Below, in pieces: positions 1-64,000 of a stretch of 64,000 nt of DNA (positions are counted from its first letter, which is position 1; every line of letters starts with the position of its first letter). The notes under the pieces were generated by a model. It made no database searches, was not told the DNA's origin, and worked only from the letters and a program-made list of their open reading frames with translations. The DNA comes from Coleophoma eucalyptorum (Eukaryota; Ascomycota; Leotiomycetes; Helotiales; Dermateaceae): positions 496,001 to 560,000 of the forward strand of contig JALRME010000004.1 of assembly GCA_026120035.1 (NCBI GenBank), given 5' to 3'. The translations under genes were made by a program, and so were the position numbers.

Positions 1-1
1 A

Positions 2-151
2 CGAAAGACCATGGGCTTGGACCTTGACTATGGTATGGGATTAGGACTAGGATTAGGATTATCAGAAGAAAGCATTTTCAATTCGAGTAGGGTATTACCT
101 CCGCAAGTACCCACCTTGATATCACCTCTCAAGTCAACTTGGAGGAGATGA
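2..151 (+). CDS. possible 3' exon of a gene entering from the left edge
   Basis: An open frame runs from the window edge to a TGA at 149-151. It encodes a short Gly/Leu repeat (GLGLGLGL) followed by a tail rich in Ser, Pro and Leu. The first in-frame ATG is at position 11. No family is recognised and no acceptor can be tested because the upstream sequence is missing. The hexamer-like DNA (aggatta/aggacta at 40-60) could make this frame open by chance. Confidence 0.22.
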   Translation, partial: RKTMGLDLDYGMGLGLGLGLSEESIFNSSRVLPPQVPTLISPLKSTWRR

Positions 152-251
152 TCATAGAATCACAGAATAATATAGCTCTTTCTGAACTGTAACACTAATG
201 GGGACGGATCTATATAATTAAAATTGAATTGCAACGTTTTTCCAGTGTCTA

Positions 252-3200
252 TCAATCTATACGGGGTTTCTTGGCCTTATGTAGTATGTCTTCTCTAATT
301 TCGACTGGCCTGGGACGTTTCAGCTGCTTTAGCTCCACGGTTTTCTCAACTTCAGTCGCGCTTTTTGGGAGTTGCTGCTCTTCGGAGGACGCTTGTGCAA
401 CCACATGGGTAGTTGGAGGGTTTTCGCTGTCTAATATCATAGGCTCACTGAGTAGCCCGGTGTCCTCCAGTTCAGTTGTGCCTTCCCTGATAATTTGCTG
501 CTCTTCGAGCGGCTCTTCTTCAAGTTCAGTCGTGTCTCCTGTGACCTTTTGCTGCTCTTCTGGGGGCTCCTGTCCAACTATAGTCTTGAAAGTATTTGAA
601 GAGTGTCCACTTTGTGACCCAGTGTTCTCCAGTTCAGTCGTGCCTCCCCTGACATTTTGTTGCTCTTCTGAAAGACCCTGTCCAATTGTAGTATTACCAG
701 TGTGTGAAGATTCTTCACTGTCTAGCCCAGTGTTCTTAAGTTCAGTAATCTCTACTGTGACCTTTTTTTCTTCTGAGGGCCCCTGTCCAAGAGAGTGTTC
801 ACTGTGTGCCCCAGTGTTCCCCAGCTCAGTCGTGTCCCCTTTGAAATTTTGCTGTCCTTCCAAAGGCCCCTGTCCAATTTTAGTATTATCAGGGTGTGGA
901 GAGTGTTCACTGTTTAGCCCAATGTCCTGAAGTTCAGTTAAGCCTCTGGTGACCATTTTATGCTCTTCCAAGGGCTCCTGTGCAACTGCAACCATAGTTG
1001 AAGCGATTTCGCTGTCTACCCCAGTCATCTCGAGCTCAGTCGTGTCTCTTGTGATCTTTTGCTGCTCCCCCGAAGGCTGTCGTGCAACTAAAGGAATAAT
1101 TTCAGAATTCTCATCGATTATTGCCATAGGTTCAGTACTAGTCTGTAGGTGTACCAAATTGGAGCTGTCAGGTTTCTTCTTAGCTTTAAGTTTCCTCCTC
1201 TCTCCAATTCCGATCGGCCTACTACGATGCTTCGCCTCCTTTAGCTTCTTCTTGAGCTGTTGCCCTTCCGAAGGCACCTGCGTAACTACAGCAGTATTTG
1301 GAGAGCTTTCGCCGTCTAGTACCATGGCTTCACTGTATACCCCAGTGTCCTCAAGTTCAGTCGTGCCTCCTGGGACTTGCTGCTCTTTTGAGGGCTCCTG
1401 TGTAACTACAGCAGTATTTGGAGATTTCTCGCTGTCTAATACCATAACTTCACTGTACACCCCAGTGCTCTCAAGTTCAGTCGTGCCTCCTGGGACTTGC
1501 TGCTCTTTTGAGGGCGCTTTGGCGATTACAGCTATGTGTGGAGAGCTGTCCAAGGCCATGGTTTCACTGTGTACCTCAACGTTCGGCTCCTGTCTAGCCA
1601 TAGTCTTGGTGATATTCATAGAGTGTTCACCGTGTACCCTAGTGTTCTCAAGCTCAGTCGTGCTTCCCCTTATGTTTTGTGGCTCTTCTATAAGCTTTTT
1701 CCCGAAAGATTGTTCACTTTGTACCCCGGTGTTCTCTAGTTCAGTCGTACCTCCTGTGAAATTTTGCTGCTCTTCTGAGGGCTCCTGTCCGATTGCAACA
1801 TTACCAACGTGTAGAGAATTTTCATTGTCTAATTCAATGTTCTCAGGTCCAGTCATGCCTGTAGCAACCGTTTTATGCTCTTCCGAGAGCCCCTGTACAA
1901 CTCTAGCAGAACTTGAAGTGAATTCACCATCCATTCCGGTCATCTCAAGTCCAGTCGTGCTTCCCATGGTCGTTTGCTCTTCCAAGGGCTCTGGCCCAAG
2001 TAGAGGAATAATTTCAGAATTCTCATTGACTGTTGCCATAGGTTCGGCACTGGTCTGTAGGTGTACCAAGTTGGAGCTGTCAGGTTTCTTCTTAGCTTTA
2101 AGTTTCCTCCTCTCTCCAATTCCGATCGGCCTACTACGATGCTTCGCCTCCTTTAGCTTCTTCTTGAGCTGTTGCCCTTCCGAAGGCACCTGCGTAATTA
2201 CAACAGTATTTGGAGAGCTTTCGCTGTCTAACACCATAGCTTCACTGTATGCCCTCGTGTTCTCAAGTTCAGTCGGACTTCCTGGGCTTTGCTGCTCTTC
2301 TGTGGTCGGAACTATAGCAATACATGAAGAGTTTTCACCGTATACTCCAGTTTTATCGAGTTCAGTTGTGCCTCCTGTGGCTTCCTGCTGCTCTTTCGAG
2401 GAGATTCGTGCAACTACAGGAATATTTTGAGAGCTCTGATTGTCTGTTGCCATAGGTTCGGTACTAGAGTGTAGATCTATAGAGTGGGAGTTGTCTCCAA
2501 TTCCAATCGGCCAACTATTGCGATGCTTTACCTCATTTTCTAGCTCAATCGTGCCTCGCGAGGACCCTTCCACAATTGTAGCAATATTTGATTTGTTTTC
2601 ACTGTCTTCTCCGGTATTCTCAGGTTCAGTCCCGCTTCCTGAGACTTGCTGCTCGTTCAAGGGCGCCTGTACGACTACAGAAATATCTGGAGAGCTTTCG
2701 TTGTCTAACACCATAGATTCACTGTGTGTCCTGGTGTTATCAAGCTCAGTCATGCTTCCAGTGACTATGTTCTGCTCTCCTGAAGGCACTTGTGCGATAC
2801 TAGTCTGTAGATGTATCAAATTGGAGATGTCAGGCTTCTTCTTAGTTTTTAGTTTCTTCCTCTCTCCAATTCCGATCGGCCTCCTACGATGCTTCAGCTC
2901 CTTTCGGTTATTCTTGAGCTGTTGCCCTTCCGAAGGCACCTGTGCAACTACAGCAGTATTTGGAGAACTTTCGCTGTCCAGTACCATGGCTTCACTGTAT
3001 GCCCTAGTATTCTTAAGTCGAGCAGTGCCTTCTGTAATATTTTGCTGCTTTTCTAGTAGCTCTTGTCCAACCATAGCATTACTAGCATTTCGAGAGTGTT
3101 CACTGTTTGCCTCGGCGTGCTCAAGGTAAGCCGTGTCTCCTAGACCTTGCTGCTCTTCCGAGGGCTCTTGTGTAACTACAGCAATATATGAAGTGTTTTT

Positions 3201-6200
3201 ACCCACTAGAGGCTCGGTATCGTTCAGGGTAAGTGATTGAAGTGAGTTGGTGGTGCTAGGCTTCAATCCCACATTAGCTTTATTGACTTCTTCATGCGAT
3301 TTATCTTCCTGATCAGTAGCCATCGGTTCTCCATGCAACGATTCCGAAGTTTGATGATTTGCAATGGACGATACCGTGTTTCCGTTATATTCCTGAATGA
3401 TTGTTGGTGCCTGCTCAAATGTGACTTCGACTGCTGACTGATGCGGTTTAGCTAGATAGCTCGTGCCATCAGACTGTTGGCCCGAAGTTTGGAAAGGTGT
3501 ATGTTCTTCATCTACCGGAGAATCTTCTTCGAATAAATGTTCTTCTCCACGAGATCCCCCAACGTCTAGCCCCATCGACACAGCATTATCCATATTCTCG
3601 GGATCGACAGCTGATCCCTCGGGATAGGAACTTCTAAATTGAACCGGAGAAACAATTTTTTTTTGTGTCTCTCTCATTAGTGTGGTGTCGCCTGAGCTCT
3701 CAGGAATCACTTCTCTATGTGAGCCTCCAATATCAGAAGGCACAGGCTCGAGTGTATGTGCCGCCTGTGAACAGACAGTCCCCAAATTTCCATTTTCTTC
3801 TCGCCATTCATTTCCAAAAGTAGCTAGATGCTCCCTATGAACCAACCAGACAGTAGATCGTTGCCAAGCGGCATCTCTCCCCTTCTGGGGGCTTACAATT
3901 TGAAAGGTATTGACCCCCACTATTATACATTCAAACTTGTCCAAAAGAGTTAACAGCTGAGATTCTGAGAGGGTCTGTGAGCCATCGAAAATAGCAATGA
4001 ATCGGCTTTTGTTCCCATAATAGAGTAATTGGGAAGCATAGAAGTTATCAAGTGAAGCGCGAATCGTTTCTTGCTTGGCTTCGCATTCTTGAAGTCTCCA
4101 TCCTTCAGGATATGCTTCTACTTCTGATACCTCAAGATTCGCCTGTATCCACTCTATGGAATCTTCCGCGTAAGTAGTCGCTTGTCCCTTTGACAGAGAA
4201 GACCCCTCGATCGACAATTCCGTACCATGTGGCGGCCTTGTTGATACTCCTTTATTTCTAAATTTCCGAGGACCGAGCTTGCTAGGATGCCGAGGGGGGT
4301 TTTCTAAAAGTCGGTCGCCATGTTTCATCCACCATTCTCCCTTGTCTTTGATAACGACATAATATTTAAATTCTGTACGACTCATCATTATTTCGATAAC
4401 TTTATCTGCTCGGATTGTCCGAAAGGCTCTCCTATTTTCGCTAAACCATTTCCATGTTTGTCGTCTTTTAATGTAATTTTCCATACTTGATAACGATTGT
4501 ACTTTCATAGGCTTCAAGAGCATACCATTATACTCTGAAAAGATGAAAACAAATTCTGTCTCGTTAGCCCTATCTTCGTTGGCCAATTTCGATCTTAGAG
4601 ATCCTTGAGCTTCCTCAGTGGCCAAGTTGAAACTTTGATACATGCTTGGCAAGCCGGCAGTGATTGACTCTGGTACTTCTGGCGCCGTTTGGTACTGGGG
4701 TATTTCTATATTATACTCCAATTGAGAACCAGATGCCGTGGCGTCTGAAAGGATAGACCTTCGAGCCTCTGAAGGTAGAGAAATGTCCTCGGTGATCATT
4801 GATGACGATACTCGTGATGACTGAAGGCCTTGGGTCATTGGCACCGGTCTAGATTCTGCCTCAGCTCGCTGTATCGGCCATGTTGCTCCAAAATTCACAG
4901 TTTCAAAGGAGGTCGGGGTTTGTTGATTTCGTTCCTGAGAAATGGGTCTTGATTCTACACCATTCTGGGACGAATCTGAGGTCAAGATAGAGACTGCTGA
5001 TCGTCTGATCTCTGGTGGTAAGTTTCCCAACTGGGTCGACTGAGCTGGTGACGGAAATGGTAGATAGTCAGATTGGCTCCTTCTGGACTCGAAGCTGAGC
5101 GGAATTTGATCCTCTTGTTGAAAACTCTGGGTAATATTTAGGTCTGCTGTTGGGGTTGAAAGATTTTGTTGTGATATTGAATGCTGGGTGCTTTCAGAGA
5201 TCGTTGTTGACTCCATGATCGACGGTGCAATAGATCTTGGTCGCTCCTTAGGCAAAATCATAGGCGATGTATCTTCCAAGTCTGATATATATCGACTGAC
5301 AGATGAAGTGATAGGCTCTTCAGAGACGATTGAGTCGGCCGGGGGTATGGAATTCGATGTCCATGATATTATTGACCTTCGAGGCTCACTTGGTGGCTTA
5401 TAAATGGAATCCGCCGGTGAGCTTGGTTGTAAATCTTTAGCTTGAGCGGAACTTGCTAGTGTTGATGTTGACGTCAAAAAGTCCGTACCTGACAAAGAAG
5501 TTACCCTGCTTAATGACAGCCCGTTCGTTACTGCAATCATTTTTGAGGAAATATCTTGCTTGGTTGTTTCAAAAAGCTTCAGCTGTTCGCTATGGACGCT
5601 TATAGCCGGGGACCGAGAAGGTTCCGCAGGAAGGTCGCTCAACAAGGTATTCCTGTTTTGCACATATGAAGGGGCTCTAGAAATTAAAATTTCTGCTTCA
5701 GGATGGATTGGTACCGCTGTGACTTCAGGATCTTGATTATTTTGTCTTGGTACATGTTGTGGAATTGTTTCCGTGTTGGCCACTGCAATCGGCTCAGATA
5801 TACTATCTGGATTATATGGTTGTTCACCGTCAGACGCCCAGACCATCCCAAATGGCCGTTCTTGGTAGCCTTCGAATGATGTAGCACCATCTTCTTGTGT
5901 AGTTTCTGCAGCTACGTCGTTGGCTGGCTCGAATTGTACATCCGCATCATTTAGGGACGCACCATCATCCCACTGAGATTCTTCCACTCTGAAAGGCAAA
6001 TCATTCTCCGTACGATTAATTTCTTGCAAGCTGCCGTGAAAATTCTCTGTTGGTCCAAAAAAAGACTCAATAAAATCTCTTTGGATCATTGAAGTGGTAG
6101 GCATATCGTCAGAGAACCTCGGTTGATCCTGTAGGATATCTTTGAGGTAAAATTCCATCTTACCGCTCTCGTAGCTATTTGTAAATGGAATACCCCACCT

Positions 6201-7844
6201 GCGACCTATGTCACCTATTGTGCCTTTTGCTGCTTTCTGTCTAAAGTGGGGAGTTTTTGGCTGGCATACGGGAAGGCGATGCATCATATCATTTACCATT
6301 GATTCTATCTCATTTGGTCCCAACTCGAAGACCTGAGATGCCAAAGTGATAAGATGTTGTCTGCGAGGATCATTCTCCAATGCAAGTTGGACCTTTGTTG
6401 TCCGAAAACCGAGGTCCCATGCGAATCTTAAAAATTGGTGGTGCAGGCCTGGATCCTTTTTTGCTTCATATGCTTTGTCCTTGATCTCTTTCCTTGGTGC
6501 TCTTCCTCCAAGATCTGCAAAGTTTCGTAAAACAAAGATCCACAGCTGTTTATAGGCCAGATCCCATCCGAGTGATGGTGATGTATTAGAATCCACTTGA
6601 AACGATTCTGATGCCGATTCAACAACTACTGCCTCCGGCTGCATCCAGCAATTATACAACATACTATGGACCGTCCCTCGGTTTTCTTTGATGAATATCT
6701 CGCGGCTAAGTATTGTAGCGCCCACCTCAATTAACTTTAGATTTTCGTGAAGGGACTTTATACTAGGAATTAGGCATTGGATTTTTAGTAGGGAACTTTC
6801 GAGCAGTTTCCTCACTAAGACGTCGGTTATGTTTGGGAAGAGTAAACCTGTGCGCATTGCATGGATTGTGAAGTCTCGATCGACTTTGCTTAAGCCCGGT
6901 GCTCTTAGCTGTAGAGACTCGACTGTTTGGATATCAACGAAAGGTTTTATGTCTTTGTCGTATAGCGTGATTTCGTTCCAAACGTCGACAATATGCTTAA
7001 AATACCTAAGCACTTCCTGCTCCTGACTTAGCGCTTTACGTAGAACTATGGAGAGAAAGACAAAGATACTTCATCACATCTTAAGGCTAAATGCCGCTGA
7101 ATATTTCCCAACTCTAAACCATTCCAAAGACCGGGAAAAGGTAGCAATAAGTCCAAAGCTGATATAAAGCCGTTATGTTTTTTCAACTGCTTTATACTAA
7201 TTTGCTTGCAATGAGAAAGATCAGCTATACAATCCTGTTCCTTCTGTTTATCGTGTACGCTGCTGCTTTCTCTTAGTCTGCGATAGATTTCTCCATCGCT
7301 GAAAGCTGTTTTATAAGAAAAAGCATTAGACCAACGACCCGAAAGAGCATCAATATCTTCTGTTGCTTGATTAGCATTATTGAGGGAACAGGGCTTAGTT
7401 AGTTCTACCTTTAGTTTCGACAAGGAAAATCTTTACCGTCCACCAACGATCATTTGCGGGAAGGAACTGTTTCGCCGCTGCGATACGATGTCTTCCTTCA
7501 AGACATAATAGCATTTGATTCTTGGCCAAACGTAGGATACATAGCGATCCATCGTCTGTTGGTGCTTTCAGCGAACTTGAGCTTAGTTTTGAGATTTTCA
7601 GTGCCTTTCTTAGGTCCGATGGTGTAATAAGCACTCGAATGGAATTCTCTGGCACGTATCTCCGGCATTGTGTCTTCTCAAAGACACTGACCAGATACTT
7701 TACAATCTGGTCATCTATTTCCCTGCCTTTGGCGAACTCAAGACAAGAGATGTCAATCCGAGCGGCACCGACGCATCGTTTAGTCGCAAGTACGGTCGTG
7801 ATGCGATCGACCCTATCCCGAGATGATACCGTCGGAGTCTTCAT
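252..7844 (-). CDS. DUF3723 family protein with giant repetitive C-terminal tail
   Basis: The N-terminal part is a recognisable DUF3723 domain, a fungal family of unknown biochemistry that recurs as Starship cargo. Family motifs are CLEGRHRIAAAK (about residues 113-124), WWT, FSDGEIYRRLR, PFPGLWNG, CDE and YFKHIVDVWNE. The start is the ATG at 7844. Reaching the last motifs requires an intron at 7069-7023 (47 nt, GTATCT...CTAAGTCAG), joining CDE to EQEVLRYF. A one-base frame change near 7424 is met either by a 43-nt intron (7436-7394, GTAAAG...CTAACTAAG) or by a genuine +1 frameshift. The intron option removes residues after WWT that look conserved, so it is not certain. With both introns the protein is about 2500 aa. 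After a Ser/Pro/Gln-rich middle, roughly residues 1515-2440 are degenerate repeats of the type EPSEEQQ...TTELENTG. Two nearly identical and one diverged Lys/Arg-rich blocks (RPIGIGER, KKKPD) interrupt them, and the protein ends in a basic tail. The domain call is firm; function is unknown. Confidence 0.8.
770..3160 (-). repeat. degenerate coding tandem repeats in the DUF3723 tail
   Basis: The DNA repeats an irregular unit of about 100-150 nt, recognisable on the plus strand by the recurring words agttcagtcgtgcctcc, gctgctcttc and gagggctcctgt. A longer module of about 190 nt at roughly 1130-1320 recurs almost unchanged at 2040-2235 and more diverged at 2800-2995. It encodes the basic RPIGIGER/KKKPD block. 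The open frame is kept throughout, so the repeats expanded as coding sequence. Confidence 0.75.
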
Positions 7845-7870
7845 AATGGAAAATCAGGTTTTGCATATGT

Positions 7871-8060
7871 CTAGTAGAAGTTTACCAGTATACGTGAGAG
7901 CCTGGGAAAAGTATTTTGGGACAGGGCATACTAGTAAAGTTTCACCAGTAGATTAATACTGGTAAATCTCTACTAATACCGGTTGGAATCTCGCCAAGAT
8001 CCTTGATGATCTACCGTGCCTGGTAGGTTTCTACTAGAAGATCTCTACTAGTCGAACCAT
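7871..8060. repeat. cluster of short direct and inverted repeats upstream of the DUF3723 gene
   Basis: A 20-nt word at 7871-7890 (ctagtagaagtttaccagta) recurs with small changes at 7931-7950 and inverted at about 7957-7980. Further ctactagaag and ctactagt words lie at about 8030-8055. ACCAGTA at 7944-7950 and TACTGGT at 7957-7963 form a perfect 7-bp inverted repeat around a 6-nt loop. The cluster begins 27 bp upstream of the DUF3723 ATG. It could be a miniature transposon remnant or promoter elements; the sequence does not decide. Confidence 0.6.
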
Positions 8061-8387
8061 ACTATTATGAAAGAGGGTTTTATTTTATTTTAAGAAAAAC
8101 ATTGTAGTGTCCCTGAGCACTAGTAGAAAACTAATGGTCGAACACCCGAGAATTTTGGTCGCTAAAGTTGTCGCTTACTGGGAATCGGGAGATGGGCCCT
8201 AATTCCGGGTCACGATTTACCGTTCTCAAGGAGTGTGAAATGGTATTTCTCGTTGTTACTGATCCCATCACTCGAAGTTAGAAACAGCATGTAATGCTTC
8301 TTAATGCATGCTCCCTCGATCAGAAGATTCGCACTCTATTAAGAGCTCAAAGGGCACATTGCCAATACTTTTCCTCCTGAAGCTACT

Positions 8388-8762
8388 ATGGCTGCCAGCA
8401 AACCCAAAATTTCACTCCCCATTCCTATCTCTGGACTTGAAGTCCAACCCCTTGCTCTGAAAGACAAGGTCCTTCCACCTACGCCCGATTTCAAGCGAGT
8501 TGCTACTCTACAATTGGAGAATAGCAAGCTACGAAGAGAGATCCGCACGCTTAAAAGTCATATCGACATGCAAGCACATCAAATCAGTCGATATCAACAG
8601 CTTACGGCTTCAGCGAAAGAATTCGCAAATGGGGTGTCATTGGGGATTCGACACCTTCAAGATGCCACGTTCACGATGAAAAGGGTGCAAAGACAAACGC
8701 AAGATGAATGGAAAGAATATCAGACTGCAGTGGAGAAGCACATGGAAACTGTTGGCTTCTGA
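8388..8762 (+). CDS. small coiled-coil protein, hypothetical
   Basis: Single-exon frame of 124 aa starting at ATG 8388. The first 40 residues are Pro/Lys-rich (ISLPIPISG, LPPTPDF). Residues 45-120 are strongly helical with heptad-like Leu/Ile spacing (LENSKLRREIRTLKSHI), so a coiled coil is likely. No enzyme motif or signal peptide is seen and no family is recognised. It lies between the DUF3723 gene and the patatin gene and is one of three small coiled-coil genes within 9 kb. Confidence 0.5.
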   Translation: MAASKPKISLPIPISGLEVQPLALKDKVLPPTPDFKRVATLQLENSKLRREIRTLKSHIDMQAHQISRYQQLTASAKEFANGVSLGIRHLQDATFTMKRVQRQTQDEWKEYQTAVEKHMETVGF

Positions 8763-9026
8763 TTTTGATTACATGAAGACAGGACCAATGGTTAAGTTAG
8801 TTGTTGACTCTCTGGTAGATTTACAACAATAAAAGTTGGACCATGTTTCAGATTAAACGAATTTATTGCAAGTTTGATGGTTATAATGGTAATGACTTAG
8901 GCTTCATTTCGAACGTACTGAAAATATGTCGAAGTGATCAAATAAGACATAGCAGTGGAATAGTCTCTGCCAACGCTTAAAATAGTCATATTGAAGCTTT
9001 GATTGGCTCAATTACAAGGTCTACGA
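8763..9026. other. intergenic, no feature seen
   Basis: AT-rich spacer between the coiled-coil gene and the convergent end of the patatin gene. It is presumably their 3' untranslated regions. Confidence 0.4.
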
Positions 9027-12000
9027 CTAAAGTCTGAACCTGACACGCTTCGGTTTTGGCCCTGGCCCTAAGGGCCTCATAGTCCTCTTCCTACATCTTC
9101 TATTGCCAAAGACGCAGTCAAGACGTTGATCCTGAATAAGCATAGCTATCTTGTAAGGACAATTGCTTATACTGCGTGGCCTCCGTGTAATGCCATCTAG
9201 TTTTATGTCAATTGAGTCTTCAAGAGACCTGACTTTGAATGTGATATGTCTCGAGTATGGGGCGCCTGATTGAATAGCTTGACAGAGAACCTCATCAGTA
9301 CAAGGTACCTTCTGTTCAAAGTCTAGGTAAAACTGAGATTGTTTGTCCCTTAAACGTTTCAAAAGAACATGTAAAGCCTGTTGTGACGGACCGAGACGAC
9401 AACGGATCCGAGCTTTACATATAAAGAGTGTGCAATCAAACTTCGGGGTTTCTAGTAATTCAATATAGAATAGTGCTGCAATCAAATTATCTGCGCAGTT
9501 GAGTATATCATCATTCGATAGAGCTTGATGTTTTGCCCGTTGCTGAAGACCAGACATCGCTTGGACGTCATCCAGTTCCGGTACATCTCCATAGAACTCA
9601 ATGTTCATACGATGATAGCGGTCTCGAGCTTGATGGTCTAAACTGTTTTGAAGTTCTTGCCATCTTCTTTCACCTATAAAGAAGTTTAAGAAAGACCGGA
9701 ACAGTCGTGGGACACATCGAGAGCGTAGACTCGATAACTTCTCGGAAGAGTTGGCAGTAGAATCCTTTTGAAACCCAGTGCCCAAAGATACCACAATGTC
9801 TGGCTGTTTCTTCTGCCGATCCCAAATAGTGTCCTGCTCCCATAGTGCCAGATTAATGGGATTATTATGGCCACCCAAGCCTCCATCGTGGTAGCCTTTG
9901 AAGGACTGGAAATAACTATGGAAAAATCAGTGAATACATGAATATACGTGTCTGGAAGCACATACGGAGGAGCTGCAGAACTTGCGCGGCCACTATCAAA
10001 CTGTAAGTATTAGACATAATAAACTCGGTTTCACATACGCTTGCCATATCAACATCTCCTTGCTGATATCCTGTGGTCGAATTAAGCGATAACCACAAGC
10101 CCGGGGCCTGTTCTTTGGGCCATTGTAGGTAGTAAATATACACGTAGAAGAATCATCTGTAGTTGTCGCGACAACTGCAACTTTGGCGCCTCCTGTACAA
10201 GATCCAAAGAGAGAACGATGATCTCCAAAAGCTGTTTGAAGTGCGTCCTTAATTCCAGTCGAACTGTACTTGCTGTCGTTTGCTAGTGACAACAATAAAT
10301 CGAGAAATTGACCAAGCCGCCCAAGCGATGCCAGAGATAGTCCTAGGTACCTCCGTTTACAAAAGGCTACCTTTGTCAATGTCTTGTATTCTTTGATGCA
10401 TTTTTCTACGGTCCATTCCTTGCAGTAAAGACCAAGGGAGGCAATAGCTCCTGCAGCTGATTAGAGAAGAGCATAAGTCGGCAGAGAATTGATATACCTG
10501 TGCTGTTTGCAAGGGCAAAGTCAAAATGGTCTTGTACTTTCATAGGTAATCCAATAGCTTTCTCTAATTCTTTCAAAAAAGCCAGCGAAACGATGCCTCG
10601 CACCCCACCCCCTTCAGCAACGAGTGCTCTGACACCAGCTGTATCAGGTTTGTGCCTGAAGTTCGTCTCATTCGGGTCACCACACAGAGGACAAGTAGCT
10701 AAGTGGAAAGTCCAGGGTTCTGCCTCAGTTGAGGTCCCATGTGCAATTGTACAGGGCATACATATTGCATGTGAGCACTGTAGCATATCTTCCGGCGTTC
10801 GTGCAAGGCAAGCAAGGCAAATTTCGTTGCTGTAAATCGTCTTCCAGACGTCTTTAAATCGAGAAAGTACATTCTGATGAACTACTGTTTCATCTTTGTG
10901 GGTATTAATGATCTCTAGGGCGTGTTGAGTAAATGCGATCTCAATCGCTTTTGGAAAGTGCGATGAGGTAAAGCCAACCTGTTGGTTGCCATCTCTGAAC
11001 GGGTCAAGCTGCAAACAAATATCTTGAAAGAACTCCTGGAAGACCAATGAGGGTTTAAATCCTACTAGAAAGTTACATGAAAAACTTTTAAGATATATAC
11101 GGAGATTTATACCATGCATGCCGTTAGGATAGCTATCAAAAACAAATGCGGAGGCAATAACTGGCGCTGCAAAATTTAGGAAATGCGATGTGTTGACCTG
11201 GCTTAAAAACCTGGATATATTGCTCGAAAACTCTGTTGGAAGTGGATGTCGAGCTCGAGATGCTCGAACAAAACTAAAAGGTGTAACAATATTAGAGCAG
11301 AAGTGGCTACACGCTAGTGAAAAAAATGCTTTGAAGTGGTGTGCAGAGAAGGCAACTAGTTCGTCTAGCCGCCTGCCCTGAACTTCGCTGGATTCTTGCA
11401 AGATACGGTCCTTGAGGTACCTCCAAGAACGCCTAGTTGAGTTCTCTTCTGGGAATGGAATGATATTTATGCTGCCGAACTGTAGTTCGAGTAGTCGCTC
11501 AAAGTCAACAGCTCTTAATTTCCTGTGGCCCCGTTTCGTGGGTACGCCGTTGTGCTTCTCGGCTGCTTTCCTTAGGGCAGCCATGAAGTTTCTTGTCACT
11601 TTCTTCTCATCGAACGAATCCAAATCATCCCACTTTGTAAGAATAAGGACTCGCGGGTGGGTAGTTGCTGGTAAATCAGAGGGTCGATTACTAAAACTGA
11701 TCAGCCAGAGGGCGAGGATTTCAGCGACGGCCTGCAGGCCTCCTAAATCCTCGGCAAAGAAGCAGATTAATGTTGAGAACGGAGCGAGTAGTTTTGCATA
11801 AGTCATATGTGCAAGAATGGCTAGGTCAATGGTCTGAGAGATACCTCTGTGCCATTCCAAGGGTCTTCGAGTGATGTCAGCCAAAGGTCTATCGGTTCCA
11901 CCTTCAGTGAATGCAGCTGCATCATGCAACTCGCAGTCGGCAACCAGCACTGGAGACTGGCTTTTAAGGTCATCCTCAGCTATATGGAGGTGTATTTCGT

Positions 12001-12208
12001 GTGCAGAAGCCATCTGAGGACGAACGCCCAATCTAAGTCTTCGCAATACATATGTTTTGGCTGCCCCGCCGATCATCATGATCATACGTGGGCTTTGCTG
12101 TGCGGGATAGAGAAGGCTGTCCAGCGCCATATAAGGCCGATGATGTTCCTGAAGTAGCAGGTCCCTGAGGCCAGCTCGAAGGGATATCCAAGTAGAGTCA
12201 GAACGCAT
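9027..12208 (-). CDS. patatin-like phospholipase with N-terminal P-loop-like domain and RING-like finger
   Basis: Four exons join in frame: 12208-10498, 10450-10039, 9992-9966, 9915-9027, with introns 10497-10451, 10038-9993 and 9965-9916. They give 1012 aa. The N-terminal 450 residues resemble the degenerate P-loop/GTPase-like region of large fungal patatin proteins (GGAAKTYVLRRL near residue 50). Residues about 460-510 hold a C3HC4 arrangement (CLAC, CSHAICMPC, CPLC). The patatin domain follows: oxyanion motif EGGGVRGI near 531, nucleophile motif ANSTG (Ser near 569), RASSAAP, and the Asp of the dyad in YHDGGLGGHNNP near 726, then SLGTG. The nucleophile elbow is A-x-S-x-G instead of the usual G-x-S-x-G, and this reading depends on using the second of two AGs (CTAATCAGCTGCAG). 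Such proteins are predicted lipid acyl hydrolases, and patatin genes are recurrent Starship cargo. Fold assignment is firm; activity is inferred. Confidence 0.85.
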
Positions 12209-12610
12209 GATTTAAAAGTAATGGTTGGTGGTTTGATTTTTTGTAGCACAGGGTGGAAGAGAAACAGAAAAGTAGCAGTAAGTAAAAGGAGGAGAAAATT
12301 CGAAGAAACAGAAGAAACCACATGACTGAGAGTGGAAATGACTTCCTATATTCACTTCTCATCTGGGAGAGCTTGCAGGAGTGTGATTAAAACTGGGAAG
12401 ATGGCCTCCATCGCTTCTATCGTTTGTGGTTTCCCCTTTCCGGTGAGCGAGGAGGACCTGAATCCAGCCTGTGGGGAAACCAGATCCCGGGTACTGACCT
12501 TGCTAAACTTGGGTTTTCGTTAACGCTATAAGCGAGGTCACCCGCTCATGAATAACCTCTTAGTCTGTTCCTTCAAGCTCATCTGTCCTACTGTGGTAAC
12601 ATCTTTGATA
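12209..12610. other. divergent promoter region
   Basis: About 400 bp separate the ATGs of the divergently transcribed patatin and kinase-like genes. The plus strand has A-rich stretches near 12265-12310. No confident TATA box or operator was recognised. Confidence 0.3.
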
Positions 12611-13662
12611 ATGGCAAGCTCAACAAATAAATTTCGATGGGCAATGTTTCCAACTTCAATCTCTTCGTTGGCTAGCAAACCCGAAACACCTGATGACAGA
12701 CTATCACAGACCCAATCATCACCTAGTCTTCTACAGTGGGACGATTTCGACCATGACCTTACCTTGGATCTGAGCAGATCAGGGTCTACACGTCTTGTGT
12801 TCAGGAAGCAATTTGGCAATGGTAAATCTTCGATAAGGTACTTCGCTTTACGATCCTGTACGCAAGATACTTTTACTTCGGAGAAAGAATCCTTGGTCAA
12901 GATGGCACGCTTACAGAACAATGGCCTGTACCTACCAATTCATTGTATGTTCAACCATAGCCGGAAGGTGTTTGTTGGCTCGGAGCTTGCAGATATGTCG
13001 TTAGCAGATATCATCGACTGCACCATCAAATTTGATGAGGTGCAGCTATCAACCATTCTCTTTCAGGTATGTTTCTGTTATAAGAAAGGAAATAGATGCT
13101 TGTTATTTCATGGTAGCTGATGCGCAAAGGTAACACAAGCTCTCCACCACCTCCATACTTATAGCGTATCGTCCGGGATACCTATGATATATGGAAGTCT
13201 CCAGGCATCCAATGTTTTTATTCAGCGCGATGGCAAGGTCAGATTAGGTATTAATGGTTTCTACCATAAGACATATAGCGTGCTCACCTTCGATTAGCGC
13301 CCTTTGGACAGAATGTGTTGCCGGCAAGATGGACGGAAAATAACGGCCATCAAGATCGATGGAGTATTGGCACTCTTGCAAGCCATATCATCACAGGGAG
13401 CCCAGATGAATCGGACCGAGTCACGCTGCGCCACAAAAACATATCCATGGCTTTTGCAGGGCGGAGTGTGGATGTCCAGTCAGAGCCATCACCTGAGCTT
13501 ATCGATATATGGGATGTATGCTTCCAGAAACGGAGCGGGGTTGAGAGCGTGCTCAAACACCCTTTCCTTCGAAAACAATGTCGATCCTCACTAAGCAGGC
13601 TTGTGTTAAACGCGGAACGCACAGCACTACGGACGTGTATGTCCGCGTCGGACGAAGCATGA
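12611..13662 (+). CDS. diverged protein kinase-like protein, probable pseudokinase
   Basis: Exons 12611-13066, 13130-13247 and 13298-13662 join to 312 aa, with introns 13067-13129 (GTATGT...CAAAG) and 13248-13297 (GTATTA...GATTAG). An in-frame ATG at 12548 would add 21 residues. The C-terminal half follows the kinase fold: ALHHLHTYS, then YGSLQASNVFIQRDGKVRL at the catalytic-loop position, DRWSIGTLA for helix F, and a HPFLR ending. The catalytic Asp of the HRD motif is replaced (YGSLQASN), and no DFG triplet is present, so phosphotransfer is unlikely. Such fungal kinase-like proteins probably bind rather than catalyse. It is divergent from the patatin gene across a 400-bp spacer. Confidence 0.65.
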
Positions 13663-13856
13663 AAGGTGTTACGATCATCCGAGATCAAGCATGGACGCCA
13701 AGAGTAGAAATTCTGCAATTTGATTGGCGTGGCTAAAGAGATGCATGAGAGAACCAGACTGTCGGGAAAAGATATTAGATCAAATACAAATGCACAGCGT
13801 CTACCTGCAGTAGTCTGAACCATGACCGTGCAATCCCAGGCACCTGCTTCCCCGGC

Positions 13857-14430
13857 TCAGGGACGCTTGCTGGTCACGTTATATAATCCTTGTTCCACCT
13901 GTTTCATCCCAGATTCTCTGGCTGCACCTCGAGCCCGATCCAAGTCATCAAGGTACCTCATCTCATCCTCATCCAAACCCCCCTCATCACCATTGTGGGA
14001 GCCCGCTTGTTCGCCGCCCTGCTCATCTGTATCTATACCACCTCTCTTCCTCTCTCGCTGAATAAGACAGTCCACAAGCTCTCCCATGGTCTTCATCCAA
14101 GCCTGGTTGCTTTCGGACAAATCGTGCAGTTTCACGATGTCAGATCTGACTTCCCTCAGAGCCTCCCCTTCAATGGCGGCTAACCTCTTATCCATGAGAT
14201 TTAGACGCTCTGTGATCAAGTCTTTCTGCTTCGTGTCCTGATAGACGTTAGAGAACTTTTTAACTTCAGCAGTAAGGGCTGCTAAGTCCCTGACACAATA
14301 AAGTCAGATCTTGATATACCAATAACACAACATTTGGACTATCTTACATCTTAATATGTGCCGTATCATCCGAAGTCATAAATGTGCCATTGTTGTGTGA
14401 AAAGTCAAACATGGATGCCATATCGTCCAT
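13857..14430 (-). CDS. small acidic coiled-coil protein, hypothetical
   Basis: Exons 14430-14348 and 14289-13857 join to 171 aa, with an intron at 14347-14290 (GTAAGA, branch TCTGAC, GTGTCAG). The N-terminus is MDDMASMFDFSHNNG. A long helical region with coiled-coil spacing (about residues 30-110) precedes an acidic Gly/Asp/Glu-rich segment. No signal peptide or known domain is seen. Its 3' end lies close to that of the kinase-like gene, so the two are convergent. Confidence 0.55.
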
Positions 14431-14743
14431 AGTGTAGGCTCGGGAAAAGGGTAGAGGTTTCAGGAAAACGGGTTGTCTAACAACGAGCTTTTGAGGGACA
14501 CGGATTTCCGTTCTTTTATATCTACATCGGCTCCAGAGCTGAGAACTGGTATCCCGGATTCGATTATACGAGCTGAGGGCGCGGGTATCACAGAGGGTAA
14601 AAATACACGCACTAAGACACTTTTAGGCGCTGTATCCATTTATAAGGAATGTCTGCCCTTGGTCCTTACGATCAAAAACTGAAATCACTCTACCTCTTTA
14701 CAAACTGTTTTTCAAATCATACTGACTATCAATCTACATCAAA

Positions 14744-15634
14744 ATGCAAATACTCGACTTCCTTGTCTATCTGGCGCTCGTAGTCGCTACAATTACGGCT
14801 AGAGAAACTCCACCTATTTGCATGCTATCACCTGTTGCTACGATTTCCGCCGGCCAGAACATCACTGCAATGTACACCCTGCTGCATAAGCTTTTATCTG
14901 TGATTCGTTGCGGACAACGCTAACTTGTAAAGGATTGATAATGTGCAAGGCAGGCCTTGCGAGGCGACCATGGTCTTTAGCGATGCAAACTTCCTGCCCA
15001 TAACATTCAGCCTGCATCCAACATTGTGCCTTGGACTGCAGCAAGCTATATTTTTAGTTCCTCTTCAGGTTCCCGATGGTGAAGTCACAATCTTATGGTA
15101 CGTCGATTGATTCGGAGACACCGAAATAGATTGACTGACTTCGCACATAGGGAATGTGCCGGCGATAAGGTACAGAGCTGCTCTAGGGTGTCAATCCACG
15201 GCGGGCAGGCGAATGCCAATGCTCTAGATATACAACAGACTGGGGTCGTTGAGTGTGTTGTTCCCGTCGCAACAGTCACTACTCTCGTAACATCGACGAT
15301 GAATTACTCGGCTATTGTTAGTGCTGTCGTGGAGACACAACTAAGTACAAGCACCGAGATTGCAAGTATAGAAAGCTCTACAACCAGCACAACATCAACC
15401 ACTACCTCAGCGAGCACACCCACAACCACTACGACTTCAACTGGCACAACCTCAACCACTACCACCTCCACTAGCACAAATGGTGGCTCAACGCCAGAAG
15501 TCACTCCTCCCGTAGCTGAAATCAGTCTACTTCAGATGTCAACTTCGACAAGTAGCACAGTAGATACAACATCAACTCAATGTTCTTGTGATAATGATGC
15601 TCTCCAATCATCCAATGGAAGCCCTTTTAGCTAG
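14744..15634 (+). CDS. secreted Thr/Ser-rich protein, hypothetical
   Basis: Exons 14744-14871, 14933-15097 and 15151-15634 join to 258 aa, with introns 14872-14932 (GTACAC, branch GCTAAC, TAAAG) and 15098-15150 (GTACGT...CACATAG). The protein starts with a clear signal peptide (MQILDFLVYLALVVATITA). A Cys-containing domain of about 130 residues follows, with a GQNIT glycosylation site, and then about 70 residues of nearly pure Thr/Ser, typical of an O-glycosylated cell-wall stalk. There is no hydrophobic C-terminal GPI signal, so it is probably secreted or wall-retained. The globular domain is not recognised. The first donor is weak, so the exon 1 junction is less certain than the second. Confidence 0.6.
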
Positions 15635-16183
15635 AACCTGAATGATATCAAGGGCGAGATATTGTCACTCATGGAATCTATTTTAAGCTATAAGACAGAA
15701 ATATCCAAGAATAAATCGTACTTTTATCTTCAAACTTTCTCTATGCATTTGTGACCTGTGATACATATTTGAAATTAGAGCCAATACTGCTTCTGAACTA
15801 TGAGAGGCTTCTGGGGGAGTCTGTGCCTACGAGCAGCCTATGTTCATGCCAATTATTTACAGAAAAACTGCAGGCATTCCGCAATGCCCCATGCAAGTCT
15901 TTCCCTGTAAGTCTCTCCCAAGTCTCTATTGGAGTCGTCACAAACCGATTCCCAAAAACGGGATCCGAACACCAGTGACTGCCCTCTTCGCATCTAGCCG
16001 TTTTCCAGGAAACAGGGTCAGGTTTTATTATTACTGGCTCAAGTTGAGACTTTATAGAGTCTACTATAAAACTTGTGATGACCCGTACGAAAGGACACAG
16101 CAGTTTACTTGAAATTTCCACTTGCCATCCATCCAGAATATAATCATCCTCAAACTCCTTTTACACTTTTACATTTCTTTAAA
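15635..16183. other. intergenic, no gene supported
   Basis: Short antisense and sense frames are present but lack splice or family support. A B-box-like word near 15960 was checked and does not sit in a foldable tRNA. Confidence 0.35.
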
Positions 16184-17018
16184 ATGGGATCCACACCTCC
16201 AGGATATATCGCTGAGAATGTTAGCTTCAACTGTCGGCTCCCTCCAATGCAGACTCATCCAAGACCCGTAGCTGGGCCGCTCCCAACAGTTCCAGATTTG
16301 GAATTAGAGCATGATTTTGAATGGGATCTGAATGCACTCAAGGACAGCCAATTTTCATGTATCGCCAAAATCATGCAACAGGAAGTCCACGATCACAACA
16401 AAACCCGGACAAGATTGTATCGTTACATCACGCTATACATGACGTATGAGAGGGAGCGGTGCGCTGAACGTATCCAAGTCCAGTATTTGACCAGCGTTAT
16501 TAAGGATCTTCGGATCAAGCTTCAAAAGGAGGCAGAAAGAAACACTGCACTTGAAGAGGTCCAGAATTCCATCTACCAAGGAGATTGTTTCATTGATGTT
16601 GACGTATGTGAGTTGCTATCATAATTGTTAAGATATACTGACGGCGTTATAGGGGCAGGAGTGGGAAGCATTACGAGGAAACAGTGGAGAGGCTACCAAC
16701 GTAGTCCAAGCAACCCAAGTTGCTGAAATCGCACCTATGTTCTCTAGGGGGGCAGAGAACACATCTCAGGCGTACATACCGCATCAACCTGAGTCAAGCA
16801 GACTAGAGTCACTGGCGCAATGCGCAAGTGAAACTGGTCATTCATCAAACGATCCTGAATGGCCGGTAACTATACGAGACGATCCCGAGGTTCTTGCGCT
16901 CGACCACCATGATCTATCACCGGTGAAGGGAAAAGATGTAGGAAGTCGTAAGCGGAAATGGTCTGCGGATGATGAAATGGCAATGCTGGAGAAGTCACAT
17001 AAGCGCCATAAAGAATGA
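16184..17018 (+). CDS. nuclear-type coiled-coil protein, hypothetical
   Basis: Exons 16184-16603 and 16653-17018 join to 261 aa, with an intron at 16604-16652 (GTATGT, branch ATACTGAC, TTATAG). The ATG at 16184 lies in an aaaATGG context. Residues about 45-140 are helical and charged, suggesting a coiled coil. The C-terminus carries a bipartite basic motif (GSRKRKWSADDE ... KSHKRHKE), a good candidate nuclear localisation signal. No known domain is recognised. Confidence 0.6.
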
Positions 17019-17662
17019 TGGAAATATGATGAACGCATCATAGACAGTGCTGGCACCGTGTAGCTATGTTTGAATTTTTTAATATGAATGAGTTTTACTT
17101 TAGTGTGCTTGAACCAGCCAAAAATGGATACTTTAAGATGTGTTCAATTTGTCCATCACCTTATTCAATCGAGCACTGCTGCCTTTTAGAGTACGATTTT
17201 AAGAAATCATGGTTGCCATGAGACGTTCAGATCACTTCACGACTGTTTTCTGCATCTCGTTCGCAGTGCTTGGTCGTGTTCTTGATCAAGTTGGACGGAC
17301 TTAAGCGGGTAAATCGTCACTGAGCTTTCTTGGTAGCGGCCTTGTCAAGGATGTGACGCCGCCCGGATTACTACTTCATATTTCATGCCCTAAGAATCCA
17401 CTAATGCAGGTCATTCTAGAACGGGAGATACGAAGAGAGATCATCCAACATCTGATACAATTGTAAAGACAATTGCCATATTATAGCAAGGTAATCCACG
17501 CAAATTTTCTGTCATCTTAAATAGAATTGCACCATAATCATGCAGGGTGCCTAATGAGGCAGTTCAATTTTGATTCGATTGTTCTCTAGCTAATGATATT
17601 GCAAAGATCGTGCATACACCAACATCTGGTTATCTAGTCCTTGTCATCACTCCAGAACTCCC
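17019..17662. other. intergenic, no feature seen
   Basis: The 3' flanks of two convergent genes. No open frame or repeat worth reporting was seen. Confidence 0.4.
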
Positions 17663-18635
17663 TCAAAATCCAACAATACATGCCAATACTACGACCAATA
17701 AAGCAATCGGAGACCCCGGTCTATCGTATGTTTTCACTCGATCGGCGGAACTTATCGCTGGACCAGAGGCTGTGGGCGTTGAAAGATCTCCGGAACGAAA
17801 AGCCGATGCTTGATTGGTAGTTATAGAAACAGTTGTGTTTGTTGAAAGGTCCGGACTTGCTATTGGTTCTGTAGCTGAGGTTGTTATTTTTGTTGGAAGA
17901 TCCGGGCTTGTTATTGGCCCTGTAGTTGATGTCGTTATCTTAGTGGGAAGGACTGAGCTTGCTGTTGACTCTGTAGCTTGTGTCATTGTGGTTTGATTGC
18001 TGATTTGCATTATTGTTGTAGAGTTTGTAAAACTGTGGGTTGCAGCGGCAATAAATTCGCTCATTTTGTCTCCGGGGTTTAATGCAAACACCATACCAGC
18101 ACCACAGTGAGATCTGGGCTTGTCTTGAGCGCAAAAGAACCATTCAGAATCCAAGCTCTTAACAACATGCTCAACCACGAACCTCCCACTGTCATTCTTG
18201 GGGTTGAATTGATGAAAACCAGTATCGATACCGCCAGAACTTTCACAAGGATGCTCCAAAGCCGATTGAGTTAGAGTATGGTTGAGCCGGAGAAAATTGA
18301 ATTGAATGGTATCCCCCACAGCGGCACGCAATGTGCTTGGGCTGAACTTTAAATCGCCCGCTGCGCCTACATATACCCGTTGAACCTTCGGGCCTACGGT
18401 GGATGTAACTGCTGCCGAAAGAGGACAATAGCTGCAAATAGAAGTAACGGTACCAGCCGTCTGAAGGACTTTGGTGACAGAATGTTTAACTGAAGTATTC
18501 TGCCAATATGGTTGCTGAGTTCTTTAAGCACATTAATCTCTGACTCAGACCTTCAGGAGGATGAACTGACCTCTCCCTTAGACAGTTCCCTCGTGTAGCA
18601 AACGCAATGGCTATGAGGAAGACCACTGAATGCAT
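17663..18635 (-). CDS. GPI-anchored cupredoxin-like extracellular protein
   Basis: Exons 18635-18571 and 18521-17663 join to 307 aa, with an intron at 18570-18522 (GTCAGT...TTAAAG). The N-terminus is a signal peptide (MHSVVFLIAIAFATRG). A cupredoxin domain follows: VQRVYVGAAGDLKFSP, then AAVGDTIQFNF. Candidate type-1 copper ligands are His in NHTLTQS, Cys in WFFCAQ, and His and Met in SHCGAGM. A Ser/Thr-rich region with repeats of the type PDLPTKITTS follows, then a hydrophobic C-terminus (ALLVVVLACIVGF) preceded by small residues, as in GPI-anchor signals. This matches fungal plasma-membrane or wall cupredoxins of unknown substrate. Confidence 0.78.
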
Positions 18636-18637
18636 TG

Positions 18638-18958
18638 CTAATTTTGTCTTCTTAATTCTTTTTTTTGGGGGTTTCTTTTATCTCTTGGTTGTCTTGAAAA
18701 GTAAAATGCTGACAAGACCGTTGTAAAAATCTTGGGGGGAGTACTAGTACTGTTAAGCAAGACAGGCCACCTTACTTTCAGCTCGAAATTAGCGTCACCG
18801 TTGGGAGCTGAATACTGAGATCCTGGAATCAGTTGATAATCCAGATCCTGAATATTGCAACCTTGACAACGTGTATGTCTGCAACCGTTACTGAAGCAAG
18901 TCTCCTCGTCGCCGGAAGGAGAAATATCGCAGTGGCAGCAAGACCAGTAGTATGGCAT
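18638..18958 (-). CDS. small Cys/His-rich protein with W-x-C-C-x-C module
   Basis: The ATG at 18958 opens a 106-aa frame. Near the N-terminus is a compact metal-binding pattern: YWSCCHC, then Cys after ten residues, CFSNGC, RHTRC and QGC. This W-x-C-C-x-C...C-x-H-x2-C-x2-C arrangement is probably a zinc-binding module and matches the two modules of the gene at 37137-37554. The stop codon as drawn lies two bases from the start codon of the downstream cupredoxin gene, which is implausibly tight. A donor-like GTAAGG after residue 61 suggests the real 3' end is spliced and may stop earlier. Confidence 0.5.
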   Translation of the reverse strand: MPYYWSCCHCDISPSGDEETCFSNGCRHTRCQGCNIQDLDYQLIPGSQYSAPNGDANFELKVRWPVLLNSTSTPPKIFTTVLSAFYFSRQPRDKRNPQKKELRRQN

Positions 18959-19421
18959 TCCGTTTTCTGGGAAACCAATAATAAAAAATGGAACTACGCT
19001 TTTTGGGTTTGCGTCCAAAGGGAATAAGTTCACCGTTCTTATATAGGAATAAAGCCCAATGTCAAAGTGCTATTACGCAACGAGGTGGCGTAAGCTGTCA
19101 TGTGAAGTCCTCCGAAACTGAAGTCGGTATTCAGGAAACAGTCGCTAAGCCCGTTTCTCAGAAGCCGGTTCACCGTATTTGTTTTTGATTACCATTATAG
19201 CTTTTCTATTCTTGCGCAAAATCCAAATTTATTTTCAAGAGACATAAATACTGTACTGTACTTCTTCAATTTAAAACCTTCAAATATCTTCAATCATAAC
19301 AATTCTTCGTTACGAATACCGATCCGGCATCGGCTATTTTCCAAGAATTATACAATCCAATCCCATTGATCCCTCTCAATTACCTATACAGCAAACCGAT
19401 CACTCACCAGAGCCATCAAAA
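18959..19421. other. divergent promoter region
   Basis: Spacer between the minus-strand small zinc-type gene and the plus-strand 882-aa gene. The last 150 bp before ATG 19422 are pyrimidine- and AT-rich without a definable motif. Confidence 0.3.
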
Positions 19422-22115
19422 ATGTCTTCAGGAACAAAATTCCAGCGGCCCGCGCCCATCAACACCAATGCCGGTGCCGGCGTTCAGGGCGCTCCTCAGA
19501 GTGCAAAGTCCATGAAGTCTGCTCACTTCTCCGCACCCACTCCAACTACATTACCGCTTAAGAAGCCCATGCTTTTTGATGAAAAAGACTTTGAAAAAAT
19601 CGAGCAGCTTTGTACTAGTAATGCCAAGGAGGCAGGCTTCTGGGGATCCAAATACGCTGCTGCAGATACCGCTCAGAGAAACCAGAATTTTGCATGGATA
19701 AAGATCAAAGATGCTCTTGCAATAGATGAAAATGGCGTTTGCAAGTATTCGAATGCCTCTTTTAAGGAATTTGAGGCTCTGTATAACACCTATAAGGATA
19801 TCAGCCAGCAGAAAATAAAAAGTATCAACGAGGATATTGAAAAACATGAAAACCCACTTGGTTTTGTTCGCCAGTTTCCACCTCGAGAGCCTTGTCTTAA
19901 GGTCCAAAAACAATGGTTAGAGATATTAGGCGACAAAGATCTTGCTAAAAGCTTGGCCGGCATCTATGACTGGGCGTTTTGCTTGCAGCTTTGGCGAGCG
20001 CGTTGGATGAAGAATACACACGAGGTTACCGAAGAACGAGACCGTGACGTATTTATTAAGGGAATGGAACAGATCAACGCTGGTATCCAAGAATTAAATA
20101 CTGGTTCAACAAAAGGCGACAGAGAATACGGCTTTATCCAAATACCTGCCGTCTTGCAAGAACAAGATCTAACGGGCGATGACGAGAATTACAACTATTC
20201 TAGCGAAAATGACGGTGATAATGATGAGGATATGGAGGACGTAGCAATGCCAGATTATCCAGGAGAGGCACTGGATATCTTGGCAGAGATCGGTGGTGAC
20301 AATGGACTCCTTCAAAGGCATCTGGCAGCTCCGAATGATATTCCGCTAAAAGAGCAGGTTCAATCGACCATAACACGCTCAGAACAGAAGGCAAAGGAGC
20401 TAGGTTGGGATGACGGATCATTGTTTAGCATGGAGGTGTTTGAAGACATCAAGCAAAGCCTCACAGACAATGTAGAAGCTTATGCAAAACTTACCGCAGA
20501 CCCTCTGGACGAAAAGACGAGATCCGATTACCAACAGATAAGAGAGAATGCAAGACAACTCATCAGAAACCATGAACTTCCACTTAATTTTGTAGACGCT
20601 ATAGCCCCGGATCATCCTGCTTTCAGTGGAACAGACCCAGAGCCAAAGATGAACCCACAAAGTACACCAGAGTCTGGACACGGAGGTCCTGCTTTTGAGA
20701 CACAGTCAAAGCCAACGACGAACCCACAAAGTAAACCAGAGCCTGAACATGGAAGTACTGCTCCTGAGACACAGCCAAAGCCAACGACGAACCCACAGAG
20801 TAAACCAGAGTCTGGACATGGAAGCCCTGCTCCTGAGACAGAGCCAAAGACGAACCCACAAAGTACACCAGAGTCTGGACCTGGAGGTCCGACTCCTGAG
20901 CCACAGCCAAAATCAAAACCAAAATCAACGAAAAAGTCACAAAATACAGGATTTGTTCCTGAGACAGAGCCGAAGACGAAGAAATCCAAGCGAGCGGATC
21001 CGAATGCTACAAAGACTTCTTCAGGAAGTTATTCTCCGCCTTCTTTCGTTCCAGCTCCACCAAAGCCTGGAAAGAGTCAACGTATGCATTCGGGTGCTCG
21101 GCCTGGTATTGTAGTCGCATCAGTTCATGGTCAACGTGTCGAGATGGTCATTGAAGGATCGCGAAAATGGGGATTTGGAGCTCAACTACTGGTCCGGTAC
21201 CAGCTCCCAGGATTCGAAAGACAAGCTTATGAATTAGTACCAGCAAGTATGTTTAAGACTGCAAGAGAGTCATACTTAAAGGGAGGCGGAAACGAATTTA
21301 GCCCATGCAGCTCCAAAGATGTCAAAGGGACCCTGTGGGAAGAAGTCTCATTTCAAGCAGTAGCACCACATCGACGAGATGGCGAAAACGGGTATAGCAA
21401 AGATGCAAACATCTATGTTTTGCTTGACAAAGAAACTGGCCCTGAGGAGAACAAAACGATTATTTGGCAAAAATGGTTTCCCTTAGGAGTACTTATTCAG
21501 GCATTTGGACGCTCTCCTGTCATTGATGCTAAAGATGAATTCTTAAGAAGCACAGGACAAGACCTTCCCATACCTGCTCCTACTGCCGATTTCATCAAAA
21601 TTGCCTGTAGTGCAGAGCGGGAACGCCGAAGAGAAAATGGATTGCCGCCACTACCTAAGAAAGAGAAATATCACGTAAGGCATGCGAGAGAATTGAAGAA
21701 GATCATCAAATTTGCAAGATCTGCTGTGGATACTGCAGGATACAAGTGGAAGAAAGAATATAAAACCATGAGAAACGAGGATGACGATATTTATGGCGAG
21801 GAGGATGATGATGAAGACGAAGATGGGGACGGTGAGACCATTGGCTCGGAGGACAGCGATGATGACGAGTCCGACGACGATGATGAGGAGTATGATGAGA
21901 GTGACGATGATAGGTAAGTCAGTATATCAATCTTCTTTAAGTGACTAACAACTTTCAGTGATGAAGAGGACGATGTTTCACAAGAAGAGAGAGATCTTCA
22001 AGAGAAACTCGCAGAGCTCAAGAAGCATAAAGCGCAAAAGGCAAAGGAAAAAAAAAGGTCTCAGGAGAGGACAAAGAAAGCTCCAAAGTCGAAGGGAACT
22101 AGAAGGCGGGCGTGA
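19422..22115 (+). CDS. large acidic protein with Pro/Gln repeat linker, hypothetical
   Basis: Exons 19422-21913 and 21959-22115 join to 882 aa, with an intron at 21914-21958 (GTAAGT, branch GACTAAC, TTTCAG). Residues 40-250 form an alpha-rich domain (IEQLCTSNAKEAGFWGSKYAA). A linker at about 405-500 holds repeats of the type NPQSTPESGHGGPAFE. Residues about 550-770 form a second globular domain (RPGIVVASVHGQRVEMVIEG ... YELVPASMF ... QKWFPLGVLIQAFG). The C-terminus is a long Asp/Glu run followed by a basic Lys/Arg tail. Acidic-then-basic tails are common in nuclear or chromatin proteins, but no family is recognised, so that role is a guess. The second exon is needed to add the basic tail. Confidence 0.7.
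20625..20925 (+). repeat. in-frame tandem repeat (about 57-66 nt unit)
   Basis: Four to five copies of a unit containing acaaagtacaccagagtctgg and gcctgctcctgagaca, with length variation between copies. It encodes the Pro/Gln/Glu-rich linker of the 882-aa protein. Confidence 0.8.
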
Positions 22116-22663
22116 GTTAGTGTTAGGAGCGTGCTAAAGTTATAGGTCAGCATTTTATATTGAGAATCGAGGCGTCATATAGAGGACAGGTTACATGTAG
22201 ATACGTCTTGCGCTGTACATAGTAAAATAAACGTTGATTTTAATGGTTCATACTTGGTCTAAATTAATATGAACACAACTCGATCACTCTCCGTGATACA
22301 AACTCCCGCTTACCCCAAAGAGCAGTCGGGAGTTCATACTGGTGCACTCACGGCAGAGTGTAAGCATCGAGAGTTACGAAACGAGTGTAAGAGGAGGTGA
22401 TTGATACTCAGCAATGCCATCCTATACGCGATACACGACGTACAAACAGTATCTCGTACACGGCCATAGATGGGAATGGTATGCAGGGTGCTCGTAAGAT
22501 CCACACCACCTTGAGAGAAGGAGCGGGGTAGTCGCTTACCAGGGAAGATCTGCTACTACTTGAGCTGCTCGATTCAGTTAGCTTCACAACACGAACTGTC
22601 TTGAACCGATTACTGCCAAGTTCAGGAGATTGTTGTTCTTTTGCCTTAATTCATTCTTCCGTT
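22116..22663. other. intergenic, no feature seen
   Basis: Spacer between two plus-strand genes. A patch rich in tactcgt/cgagagtt words near 22280-22400 was inspected for a 5S rRNA or tRNA and none was found. Confidence 0.35.
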
Positions 22664-23542
22664 ATGGCATCCGAACGAAAGTCACCGCTATCGGTTACTT
22701 CTTTGATTGCAAGACTCAATACACAACGGCTACAATTCGCAGACAAGGACTACACTCCCTTTCCAAAACAAAGGTCTTCTATCAAGGAGGCCAAGCAGCT
22801 CGCCGCCGAAAATCCTCGACGAAACCGGAGAAACTATGTGCGCCAAAAAGCATCCAAGATCTTAAAATCAATTCTAGGAGAATTAGGCTACGAGCTCTTC
22901 ATCTTGTGCGCATTATCAACGAATCTTTCGACACTAGGAACCCTAGAAATCTCGGATCCTGTTCTAGAAATCCGCCGCTGGTGGAACCATGTGGGACACC
23001 CACCTAAGCTAAAAGAGTTGGCAGATGAATGGCGGGGAAGCACAGGTGCGCATTGATAAGAGCTTGCCTTACAATATATTTCTATTCTGATACTTGAGCG
23101 AACCTCAGAGACAAAGCATGAGAACAATGTACAGCCTACTTCGAGTGATTCATCGAACGACATTATACGCCAGTTGCAGTCAGTACTGAACCCTCAACGT
23201 AAGATATAAAGTAGTACGCTATTGATTCCCATAGCTAATTTAGTAGTTACACTACACCTTCCCGAAACAAGGAGTTTCCACCCGTTTCTCTTTCTAAGCC
23301 GTAATATGGTAGACAACGTCCCTGAGCCATTGTTGACCGGTATCAAGACAAGTAGGCTATGGGAGACAGAAGGCCAAGGAGAAGGGCTGCATATCACAAA
23401 CTGCCTATCTATTTATTTTGCTGAAAAGCACAAAGAGGATGCTATTTTAGTGGTACGGGTTGGCTATGACTATGCCTTTCAACTGTCCGAATTGCTAGGT
23501 ATAGGGCAACCAGAGACGGCAGAAATGAACAGCAAGAAATAA
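22664..23542 (+). CDS. orphan protein, paralogue of the 45.4-kb gene
   Basis: Exons 22664-23045, 23109-23198 and 23235-23542 join to 259 aa. Introns are 23046-23108 (branch TTCTGATAC) and 23199-23234, the latter only 36 nt, so its junction needs care. The start is the ATG at 22664; an in-frame non-ATG extension lies upstream. The conserved block ELFILCALSTNLSTLG followed by IRRWW, a Pro, and LKEL is shared with VFILCCCVANPSTLG / LKTWW / P / HLSDA in the 45388-46743 gene. Intron 1 sits just after this block in phase 1 in both. No catalytic motif or signal peptide is seen. The family is not recognised. Confidence 0.55.
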
Positions 23543-23547
23543 ATTTG

Positions 23548-23577
23548 GTTTGTTAAGTTTTTTCAGACTTAACAAAC
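23548..23577. repeat. perfect 11-bp inverted repeat (hairpin) after a stop codon
   Basis: GTTTGTTAAGT (23548-23558) and ACTTAACAAAC (23567-23577) flank an 8-nt loop, starting 6 bp after the stop codon of the upstream gene. In a fungus this is not a bacterial-type terminator. A short transposon footprint or a 3' UTR hairpin are the alternatives. Confidence 0.7.
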
Positions 23578-23579
23578 TT

Positions 23580-26267
23580 AACCTTTGCTCTTATTATATA
23601 ACATCGGTACCCAGCCGGAATGTCTCTGCTTGTTTCTCCATGTTGTTCGTCTAGCGTCTCTACGACATTCCTCTCTTTGTCCTCAATATTACAAGACCGA
23701 CCTGAAAAGGACATGCACATATCCTCAGTAAGCTCAAACATGTGGGCCGCCATCATCTCCCACTCTCCCTGCAAAGCTTTGCTTCCCGTCGTAGACATTT
23801 AGTACGCCAAATGCTGTTGCCTTGTCGCGCCTCGATAGAATTCGCGAGGAGGGAGGCTTCAGCCGCGTCGAGAGGAATCTGCCTTGAAGCTGTTAGCAAG
23901 CAACAAGACAACATCTGCAAGAAGAGAAGAACATCAGAATATTTACCAACAAGAATTGAGATTATTAGTCGTCTTACCAGTAAACAAGTGCTAGCAGCAA
24001 CCTCTTCCTTATAAGGAGGGCTTGAGGAGAGCTACGTCTCAGGAAGTGCTATGACGTGTACAAAGATGGATGGACGCAACAGAATAGAATAGAGACACCG
24101 AATCGCTGCTTTTCATGTGTCGCCACGACACTGAGAGTAAGCTTAGAACCAAAATCTCCGCGTAGGAAGCTGATTCAGATGGGGCGGATAAACTTTCCTA
24201 GCTTCAGGGCTCAGAAAATTGAGGTGGCGCATTGTTATAAAGGGTCTATCCACCGATAAGCTAGCTCGGTGGAAATATTTGACTATCACGTGCCATCCCT
24301 CCATTTTTGACTGGATGTCGGCTGCTTGATATTCAGACCATTCCTATTTGTTGAAATCTTGCTTATAGGGGTAATAAAACGCACAGAGAAAATGGGGTGC
24401 ATTGTTTAATTGATAGATCTAAATTAAGGCATTCCAAAGCTTAGAAATAAGGTATTTGTAGCACTACCATGACTTTTAACCCCATATCCATGAAAATTGG
24501 GGTTGTATCAAACCATCTCGAATTCCTCTTTGATTCTCTGCAATTACTCGATTCCAGTGTCTGAATGCTAACATGAGCAAGTCAGCACCGGCGGGGTCTA
24601 TAATTAACAGACATTATAGCTCCAGTATTTCGTTTTGATCTAGGACCTTTCTTATCTGCGGCCCTTGAAGCCTTCCCCTACTCTTTTGGTGTAACAAAAG
24701 TCTACGGCATAGCCTCGTCAGGGCAAGAAACCTTATAATAAAGGAGATGCCGATAGCAAATTTAAAGAGTGGATGGAATAGGTCCAAACTCGATTCAATC
24801 TCCTGTTGGGATGCTTGGGAAGGGTATATATCCATTGGCATGTGGTGCAACGCTGCAACCTTTGATTCGTATGCGTGTGGCAAAATATGTCGTATACTGA
24901 AAAGGTTCACCAAGTAGCTTCGCCACGAGGCTCGATCTTTGCAGCTAGGAAGCCCGCCGCCAGCACAGAAGCAGATTTCTAGTTTCAGGTATCCATAAGG
25001 TGTTTGCTAGTCATACAATCAGCTACTGCCTCCACAGTGTAAGGACAACAAACCTGCCATCAAAACTCCTCTTAACACCAAAACAAGGTAAAGTCGGGTT
25101 AATAAGCAGCTCCCAACGTCTATTCGCAATTAAGACTTTATCGGCAGGTCATTAGCAACAGTATTCGAATTGTAATACCCAATAGCTTCCAAGAAGGAGA
25201 ACTTGTTTGAAAATGGTGTGCTCCAACCTGCAAGCTGTAGTATCTGATGATCAATGCGCATATTTATAAGAGATCGAGCCACTTAGGTAGGTATAAGAGG
25301 TCAAGTTCATCTCGAAAAATTCTACGGGTTGGTAATAAAATTACTATGAAGACATCTTCATTATACTTGTATGACTCAGCCCGTTGACAATAGTCTTTTT
25401 TTCTTATAGTTTCAACTATCCATTCCGCTCTGGATACGCTCGTAGGGAAGTATCCTCGCTCAATTTTTTCCAGGCAAAGATGCTTGAGAAGAATGCTAAG
25501 GTTATTAGGAGTCCGCTTAGACAATGCATCTAAAGCAATTATTCGACTACAAAATAGGACATATTGCCAAATAGGCCTGATCTCATCTGGACAGGTCAAA
25601 GGCTAGCTCTCAAGAATGCCTTCTGCTTGTAAACGCCAAGAGTCGAAAGTTTCTCATCCATTTCATTGCGTTGCGGCTCGGGTTGGAGAAATCAGAAGAC
25701 AACTAAAGGGTATAGTAAGAGAGTGATGAGAGGAGTTGACACTGAATGTGACAAACTATCTGTCTCCCCTTAGTAAGATCACTACGAGGGCTTTGGGCTT
25801 GCACTTTTTCAGTTCAAGGCTAGCCGATTTCTCAGACGTACCTGTGGTCATAGAATAAGTACAGCTGCATGGAGTAGAAAGCTCGCAAACTGAAATATCT
25901 GCCGTATGCATTAATGAATGTAAGTCATTGGCCAGCTGCAAGCTAATGGCCGCGGCACATATCAATCACTTCAAACTAGGAAATATCGGGGACGATGGAA
26001 ATATTTCACGTCCTCAGGTTTGAAATCAAGCAGGGGTTCAATAGAGCCAGCTGGGAGAATTATGCAGACCTAGGTCCTAGGGTATTAAGATTCTTTTGAC
26101 TTCTGCACGCTGCAATCCATGACTTATTGAGGTGAAGCTACCCTCGTTTACAGCGTTTCCAGTGGCCTGCGTTCTTTATAATAAAGTCTGATCTTCGCAC
26201 CTTTTTTTTTCTCTCAGTACCGGGACTCACCTTACCGACCTACTTCAAATATCTTGACTTAGTAACA
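23580..26267. other. gene-poor, AT-rich degenerate region
   Basis: About 2.7 kb with only short frames. A minus frame at 23553-23798 (81 aa, ATG 23798) and minus frames at 24614-24913 and 25756-25965 have no recognisable family or splice support. Many stops and TA-rich sequence fit decayed mobile or genic DNA. The best-looking fragment is listed separately (25264-25599). Confidence 0.4.
25264..25599 (-). pseudogene. possible fragment of a decayed gene
   Basis: A minus frame of 111 aa has protein-like composition (PDEIRPIWQYVLFCSRIIALDAL, NNLSILLKHLCLEKI) but begins abruptly. The neighbouring exons I tried to join run into stops. No family is recognised. It may be a relic or an internal exon of an unresolved gene. 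Confidence 0.25.
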
Positions 26268-26594
26268 ATGGACGCCCCTCCAGTATCACCCAAGCTTCAA
26301 GTTGGGGACATTGGTTTCTTCATATATCGTTTTGGATATAAGGGCCGCATTGTGCAGGCTTGCATGAACACAAAGTATCCAGACAGCTGGAAGATAGCAC
26401 CTACTTCTTTCACAAAAAACGATCAACTGGCTCCCGGTGCCTACTGGAGAGCATATCTCGGCACCTTCTATGACACTTTCGTGGGAGATCATATCGGAGC
26501 AGTTCACAGTTCAGAGGCGGACCTGTCATTCATTGCTGATGAGATGCCATCATACCTGGCGGAGGAAGGACTTCATCTAAAGTGCACCATGTAA
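26268..26594 (+). CDS. small hypothetical protein
   Basis: Single-exon frame of 108 aa from ATG 26268 (context aacaATGG), with a T-rich tract and CTACTTCAAATATC-type leader upstream. The sequence is Gly/Tyr/Phe-rich (KLQVGDIGFFIYRFGYKGRIV; APGAYWRAYLGTFYDTFVGDHIG). No signal peptide or known domain is recognised. Composition and a clean frame in a gene-poor region support a real gene, but nothing more can be said. Confidence 0.45.
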   Translation: MDAPPVSPKLQVGDIGFFIYRFGYKGRIVQACMNTKYPDSWKIAPTSFTKNDQLAPGAYWRAYLGTFYDTFVGDHIGAVHSSEADLSFIADEMPSYLAEEGLHLKCTM

Positions 26595-27013
26595 GACGTG
26601 GATTCTTAGCTGATAGCTTGTATTAACCAGAGAAAGTCAGATTAAGCTTGTTGGGATCCGTAGACACCGATAGCTAGGCTTCATACAGATGAGAATTTGA
26701 ACATAGTGTGGATGCTAAGATGTAAAGTAGCTATCAAAGTGGACTGGGTGGAGAAAGAAAATTTCGGGTATCTCAATTCATACTGACCACTACAATCGTT
26801 TCATAATTGGAAATTATTAGTTAAGTAGGTTATAACTTGAAAAAGGAACTCAAATACAAGCGCTGGTTACGTTATTTGCGGTATGTCGTAGATTGAACCA
26901 TCACTTACATCGCAAGTTTGGGACTTGGACGTGTTCGTAGGACATCCCTGCCTGCCTTACATATTTGACTTCCCCAGTATTTCGGTGGGGTTGGTGGGTC
27001 TACGGTGCCAACC
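26595..27013. other. intergenic, no feature seen
   Basis: Spacer between the small gene and the minisatellite. No frame or motif was supported. Confidence 0.35.
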
Positions 27014-27305
27014 CATGTCATTTGCAAGATTCACAAGAGTTGCAAGATTCGCAAGACTTTCTCTTGGCAAGAATACCTAGGCACGCACTAGTGCATGCTT
27101 CGCTTTGGGAACGGGATTTGTTGTATAATTCATGTCAGTTGCAAGATTTGCAAGATTTCCTTTTGGCAAGAATACCTAGGCATGCAGCAGTGCACTCTCC
27201 GCTTCGGAATTGGGATTTGTTTTTATGATTTATGTCAGTCACAAGATTTGCAAGATTTCCTCTTGGCAAGAATTCCTGGGCACTTCGGAAGCGGCATTTG
27301 CTGTA
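27014..27305 (+). repeat. minisatellite, three copies of about 100-117 bp
   Basis: Copies begin at catgtca 27014, catgtca 27131 and tatgtca 27231. Each contains gcaagatttgcaagattt, cttggcaagaatacctagg and a cgggatttgtt-like word. The unit stays largely open in one frame, which explains two short overlapping frames, but there is no evidence for a protein. Confidence 0.75.
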
Positions 27306-27812
27306 TATTCATTCCGCTGTTGCTTGTTGCAGATCAACGACCGCTGAGACGTTAAGTGGGCAGGTAGGTACCTTCCCGTAGGTAGATAGCATTTATCAAA
27401 TCTCCAAGACTATCGTGGTCTAGATGATGGTAGTGTTGTTGTACAAGCAAGCCACGATAAGGCGGTGGCAGAATCTAGAGCGGAATAGGACTTCGCGTGA
27501 CTATAGGCGTCCCCATGCCACTACCTCCGCACCCCAAAACACTTCCGAACGTCCACACCAAACCACAGCCTCAGACAGCAGCCAGGCTACACATATGATA
27601 ACAGGGTGTCATAATGTTCAGCTGTCTTGCTTTCCTCATTTAAATACTACCTTCAACGTTCTAGGAGCTGTACACCCATCTGTCAAATAGAGGCCTGCTC
27701 AGCTTCCTCTATAACTACCTACCATCTTTGATATTTCACAAGTCGGGCACCGACCCCATCAATAGATGCCGTTGCTAACTATATACTAGCCCTAGCGCGC
27801 CGTTATGACAAG

Positions 27813-28664
27813 ATGGAGAAGCCTAACCTGCTGTACTCGTGTCCTCCCGAACTACTCCCATCACCGCTGCCTACGTTGGAGGCAATTAAAGCTTCAGAAG
27901 ATATAATCTATTCGTATACCGGTCGCGCACTTGTTCGAGTTGGATACCACTATATTGTCAAATTCGGCCTAGCTATTAACCCAATCGAGGGCGAAAACAT
28001 GCTATTTATTCAACGAAACACAAACATCTCGATTCCTTCAATCTATGCAATCTATACGCACAGCCGCGCTACTTACCTTATTATGGAGAAAATTGAAGGA
28101 CAAACACTTGAAGACGACTGGGACTTACTGAGTGAAGTACAAAAAGAAGTGATATCAGTACAACTTAAGGCTTATTGTGACGAACTACGAGCTTTACCGT
28201 CTGAAGGTTATTTTGGTAGTATAGGACGCCGTAGCTTATGCGATGCTATCTTCTGGAGTACACCTGCAGATCCTCGTATTAATGGTCCGTTCGATACCGA
28301 GAACGATCTTAATATGGCAATGGTCTCTAAATCCCTTTTCAATCATCAATCTAGAAAAGCCGAATTCTATCGCCAGGCCTTACCTGTTGCTCTTAAAGGT
28401 CATCATCCTGTATTCACCCATGGGGACCTACAGCGGAAAAATATTATTCTAAGAAAGGCAACGGAAAACAACAAAAACTTGTCTTTGGTATTGATCGATT
28501 GGGAATGCTCAGGGTGGTATCCAAGCTACTGGGAGTATACTTATGCAATATATGCATGTGGTCGTTGGGAGGACGACTGGCATGTATACGTTGGAAAGGT
28601 ATTAGATCCCTTCTATGAAGAGTATGCTTGGATGGAAATTTTGCGCATAGATTTATGGTCATAG
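27813..28664 (+). CDS. aminoglycoside phosphotransferase (APH)-like small-molecule kinase
   Basis: Single-exon frame of 283 aa. An APH/protein-kinase-like fold is clear: RVGYHYIVKFG for the nucleotide-binding strand with its Lys, YLIMEKIEGQTLEDDW for the hinge, FTHGDLQRKNIIL for the Brenner catalytic loop (HGDxxxxN), and LVLIDWECSGWYP for the Mg-binding Asp. All key residues are intact, so it may be active; fungal members have unknown substrates. The start is ATG 27813. An upstream leader (about 27690-27812) encodes SIDAVANYILALARRYDK in frame and resembles fragments at 50138-50341 and near 58560, so the ancestral gene may have started further upstream. Confidence 0.8.
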   Translation: MEKPNLLYSCPPELLPSPLPTLEAIKASEDIIYSYTGRALVRVGYHYIVKFGLAINPIEGENMLFIQRNTNISIPSIYAIYTHSRATYLIMEKIEGQTLEDDWDLLSEVQKEVISVQLKAYCDELRALPSEGYFGSIGRRSLCDAIFWSTPADPRINGPFDTENDLNMAMVSKSLFNHQSRKAEFYRQALPVALKGHHPVFTHGDLQRKNIILRKATENNKNLSLVLIDWECSGWYPSYWEYTYAIYACGRWEDDWHVYVGKVLDPFYEEYAWMEILRIDLWS

Positions 28665-28691
28665 AACTAGATATTTATGATTAAACTCTCT

Positions 28692-29522
28692 TCACTTATA
28701 TATATAAGTGCCGTCATCATTTTTGTGGTAATAGAATCCAGGTCTACCCGCTTTCGGGGCCTGCCACTGCCAGTAAGAAGTTTCGGCTGCTGGTGCTTCA
28801 TATGCTGCTCCGCCTCCATACGCTGGTCCCCCTCCTCCATACGTTGTTCCTGCTCCATACGCTGCTGCTCCTCCTCCATATGCTGGTGCTCCTCCTCCAT
28901 ACGCTGGTGCTGCTCCATACGCTGGTGCTGCTCCATATGCTGGTGCTCCTCCTCCATACGCTGGTGCTGCTCCATATGCTGGTGCTCCTCCTCCATACAC
29001 TGGTGCTTGATACGTTGGTCCTGCTGCATACGCTGGTCCTCCTCCTCCATACGTTGTTCCTGCTCCGTACGCTGGTCCTCCTCCTCCATACGTTGGTGCT
29101 ACCCCTGTTGCCCGAGACTCTCCTACTGCCTGGGATGCTCCTGCTGCCGGTTGAATCACACCAGCAGCCTTTAATTCATCAATGGCTTTCGTTGTCCACT
29201 CTTGGCAACGGAATAATGGTTCTCCTGGTTTCAATCTTTTCGGGCCGTTAAATTGCTTATGAGGAGGCGGGATTCGGGAACAGATTGTATGTATCTGTTG
29301 GTATTTGGCTCTTTCAACTGTGCCTAACAACTCTTTCCCACTAAAGGTGAGAGACTTCTCTGGTATTTTGCCCCCTTTATATTCATACGTCATCCCTCTT
29401 TGTATGTCGCCTTTGACATGGTATATACAGCCTGCACCATTAGGCTCATTTTCAACAAAGATAGCCCAATGATCTCGAGCGCCGCCTGTGTAAGACAATT
29501 TCCAGACATTAAGAGAGGCCAT
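28692..29522 (-). CDS. small globular fungal domain with Gly/Ala/Tyr repeat tail
   Basis: 276 aa, single exon, start ATG 29522. The first 125 residues form a compact domain (LSYTGGARDHWAIFVENE, IYHVKGDIQRGMTYEYKGGK, FRCQEWTTKAIDEL). The H-W...C-Q-x-W pattern is reminiscent of fungal DUF6914-type, papain/NlpC-like proteins, but I cannot confirm membership. Residues about 145-245 are tandem APAYGGG/APAYGAA/TYGGGGPAYG repeats. The C-terminus (YWQWQAPKAGRPGFYYHKND) is aromatic. The repeat tail should be disordered and may be self-associating. It is convergent with the APH-like gene, only 27 bp from its stop. Confidence 0.65.
   Translation of the reverse strand: MASLNVWKLSYTGGARDHWAIFVENEPNGAGCIYHVKGDIQRGMTYEYKGGKIPEKSLTFSGKELLGTVERAKYQQIHTICSRIPPPHKQFNGPKRLKPGEPLFRCQEWTTKAIDELKAAGVIQPAAGASQAVGESRATGVAPTYGGGGPAYGAGTTYGGGGPAYAAGPTYQAPVYGGGAPAYGAAPAYGGGAPAYGAAPAYGAAPAYGGGAPAYGGGAAAYGAGTTYGGGGPAYGGGAAYEAPAAETSYWQWQAPKAGRPGFYYHKNDDGTYIYK
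28810..29095 (-). repeat. in-frame Gly/Ala/Tyr-coding tandem repeat
   Basis: The plus strand repeats tccatacgctggtgctgc / tcctcctccatacgctgg with a 15-30 nt period. It encodes the APAYGGG repeats and accounts for several leucine-rich frames on the opposite strand. Confidence 0.85.
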
Positions 29523-31002
29523 CGTCGAAAGTTGTTTAAGATACTAGATTTGCCTAGAAAGAAATGCACTCCAAGGACCTGATGGGAGAGAAAGGAGGTG
29601 GTTTATATACGTTTATTCCTTGCTGAGAATGAGTAGATTGTAGCAGGTATTTGCAAATATCCTTTGATACTTGACTTGGTTGCTTCTGGATTTGCCTGGC
29701 CCCTCTAGTCTACGCAAGTTCACATCCGGTGTCTCCGTCTGGTCAATTGTCGCCGTCCTACTCCCAGTTGCTTACGGAGGCGCATTTTTTTCTTGTTTCT
29801 GTAATCATATTCAATGGACTGTATTGACTCACTTCAAGGTGGAAGCGTGCCAAGCGCGTGCCAATTACATATAACGCCCGGTGCATAGGGAAGAAGATTA
29901 AAAGCCTAGGCTTTGACAACCAATATTGATCCTAAGACTTTCCTAAAATGTATCCTTGTAATAGCCACCAACCTGCTTGTTATTGGATTGATAGGGGTTA
30001 GATGATCGTATTTAAGTAGATAATCGATTATGCTCCAGCACGCACTGGGAGAAGCCCTGGCACCATGTCAATATTCTATACGAGAAGGCACTCTCAAGGA
30101 TGCAATGAGGTAGCTACGAACAACTAAAACCTCAGACCGACTGCTGTATCATCTATGATTAGCGTACAAGAGTTTGGATAGGGTAAGCACTAATGGCTAT
30201 AGCGTACCAGAAGTTTTCTTTTACGTTTAGAAAATCGAGACTCTTGAGAAGAACGTGGACAGTACAGCAGAGCAGGGCGTAGACGACGCATAAGACCCTG
30301 GCAAGGTAGCACACCTATAACAAGGATATTCAAATTTCACTAATAGATCAAGAGAGAGTGCCCAGATTCTGAAAAATTGGTAGAATAGCACCGAATAAGA
30401 CAGAAAAGTAATAGAGTGGTTTCTGCCTATTATCCTTAGTTCATTGACTCAATAGTCGTCTAGCCAAAGGACAAGACTTCTACTTAAGCAGAATAGTAGG
30501 AGGCTACACATTAAGAAAATTCGAAAATCAGTCGATACAAACTGAGCTTTTGGTGTGTTGAAATACTGAGAAAATCTAGTGATAAGGAGATTCTCAATAC
30601 ATGTTCGTTTGCTGACAAGCCAACCACTTCCTCCTCTCCAAGCTCCATACAAACAAGACTTTGTGCCTAGGATAATTTCCAAGAAGCTGCAAGGCGTCTA
30701 ACTATTAACATCTCTCCTTCCAATTTTAGCGCCTGATTCGACGCCTTTGGATGCTGCCTTGTGCCCGTCGATTTTCTCGCGAACAAGGTCTGATTATGAG
30801 TGGGTCTCGCAACCCAGGTCTAACGCCGATAACCCATTGGCATATAGTGGAAACTTTCTACGAAGCAACCAGCCCTAGCTCGCGAACGCCACAAACATAT
30901 GCGACTGCAACCACGAATGAGGCTAGATCTATCTTTCTACGTTCTCATCTTTGCTTAGAGCAAAAACCTAATTTTTCAAAAAATAAATAAATCATACTTA
31001 TC
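29523..31002. other. gene-poor interval
   Basis: Roughly 1.5 kb with no frame above 80 aa that looks like protein and no repeat recognised. It is AT-rich and stop-rich. Confidence 0.4.
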
Positions 31003-31430
31003 ATGTCGATACCTAAAGCTGCAATTACTCGCATTCTTCAACTCCTTCATCAACCAGCTGTTTCAAGTGGGTTCGTTATGTCTTATGTCCTAAGCCGATT
31101 GCCAATAACCTTTTCGGCCGACGTTCCGATAGAAGAGAGGACTCCTGGCTATGACCCGAAGCAATTCTTGCCCCTTTGGTTGTTTCAAGGGCGCTAGGAG
31201 AACAACAAATTACCACCTTGGCTTCTTAAGGTATACTTGAAGTTTTTCCTTCGAGGACTCGATTATCTTCATTCTACGTGTTACATTATCCAAACCAGCG
31301 AGTTGAAGTTGCTATACCCGATGACAGACCATTCGCATATTCTATTATAGATCCTAAGCTAGATAACATCTTACTAGGACTTGGGGATTCATGTGTAATC
31401 AAAGATTTTATCCCAAAACAAGCCGCATGA
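31003..31430 (+). pseudogene. relic of an SRPK-like protein kinase
   Basis: Pieces of a fungal SRPK-type kinase lie in different frames. One frame encodes FLRGLDYLHSTCYIIQT near 31240-31300, the helix leading into the catalytic loop (usually LDYLH...VIHTD). A later stretch reads LDNILLGLGDSCVIKDF and then stops at about 31430. In between the frame is broken, the N-lobe with the ATP-binding Lys is not seen and the C-lobe is missing. A 64-aa frame at 31003-31197 precedes it. It is read as a truncated, decayed kinase copy. Confidence 0.5.
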
Positions 31431-31846
31431 CGTTCATCTCTTAGTCTTGGCATCCATCGCTCGGCTAATATTCATGCCTGAGGCATAAAGTTTGGCATCG
31501 GGGCTTCCGTCAGAACCGGCACGATTCGAGCCCCGTCTGCCTTTCTGCTACAGAGATATGTCGATCAACCCCTGCCCTTTGCCAGTCATCTCTTCTGCAC
31601 CTTCGGCGGCGCCTAGTCGACACACATGACAGGCTCGTAACGGGTCGCAGCTCGGCACGGCCCCGGAGCGCTTGTCTCAACCACTCAATTCTATGGATGA
31701 CAGCAGACCCCAGCCCCGGCAAAATAAATGACCCCACCCGTGCTTTGATCTGGAACGACAATTCGACTAGACTGGCATTTCTAGCAAAGACGCGCCTTAA
31801 GACTTCACTATCCCCTTCCTTGCTCTCTTGCTCAATCATTGCGTCG

Positions 31847-33417
31847 ATGCATAACAGTCTCTCGCCTCTTAGTCGAAAAAGACAGCACGCTGAAGCGGGC
31901 CTGTCATCCGACGATTTGTCTTCCCAAGCTGCCAAACGACTTAAGCCGATAGAACTTCATTCTGCTCAATTTTACGACTCTCTTTCCAGAATCTGGCTTA
32001 GTCGACGAGCATTAAAGGAACTCGATAGACGAACAAGTCGAGTAAACTCTGAACGACCAGAACCCCTGTCTAAGGACGCGGCTTCGGAGCAGAGATTGAA
32101 GCAAATAAGAAGATTTGCAAGGCACGGAGGTCCAGATCTTTCTGATATTCGTGGGGTAATAACAACCAACTAAAGAATATGTAGTATAATTCTAAATGGG
32201 TTTAGTTTACACCGCTGGCAAACGTCAAGCCTAGTCACGTTTCAGCAATGAGCTCCGTATCTTCTCCGAACAGTGGTGGAACACAATCTACAGCACCGAC
32301 GAGTACGTCTTCTCAAAGTAGAAGATCCTCCGCCTACGACAAAAATTTTGAGGAACATCTGCTTCGCTCCAAAATATACCCTACAGAGTATGACTATTCG
32401 AATGGATGCAATCCGGAACCAGAAAATCTAGAAGAACTTTGTTCAAGACTAGAGCAGCCAAGACCATCTCTCTCGCCTTCACGCTTTTCGAAATCAGCCT
32501 TTCAAGACTTTAGGCAAAAGAACAGGCGAGTAGTCTCAGAAGGCAAGGTGATGAGTACTATCATTCCTTTGATATCCGGTACTACCGATATTACGAATGA
32601 AGAGAACTTGCAGTTTACACGACTTGCTCCGTTTACTAATAACATAGTGGATGCTAAACCAGACTTCTACGATGGTGCTCGCCCGGAGGATGTCGATATA
32701 CGTGTTCGAGAAGACCTAGGAGCTTTCATTGTACCTACAGGCCATACTGCCGCTCCTATAGTTCCCAACTTTTTCCTTGAGGCTAAAGCTCCACAAGGAG
32801 GTTCTGATGTAGCAAGGAGACAGGCTTGCTATAACGGAGCGATTGCTGCTCGTGGTATGCACCAGCTACAGTCATATCAACAAGAGGCTAGATACGATAA
32901 TAAGGCCTATGCTATCACGTCCACATACCATGATGGAAATCTTAGAATATATACCACTCATCCTACGGCGGGCCCCGAAAACTCAACAGAATACCATATG
33001 AACCAGGTCTGTGGCTGGGATTTGACTAACAATATCAATAGCTTCCGACAAGGTGCAACAGCCTTTCGGAATGCTAGAGACTGGGCACAGAAAGAGCGGG
33101 ATGCTCTTATCTTGGCTGCTAATAAGAAGGCGAAAACATCGAACAGAGAGCTGTCTCTCGACGAGCTCGATGACCTCGATGACCTCGACGAGCTCGCCGA
33201 GCCTATACGTACGCAGAAAGCAGATACACAATTAACGCCAGCCAGAAATCACTCGAATACGACGAGCACAGGAGATTCAGAGACCTCGTCTGATGAGCTA
33301 TCTCTTGAGATAACTAGAACACCTAAGATCTCTTACAAGCGCCCGTATGGGGCATCAAAGTTGGCTAAGGCTAAAGCTCTACGACCCGATTCTAGTAAGA
33401 AGCGTTTGAGAAAATAA
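31847..33417 (+). CDS. DUF7924-type protein with PD-(D/E)xK-like motif
   Basis: Exons 31847-32155 and 32206-33417 join to 506 aa, with an intron at 32156-32205 (GTAATA, branch TTCTAAAT, GTTTAG). The N-terminal part has the features I associate with this fungal family: basic RKRQHAE start, LSRRALKELDRRT, and RRFARHGGPDLSDIRG ending at the splice site. The second part holds KPDFYDG followed, about 45 residues on, by PNFFLEAKAPQG, and then ACYNGAIAARGMHQLQSY. The D...ExK spacing resembles PD-(D/E)xK nuclease folds, so a nuclease-like role is plausible but inferred. The C-terminus has an acidic DELDDLDDLDEL stretch and a basic KKRLRK tail. A mutated copy of its 5' end lies inverted at 46765-47222. 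Confidence 0.65.
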
Positions 33418-34743
33418 CTCGTATGGTAGCAATATCTAGGCGAGAGTGGACTTTGGTTATGATTATATAGAAGCTTATGGCTAGGCTTTGGTACAATTCA
33501 GTTTTTTTGCTGCTCCATTCTAAATCGTGCTACGAATGTTGTTTTTTCCCATGAAGTCTCGAGCTCGCCTGCATAGCACCAACTTCTATCTACTTCTCCA
33601 TTCTGATTTGTGCCATGAATGCTCATGCGCTCTCCTATCCTTTTTTTCCATGCGCTCTCCCGCCTTCTTTCGTCTTGCTTCATTTTCAGCTTGCGTTTGA
33701 GGTGCCAAAGCACCATGCACAGCGTGGTCAATTAAAGTGGTTTCCGTGCGCTGATAAATCCGGCTGTAAGTTGTTAGTAAAATCATTGGAAAAACCGATG
33801 AAACTCACCATGTGTAAAATCGTCTTACCCAAGACCAGAAACCCTTATCTTTGCATACTGAGGCACGAAGCACGGCCGGAGAGGCTTGATTATTGGAAGG
33901 CAGTATCATTTTGACACTAGAGGAAGAAAGGCTATCAGGTTTCTTCTTGTTGTCCTATCGATTACCTCGATAGAGACCAAGCAGAAACAATCAACAAACG
34001 GTGACAGCGCCAGCTTTGAGCCCGTGCCTTTTGTCCCCAAGAATGCAGAGTATTGGAATATGCAGACAGGCGGCGTTGTGCAATCATCAAAGTGCAAACG
34101 GAAATAAGATGGATATAAAGCGAGTTGAGAGTGTACTTGTATGCGTTGCATGCGTTACTGGCGTTATGTGCGGACATCCTGCGGCCTTTCAGCCTGGAGT
34201 CAATATCTTATCGGACGCGACGGAGTGAATCTGCCTGGATAAACTGTAAGGTGCGTATGCAGAACCATGGTGGCGCGCTCTACTGGTCCATGTTTACAGT
34301 CCTCCCGATAATAAGTTTCCTTCTATGTTCCTATCATTCATGTTATGCCTACCAGCCTCCAATCGGATTGGCAGCAAGGGTTGCTTTCTACGGTTCATCC
34401 CTGGCATTTGAAGTGCGGAGTAACAAGAACAACTATCTTCCCGCCTCTATCATGTATCAATCGACCAACTAAAAGCATCCGCGGAGGTTTCGGAAATGCG
34501 TCGCGCATGCATATGGAAACCAGGCGTTTTAGTGATACACTACGAAAGATAGCAGGGGGATATGCAGTCGGGATGCTAGGCAACTTACTCACGTCTGCCT
34601 TGCGTTCATTTTCACCACCTTACTATAATAGGACTAGCGCTTTTATTAACAACGTTTCCCTAGCCTTGGGGTCATGAACAACGCAACCGTTGGTAATATT
34701 ACGGAAAACCTCGAAGCCTCCTAGATGCTACCTGTTTAGGAAG
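33418..34743. other. intergenic, no gene supported
   Basis: Several overlapping frames of 60-115 aa exist on both strands, but none has protein-like composition, splice support or a family match. Confidence 0.35.
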
Positions 34744-35294
34744 ATGGCAAGCACTACAGGCCCTGTGATCAACCCAGCTGCAGCAAGGGCAACTGATGTT
34801 AAGAAAGCGTTGGCTGAAGTGAGTGGGCAAACAAGGTGGACGGACAACACATCTTGGAGGTTTTTCCTCGTATGTTGACGGTTGATCTTATACTTGATCT
34901 TGATATTAATGAATACTAGAAAGTCCGATATGCAATATTTGAGGAAATATTAGCTTTACCTGGATTTGTTGATAGAGATCTTAGCAACCCTGATATTGGA
35001 GCTCGGATCAACCAGGAATTCATACAGCGTGCTAGATCAAGTGCGAAGGCTGATGGGAGCCAACGGGAAATGCCTCTATGGGCAATTGAAGGCGACTGGA
35101 TGGAGAAGTACCCGGAGATCATGAATTGGATGCGAAGGGAACATTTACGGAATAGACAGAATTCCAGAGCTAGGCGTCATGGTGCCCAGGCTCTCAGTCA
35201 ACTTGGCGAGCCTTCACTACCAGTCTCTAGTGGACCCGATGTTGCTGAGGGTGGTTCAAAATGGCAAGACGTGGTCGGTATCGCGCCACAATGA
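34744..35294 (+). CDS. small orphan protein
   Basis: Exons 34744-34869 and 34920-35294 join to 166 aa, with an intron at 34870-34919 (GTATGT...GAATACTAG, phase 0). The sequence reads as an alpha-helical DNA- or protein-binding type of domain (DVKKALAEVSGQTRWTDN, then KVRYAIFEEILALPGF, then MEKYPEIMNWMRREHLRN). A polar C-terminal tail follows. There is no signal peptide, and no family is recognised. Confidence 0.5.
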
Positions 35295-36383
35295 AACCTT
35301 GTACAGGCTACAGCTGCTCAAGCATATGTTCTGACCCTTGAAGACTAAGTGCTTTTCTGGAACTTATTGAGTAGGGGGTTAGATGCAATGGGTTACCAGG
35401 GGATAGAAACTTTCTCCCTGTTCTGCATCCAATACGGGAATGAGGGTTGTCAGGCATGAGAAGTGATCCTTGTCGGAGAAGGTTCTAGGATGCTTTACGT
35501 TCTCGGTCGTCGTAAAGGGTTGCGTGATTTAACACCTGCAGCTTATTCGACTAGGAAACTATTACATTTGACGCGCTTCGCCTCTTTATTCGTGCAGTTG
35601 TGACAGGTCTCCCAAAGGGAGGCCATGTAAGCCAATAAGCCGAGTTAGTGATCGCCTTTATGCTTCAGCAATCAATAGTCCTCTGAACCAAGATTCTTTG
35701 TATACAACAAGGAATGATGCGGAATGGGCATTCAGAATTATTTCTCAAGCGTGTTTATCGATATGTATACAAGTAAATATTATTTAGAGATGGGATACGG
35801 GCAGTGCTGGATGAGCCTACACGCACCGTCCGTCCATCGCCTCAAGTCATGCTTAGAAGGAGATCGTCGAACGCATTCATGAGTCATGACCTGCCCCGGA
35901 AGGCAAGACGCATGTAGCTTAAGAAAAGGGTAGGGCTTCTATCATCCAATATTAATCTTTGCAATGAAACCTTCATGCAGATGTGATCACATCACAAGGT
36001 ATCTCACTAGTAAAAGTTGTCTTCGTGCATATGCATGTCTTGTAAAGCGTGTTGGACTGGGTTGTATTACACTGCAATGATTAAGATATATGGTTTCATG
36101 CAAGCCTTCGAGCATCGGGTAGATGATACCAGAAAGACCAACCATAACCAAAGCTCAAAACCTAGCAGTTACGGCGCGCATTGAGTCTCAAGTTATATGA
36201 GTTCAGCGCTTAGAGGCAAGAAATAATTGAGTATTCAAAATGAAAATAATCGTCTGCTCTTAGGATTCTACATATCACCAACTCTCGTTTCCTATCTAAG
36301 TTATACCAGCCTTATACCATACATCGTCAGAGACGGCTGCAACCGGCTGCAAACATCTGTGATTCAGTATATATTCACAAGTA
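35295..36383. other. intergenic, no gene supported
   Basis: About 1.1 kb without a convincing frame. Confidence 0.35.
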
Positions 36384-36754
36384 ATGGATCGAAAATCAAC
36401 GTTGAAAAGGGAGGATGCTACTGTGTAGGTTCCCTCTTCTAAGATTTTCAAATGCTTATGTTTGGTAGTGGTTTACGAGCTCCTAATTGGCAATCAATTG
36501 TCTACTACGATAGGGTACCCGAGCCTGAAGACATAGCATGGGCGCAGGAAAGCTATAGAAAATGGGAGAGCTGGGGGGACATTCATGGAAAAGCCTTGGC
36601 GGTCGTGATTCTGAGACAAGGCCGGAATTTTCAGAAGGACGACAAATTTAGACAGAGATACCTTGAGTTGGAAAATCTTCTTGAGGACCAAAAAAACTTG
36701 TTGATAGAAGATGCGGCGCAGTATCTCAGAATGGTTCGGGGGGCCAGATCATAG
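36384..36754 (+). CDS. small orphan protein
   Basis: Exons 36384-36424 and 36469-36754 join to 108 aa, with a 44-nt intron at 36425-36468 (GTAGGT, branch TTCTAAG, TTGGTAG). The N-terminus is basic (MDRKSTLKRED). The rest is charged and helical (PEPEDIAWAQESYRKWESWGD; RYLELENLLEDQKNLL). No domain is recognised. The splice is supported by phase and by continuity of an otherwise short frame. Confidence 0.45.
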
Positions 36755-37136
36755 CTCTGAGGAACAGCTGAAATGAAGTGTTGTTCTTATTGGAAATCTG
36801 AGTTCGGTTCACATTATCTTAAGTTGTTGAGTTTCCATATAAACACAAGGCCAATCACAATATAGAAAGTATCCAGTTATTTCTTATTTTTTGAATGTTG
36901 TCGAAAACTGTAGATAGTTTCACTGCTATAGACACTTGATGTACATTGAAGTTCTTCCGGTCACACCTTACAGAACTTTCAAAGACGGTAAAGTCGATCG
37001 GAGCAATATGAAATGCCCCATAACATCCATTGCTACAAGTATGCTATAAAATATAGAGCAATTATCCACCAACAGTCTCTTATAGTGAATGCTCCAGAAA
37101 GAAAGAAAATGCGGAAGAACCCAATTATATCCTTAG

Positions 37137-37554
37137 TTATGCCTGTTTAGATGTACTTGTGTCTTCTACTACTGTTTTGGATGTACAATTTTGACAGCTT
37201 GGATGATGGCATCCTGGACAGTGCGGAAAAGTAGCCCTGTCCATATTGACATATAAGTTGCACGAACACTGCCTACGTATTAGTAGTATAACTTATAGTA
37301 AGATACTACTTACGCATGCCCACAACACGATCTTTGTTCCGTTTTGGGTGTTAGGTTTTGAATATTTCTCTATAACCTTCCTATGTGTATTATCCCACAT
37401 TGTACAATTACAACAGCGCATATGATGATTGCATATAATCTCCGGGCAGGGGTCAACATTGTGTTCATTTGAGGTGCTGCACCGACACTACCTATTCATT
37501 AGTAGGATTACGACTTATAAAAAAGGTACTACTTACGCATACCCATTCCAACAT
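37137..37554 (-). CDS. duplicated Cys/His zinc-type module protein with homologous introns
   Basis: Exons 37554-37537, 37487-37314 and 37268-37137 join to 107 aa. Each module is a tryptophan, then C-C-x-C, then further Cys, C-x-H and C-x2-C positions: EWVC|CRC ... CPEIICNHHMRCCNC, then LWAC|CSC ... CPGCHHPSCQNC. In both modules a phase-0 intron falls between the two adjacent cysteines. The introns (37536-37488, 49 nt; 37313-37269, 45 nt) are themselves similar, both starting GTAAGTAGTA and containing TATAAGT and CTACTAAT. The gene therefore arose by internal duplication of an exon-intron unit. The spacing suggests zinc binding. The frame is too interrupted to appear as a long ORF. Confidence 0.6.
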
Positions 37555-37651
37555 TGCTATTAGGAATATTGTCCTCAAGTCTTAGAGGGGATAAGCGGCT
37601 GATAACAACAATTGAGCGAGACTTTAGAACGGTCGTCTTTTAAATGGTCTT

Positions 37652-38168
37652 TCAAGGCAGAGGTTGTTGGGTTATCTGTGTTTCTTGAAGTGTCGCAATC
37701 CGCAGAACACGGTTGATTGTATGCTGCTTCGGTAGAACTATAGAAGCAAGAATATGCGCTGATTGCGAACCGTGTTCTAGCCTATTTTCCTGCTTGCTTT
37801 TATCCCTCAAGATCGCCCAGAAAACTAGAGCTGGTTGGCCAGAGATATGCATGTGTGCCGTCAAAATCCATGTGTTGTCTAGTGCACAAGTTTCCTGTCG
37901 TCCTTGAAGCTCCACGGTGCCTGCCCTGGACTATTGCAGATCTTGTCCTTGATTTGGTTGGATTTCGGTGCATCTTACGATATATCGTAAGGACTCCACT
38001 CTCTCCTTTAGTTTTATGCCTTGATGGCCGACGCCAACCAGTGTCAATATGCATGTAAGAATAGTGTGGCGAGAAATATGTCGAGAAACGCCAATAGCCA
38101 ATGATAACTCCATCTTCTTTATCAGTATCTTGTAGGTGTGGCATGTCCACGGTTAATTGGAGCCTCAT
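37652..38168 (-). CDS. uncertain small gene
   Basis: Two overlapping minus frames look protein-like: 38168 to about 38000 (MRLQLTVDMPHLQDTDKEDGV ... STYFSPHYSYMHIDTGW) and 37915-37652 (ELQGRQETCALDNTWILTA ... SGQPALVFWAILRD). They would need an intron between about 37990 and 37925, for which I cannot choose a convincing donor. No family is recognised. Confidence 0.25.
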
Positions 38169-38488
38169 TCGTCAACAGGTAGTTTGGCAGGCAGGTGCTT
38201 GGATCAAATCAAGGGAGAGAAAGTGGTGGGTAAAGAGAGTTAGGGAGTTAGTAATGTATACAAATTTCGCAAGTTGGCATAGTAACATGAATTTGTATAT
38301 ACTTATATGACAGACAAGAACCACAACTTCACACTCTACCAGCAACAGTTACAACCACTCTACTTGATTTCCTGAATCTACTAAACGATATCTCATAGCA
38401 CTTTTCCCCGGTCTAGAAAGATTCGATCTTTTTGTATGTTTCCTGTTATCTCTCTTCGAGTGTAGTGAATAACTTCCTTAACTCAGCT

Positions 38489-39919
38489 ATGGATCTACAA
38501 ACAATTATGAAGGGCTTACGGCTCTTGAGCAATGATTCGACTGACCAAGTTCTCGATTTCTTCATGCCTGGTTATGCCTCGCCAACCCGGAAATATGTAC
38601 GACCTACACAGGTACAAAAGACAGTAGCACTCTGTGCTATCATCTGGGGAGGCTTGCAAGTTCTGCCAGTTGTATCTATGTTTGCTTCGAGCATGATAGA
38701 TACTTACTGCAGGTCTTCGATTATAATCGAAGACTCAGAGGACATATACTGGTGTGTTATTCGATGGCTATCTAATCAACACGATATCGCCAATTCAAGA
38801 TTGCTAACAGCAACCGATCATACTTTGGAAGAGGAGGAAAGAAACGAAGATGGAAATACAACTACTACCTTACCGAATTTTTCCGAACAGAAAATGAAGA
38901 CAGTAACATATGAACCATCCTTTGGAGAATATACGCTCTATTATAAGGGCGTTTATTTCAAATTCGAACGATCACTCGACACCAATGGCGACGTACGTAG
39001 AGAAAGCCTCAAAATAACCTGCTTCAGACGCTCTACAAGGCCTATTCAAACTTTGATTACTGATTCTCTATTGTTTTGCTCTCAAGGCCAAGATATCATA
39101 ACCAAAACCTTCCGCCCATCACCAAAAAATCAGCGTCATTTCAAACCTTGGACTGAAGCCTCTAGCCGTCGTAGCCGGTCGCTGGATACTGTTGTACTCG
39201 ACCCAGATCTGAAGGAAAGTTTCAAAGACGACATGGCTAAATTTCTTCGATCCGAGACCTATAAGTGGTATATCAAAACAGGTATCCCTTATAGACGCGG
39301 ATATCTGTTTTCTGGGCCTCCTGGAACGGGAAAAACTTCATGTATATATGCTTTTGCTGGCCTGTTTGGCCTTAGCATATATGTGGTCAACATCCACTCC
39401 TCGGATTTGTCCGAGAATGACTTTGCTCAACTCTTTGAAGATCTCCCGGCCCGTTGTATTGTTCTGATCGAAGATGCCGATGCTCACGGAACTTTACGAG
39501 AACGAAAATCACTAAAAATACGACCAGAGAGCCATTCTACTCATGATACTGAGATCTCGTTATCTGTCATTCTCAATGCATTTGACGGCATTGCATCTCA
39601 TGTGGGGCATGTACTTGTCATCACCACAAATCATGCTGAGGATTTAGATGAAGCTCTTACTCGACCTGGGCGTGTAGATATGCATATTCAGTTCAAAAAG
39701 TTGAAGAAATCTCAAGGAAGGGAGTTTTTTGAGCGTATCTGTGGAAATGACTCGGATTGTATCGAAAGTTTCTTAGAGATCATGCCCGACGATGAAATAA
39801 CTGCAGCCGAGTTGCAAGGCTTCCTTGTCCCTTGTGGAGAAAATCCACAAAAAGCGGTCAAAGAATGGCCTGCCTGGCTGAAGAAGAGGAAAGTTATGTT
39901 AGGGGCAGTGAATTGTTGA
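38489..39919 (+). CDS. BCS1-like AAA ATPase
   Basis: Single exon, 476 aa, start ATG 38489. The N-terminal 60 residues include a hydrophobic segment (KTVALCAIIWGGLQVLPVVSMFA) as in the mitochondrial membrane anchor of BCS1. A BCS1_N-like region with RSLDTVVLDPDLKESFKDDM and YRRGYLFSGPPGTGKTS (Walker A near residue 280) follows. Walker B-like CIVLIEDADA, sensor-1 VITTNHAEDLD and arginine finger RPGRVDMHI are all present. The length matches fungal BCS1-like proteins. BCS1 assembles the Rieske protein in respiratory complex III, but fungi carry many divergent paralogues in accessory regions, and this is likely one of them. Confidence 0.8.
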   Translation: MDLQTIMKGLRLLSNDSTDQVLDFFMPGYASPTRKYVRPTQVQKTVALCAIIWGGLQVLPVVSMFASSMIDTYCRSSIIIEDSEDIYWCVIRWLSNQHDIANSRLLTATDHTLEEEERNEDGNTTTTLPNFSEQKMKTVTYEPSFGEYTLYYKGVYFKFERSLDTNGDVRRESLKITCFRRSTRPIQTLITDSLLFCSQGQDIITKTFRPSPKNQRHFKPWTEASSRRSRSLDTVVLDPDLKESFKDDMAKFLRSETYKWYIKTGIPYRRGYLFSGPPGTGKTSCIYAFAGLFGLSIYVVNIHSSDLSENDFAQLFEDLPARCIVLIEDADAHGTLRERKSLKIRPESHSTHDTEISLSVILNAFDGIASHVGHVLVITTNHAEDLDEALTRPGRVDMHIQFKKLKKSQGREFFERICGNDSDCIESFLEIMPDDEITAAELQGFLVPCGENPQKAVKEWPAWLKKRKVMLGAVNC

Positions 39920-40240
39920 TTGAAGGGATAATTTGGATAGCCTCATTTGTTGAAGTTTATGTGGCAAATTGTTGAAGTGATCTGCAATCTAGAAAGTGAT
40001 AAACGTTTCTCGGTCATTATCAATGCCATCTCATATCGCGATCAACGTCCATATTGCTGTCATTGTTGTCGCCATCAAGCCTCTGATCGCTATTGAAGGC
40101 TTTTAATCACCCCCTTGCTTTAGACACTGGTCTCACGATAATTCCAAAGATTTTAGGTAGTGCCTCGTGTTACAATTGCTTTCCATTTCTCCATGATTTT
40201 ATCGCGAGTGCTATATATCGCTCAATGCCAACTACTTCCA
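39920..40240. other. convergent 3' spacer
   Basis: Short spacer between the convergent BCS1-like and RasGEF-like genes. No feature was seen. Confidence 0.35.
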
Positions 40241-43191
40241 CTATGCCAGCTCATCCAATGCCTCCATCGTCATGCTTCGAGCCTCTAAGCTTTCACTCTC
40301 GGTGTTTGATGTTTCGGCTGCTGCTAGCAACGGGGTGGTTGATTCTATTTCGTCTTCCAAGGTTCTGGGAGACGTTTTTGAGGACACACTCATTGACTTC
40401 TTGCGTTTGGCAGATTTCTTGCTTGTTTCCCAAGCGTCGCCGGTAAATATCACTGAAGTCTGTGGTTAGCAAACTCAACCCTTTGCTGGACGCGGGCAGC
40501 CAACTCACTACCGATTCCCGAAAGCTTACGCTTGACTTTATGCTTGACCCGTGTCTGGGTAGGAGTATCTTTGGACTCGGCTGAAAACCTGTGTCAGTTT
40601 CCAAATTAACAGCTCGAATTCTGCTGAACACACCATTAACACCATCTGGTGAATTTTGTTGAGTTATCTCTGAGGAATTCGGTGAACTAGCCCTGGTAGC
40701 AGATGCCTTGACATTTTCTGGTCCAGTAGAGAAATCTATGACCATGCTTTCCATTTTTGGGGGAGCAATTTCAAACACGCTGAAAGATGTATGCATAGTC
40801 TCCGTGAGCAAATCAAATTGCTTGCCAGATGCCTTATCTCGTTGAACCAAAACATACTGGTCCTCGGTACAGCTTTGTAGATGCGAGAAAATGAAAGGTA
40901 ACCCTGGCTGGTCTTGGTGGTATTGTCGATAGGCGGCATAGTTGTCAAGTTCGTTAGATAAATACCAGTATGGCTCCAGATCGGTTAGCTGGGGCGACTG
41001 TGAGAGAGCTACTCCCCTAAGTACACACATTGTGCTATAATAATTTCTCCTTCGCATCAAGGCCTAACAACCATATTACAATCTTATCTAGCTCAAGAGG
41101 GAACAAAATAACTTACACGTAAGAGTTTTTTGATTTTCATCGGTGCTGAAGGAACGACGTCTAAATACTCTGAGACTTCTTGGGCACGGACTTCCCAGCT
41201 GAGCCTCATTTTTTCCAGGTGTTTACTTTTAGCGGGGATAAATCGGCCGAGAGTGGCCAGGTGTTGAAAGTGACCGATGTCACCAATCGTGTACATTTTG
41301 GCAGTTGCATCAGGGTGGTAGTGGCACATCGTGTTCAAGAAATCGAAGTTGGTTGATAGATGTTGGTGATAGTCCATATGTGATAGTCGAGAAACTCTAC
41401 GCTCCCAGCGTAAGGACAATAAAGCAACACGATAGACAGTATTAAGGAACTCAGTTGATATATCGCTACTGATGCTTCCAAGTACCGCTCGAATTGGGCG
41501 AAGCAAGAAATCAAAGCTGCTTAAGATCTCGATCTTACAACTTCCATCCAAGCAAGTATATATAAGCCAGTAAGCTAATGGATGAGCTGTTTGTAGACAC
41601 TAAGCAAGTAAATCAGTATCGAAGACTGAGCTAGCAGTCTGTTTGCGTAGCTTACCTTGGCTATCAACTCGCATTTACTGAAAATAAATTCGGATTGACT
41701 GCTATGAATGAAATCGTGAAGAGACCATCGAAATGTGGAAACATTTTCAAGGCAGTGCATAAGAAAAGGGTCCTTAAAGCCAAGCAAGAGCTTTACCCAA
41801 GACGAAAGAGGTATCTGGTTGAAAGTTTTGCTAATTTCCTCGTGAAGAGTCTTAGCTATTGTTGCAGCATCAGTTTTTGACCTAAGAGCTGACTTAATCC
41901 ATTGGGGCGAGCCAAGAAAGCATGGCAATTCCATCATCTCTGCGTTCGAAGCTCGAATTTTAGATAGAATCACTCTGGCCTTGGTACTTTTAGGGTCACC
42001 AGTCAATGTTTTGTACTGGAGGTTGTACAAAATAACATCAAGTTGTTGTGAAGTATTTCTTTCCAAGATAGCCAGTGAAACGTTATCGGGAATAGGCATG
42101 AATTCGAGAACAAGACTCAAGTCGGCAAATTCGAAAAACTGAATATCGTTATCAAATTTTGAAATAGTTTTGGATAGTAACGAGGTATTTAACGACAGAT
42201 CAGGATGAGTTTTCTGGATTTCGAAGCTTCCAGTAGAGGTGGGTAGCTGAGAATATTCAATCTTGTAGATATTGCTAAAAATAGCTGGTTCGTTGGATAT
42301 TCGAGGCGTACATAGCCAGTGAGGAAGGTTCCATGCTGGTCTGAAAGTCGCACTAGCCTCTGCTGATCCGCATAATGTTGCAAAATAGTTGTGGATGATA
42401 GCAAGTTCATGGAGAAATCGCAAGGTAGGACGAGTATCTGCTGCGTTATTTGAAAGTTCTATTTGGACTGTGTTCCAAGAAAAAAGAATTGGTAATCGAA
42501 TACAGTCCAAAATATTCTCTGAAGACTGTTCTATCGGATGCAACGCGCTTTGGATGAGCCAATGACTTATAGGATGAAGATCTTGCAAGTTCTAGGTTCA
42601 ATTAGTAAATATCGTAATTGCTGGGCCGAGACTTGCCTTCTGGACTATTTCGTACTTGGATCTCCTCTGTGCTCCTCCACTCGCAATGAAAGAAGAAAGA
42701 TGTTCACACAATTCGGAGGTACGAGCCATAAGTCTTGTCACAGTGCGTGGGTATATGCCTGCGCTGAGAGCGATGCAATCCTGGAAAGTGACAGTGCTGA
42801 GGAGATGTCTTGCAACATTTTCTATACCATGTTCTATTTCTTCGACTGTAAGAGATGGATCCAACAGCTCTCTTGATGTGATAGCTTCTTTGGCATGTTG
42901 CCAATTACCTGGAACGGCGGAGGGACTAAGTAGTTCCAGAATTATTTTGACCCGCCCCATTGGATCCAGAGTGCTGACGTCTTGCTGCATCTTGGGGTTC
43001 AGGTGGCATAGTATCTCCTCCAGTACAATTTCGGGTTTTTTGGATAATGATTTCAAAAGCTTCGGTGTCAGGTCCGACTCGGGGAAGGCAAGATATGAGA
43101 AAATGTGTACAATCGTAGGGCGGCAGTCAGTTGAGCCCAGTAAATTGTGAAGAGCTGGTGAAATCCGTATCGTGGAATGTAATTCACTCAT
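40241..43191 (-). CDS. large protein with RasGEF-like C-terminal region
   Basis: Five exons join in frame to 914 aa: 43191-42637, 42591-41656, 41599-41117, 41063-40512, 40459-40241. An alternative ATG at 43227 adds 12 residues. Introns are 42636-42592 (a GC-AG intron), 41655-41600, 41116-41064 and 40511-40460. The body is alpha-helical. The segment MRRRNYYSTMCVLRGVALSQ ... LDNYAAYRQYHQDQPGLPFIFSHLQ resembles the end of the RasGEF catalytic domain (NFNSLMAI..GL ... NY..YR....P.IPF). That suggests a Ras-family exchange factor or a diverged relative. The C-terminus carries basic patches (KKSAKRKKS). The gene model is well supported; the functional call is tentative because I recognise only the C-terminal motif. 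Confidence 0.55.
42592..42636 (-). other. non-canonical GC-AG intron
   Basis: 45 nt within the RasGEF-like gene. The exon ends AAG, followed by GCAAGT, a TACTAAT branch point and ACCTAG. It is phase 0 and required to keep the frame. AG|GCAAGT is the classic context for GC-AG introns. Confidence 0.7.
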
Positions 43192-43400
43192 TGTGTTATA
43201 GCTGTAAACAGTTTCTGAAGTGAGCATATAAATATGGTTGTAAAGTTTTCTCAGAGCATCTGCGAAATGACCTCCTCTTTATAGTTTTGTACGGTCTCGG
43301 TACTGCACCCTGCAAGTAAGACATCCAGTAAACGTACCGCAAGGCTCCCTGGTAGGCAGCGGGCAGTGCGAGACACTGCCCCATGAGTCGCCATGGAAAT

Positions 43401-43780
43401 ATGCCCCGCGTAACGTTAAATATTGCCAGATATTGCGGAATACTGCGGAATATCCTGAGCTGTAAGTAACAGAGCCGGTGAAAAGTAGCCCCAGGAGCAG
43501 CCCCGCAAACACGCCCCTGCATGGTGTTAGATATTGCGAGATATTGCGGAATACTGTGGAACGCCCTGAGTTATGAGTAGTCTCATGAATAACCCAAAAC
43601 ATGCCCTGCGTGGCGCTGTATGGCGTGTGATATCGTGCAAGTACTGTGAGCCAGTGGTAAGTAGCCCAACGAGTAGCCCCGGAAACACTCCCTGCATTGT
43701 GTTTGTTATTGTGAGTTATTGCGGAACGCCCTGAGTTGTAGATAGCCTCATGATTAACCCCGAAACACGCCTGCATGGCA
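43401..43780. repeat. degenerate tandem repeat, about 80-100 bp unit
   Basis: Units begin near 43401, 43501, 43597, 43677 and 43758. They share words such as ccccgaaacacgccctgcatgg, atattgcggaatactg and cgccctgagttgtaagtagcc. Copies differ by many point changes. A following frame (43775-43969) encodes an AT-hook-like KRPRGRP but is otherwise unrecognised. Confidence 0.7.
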
Positions 43781-44090
43781 GTAACGAGCTGGGGACGAGT
43801 AATAGGCAAGAAGCCTTACGAAAAGCCTTGGACATTTCGAAACCTGGCAAGCTGTAAGAGGCCCCGCGGTAGACCACATATGCTACATGATCCCAAGATA
43901 GCAAAAGTACTGAGAATAGGCCTGACAGACACCAATGAGAAGATATCGGTTTATCATGATGCATGGTAGCGGTAGCAAAATAGCGAGAATATATCAGTCA
44001 TTGGCCAGAGATGCACAAAGATAATGACATCCTCAAGACTTTTGAAAAGAACTTCAGGAAAGTGGTCCACTCACTTGTAAATCACGTTAC

Positions 44091-44130
44091 CGGTTGACGG
44101 TGGACGGTTGACGGTTGACGGTTGACGGTT
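44091..44130. repeat. heptanucleotide microsatellite (GACGGTT)n
   Basis: About five copies of gacggtt, one imperfect, located 41 bp upstream of the 2EXR gene start. It is not the fungal telomere repeat. Confidence 0.85.
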
Positions 44131-44171
44131 TTCCATTTCCCAGATCTCGGCACCAACACTGCTTATAAAGT

Positions 44172-45083
44172 ATGACTTCGGAATCTCACTCTACGTTCTT
44201 GATCCCATCATCTGGGAGTTTTCTGTACGTGCATTCATTCTACAAAACGATTATCCTAGATAATATGTCCTTACCTCTAACTGCTGCAAACATAGCAGGT
44301 CTATTTTCCGAAGAAATCACTTCACGTTATAACGATAAGATTTTTGAATCGCAATCTGAGGTGCAAGGTCTAAACATACTTCCATATGAAATTCGTCGAA
44401 TTATATGGCGCGCTTCCTTCCCAGGACCAAGAATCATTCAAGTCAACTTTTGGTATCCAAGAGCAGATGGCCAAAAAGATCTCAAGGCCAAACATTCTAT
44501 CAGTGGTATCAAGCCGCCTGTGGCACTGCATGTCTGTCGTGAATCTCGCGAGCAGGCCCTTGCTTTCTATAAACCACTGTTCCAGCGGTACTTGGCGGCA
44601 TCGACACCTCGAAACCCAATCTACTTCTACCCAGAGAATGACATCATTTATTTATCACGACCTGAACTCGAAATTTATTCTACCTATGCTTTGTTTCAGC
44701 TGTACGAAGACATTGGAACGATCCAGACTCTTGCGCTCGACTACACACCTTACATAGCCTTCTGGCCACGGGATGGAACACTTCCTGACGTCGATCTGTC
44801 TGTATATACGAGTCTGAAAAGGGTTATACTTACTATGGGACGTGACTGGGAACCCCGCCGGTCCTGGTGTTGTGCTGGTGTTGCTTTTATCAAGTTGCCA
44901 GGTTACGAGAGCGCGAAAGAGTTCTGTCATCAACGCTTTTGGCACTCCGGTATTGTCGAAACATGGGATCATGCAATATTCCAGCTTCGAAGGCGACTAA
45001 CGGAGGAACGTATCTATACATCGGATTTTAGTCCAGTTCTTGAGCTTATGAGACTGGTCAAAACTAGCCACAGTCCGTGCTGA
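44172..45083 (+). CDS. 2EXR domain protein
   Basis: Single exon, 303 aa from ATG 44172; ATG 44265 is an equally possible start giving 272 aa. The 2EXR signature is clear: LPYEIRRIIWRASFPGPRIIQV near residue 72, then PPVALHVCRESREQAL and NPIYFYPENDIIYLS. This is a very common Pezizomycotina family of unknown function whose short motif recalls F-box-like regions. The C-terminal part is rich in Arg and Trp. Confidence 0.75.
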   Translation: MTSESHSTFLIPSSGSFLYVHSFYKTIILDNMSLPLTAANIAGLFSEEITSRYNDKIFESQSEVQGLNILPYEIRRIIWRASFPGPRIIQVNFWYPRADGQKDLKAKHSISGIKPPVALHVCRESREQALAFYKPLFQRYLAASTPRNPIYFYPENDIIYLSRPELEIYSTYALFQLYEDIGTIQTLALDYTPYIAFWPRDGTLPDVDLSVYTSLKRVILTMGRDWEPRRSWCCAGVAFIKLPGYESAKEFCHQRFWHSGIVETWDHAIFQLRRRLTEERIYTSDFSPVLELMRLVKTSHSPC

Positions 45084-45387
45084 GTTCTTGTCGCTGGATG
45101 GCGGGGTCAGGGTCGCGTAAGCTCCTGCGCTCGGCAGCAGTTCTCGAGCCGTCCAGTGGCGTCCAATCAAATTGACCACTGCCAACGATCGCGGGTCTCC
45201 CCGCGGTACGGCTGCCGTCCCCTTCACCATAATCTGGGCGATACGCCCGCTCGAAATCTGCCTCGATGTAGGGATACGTTTTAGCCATTTGTTACGCGCA
45301 GGTCGCGATCTCTCGCAATTTCTCGCAAATCTCTCGTCTGCATTCTTCACTTCTACAATTTCTCGTCCGCACTTCTTTGCCACACGA

Positions 45388-46743
45388 ATGATCATGCCAT
45401 CAGATCGCCACGGCTTTACGAGCGAAAAGCTGCTTAGTTTGGTGAAGGAGCAGCTTGAGGCTTTTAACACCTCGCCCCTTAGAATTTTCGATTCATGTAA
45501 TATTCTGAAATGCAGAGAACTAATCTTTGAGCCTCCAGCACGGATCCGCCGGAACACGAACAAACTCCGAGCCCAACATGTTTTGGTGGATATTGGGCAA
45601 ATCTCTCCAGAGGTTTTTATTCTCTGTTGCTGTGTAGCAAACCCTTCAACGTTAGGCTATTTGAAGGATATCGAATATGTACACCTCCTTAAAACTTGGT
45701 GGGCCGCTGCTGCTTGTCCGAAACATCTTTCAGATGCCGTAGCATGTTTGCAAAGGCAAAGTAGGTTAACCTTAGACCCATGGAACACCTGCTTATTGTA
45801 CTAGCTCGGAGGATGCAGACTGATACTTTTGACCCATTTCATCCTACGGTAGAGCGCCGAACGGTAGAGCGCCGAGCGGTTTCGCAGCCGGGAACAATCA
45901 TTAGGAATGAAAGACTGCCTCCAGCCATAAGAAATAGTAAATTTAAACTAGGTCCTAGTATCTTGGGAGAGTTGAATTAACTTGTGTCAGATATATCACT
46001 ACCTACAGAGATATTGAGCGTCGAAGCGAAGAATTTACTCCAGCTCCTCGCCCAGAAAAGCCAACAAGATTCGACAGGCATACAGCAGTCGTCTATGGTC
46101 GAACTACAGATTCCTATTCCAAGAATATCGGTACAGTTTGAGTATTTGTTCCAATTTCTTAGTCAACATATCGAAGAAGACTTGATCGTTATAGTCGAAT
46201 CACAATGGGACGGAGGTGATCCCATGATCAACTTGGAATTATCCGAATTAGGAAAGATAAGAATACGAGTCTCTTGGGATATTTGTATCGAGCTACAAAA
46301 ATTACAGGTACTTCGTAGTGCCACCGGCTCTCTTCTTCAAGTTACGGCTAGGGCCGAAGATGATAAAAAAAAATTGAAAGACTATGCATATAGCTTGGTG
46401 AGACTGCTTTTCTCCGTGCGTATACGATTTACTTATTTTGGATTAGATCAAGGATAGGCAAGACCTTAGGCTCGATGACCAAGAAGTTACAGGTGATGGT
46501 ACAAATCCATATGAAGTTGGGGCATCGGTCTCTATGGTTGTTATCGATATGGTTAGTGAGATAGGAAGGGTGGCTATTACGGGGGAAAGGGGGACTACAA
46601 CGGGACCCGATCAAGCTCAAGCTACTTGGCAGCGATACGCTGTCTTCGAAATCGGAGCTAGAGAAACATGCATGATTTTTGGCAAATCAACTGTGATATT
46701 CATTAGACCGAGACAGGGTTGGATTCAGCTTGTTTGCAGTTAA
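45388..46743 (+). CDS. orphan protein, larger paralogue of the 22.7-kb gene
   Basis: Exons 45388-45760, 45805-45951, 45991-46397 and 46447-46743 join to 407 aa. Introns are 45761-45804 (GTAGGT...GTACTAG), 45952-45990 (39 nt, weaker) and 46398-46446 (GTGAGA...GATTAG). ATG codons at 45388 and 45394 are both possible. VFILCCCVANPSTLG, LKTWW and PKHLSDA in exon 1 match the block in the 22664-23542 gene, with intron 1 at the equivalent place and phase. The middle contains LLQLLAQKSQQ and an acidic beta-rich stretch, and the end is IFIRPRQGWIQLV. Function is unknown. Confidence 0.55.
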
Positions 46744-46764
46744 TATTTGCCTCTATCTACGTAA

Positions 46765-47222
46765 GACGGGCTTTGGTCGTTCAGAATTTACTCGACTTGT
46801 TTATCTATCGAGTTCCTTCAATACGTATCGATTGAGCCAGACTCTAGAGAAAGAATCGTAAAATTAAGCAGAATGAAGTTCTATCGGCTTAAGTCATTTG
46901 GTAGCTTAGGAAGATAAATCGTCAGATAACAGGCCCGCTTTAGCGTACTGTCTTTTTCGACTAGAGGTAAGAGAGTGTTATACATCGATGTAGTGATTGA
47001 GCAGAAGAGCAAGGAAGGGGATAGGGAAGTCTTAAGGCGCGTCTTTGCTAGAAATGCCAGTCTCGTCGAATTGTCGCTCGTGCAAGCACGGGTAGGGTCA
47101 TCTATTTGCCGGGGCTCGGGTCTGCTGACATCCATAGAATTGAGTGGTTGAGACAAGCGCTCCGGGGCCGTGCCGTGATGCGACCCGTTACGAGCCTATC
47201 ATGTGTCGACTAGGCGCCGACC
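46765..47222 (-). pseudogene. mutated 5' copy of the DUF7924 gene (RIP-like)
   Basis: Read on the minus strand, this segment matches 31603-32077, the promoter, 5' UTR and first exon of the DUF7924 gene, and it ends inside that exon. Most differences are C-to-T or G-to-A, often at CpA/TpG (gctcaattt to gcttaattt creates a stop; acgaaca to ataaaca removes an Arg codon). Small indels near the start codon shift the frame. It is a non-functional partial duplicate, oppositely oriented, 15 kb from its source. Confidence 0.75.
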
Positions 47223-47266
47223 ACAGGTGCTTGAACCGCGCCAGTTTTGACAGAAGCTCTGAAGTC

Positions 47267-47287
47267 ACAATTCACAATTCACAATTC
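47267..47287. repeat. short tandem repeat (acaattc)3
   Basis: Three perfect copies of acaattc, 120 bp upstream of the APH-like gene start. Confidence 0.85.
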
Positions 47288-47407
47288 ACTTCCTTTACAA
47301 ATTCCATCAGTTTCAAACGACTCATTTGGCTTTTATCGTCCACCGTAGCAGCCGGTACTTTACGGTAGGACAAACCCAAACCTATCCTATACTTATCTAA
47401 CAACGCA

Positions 47408-48963
47408 ATGTCACCTACGTCGAAGGTATTCCGCTATGCTAAGTTTGATCTGCATGCTCTCATCAGCCTTGCAGAGCAGCTTAGATGTATGTCATGCTCT
47501 TGTGATGAGTCTATGGAGCCAAGTGGTGGAAGCCAACATTGGGCAATAGTTTTGTCATTTCGCGATGGTGTGGAATGGATCTTTCGCTCTCCTCGACAAG
47601 ACAACGGGTTCTCGGAGCAGACCATGGTCGAGCTGATTGATAGCGAAGTTGCAACGATGAAATTTTTGAAGCAAAATAGCTCAATTCCCCTCCCGGATAT
47701 AATGGATCACAGGTGAGCCATTAAGAGCATACAAAGAGCCATTAATACTAATTGTTATAAAGCTCTTCTCGATCTAATGATATTGGAATACCTTTCATAA
47801 TAACAACCAAGGCTTTGGGGTCTCCTCTTAGCAATTTTGTCTGGGATCCTTTGCCGGAGGGCAAGAAACGACACAAAAAACTTCCCTGCCTCAAGACCGT
47901 GGACAAAGAAAAGATTCTGAGGCAACTAGGCGTGGTAACCGCCCAACTACTGAATCTACCCTTGGGCAAGATAGGGTCACTTTGCGAGAAGGATGGAAAA
48001 TTTGTTGTAGGGAAGTGCCTGTCACCAGCGTTCACTTGGTATTCTCGAGATTCCTTAGGAGAAGATATGCAGCGAGGACCATTCAGCTCCGACAACGAAT
48101 ACTACGAGTCTCTCATTTTACTGTTTCGCCGTCATGCCGAAAAACTCCCCCTAGAGCACCACGCCCTTTTTGCCCCCGTTCCACAATTTAATGAGTTTAC
48201 AGCAGAGTCTAGCTATCGATCTGCGGTTTGTCGATGGAACGATTTCGTCACCATAGGTTCAAAGATCGATAGTACCAAAAATCGACTGGACTACTGCACT
48301 GTCGCGCGCATGCTTCGCGATGTGGTACCGTCGATTAGTACAAATTCGCAGAGAAGTTTCTATCTTATGCATCCAGACATTAGCATGTCGAATATCTTCG
48401 TTGATGATGACTTCAACCTTACATGTATTATCGACTGGACGAATTCTTCCACTGTACCTCTTTCGACTGTCCTTATAACTCCAAGTTTCCCTCATGCAAG
48501 AAATGAAGTGGATACAAACTTGGTACCTGCCTTCAAAGATAGTCTTATTCATTACTATTCACAAACAAACAAGAACATACTAGATGCTCAATCATGGGCA
48601 TCTACTCGATCATCCTGGTTGTTCATGCGATTAGTAACTCTCGATGGTTTACAAGACTATAGTTATCTTATAGAGCTCTACAAATCAGTGTTTGGAACTA
48701 CTGATGAAAGTACTGTACGGCGGCTTTTCAATACCATCCAAGAAGACAAGGTTTTTATGGAGCGAGCTCGAACATTAGCGAAGGCTGATCCTCCAATTGA
48801 TGAGATTTTGAATGAAGAAGATGATTACTTCTGCGATTCGGAATCGGGAGCCGAAGCTATAGCGAGAAAACTTACCGTAGTAGCAAGCTTGAACCGGGAC
48901 TTTATCGCAGATAGCAAACTATGGCGATGGATAGAAGAGGCTACCAGTACAGCAGGCAGCTAG
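47408..48963 (+). CDS. APH-like phosphotransferase family protein
   Basis: Exons 47408-47712 and 47763-48963 join to 501 aa, with an intron at 47713-47762 (GTGAGC, branch TACTAAT, TATAAAG). The fold is that of large fungal APH-like proteins: VEWIFRSPR with nucleotide-lobe residues, SEVATMKFL, SNDIGIPFIITTKALGSPL for the hinge, YLMHPDISMSNIFVDDDF for the catalytic loop (HPDxxxxN) and LTCIIDWTNS for the metal-binding Asp. Key catalytic Asp and Asn are present. The C-terminal 200 residues are family-typical helices. The substrate is unknown. The gene starts 190 bp from the inverted DUF7924 relic. Confidence 0.8.
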
Positions 48964-50137
48964 AGTTCTGATCAATCTATGTGTCAGAGCAAGAGGGGTC
49001 AATAACTCGTTAAGAGTGCCAGGGATGCGATGTTGGCTCTGGGGCTAGATCTGGCCATGGAAAAATGCAGCAAGACAGGATACTATCATAGGTGGGATTT
49101 TGTTGTTATAAGCTGCTAATTAGGGCAATTAATACCTAAGCTATCAATTAGAGCAACCAGCGTGATGCCGTGATGCCGATGATGTTCTTTGTCTTATAAG
49201 TAGCTGGAGATAATTGAGGTCATTCCAGCACCGTTTACTTTTGCTATACAATACCATTAAAATGCCTCCACCAGCGGGTTCTTACAAGAAGAAATACTAC
49301 GTGGCTGGTGACGATATTTGGTTCAAGATACGTAGGCAGCTACACCCTAATGCCTTACTTATAACAGGCAGCTGGGGATGCAAATTGGACCAGAGGCTCA
49401 GTTAGTAGCCTGACGGCTAGTACCAGCATGATCGTTGTAAGTTACATCTTAACAATATCATTTCGTCTTCCAATAAGTTTAGTGTACGGCGGACGACACA
49501 GGAGCAAGCTACAGCGTTCGAACTAAAGATGTTCGCGCAGCAGCATGAACGAGACTTGTGAGTATATTTCTATAGTTCAACTGATTTACTTTTAGGGAAT
49601 AATGTTAAAGTTCTTCTTGGAATTTAGCCATTGTAGCAAAGGCTTCCGGCGAGTACGAAGGACTGGCGTTGAAGATGGCGGTGCTTTGGATGAAGAGAGT
49701 CTAGGAAATTCTTTGCGATTTCAGTCTTTGCTCTATTAGCAGTATCAAAGGCATGAACAGAGGAGGAATTTTGGTTCTAAAGATATTTTCCAGCAACATT
49801 TACGTAGCTCAATATCATGGTTTCTTTGCCCGAAATGCTATATAGCGCATAGCGCAAAAGATAGTGTGTCCTACAACTCATTATGTCTCAGTTGTAAGAG
49901 GCCCGATTGAAAGCCGCACGTAAGTCCCGTCGTAAGGTCTTGTAGCCTCATTAGGTCGGTTGTATATCCTACTTGGCTTATACGTGCAGATATCGGTGAC
50001 CGAGTCTAGGTTGTATCAACTAGATACGGACTAGTGCAGATGTCCACGGCTGAATGTGAGAGCTAGCTCGTCTTTAGGGCGGGGAGTTCGGGAGAGTTCC
50101 GCTAGTGCTGGCGTCAATAAAGTCGCTGCTCTTCTGG
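48964..50137. other. gene-poor interval with one small frame
   Basis: A 47-codon frame from ATG 49262 (MPPPAGSYKKKYYVAGDDIW) could be the first exon of a small gene. It ends at a stop at 49405, and no acceptor downstream gives a convincing continuation. The rest holds no supported feature. Confidence 0.3.
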
Positions 50138-50341
50138 CTAAGTAAGCGAAGGATCTCGGAGACAGCAGTGATGGGAGTGATTCGGGAGGAGCAGCAGGTC
50201 GGCTTTCTGCATCTTTGCGTACAACGCAAGAGCTAGGATATAATTAGCAACGGTATCTATTGACGAGTCGGTGCTTAACTGGTGAAATATCAAAGATGAT
50301 AGGTAGTTATAGAAAGAAAGCAAAGGAAGCTTGGCCGGCAT
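50138..50341 (-). pseudogene. fragment homologous to the leader of the 27.8-kb APH-like gene
   Basis: On the minus strand this encodes SIDTVANYILALALYAKMQK, then a Leu/Pro/Asn/His-rich stretch. It matches the DNA at about 27690-27860, where SIDAVANYILALARRYDK precedes and overlaps the start of the APH-like gene. Similarity ends within about 40 bp after the equivalent ATG, so only the 5' portion is left here. Confidence 0.55.
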
Positions 50342-50406
50342 CTATTGACAGGATGGGAGAACAACTCGTGGAACAGTGAAGGTGGCAAGGCTGTGATCTG
50401 GTGGCA

Positions 50407-50615
50407 CATAGGATTCCTCGCCACACATGGATGGACGCTGCATTTTTGTTGAAATAGAATAGTGTGTAGAATTGGTTAAAACGGGAGTTGAGGTGTCACC
50501 TGGTATTGGTAACAAGGTGTATAGAATTGAGGCGTAAAGGGGGACGTTGCTATAGCATTGTCTGTTGCAAGTATCACTATGTCAGGTGCATGGGAAATGA
50601 TTGATAGAAACTATC
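50407..50615 (+). repeat. dispersed repeat of about 210 bp, copy 1
   Basis: Nearly identical to 61221-61432 in the same orientation, from taggattcctcgccacacatgg-like to gatagaaactatct. Differences are scattered single bases. No open frame, terminal inverted repeat or obvious target duplication is seen. It is probably a short non-autonomous element or solo terminal repeat. Confidence 0.85.
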
Positions 50616-50781
50616 TAACGTGCATCCGTGCGTGCCGCAAGACCCTGTGTGCCGGAACAACTTTGTGGTTCAGAAGGTCTAGACTTCCACCACGTAGATA
50701 AAAAAGACTATCATTTGTTTCGTATGTTTACTTAATTATATCTCTACAAGGATTGGACTTGCAGTTAGAAAATATTATGAT

Positions 50782-51018
50782 TTGCCTATTTTGTTGATCA
50801 TCTTACTAAGAGTAATTGAGCCAGAGGCGGAGCCAGAAGTAGCATATGCTGCAAAAGAGGTCACAACTGGCAAGAAGAAGCGTGGCCGGAAGCGTAAGAG
50901 TCCTGTACAGGATGCAGAGTCACAGCCAGAGACAGAGCCAGAGCCAGAGCCAGAAGTGGCACAGACGATCGTGGCAGCATCAGTACCATGCAGAGCACCA
51001 GTGGCACATATGTATTGA
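50782..51018 (+). mobile_element. remnant of a Fot1/pogo-type transposase C-terminus
   Basis: A 78-aa frame carries a C-terminal pattern common in fungal pogo/Fot1 DDE transposases: GKKKRGRKRKSPVQDAES, an Ala/Glu/Pro-rich linker and APVAHMY at the stop. No upstream DDE catalytic core is present, so only the tail remains. Confidence 0.45.
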
Positions 51019-51363
51019 GACGCAGATCACGGAGACTTGGATCGCTAGAAAAATACAATTCGAGGTGGGTTCTAGAGGCAAGCTTGCGCAGGGCTTGCAA
51101 CTAATCACTGTAAGTTGCCGACTTAGTGTCAGTCATTGTATTATCCGCGCAAATAGAAGGGATGAGTTACCGCTTATTAGGGTCGCAATGTCATAATAGT
51201 AATTGCTTTCGATGCCACTGATCGATTCTCCCTCTGTGACTCTATTTTACTACTGATATGCCCACCGACGAGCGTTGCCCAAGTCAATATTATTCCCCCA
51301 TCGTTGTCGCTGTTTGTCGAGTAGTTCGACGTGACATAATTACTTAAGACTTCTCAGCTCTTG

Positions 51364-54300
51364 CTAATCAGCCCCCTTCTCGGGCAATAGCTCGATAGTC
51401 TGGACAGAGCCTGCCGCTGCCGCTGCCTGGAGCGCGTTGCCGTGTTGTCCGCCTTGAGCATTAACGTTGGCGCCCTTCTTATACAACAGCTGAACCACGC
51501 TCTCGTGGCCTCTAGCTGACGCTGCCTGGAGCGCGTTGTCGTATTGTCCGCCTTGAGCATCAACGTCGGCGCCCCTCTGAAGCAATAACTTGACTACCTG
51601 CTCGTGGCCTATAGCTGCCGCCGCCTGCAGCGCGTTGCCGTATTGTCCGCCTTGAGCATCAACATCGGCGCCCTCCTGAAGCAATAACTTGACTACCTGC
51701 TCGTGGCCTATAGCTGCCGCCGCCTGCAGCGCGCTGCCGTATTGTCCGCCTTGAGCATTAACGTTGGCGCCCTTCTTATACAACAGCTGAACCACGCTCT
51801 CGTGGCCTCTAGCTGACGCTGCCTGGAGCGCGTTGCCGTATTGTCCGCCTTGAGCATCAACGTCGGCGCCCCTCTGAAGCAATAACTTGACTAGCTGCTC
51901 GTGGCCTCTAGCTGCCGCCGCCTGGAGCGCGTTGCCGTATTGTCCGCCTTGAGCATTAACGTCGGCGCCTATTTCAAGAATCACTTGCACTGTCGCCAAG
52001 TGTCCATTCTCGGCAGCAGCACGAAGAGCGAACATGCCACTTGCTCCATCGCTTCCATTTATATCTGTGCGGAGTTGTATAAGCAGTTTCACTACCTCTG
52101 CATAGCCGCTTCTTGCTGCTGCGATCAGGGATTTGGTTCTGAACTGTATTGGTTTCATGTCCAATTCGCCTGCTCTTAATTGTTGCCCATCCAAAAGCTC
52201 TATCCAAGACTCGAAGAAACAAAAAAGAACCGTGTCCTTCTCCAAAATTTGGAGAAATGATGACCAATCCTCATTGACGAGTGACCCTGCTCCTAGTGAT
52301 TTCAGGTGGCGTGGGAGTGAAGAAACCACATATTCAAGCAACGAGTAATCTCTTAACCACTCCACAAATTCATCATAGTCAGTCTGGTTCCAGTTGTCGA
52401 TCGCTTGTGAACCTGCTCGGAAAGATAAAAGACGAAGATAACGAATGCTAACTGACGAGATCTCCGTGTCACCTCTTACTACATCGATGTCGAAAGGAGC
52501 TGCGGCTTTGTCTTTCCGTAGCAAGAAATCTCGAGCAGTCTGGTGAAGAAGCTGGACCACTGACCTTCTGATTTCAAGGAGGCTGCCACAGCAGGCTCTG
52601 ATACGAAGATTAATCCCGTCGGTCCGGTTTCGACTTAAAAAATCGGTGTCTGGACTGAAAGGCTCTGAAATCGAAGGGATTGCGATCGCGTCTCGAAACT
52701 CCTCAGTTGTCAGTGGTCTTTGTGCAAAAGTGGCCCAGTTGAGCATCTTCACTCCTTTCTTCTTCTTGATGTCTTCCTTTTCAGAGTCTTTAAATTGATA
52801 CTTTGGTCGATCGAACAAACGACGGATAATAAGGCGATACACATCTTCTAGCTCGGTGGGGAGCGTATTGAGACATGTTTCCAATTCTACCTGGCTGCAC
52901 CCCTCCAAAACAAGCTCTTTCAGCTCTTTGAAAACCAATGCCACCCATAGGAAAACGCCATCTGCATTCTGTATCATGTAACTCTTTATGAACCCCAGGT
53001 CAAACGAAGGCGAATCAGGGATGTCCTTGATTTTTTGAATACCAGAGATAATAGCGATCTCAATATCTTTTTGGTTTCTCTCTTGCAGGACGATAGGATA
53101 GCAGTAACTTAATCGCTCATCTATTTCTTCTGGTGGCAATGGTCTAGTCGCAATCAAAGCTTTGATGGTACACCCTGATGTCGATGAGCACAGCTGCATC
53201 AAAAGCTGGAGGATCTCCGGTCTTCCCTGCTCGTCTGACTCATCCATGGCGTCGATGAGAATGTATATCTTCTCGCATAACTTGAAGGATCCTAAGGAGG
53301 CGAAAATTTTCCGCAAATCATGCCACTCCCAAGGAAGCTGATAGCCATCTGATTGTCGGGCCCTGAAGGTATCTCGGAATAGTGAGAAAAGCCTGTCGTC
53401 TTGACTCAACAGTTGGTAAAGTAGCGATTGAAGCATTAGCCTGTGGCTGGTTTCGGTCTTGCCCCCTCTGAATGAGTAAAAAAAGTCTGCGACCAAGATA
53501 GTCTTCCTTGCTATTGCAGCAATGTTCTTTGTCTTGTTTTCGGGGACGCCGTGTTGTGCCTTCAGTGAATTGGAAATAAACTTGGCTAAGGTCGATTTAC
53601 CACTTCCAGGTTTGCCCCTGATTAGCAGCAACCCAGAATTGTGGCTGGAAGTCCAACGTTTATATCCAGCGTCGTACTTGAGCCACTCGCCAGTCTTTTC
53701 GTGCGCCTGCTCGACGAGGTCTCTACGAGCATTGAGCTCGTCAAACTTCAGTGCCTGAAGGCATTCTATAGTTGAGTGAGCAACATCTGAACTGTCTCAT
53801 CAAGTACATTCACTCACGTTGCCTTTCCTTATCTCTTTCTACGGTCAAAACACCAGTGAGAGCCTTCTTGATATCGTCGTAAGGCCTCGCAGTGATGAAT
53901 ATTTTGAAGCCGCGAACTCCTCTGGAGGCTATTTCAATTTGCAGGCGGAGAAGGTTTTTGCAGAAAGCGTGTCTCGCTACCTCCGTTCCAAGTTCGTCAA
54001 GTGCGTCTATAATCAAGGTTGTTGGACATGTGGGTACGCTCAAAATCGAGACGAGAAGAATGTTCCATAGCTCATTGAGGTGCCATGGAAACGGGAAGGC
54101 TTGGGTAGGTTGGCGCGCCAGTTTTGGTACTGGGCATTGCTGAAGCACGAGCTCCAAGCGCTCCCGATTGCTATGCAAAAGCTGGTAAATAATTGCGCTC
54201 AATATTTGAGCGCAATGGTTCGGCTCCTTGTGGTATCTACAGAAGACCACCGCGATATCTTCATTAGTGGCAAATGTATGATTTTGCTTTAAGCTGTCCC

Positions 54301-56007
54301 GAAGGTAAATAGAGAGTTCGGTCTTTCCTGAACCAGGGCCATCGGATAACCAAAGTAATCCGGATTCGTGACTCCACTGATTGAATTCTGGGCTGTCGAA
54401 AAACCATTCAAAGGCTCGCGTATTGATATAATCTGTTGGATGTCGCGCTAAGAGTGGATTTGAGGCAGGGAAAAGCAAACTCAAAGCCGAGAGAAACTCG
54501 GAACCGTTCGTATCCTTTAAAGTCCAGATATTCATGTGCGGTTCTCCTACAAGCGTCGGTTAAGCCTATGTTCTCTATATTCTGTCACATTATCTACCCA
54601 GGCCTGTATCTGCTTAAAAAATGTATAGAAACTGACATGTGTCCTAACCTTCTCGTTGGTTGTCCGATTGACAGTCTTGACTTTGAGAGCGAAGCACTTT
54701 GACCCATTTGAATATCTCACCTTCCACAATTTCAAAGCCTGGACTCTGAGAATTTTCAAATTTGGTCATGTCCTGTATTGTTGGATTAGCATGACCCATG
54801 TTTCTGTCTTTGGGATGGGATTGGTCCAACATTGTGATAATAACACTTACCATGTGGTTGGCACGAATTCCATATGCTGGGTATGCAGGAAGTATCGCCG
54901 AGTGTTTGGGAACAATCTGTTTCATTAGCGATTTGAAAGTCTAATTGCGGTTGCACTTACCTCGCCAACTCCAGTCACAGCAAGCTCTTCGAAGAAACAT
55001 GTGATAGAGATCTTTTTGCCCGCATCTCTCCTCCTTGCCAGAAGACCCTGGAAACCTTTCTGGATGCCCGCAAGCACTTCCGAATTGGGTTCCAACACAG
55101 CCACAATGTTCTTGTTGCTCCGCTTCAGCCAATTAGTCAAGCTTGACGCAAGGGTGATCCACGCAGCGTAATCAGACCCATGGTGGGGAGTGCCGAGAAA
55201 GGCCATGCCAACTGTATGTTCTTCGATTAACGGGATATCGGTTTCCGGACTAGATTTCGAGAGGTTCAAGGCGCATTCAGCGACCAGACCGCCAAGGCTG
55301 TGAACAATAAAAATGATCTTGCGATTTTCCTAGAGCATTTTAGTATAATCCTCATCCTGTGAAAATAGGAGGCTATACTGTGTCTGTCCTTCCTCTTAGA
55401 CGCGAAAGACTCCCGAGCAGGTTCTCCGCATGATTGGCCACCCTATTGGATGAGGCTGGGCTCCAAAACTGTGTGATATCGGCGTCATACCCGAATGTAA
55501 GAATTCGAGCATCCGTGTAGACTTTCGGTAAAAGTTGGTGAGGCCAATATACTGCTTGTTTCCCGCTCCTATAAAGCCATGTACTATAAGCATTACCAGT
55601 TAAGCCATGAACGAATACTATGTCCACAATAGCGGACTGTGGCTTCTTCGGCTCGAAGAGTAGTGTTAAACTATACGTAGTTTGCATTAGTAATGGCTAA
55701 TCAGGAAGATTATGGAGTGGTGATACCCTATGTTCCTTCCTTCACCGATAGGAAGTGGGGCTCCCGCAGATGCCTCCGACTCTTCTGAGGCTGTCGAAGG
55801 AACGGGAGGGACGACTGCAGTAACCGGCGTGTTTGAGGATGCCGGAACAAGAGCATTTGCATTGGGTCTAGCAGAGCGGTTGGATCGTGCTGCTCGCCGT
55901 TCCTGGCTTGTGTCGAGGATTCCGTTGGAAGTGCTAGATTTGGAGGTAGCTGTATCTGATTCATCCTTATCCCTATGCGTCAAGCGCGTGAAGCACTTCT
56001 TCAACAT
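51364..56007 (-). CDS. NLR: alpha/beta-hydrolase - P-loop NTPase - NACHT - ankyrin repeats
   Basis: Seven exons join in frame to 1420 aa: 56007-55727, 55670-55379, 55329-54961, 54916-54851, 54772-54649, 54546-53818, 53765-51364. After a Ser/Ala/Pro-rich N-terminus (1-90) comes a SesB-type alpha/beta-hydrolase (VDIVFVHGLTGNAYSTW; IFIVHSLGGLVAEC with the nucleophile Ser near 202; AFLGTPHHGSDYA; VPKHSAILP). A first P-loop NTPase follows (WLSDGPGSGKTEL near 450; TTLIIDALDEL; FITARP). A second, standard fungal NACHT follows (CLQALKFDELNARRD, LIRGKPGSGKSTL near 671, IYILIDAMDESDE). The last 260 residues are ankyrin repeats, nearly identical to each other. Such proteins act in fungal non-self recognition, with the hydrolase as effector. 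The intron between hydrolase and first NTPase (54648-54547, 102 nt) is longer than its neighbours, so that fusion is the least certain join. NLRs are typical Starship cargo. Confidence 0.85.
51370..51965 (-). repeat. 99-bp ankyrin-coding tandem repeats, nearly identical
   Basis: About six units of 99 bp encode GADVDAQGGQYGNALQAAAA-type ankyrin repeats. Two unit types (GHEQVVKLLLQRG and GHESVVQLLYKKG) alternate. Very low divergence between units contrasts with the diverged first ankyrin copies at 51965-52080 and implies recent amplification or gene conversion. The array ends with a truncated unit at the stop codon. Confidence 0.85.
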
Positions 56008-56446
56008 TCTAGCTCTATTCAGCACTAAGGTGTGGTTCGCGAATATTGTCGACAGCAAGTATCTTGGGGATTCTTGGATGTTGTCGCAAAGATGGGCTTC
56101 TAGAAATCGAGGCGATAGAAGTGCGGGATCAGCCGCATTACGCGGTGTTCAGCGGAGTCCTGATCTGGCATGTGACGTCTTAATGGGGCAGGCTAGGCAA
56201 GGTGGTGGGGGAAGCCGCCAATTCAGCCTCTGCCTCTCACTCCGCTGCGGTTGGCAGCGGCACTTGGGAGTACGACCGGGCAAGGGCGCACAGCCATAAG
56301 TGTCCGCAAGTGGAGCCTGCTTAAAATAATTAATTAAAATAAATTAGCGACACGAATTTCGCTTTTTACTGTATTTAATAATATTTACTGCTTTCCAGAA
56401 GTTGACTGCGAGTTATGAATTGATGAAATCATCATCCGAAAGCTTC

Positions 56447-56560
56447 AAGAGGGGTAAAGAGGAGAGAAGGAAGCAGAGAGAGGTGAGATAGGTGAGAGAG
56501 GTGAGAGAGAAGAGAGAAGAAGAGGAGCAGGAGGCGAAAGAGAAAGAGGCAAGAGAAAGG
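56447..56560 (+). repeat. purine (GA)-rich tract
   Basis: About 110 bp of almost pure purine (gagagaggtgagag...), upstream of the NLR start. It makes a Ser/Leu-rich antisense frame that is not a gene. Confidence 0.8.
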
Positions 56561-56860
56561 TCCAAGCTGGTTCTCGGGTCGACTCTAGCTACCATGGTTC
56601 CCAGTTTGTTTGCTGAATAGGATTTCTGATTCCTTTTTATACACTTCATAATCAGTGACTTTCCTCTCGACAACCTCAGCAGAACCTTGACACCAATACT
56701 GAGAGAGAATTTTCTCAGCCTTAGAAGACAGATAGGAAATTTTAGGACAGATATGGTCTTCTACAAGAGAAAATATAGCATTTGTAGATGTGAGACAACG
56801 CTAAAACCATACTCCGTCGAACTTACAACTTTTATACATAATACTCGCCAGCACAGGCAT

Positions 56861-57850
56861 TCACTTCGAGGTCATATCAACCCCTTCTTTCTCAAATATT
56901 TTCATGAACTCCTGTCCAACATCGTCGAACTCACAGAGGTTATCACCCACTATCTCATCGATACCATGTCCCGTAAGCCAGTAAGGTACAGCAAGCATCT
57001 CTGGAGGTAAAGCACAGACCCACTCGAGATCCATTACACAAGTAATATCCAGTGTTCGTCGACAAATATGTTGCTTTCGTGGAAGTCGGTAAATTGGAGA
57101 TAGTAGGGGGTCCGTTACGGTGTGTCTGCTCGATATAATGATGCGACAGCATTCTAAGCAATACCCCGACCGCCATTTGACCTCGGCAGTTTTTGGCATC
57201 ATAAACCGCAGTTGGATTGTTCAGAAAGCTGTTCTCATGCAGTCTAAGTATATCTGCAACAAACGGCTCAGTACAGGTATATGTTTCGTTCTTCTGAATT
57301 GTTCTCAGCGCACCATCGTTTTCTAAGATAATGACAGAGCAGGGGAGCGGTCGGTTTGTCAACGATATCGTTCCGTCAGTATGGAACTGGAATGAGCCAA
57401 TTCGAGGCTGAGGAATATTGGCCAAGGAAAGCATCAAGCGAGCCATGCCTCGAAAGAGGTTCTGCCTGCGGAACCGGTTCATCTCGGTGCCTTCCCCAGC
57501 TGTTGGAGAGCATCTGGCCCGTATTAGGACCGATATACTCAAGTATCATATATGCAGTAGAAAGTAGTTGGCTCGTTGCATAGACGGCATAGGGCGAGAG
57601 AGTATGGCATCGGAGAAGATTGCGGAAACGGCGTTGGAACATGCGCCAAAGGCGACTGTAGAAAGGTGTCTGTTCCTCATGGACGAACTATACACAGCAG
57701 CATGGTTAGCACGGAAAAGTCTTAGACAGTAGGTTGTGCTGCCTCGAGATGTGCTGCTTGGCTGATGATATTTGCGTCTTTCTTCAGTGCCGACTCGTAT
57801 GTGATGGGTTCCGGTGATCTAGCTTGATGGTAGTAGGCATGATACGAGCC
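56861..57850 (-). pseudogene. frameshifted APH-like kinase gene
   Basis: Family motifs of large fungal APH-like proteins occur in order but in different frames: AYMILEYIGPNTGQMLSNSW, then LFRGMARLMLSLANIPQPRIGS and TISLTNRPLP, then the catalytic-loop stretch FTDFHESNIFVDEHW, then ITCVMDLEWVCALPPEMLAVPYWLTG. At least three frame changes without splice signals separate these blocks, near 57480, 57105 and 57050. The upstream part near 57650-57840 (EEQTPFYSRLWRMFQ) probably belongs to it. It is read as a recently inactivated gene; assembly errors are an alternative. Confidence 0.7.
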
Positions 57851-58880
57851 GGGCTGGCTGCCACTTAGCAGTATGCTTGGAGATTAAGCATGCAATGATC
57901 TGGCTGATGCGAAACGAGGAAGTTGCTGGCGTGAAGGCGACATTGGATACAAGCTGACAACGTCTTGCATTACGATTTTCGTGCCTGGTAAGGCATCAAA
58001 GCCATTACTAAGCTGATTGTGGCGCACCACCATGCCAGGGAATGTTGGCCTTCATGCTTGAGGCTTCATAAATGAAATTATGGCGTAAATATTCCGGGGT
58101 ACGCGGGGCTATATAAAATCTTTTCTCGCCTTGATCCGAGGTACCGAACTGCGTGGCGATCTTACATGAATTTACACGCCACCGCAGCCATAAGGCTGAG
58201 GACGATCTCCCGTACAAGTATGAGGTCTTGGAGCTTCCATACAACTAATACATATATATTACACATGATAAGATGCTAGTGGTAAAGCTACAGTAGAAGA
58301 ATTCCGTTACACTATAAAAAGACACTCTCTATAAACCAGACGCGAGAGCAACAATACAAATATGATTCCCAATAAGAGGGGTCTAGGATGTCCGGGAGTA
58401 GTTATAATATATAATTATTAAGACATTTTAGATTTTTTAAAATGTGCAGATATTTTTGGATATCTAAAGTCAAAGTACCTGTGATTTTTCCCGGCATACA
58501 GGGTTTTCCGGCACGCAGGGATAGACGTTATAAAGGTTAGGGTTAGGATATAATTAGCAATGGTATCTATGGACAGAGTTATGCCTTAAGCCGTATTACC
58601 TTAGTTATGGTGCTATTGTTCAGAGACCCTTGAGAAATTGATGATCTAAATGATGATATTGTATACACATGAGCTTGCCATCAGCCGAGGACCTTCCTTG
58701 TCTCTGCCATTTCTGCACCCCTGTATGTACCCATGAAGTACATTTGTACTGTCATTATATAATCGTAAAAAGCATAGATTTATCAGAAAAGGAACTGTAA
58801 GGGGATGTATCAACTGCTTTAGGGCCTTGTGCAAAAGGTGTATGTACTCCATTCTAAGCTCTCTTCTCCATCTATCAATC
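57851..58880. other. intergenic with repeat fragments
   Basis: Mostly featureless AT-rich sequence. At about 58500-58575 the plus strand carries ggcatacagggttttccggcacgc and tataattagcaatggtatctatgg, which resemble sequences near 50235-50265 and 50630-50660. They are therefore fragments of a shared dispersed element. Confidence 0.45.
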
Positions 58881-59976
58881 TTACGCAAAAGACTTAGTCT
58901 GCTCTTCACTCCAGTCCCAGAACTGCTTAGCGACACCAGAACCACCCTCCTTCTCCGACTTCGCTGAAGCAGCAATGTCTTTACGTAGAGGTCCAAATCG
59001 TCCCCAAGGTATGATCCAAGAGCCTGTCTTCTCAGGCGTGACTTCAGGTGATAGACCGCAAAAAAGCTCGGTATAAGCGCCGTTGATGGGAGGGTGGAAT
59101 GTCCATTTCGATACGGCGTGTTGCCATCCTGGCAGGTGTCTCTGTAGTGGTGTGTTTAGATTGCCTGGATTGCATGCCTGTAGTAGCCCATGTTAGTGCT
59201 GCTTCCTAATGTTTGCTGGACCGGGCTGGACGTACCACGCTAACGATCTCGGGATACTGTTTGGCGTACTCCATGGCATGCAAAATGTTTCCAGCTTTGC
59301 TGACGCCATATTTATGCCAGACATCCTTGTCATTCTTGTAATTAAGGTTATCCATGTCCACTCCTCCTTTAGGCGATGCGAGTTCTGCCACTGATGAAGA
59401 TGTCCAGACTACTCTTACGCTGCCTGGCGGACTTGCCTTAGCTGTCTTGACCAGCAACGGCGTTAGCAATTTGGTGAACAGGAAAGGTGCCAGATTGTTT
59501 GTCCCAAGCTGCAGTTCGTAACCCTGCGCCGTTTTCGACCCCTGTGGAGGCACCATCACGCCGGCGTTGTTCCATAGCACATCTAATTTATCTTCTTTAT
59601 TGAGGAACTCATCCGCAGATTTCTTGATGGTGGTAAGGTCATTGAGGTCGAGGTGTAGGAACACGAGTGAGCCTTTGGATTCTGGGTGTAAGGTTTTGAT
59701 GTTTGAGATTGCGGTTTCGGCTTTCGATGAGGACCGTGCTGCGATGTAGACTTTGGCGTTGTGAAAGTAGAGGATTGATGCTAGTTGTTCGCCAACACCA
59801 CTGGATGCGCCGGTGACGATAAATATCTGTGAATGATTAACATGTAATTGATAATAGGGTGTGGTAAGGAATAGGTTGCGCTCGAGGACGAAACTTACTT
59901 TGCCCGATTGATCAGGTAAATTCTTCTCTGTAAACTTCGCCTTTGGCGGGAACATTTGACTGTATTGATTGCCCAT
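58881..59976 (-). CDS. short-chain dehydrogenase/reductase (SDR)
   Basis: Exons 59976-59899, 59826-59236 and 59177-58881 join to 321 aa, with introns 59898-59827 (72 nt) and 59235-59178 (58 nt, branch CACTAACATG). A classical Rossmann SDR: TGASSGVG for the cofactor glycine motif, HLDLNDL, NNAG, active-site Ser in WTSSSVAEL and Tyr/Lys in YGVSKAGN. After the last splice it continues ACNPGNLNTPLQ, as usual for this subgroup. The N-terminus (MGNQYSQMFPPKAKFTEKNLPDQSGK) matches fungal SDRs acting on unknown small substrates. All catalytic residues are intact. Confidence 0.88.
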
Positions 59977-61220
59977 GATTGCGCTGAATTGGGGTCGTTC
60001 CGTAGAGCTTCAAGTCCTATTACGGCCGAAGCTGTGTTTCAATTTCCCTTCCTTGATGTGTTAAGGCGACGCTGTTTATATAGCTCGAGCATCATGCGGT
60101 AATTGCCGTCATAAGTTGCGCCGTGACCCGAGTCGTTCTATCTGCGGACAAGAGATTCATCCGTGCTCCGATTCGATATCTGGCAGCTCTCATATGGGAG
60201 CGTTCAAGCAGTTTAGTGTGGGTTTGGGTCGGAGATAAGTCTTTGAAAGGGCGGAAAGTCTCCGTTTCGCACGTAAACGCATGCTTTGGAACATCCCTTG
60301 GCAGGAGGTCGTCATAGAATACTATCGTAATATTGGTTCTTTTAGCTACCTATTGTGGCATGTAGCTTAAGGATGCCGAATGGGACATATATGAGGCTTT
60401 TTGATGAAGTTTTAACTGAACTCGCCGTGCTGGTTCCGCGAGGATAGAACTCAGAACAGCTGCGCCCATGCGTTTCTTGATCGCTTTGTACAGAGCACAA
60501 AGGCCGTAAGATTTGCCGCAAATGACCAACAGGCCCCTTCGAGGAAAGAAGAGATGTCCAAAAATTATACTAGGCCTTTGCCAAAGCCACGCCAGCTATC
60601 TGCCTTAACGCTTTATCCGGCTTATAGACCACACCCGCATATGCTTTGCCAACATTTATGGGCCAGTGTATCATGCCGGAGGCGAAAGAACTTAAAGTTC
60701 CAAGGACGGGATTAGGTCCGCTTAAATTGGACACCATGAAATGTTCGTCAACTGCGTATTCATACGGCCGATATAGTGAAAGTTCTTCTACTTATCAATT
60801 TTTCCGCTCAGCAGCGAAGATCCAACTCAAGGGCAACAATGAGCAATTCGAGTCGAATAATTTCAAGCTGATGGCTTCCCATGGGCGCTATAATGATATT
60901 ATTGCTTAAATCTAGATTCATTTTATCCTTTAGTCGTGGAACGATCCCTCATTCAAAGACTTTCTGGCTCTAGTGTGATGCTCTCGACATTCTTGAGATG
61001 ACATCTCATCAGTGGTTGAACCATGTGTCACTGTTTGTGCTTGTGCTGCTGCCATCTTGTTCAAGAGATTCTTACCCCTCTTCCCTCCAGGCTGGATTCC
61101 AAGTTACCATTGTCTCCAAGTGCACTCGATGTTGACTGCCTCTCTTCTCGGGATCGTCCTAGGACAACGTCTTTCGAGGGAGAGACTTAAGACCCTTGAA
61201 TGATAAATCCATCTAAGCAC
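59977..61220. other. intergenic, no gene supported
   Basis: SDR promoter and spacer. An 87-aa plus frame at 60646-60909 has no family or splice support. Confidence 0.35.
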
Positions 61221-61432
61221 GTAGGAATTCTTGCCACACATGGATGGACGCTGCACTTTTGTTGAAATAGAATAGTATGTAGAATTGGTTAAAAATGGGA
61301 GTTGAGGTGTCACCTGGTATTGGTAACAAGGTGTATAGAATTGAGGCGTAAAGGGGGACGTTGCTATAGCGTTGTCTGTTGCAAGTATCACTATGCCAGG
61401 TGCATGGGAAATGATTGATAGAAACTATCTAT
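61221..61432 (+). repeat. dispersed repeat of about 210 bp, copy 2
   Basis: Same orientation as the copy at 50407-50615, ending at gatagaaactatct. It lies 22 bp beyond the stop codon of the recombinase gene, so it may coincide with its 3' UTR. Confidence 0.85.
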
Positions 61433-61454
61433 AAAGGTTTAAAATGAAAATAAT

Positions 61455-64000
61455 TTATACGTGAACCCAGACATGTTTTCCCAAACGCTTATCGTACTTC
61501 CTTTCTGCTACCACTTCCGCAGGACACAGTTTGTCGAGTTCCTCTATCGTGGGTGGACGGCGGTGAAATACAGAGAAGTCGGATTGGACTACCTTCTTGC
61601 TCGTTGGTTTCTTCTTATAAGGTTTGATACCTCCTACTTTCTCTCTAGGACGCGTGACGGTAGTATGTTTTAGGCTGGGAGTGTTATCCGTAGATACTGG
61701 TCCAGGAGTAGAAGTCCAAATGACTTCTGAGCAACTACCTAGCAAGTTAGTCTGTTTATTCTCAGCACCGGCTGGTAAAGTAGGTCGATTCTTTTTTAAC
61801 TTGTCTGCCATATCTGATTCCGAAGCCTTTCTTTTGATAGTCCTGGTCTTGAGTTTTGTTCCGCCGACTCTGTATTCTACGGCATTAGAGCAGAGTCTCG
61901 TGAGCCTCGTCACGAGTTTAGAGAGGCTTATGTCGTCTAGGCCTTCTGGTAGATGCTCTTGAGGATATAGTGCCTCGAAAATTGGAGTTCGTGCAATAAC
62001 CCCTGGGGGTAGATCCTCTTGGGGCGACTCTTTCAAATCTGTTAATTCGGCTAGTTCGTCATCTTTAGTGGTTGTAGATGCTGGTTTGTATTGGGATTCT
62101 TCTTTTATCTTGTTTTCAAACCAATCCCGCCGTACTTCTTTAAGAACATGCCTTTTACGTCGCTCTACATAGTTGTAGATTGCCTTACAGGTGTCCCGAA
62201 GACGGATTGCAATAGGCTCAACGTCAGCTAGTATAGAGTGATCTGGAAGCCTAGATTTTAATTTCTGAAGGAGATTTTCAACGTCGCCCTTTGCGTTAAA
62301 TCTTGTGCGCCCAAACTGAATCCAGCTCTTTACGTGAACGGGGTTGCTGTTGTTTCCCCCCGAAGGAATGGTATCGGTATCTGGCGTAGACATCGAAGCC
62401 GGGCCGAATTTGATGCCAACTCCAGCTGCTTGCCGCATCCATTCGTCGATTTCAGCCTCTAGTTTGTTTCTCTTGTATAACAACTCCTGGTATCCGGCCT
62501 CCTCGCGAATTTTCGCAATCTCCTCCAGGCTTATTCGGACAGGCGCTCCAACTCTCCTAGAAAGACCCATGCTTCGAAGCTTGTCGATGTGGTCTTGTCG
62601 CGCGACCCCAGATGTGTATAGCCCTTGCAAATCAATTCCAATATGGGAGCTAAGGTATTTCTGGAAGGTGGCAGACCTAGTGTGCCCAAGCTGCTTTGTA
62701 AGTTCAGCCTCTGTAGCGATCACTACACATGCTATTAGAGATGATACACTGCTAGCTACTTAGGTATACTTACTATGAAGAACATTAGACGAACCTCTTC
62801 TACAATCGTAAGGTGTAATTAAGTTCTTATAGCCTGCTCGCAGGCTAAGTCCTCGTAGACTCGTAGCTGAGGAGCCTGAAGACCATGCAAGAGTTGGTGA
62901 TATGCTGCTACATGACTGGCTTTCAACCATTCGCAACACCGGGACTTTAGCTATAGCATCGTTGAAGGGAACTTGCAAGTCGCCAACTCCGTACTGAAGT
63001 CGATGTCGTAATAAGGCTTCGGATGACTCGAAATATTTCCACGCATTATCGGCATTTGCTAAAGCAAGGAAATCAATGACTGGGCATAAGACGGGACAGT
63101 CTCTTTGCTCTCGTATTGTAATATCAACACTAGACCTGTTAGCAGGAGATATAAGATATTCTGAACAACACATACTATTGACCTTTAGAATCTCTCCGCC
63201 CTTTCATAAGGTTGAACCTTACGACCAATGTTATTAGTGGGCGTGCGTTATCATCAGCATCCGGCTCACGCAAAAGCATTACAGTACAGTCCTAGTAGGT
63301 GTTATTAAAGTAGAACACGTAGAGAATGATGTCTTACTTCGTAGCAGAGAGCTTCATTCGAATTGCGGTAAGCTTCGGAAACAGTGACTGCTCCGGGACG
63401 AGTAGCAGTATATACAAGCAGCTTCAAGTAAAAAGCAATTTGTAGCCGATACCTCTCGTTAGGATATATATGTGCATCATGTCTCCACAAGTGATCGAGT
63501 AGACGCCCTACATCTTCAATCGTTGCAAGTCGTTTTTGGCGCGGGTTGTCTTCGAGCCCCAACTTCGTTTTCAGAGTTTCTTTGATATACTATAGAGACG
63601 GTCAGTATTTGATAGTCCAAAGCAGCTATAGTAGGAAGCTTACCTCTCGGAGCTCTGCACAAGTCTCTTCGGATAGCTTGTGTTCAGACCGCTCATTGTT
63701 GGCCTTTTTCATGATGTAGACGTAGTGTATCATGCTCTCGAGACCAGGGCGGGGACTATTCATTCCTCTGTGGGTTTGTGCGTACCAGAGAAAAAAGGCC
63801 CGAAGTTGTGTAGCTGTTAGATGTTCACCTTTTGACTTAGTGAATATTGCGTGGTCTTTGTAAGCCTCTTTAAATCTGGTCCAAGTGTTCCAGAGTCTAT
63901 CGCGCTGATTCAGAGTTGGCCGGCTCCCCTTTCTAATTGCAGGATCGGTACCCTCAGAGGTAGAGGACTCTAAGAGGTCAAACTCTGCATCCAGATCAAT
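61455..64000 (-). CDS. DUF3435 tyrosine recombinase, Starship captain-like (5' partial)
   Basis: Five exons are visible and the 5' end lies beyond the right edge: 64000-63644, 63589-63338, 63291-63176, 63129-62774, 62722-61455 (782 aa). Introns are 63643-63590, 63337-63292, 63175-63130 and 62773-62723; the third uses a second AG after the GCTAAC branch. The DUF3435 domain is complete from WNTWTRFKEAYKDHAIF onward. Candidate catalytic residues are Arg in YTATRPGAV, Arg in YDCRRGSSN, His in QLGHTRSATF and Tyr in FQKYLSSHIG, the R...R-H...Y set of tyrosine recombinases. Downstream, RSMGLSRRVGAPV and a coiled coil lead into a 300-residue Lys/Ser-rich tail. Captains of Starships belong to this family and sit at the element's 5' end reading inward, here leftward. 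No frameshift is seen, so it may be active. Confidence 0.85.

Follow-up and report, generated by a model that had tools for sequence, protein, structure and literature searches.

The 64,000-nucleotide stretch of DNA analysed here (the window) quite probably holds most of a 71.5-kb Starship, which we call E1, site-specifically integrated in a tRNA-Pro(TGG) gene that the end of the element itself appears to rebuild. The original prediction had read the stretch as a Starship, and this is supported by a captain with an intact candidate active site, by its orientation, by an element edge 455 bp from its ATG, and by direct repeats, terminal inverted repeats (TIRs) and accessory genes (the patatin weakly).

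Extent and ends of E1

When the contig was extended both ways, as the original prediction had advised, both ends of the element were located, 71.5 kb apart. E1 spans window positions -7049 to 64490 (C46:488951-560490), its 71.5 kb including a 9-mer at each end, and falls inside the Starship size range of about 20-700 kb. Since both ends lie outside the window, positions 1..64000 (no strand) are the body of E1, lacking about 7.05 kb on the left and 0.5 kb on the right. The 5' end that had been placed just right of the window is thus found at a captain-end junction at 64482-64490, and the cargo does extend left past position 1, as had been thought possible, with a ferric reductase gene left of the window and the left end at -7049.

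The two copies of the 9-mer AGTGGTAGA, at -7049 and at 64482-64490, both lie within tRNA-Pro(TGG) sequence, and the right one, 455 bp upstream of the captain ATG, marks the captain-end junction. This direct repeat is lengthened by homology of the tRNA and of a following segment, D; the left copy (tRNA from nucleotide 14 plus D) covers -7049 to -5574 and the right copy (tRNA nucleotides 14-103 plus D') 64482-65931. The termini of E1 are 15-bp inverted repeats matching at 13/15 positions. One arm, ATTCTTGCTTTGGGT, corresponds to nucleotides 23-37 of the tRNA, that is, its anticodon arm, and its inverted counterpart, CCCCAAAGCACGAAT, stands at the captain end; inverted-arm pairs of 13/15 quality occur at 9 distinct loci in 264 kb. 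The direct and terminal repeats that were to be sought upstream of the captain ATG are therefore both present. Another copy of the captain-end sequence, again reaching through AGTGGTAGA, lies at 70845-70951, the right end of a remnant of about 6.5 kb (E2) that adjoins E1.

Captain and cargo genes

The captain, a DUF3435 tyrosine recombinase on the minus strand, is the first gene at the 5' edge of E1 and reads inward. It has five exons (64027-63644, 63589-63338, 63291-63176, 63129-62774 and 62722-61455), with the ATG at 64027, 27 bp right of the window edge, and the spliced model is stop-free, encoding a product of 791 aa that matches PF11917 (E=3.3e-41). The candidate catalytic residues, which the original prediction had described as intact, are R192, A195, K242, Y358, R361 and Y392 (R-A-K-Y-R-Y), spaced 3/50/166/3/31 (R to A, R to K, R to Y, Y to R, R to Y), nearly identical to the 3/48/164/3/31 of the Sanctuary captain (PMC12506042). 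A structure prediction for a Leptodontidium homologue (4 sequences) gave a mean pLDDT of 41.9, a model too poor for use.

All four recurrent Starship accessory families, DUF3723, FRE, NLR and PLP, are represented in E1, PLP weakly by profile. The DUF3723 gene (~7667-255, minus strand) is present as claimed (PF12520, E=5.5e-55), with three stop-free profile stretches. The NLR also lies where it was predicted (54559-51364, minus strand), split over two adjacent ORFs, both with a match to NPHP3_N, and has an NPHP3_N/NACHT domain and ankyrin repeats. The third predicted gene, a diverged patatin-like phospholipase (~12211-9027, minus strand), is recognized by weak profile matches (Pfam 0.014, below the cut-off; PDB CapV-type phospholipase 0.0022) and by GGGVRG, NSTG and DGG motifs, read by eye, in this order; the locus is absent from the matches listed by a genome search with PF01734. 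The ferric reductase (FRE) gene occupies -2829 to -1449 (minus strand). Further Pfam matches correspond to an APH-like kinase (27732-28664, plus), DUF6540 (28692-29543, minus), DUF7924 (32206-33417, plus), a BCS1-like AAA ATPase (38417-39919, plus), 2EXR (44169-45083, plus) and a short-chain dehydrogenase (59206-60009, minus).

A tRNA-Pro gene as the putative target of E1

A complete tRNA-Pro(TGG) with a 31-nt intron (-7062 to -6960) is found at the left end of E1, and the captain end carries this tRNA from nucleotide 14 onward only, the right repeat copy being truncated inside the tRNA exactly where the E1 captain-end sequence starts. This arrangement suggests that the gene is restored by the 3' end of E1, which would provide the tRNA with its 3' part. 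We propose that the captain would cut and rejoin DNA at AGTGGTAGA, nucleotides 14-22 of the tRNA (D-arm), and would recognize the arm ATTCTTGCTTTGGGT. Because this arm recurs inverted as CCCCAAAGCACGAAT, the captain-end junction may be a loxP/att-like site in which two inverted arms flank a spacer of ~10 bp. As the 3' end of E1 starts with the 3' part of the tRNA, the predicted direction of replacement is such that after insertion the tRNA-Pro gene would be complete at the 3' end of the element, with a tRNA 3' fragment at the captain end. If E1 is mobile, excision across the direct repeats would yield one intact tRNA, and repeated insertion would build a tandem array, of which E1 beside E2 may be an instance. 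Indirect support for a tRNA part borne by the element comes from E2 and from the isolated tRNA half at the C64 captain locus described below.

Some observations weigh against the involvement of tRNA-Pro. A complete junction is seen for just one captain of family 1, and the second terminus, at 566940 of C46, has non-tRNA sequence next to it. D is present after three of the four complete tRNA-Pro(TGG) genes and could be old native flank. In the tRNA-Pro at C46:617268 there is an intron of 16 nt, which differs by a single base from the intron of the gene at 424209, a gene that lacks D. A captain-like relic at 617-629 kb lies on the plus strand, opposite to the prediction for a plain E1 remnant, and the captain-end homologue there fails to reach the terminus by about 20 bp. 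The flank at C46:572658 resembles that at 424297 with a score reached in 2 of 500 shuffles, but this homology is only suggestive, because the comparison of D with 424297 scores equally well (1 of 300 shuffles).

On one alternative reading, E1 is a real Starship but its association with the tRNA is fortuitous, tRNA-Pro having been copied with 1.4 kb of flank in an old segmental duplication and the true left end lying elsewhere. At 1.4 kb, D is long for an attachment site, and it is similar to the flanks of two further tRNA-Pro genes. We nevertheless hold this improbable: in the right copy the tRNA breaks off at precisely the point where the sequence repeated at another terminus starts, inverted arms stand at the junction, and a second captain family likewise ends in a tRNA. 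Slightly less probable still is an insertion of E1 into tRNA-Pro without repair, in which the second of two pre-existing tandem tRNA-Pro genes with D flanks was hit. The frequency of D after complete tRNA-Pro(TGG) genes would fit such an event, which however predicts a displaced 22-nt 5' piece of the tRNA at the left end of E1; outside complete genes none was listed in the 264-kb region or the genome, where a heavily mutated copy could escape, and the explanation is disfavoured. That there is no mobile unit, the DUF3435 gene being a relic within an accessory region that was rearranged, is very unlikely: relic captains, LTR-like repeats and AT-rich RIP-like blocks do occur nearby or elsewhere in the genome, but E1 has an intact captain at its edge, a captain-type active site, accessory families and defined termini.

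A second captain family and tRNA-Ser

The captain end of a second family (loci C9 and C64) carries the first 31 nt of tRNA-Ser(AGA), matching at 31/31 nt. Homology between the two loci stops exactly at this half; at C9 the captain end adjoins a complete tRNA-Ser, and C64, with a captain-to-tRNA distance of about 510 bp, has the half only. The 31-mer occurs six times in the genome, C64 being the only isolated half, and the captain-end sequence is absent from three other tRNA-Ser(AGA) genes. A tRNA-Ser part is also found at the captain-family end for C27. This family would thus use tRNA-Ser(AGA), its elements bearing half of the tRNA where the captain lies. The family is known from its captain end, the C9 element extending past the end of its contig.

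A point against the tRNA reading is that no tRNA was found at three of the six readable captain loci, with an incomplete tRNA library. The C38 and C83 captains, without a tRNA match, serve as negatives; for C38, C83 and C81 the best tRNA match listed (L001-L038, E<=1) is a 16-nt tRNA-Val match at C83 (E=0.52). Fragments were searched with BLAST, using 37 tRNAs plus the two of interest, a library without many tRNA types, so that these negatives are incomplete. ARAGORN and Rfam reported only complete tRNAs at the captain loci, the fragments being detected by BLAST, and the Rfam tRNA census scored 63 of 1762 candidates. As a target of the C38, C83 and C81 captains, 5S rDNA was rejected, there being no Rfam match and no convincing match to a typed 5S probe (two 15-nt matches in C81, E=0.52).

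Discussion

It seems reasonably likely that for one class of Starships nuclear tRNA genes serve as attachment sites, with at least two captain lineages here using different tRNAs and opposite ends of them. In such elements the terminus would carry the 3' or 5' part of the tRNA and keep the gene complete, and tandem elements would accumulate, as they do in the tRNA islands of prokaryotes. This bears on two open questions, the choice of sites by captains and the tolerance of 70-kb insertions: if true, the tRNA attachment site would be a concrete recombination site for a captain, and the gene left complete would explain the tolerance of the insertion. Further Starships should then be sought beside tRNA genes, some fungal tRNA genes would be part transposon, and fungi would have a eukaryotic counterpart of bacterial and archaeal tRNA islands.

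Most prokaryotic tRNA-integrating elements use a tyrosine recombinase. E1 and the second family resemble them in putative target and in recombinase, and E1 further shares a complete tRNA at one end and a fragment at the other. In bacteria and archaea the 3'-distal part is typically used and the 5'-distal part more rarely, intron-bearing tRNAs included (PMC6563490); both uses seem present here. E1 is not a member of that group, given its eukaryotic host, captain recombinase and giant fungal cargo.

Among fungal elements, a tRNA-targeting Starship was not found in the literature searched, the main Starship survey lying outside that search. Described Starships (Sanctuary, PMC12506042; A. fumigatus, PMC12153272) are like E1 in having as first gene a captain that reads inward and starts within several hundred bp of the edge (about 350 bp for Sanctuary, PMC12506042, versus 455 bp for E1), an R-A-K-Y-R-Y active site, direct repeats, TIRs and DUF3723, FRE, PLP and NLR genes. 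E1 is unlike them in its apparent insertion in a tRNA gene, its terminus with tRNA sequence and the gene left complete. Another parallel is Osiris, the Starships targeting 5S rDNA in A. fumigatus, in which, as proposed for E1, the captain directs insertion into an RNA gene transcribed by Pol III, with a longer direct repeat (PMC12153272). Fragmentation of the 5S gene is predicted for Osiris, whereas the E1 locus keeps a complete tRNA gene.

Captain and cargo of the element

Within the 45.26-Mb genome of Coleophoma eucalyptorum (101 contigs) we studied positions 396001-660000 (264 kb) of contig JALRME010000004.1, here C46; the window corresponds to C46:496001-560000. The captain, the DUF3435 tyrosine recombinase that is the first gene of a Starship, comprises five exons on the minus strand (window 64027-61455) and four GT-AG introns of 46-54 nt, the last acceptor having been set by alignment with the Leptodontidium homologue; the 791-aa product contains no stops. 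For the spliced product the PF11917 match reaches 3.3e-41; the ORF of the last exon alone gives only 1.7e-5. The search returned four homologues, from Leptodontidium (39%), Botrytis (two, 32-33%) and Geoglossum (28%). As the original prediction had claimed, the candidate catalytic residues are intact: R192, A195, K242, Y358, R361 and Y392 (numbered 395 in the alignment) are invariant in all five aligned sequences. Their spacings are 3/50/166/3/31, against 3/48/164/3/31 for the active site proposed for the Sanctuary captain (R260/A263/K308/Y424/R427/Y458) in PMC12506042.

The three predicted accessory genes, DUF3723, NLR and patatin-like phospholipase, all lie in the window, the last being diverged and absent from the listing of the genome profile search. 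The cargo also reaches left past position 1, as had seemed possible, with a ferric reductase at C46:493171-494551 (window -2829 to -1449). Together these make up the four accessory families that PMC12506042 names. Other cargo in the window includes an APH-like kinase, DUF6540, DUF7924, a BCS1-like ATPase, 2EXR and an SDR, while 10 further ORFs gave no Pfam match at 0.01.

In the DUF3723 ORF, degenerate tandem repeats occupy the C-terminal region (window 345-3193), with long open frames on the opposite strand. The ankyrin part of the NLR (window 51416-51969) carries 99-bp repeats, matching at 96% with a 297-bp period; similar repeats occur in fast-evolving fungal NLRs. The window also contains a 215-bp direct repeat, 95% identical, at 50404-50617 and, 10.8 kb apart and just downstream of the captain, at 61217-61431, and a 470-bp inverted repeat, 88% identical, at 31597-32065 and 46768-47230. 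C46:456001-468000 is AT-rich (GC 0.37) and RIP-like in composition (TpA/ApT about 1.4-1.6).

Probable ends of the element lie in tRNA-Pro sequence

Searching the genome with the right flank revealed a direct-orientation copy of C46:560482-561931, 87% identical, at C46:488951-490426; this repeat begins within a tRNA-Pro(TGG) gene. The left copy contains the whole gene (C46:488938-489040, intron 31 nt, Rfam 47.4 bits), the right copy only nt 14-103, preceded by unrelated sequence and lying 455 bp from the captain ATG. The 5' end is just right of the window, where it had been anticipated, and extension in both directions located matching ends at C46:488951 and 560482-560490. Besides the direct repeat, the junction upstream of the captain ATG has inverted arms, CCCCAAAGCACGAAT and ATTCTTGCTTTGGGT, flanking AAGTGGTAGA (13/15 matched); arms of this quality occur at 9 distinct loci in the 264 kb, the junction included.

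Both ends carry the 9-mer AGTGGTAGA, nt 14-22 of the tRNA. With both strands counted, the 264 kb contain this 9-mer eight times: at 488951, 560482 and 566940, within complete tRNA-Pro genes at 424222 and 617281, and at three unrelated sites left of 420 kb. Taking this core, the element (E1) extends from 488951 to 560490, 71.5 kb, so that its 3' end would start with the tRNA 3' part and the segment that follows it (segment D). A second copy of the captain-end sequence, at C46:566845-566951, is 84% identical through CACGAATA-AGTGGTAGA and divergent beyond, and we read 560482-566948 as a short tandem remnant. The captain, the accessory genes and the located ends together make the identification of a Starship in the 64-kb window well supported.

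Segment D and related relics

We found four complete tRNA-Pro(TGG) genes, at C46:488938, C46:424209, C46:617268 and C58:117379, with introns of 31, 16, 16 and 23 nt; the longest belongs to the gene at the E1 3' end. Segment D might be old flank instead of the element 3' end, and the native-looking 16-nt intron at 617268 counts against the latter. The first 0.25-0.35 kb of D recurs behind the genes at 617268 (77%) and C58:117379 (76%), with no D-like sequence behind 424209, and in our interpretation D forms the 3' terminus of E1's element family. Right of 617268, two features share E1's orientation: the relic of a ferric reductase at 624446-624739 (67% aa) and, at 628055-628163, a 76% homologue of the captain end that stops ~20 bp before the terminus. 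Captain-like relics at 628149-628829 also lie there, but on the strand opposite to the E1 orientation. C46:617268-628830 (L009, L010) is a decayed, partly rearranged relative.

The right D copy is the more RIP-like, with 101 C>T/G>A differences versus 26 in the reverse direction, 69 of the 101 in CpA/TpG context. A further 3' piece of tRNA-Pro, at 572622-572657, is possibly what the host originally carried; its flank lends weak support to this. An LTR-like repeat of 288 bp (C46:561932-562219; at least about 50 genome matches, without clear target duplication) starts exactly at the end of the right D copy. On C48, DUF3723 pieces and a captain fragment, 83% identical, lie ~60 kb apart (107517-108975 and 167162-169214; L002, L041), probably another relic of E1's family.

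A second captain family is associated with tRNA-Ser

The captain on C9 starts at about L030:2790, as judged from homologues, and has a complete tRNA-Ser(AGA) (C9:3892-4002) about 390 bp away, in the head-to-head arrangement of E1. C64 has a broken captain and, about 510 bp from it, only nt 1-31 of tRNA-Ser (C64:7877-7907, identity 31/31); C9/C64 homology, 74-81% by block, ends exactly with those 31 nt, with none past them. A third copy of this end adjoins the complete tRNA-Ser at C27:123106, where no captain was found within the 5.4 kb analysed. These three captain-type ends score 74-140 against each other, whereas the upstream flanks of tRNA-Ser(AGA) at C27:235k, C24 and C11 never exceed the top score among 100 shuffles when compared with any of them; a single pair (C27:123k with C24) equals it. 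The 31-mer (up to 2 mismatches) occurs six times in the genome, five times in a complete gene and once as the half on C64, against 0 for the reversed pattern used as control, so the second family seems to bear the tRNA 5' half at its captain end.

Among six captain loci with readable upstream sequence (C46, C9, C64, C38, C83 and C81), three have tRNA sequence at the edge, or 2/4 by lineage, because C9/C64 and C38/C83 are pairs; four further relics, truncated or ambiguous (C48, C90, C19 and C46:628 kb), stand outside this count. C38 and C83 have in common a 66-bp stretch 340-400 bp upstream of the captain, which matches neither 5S nor any of the tRNAs compared.

Comparison with known systems

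On the basis of the two families, sequence comparison strongly supports a tRNA gene as the putative attachment site. No tRNA-targeting Starship was found in the literature searched, and an earlier mention may exist in the starfish survey or the 2022 Starship paper. The main texts of PMC12289983 and PMC12153272 contain no occurrence of 'tRNA', and PMC13373834 and PMC12691639, the two papers that mention tRNA and tyrosine recombinase together with Starships, have no bearing on such targeting, judged by passage for the former and by title for the latter. It is likely that the tRNA would be regenerated by the tRNA parts borne by the element. In bacterial and archaeal tRNA targeting, the tRNA is regenerated. 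Starship targeting of 5S rDNA is already known (PMC12153272), and bacterial and archaeal elements commonly target tRNA genes (PMC6563490).
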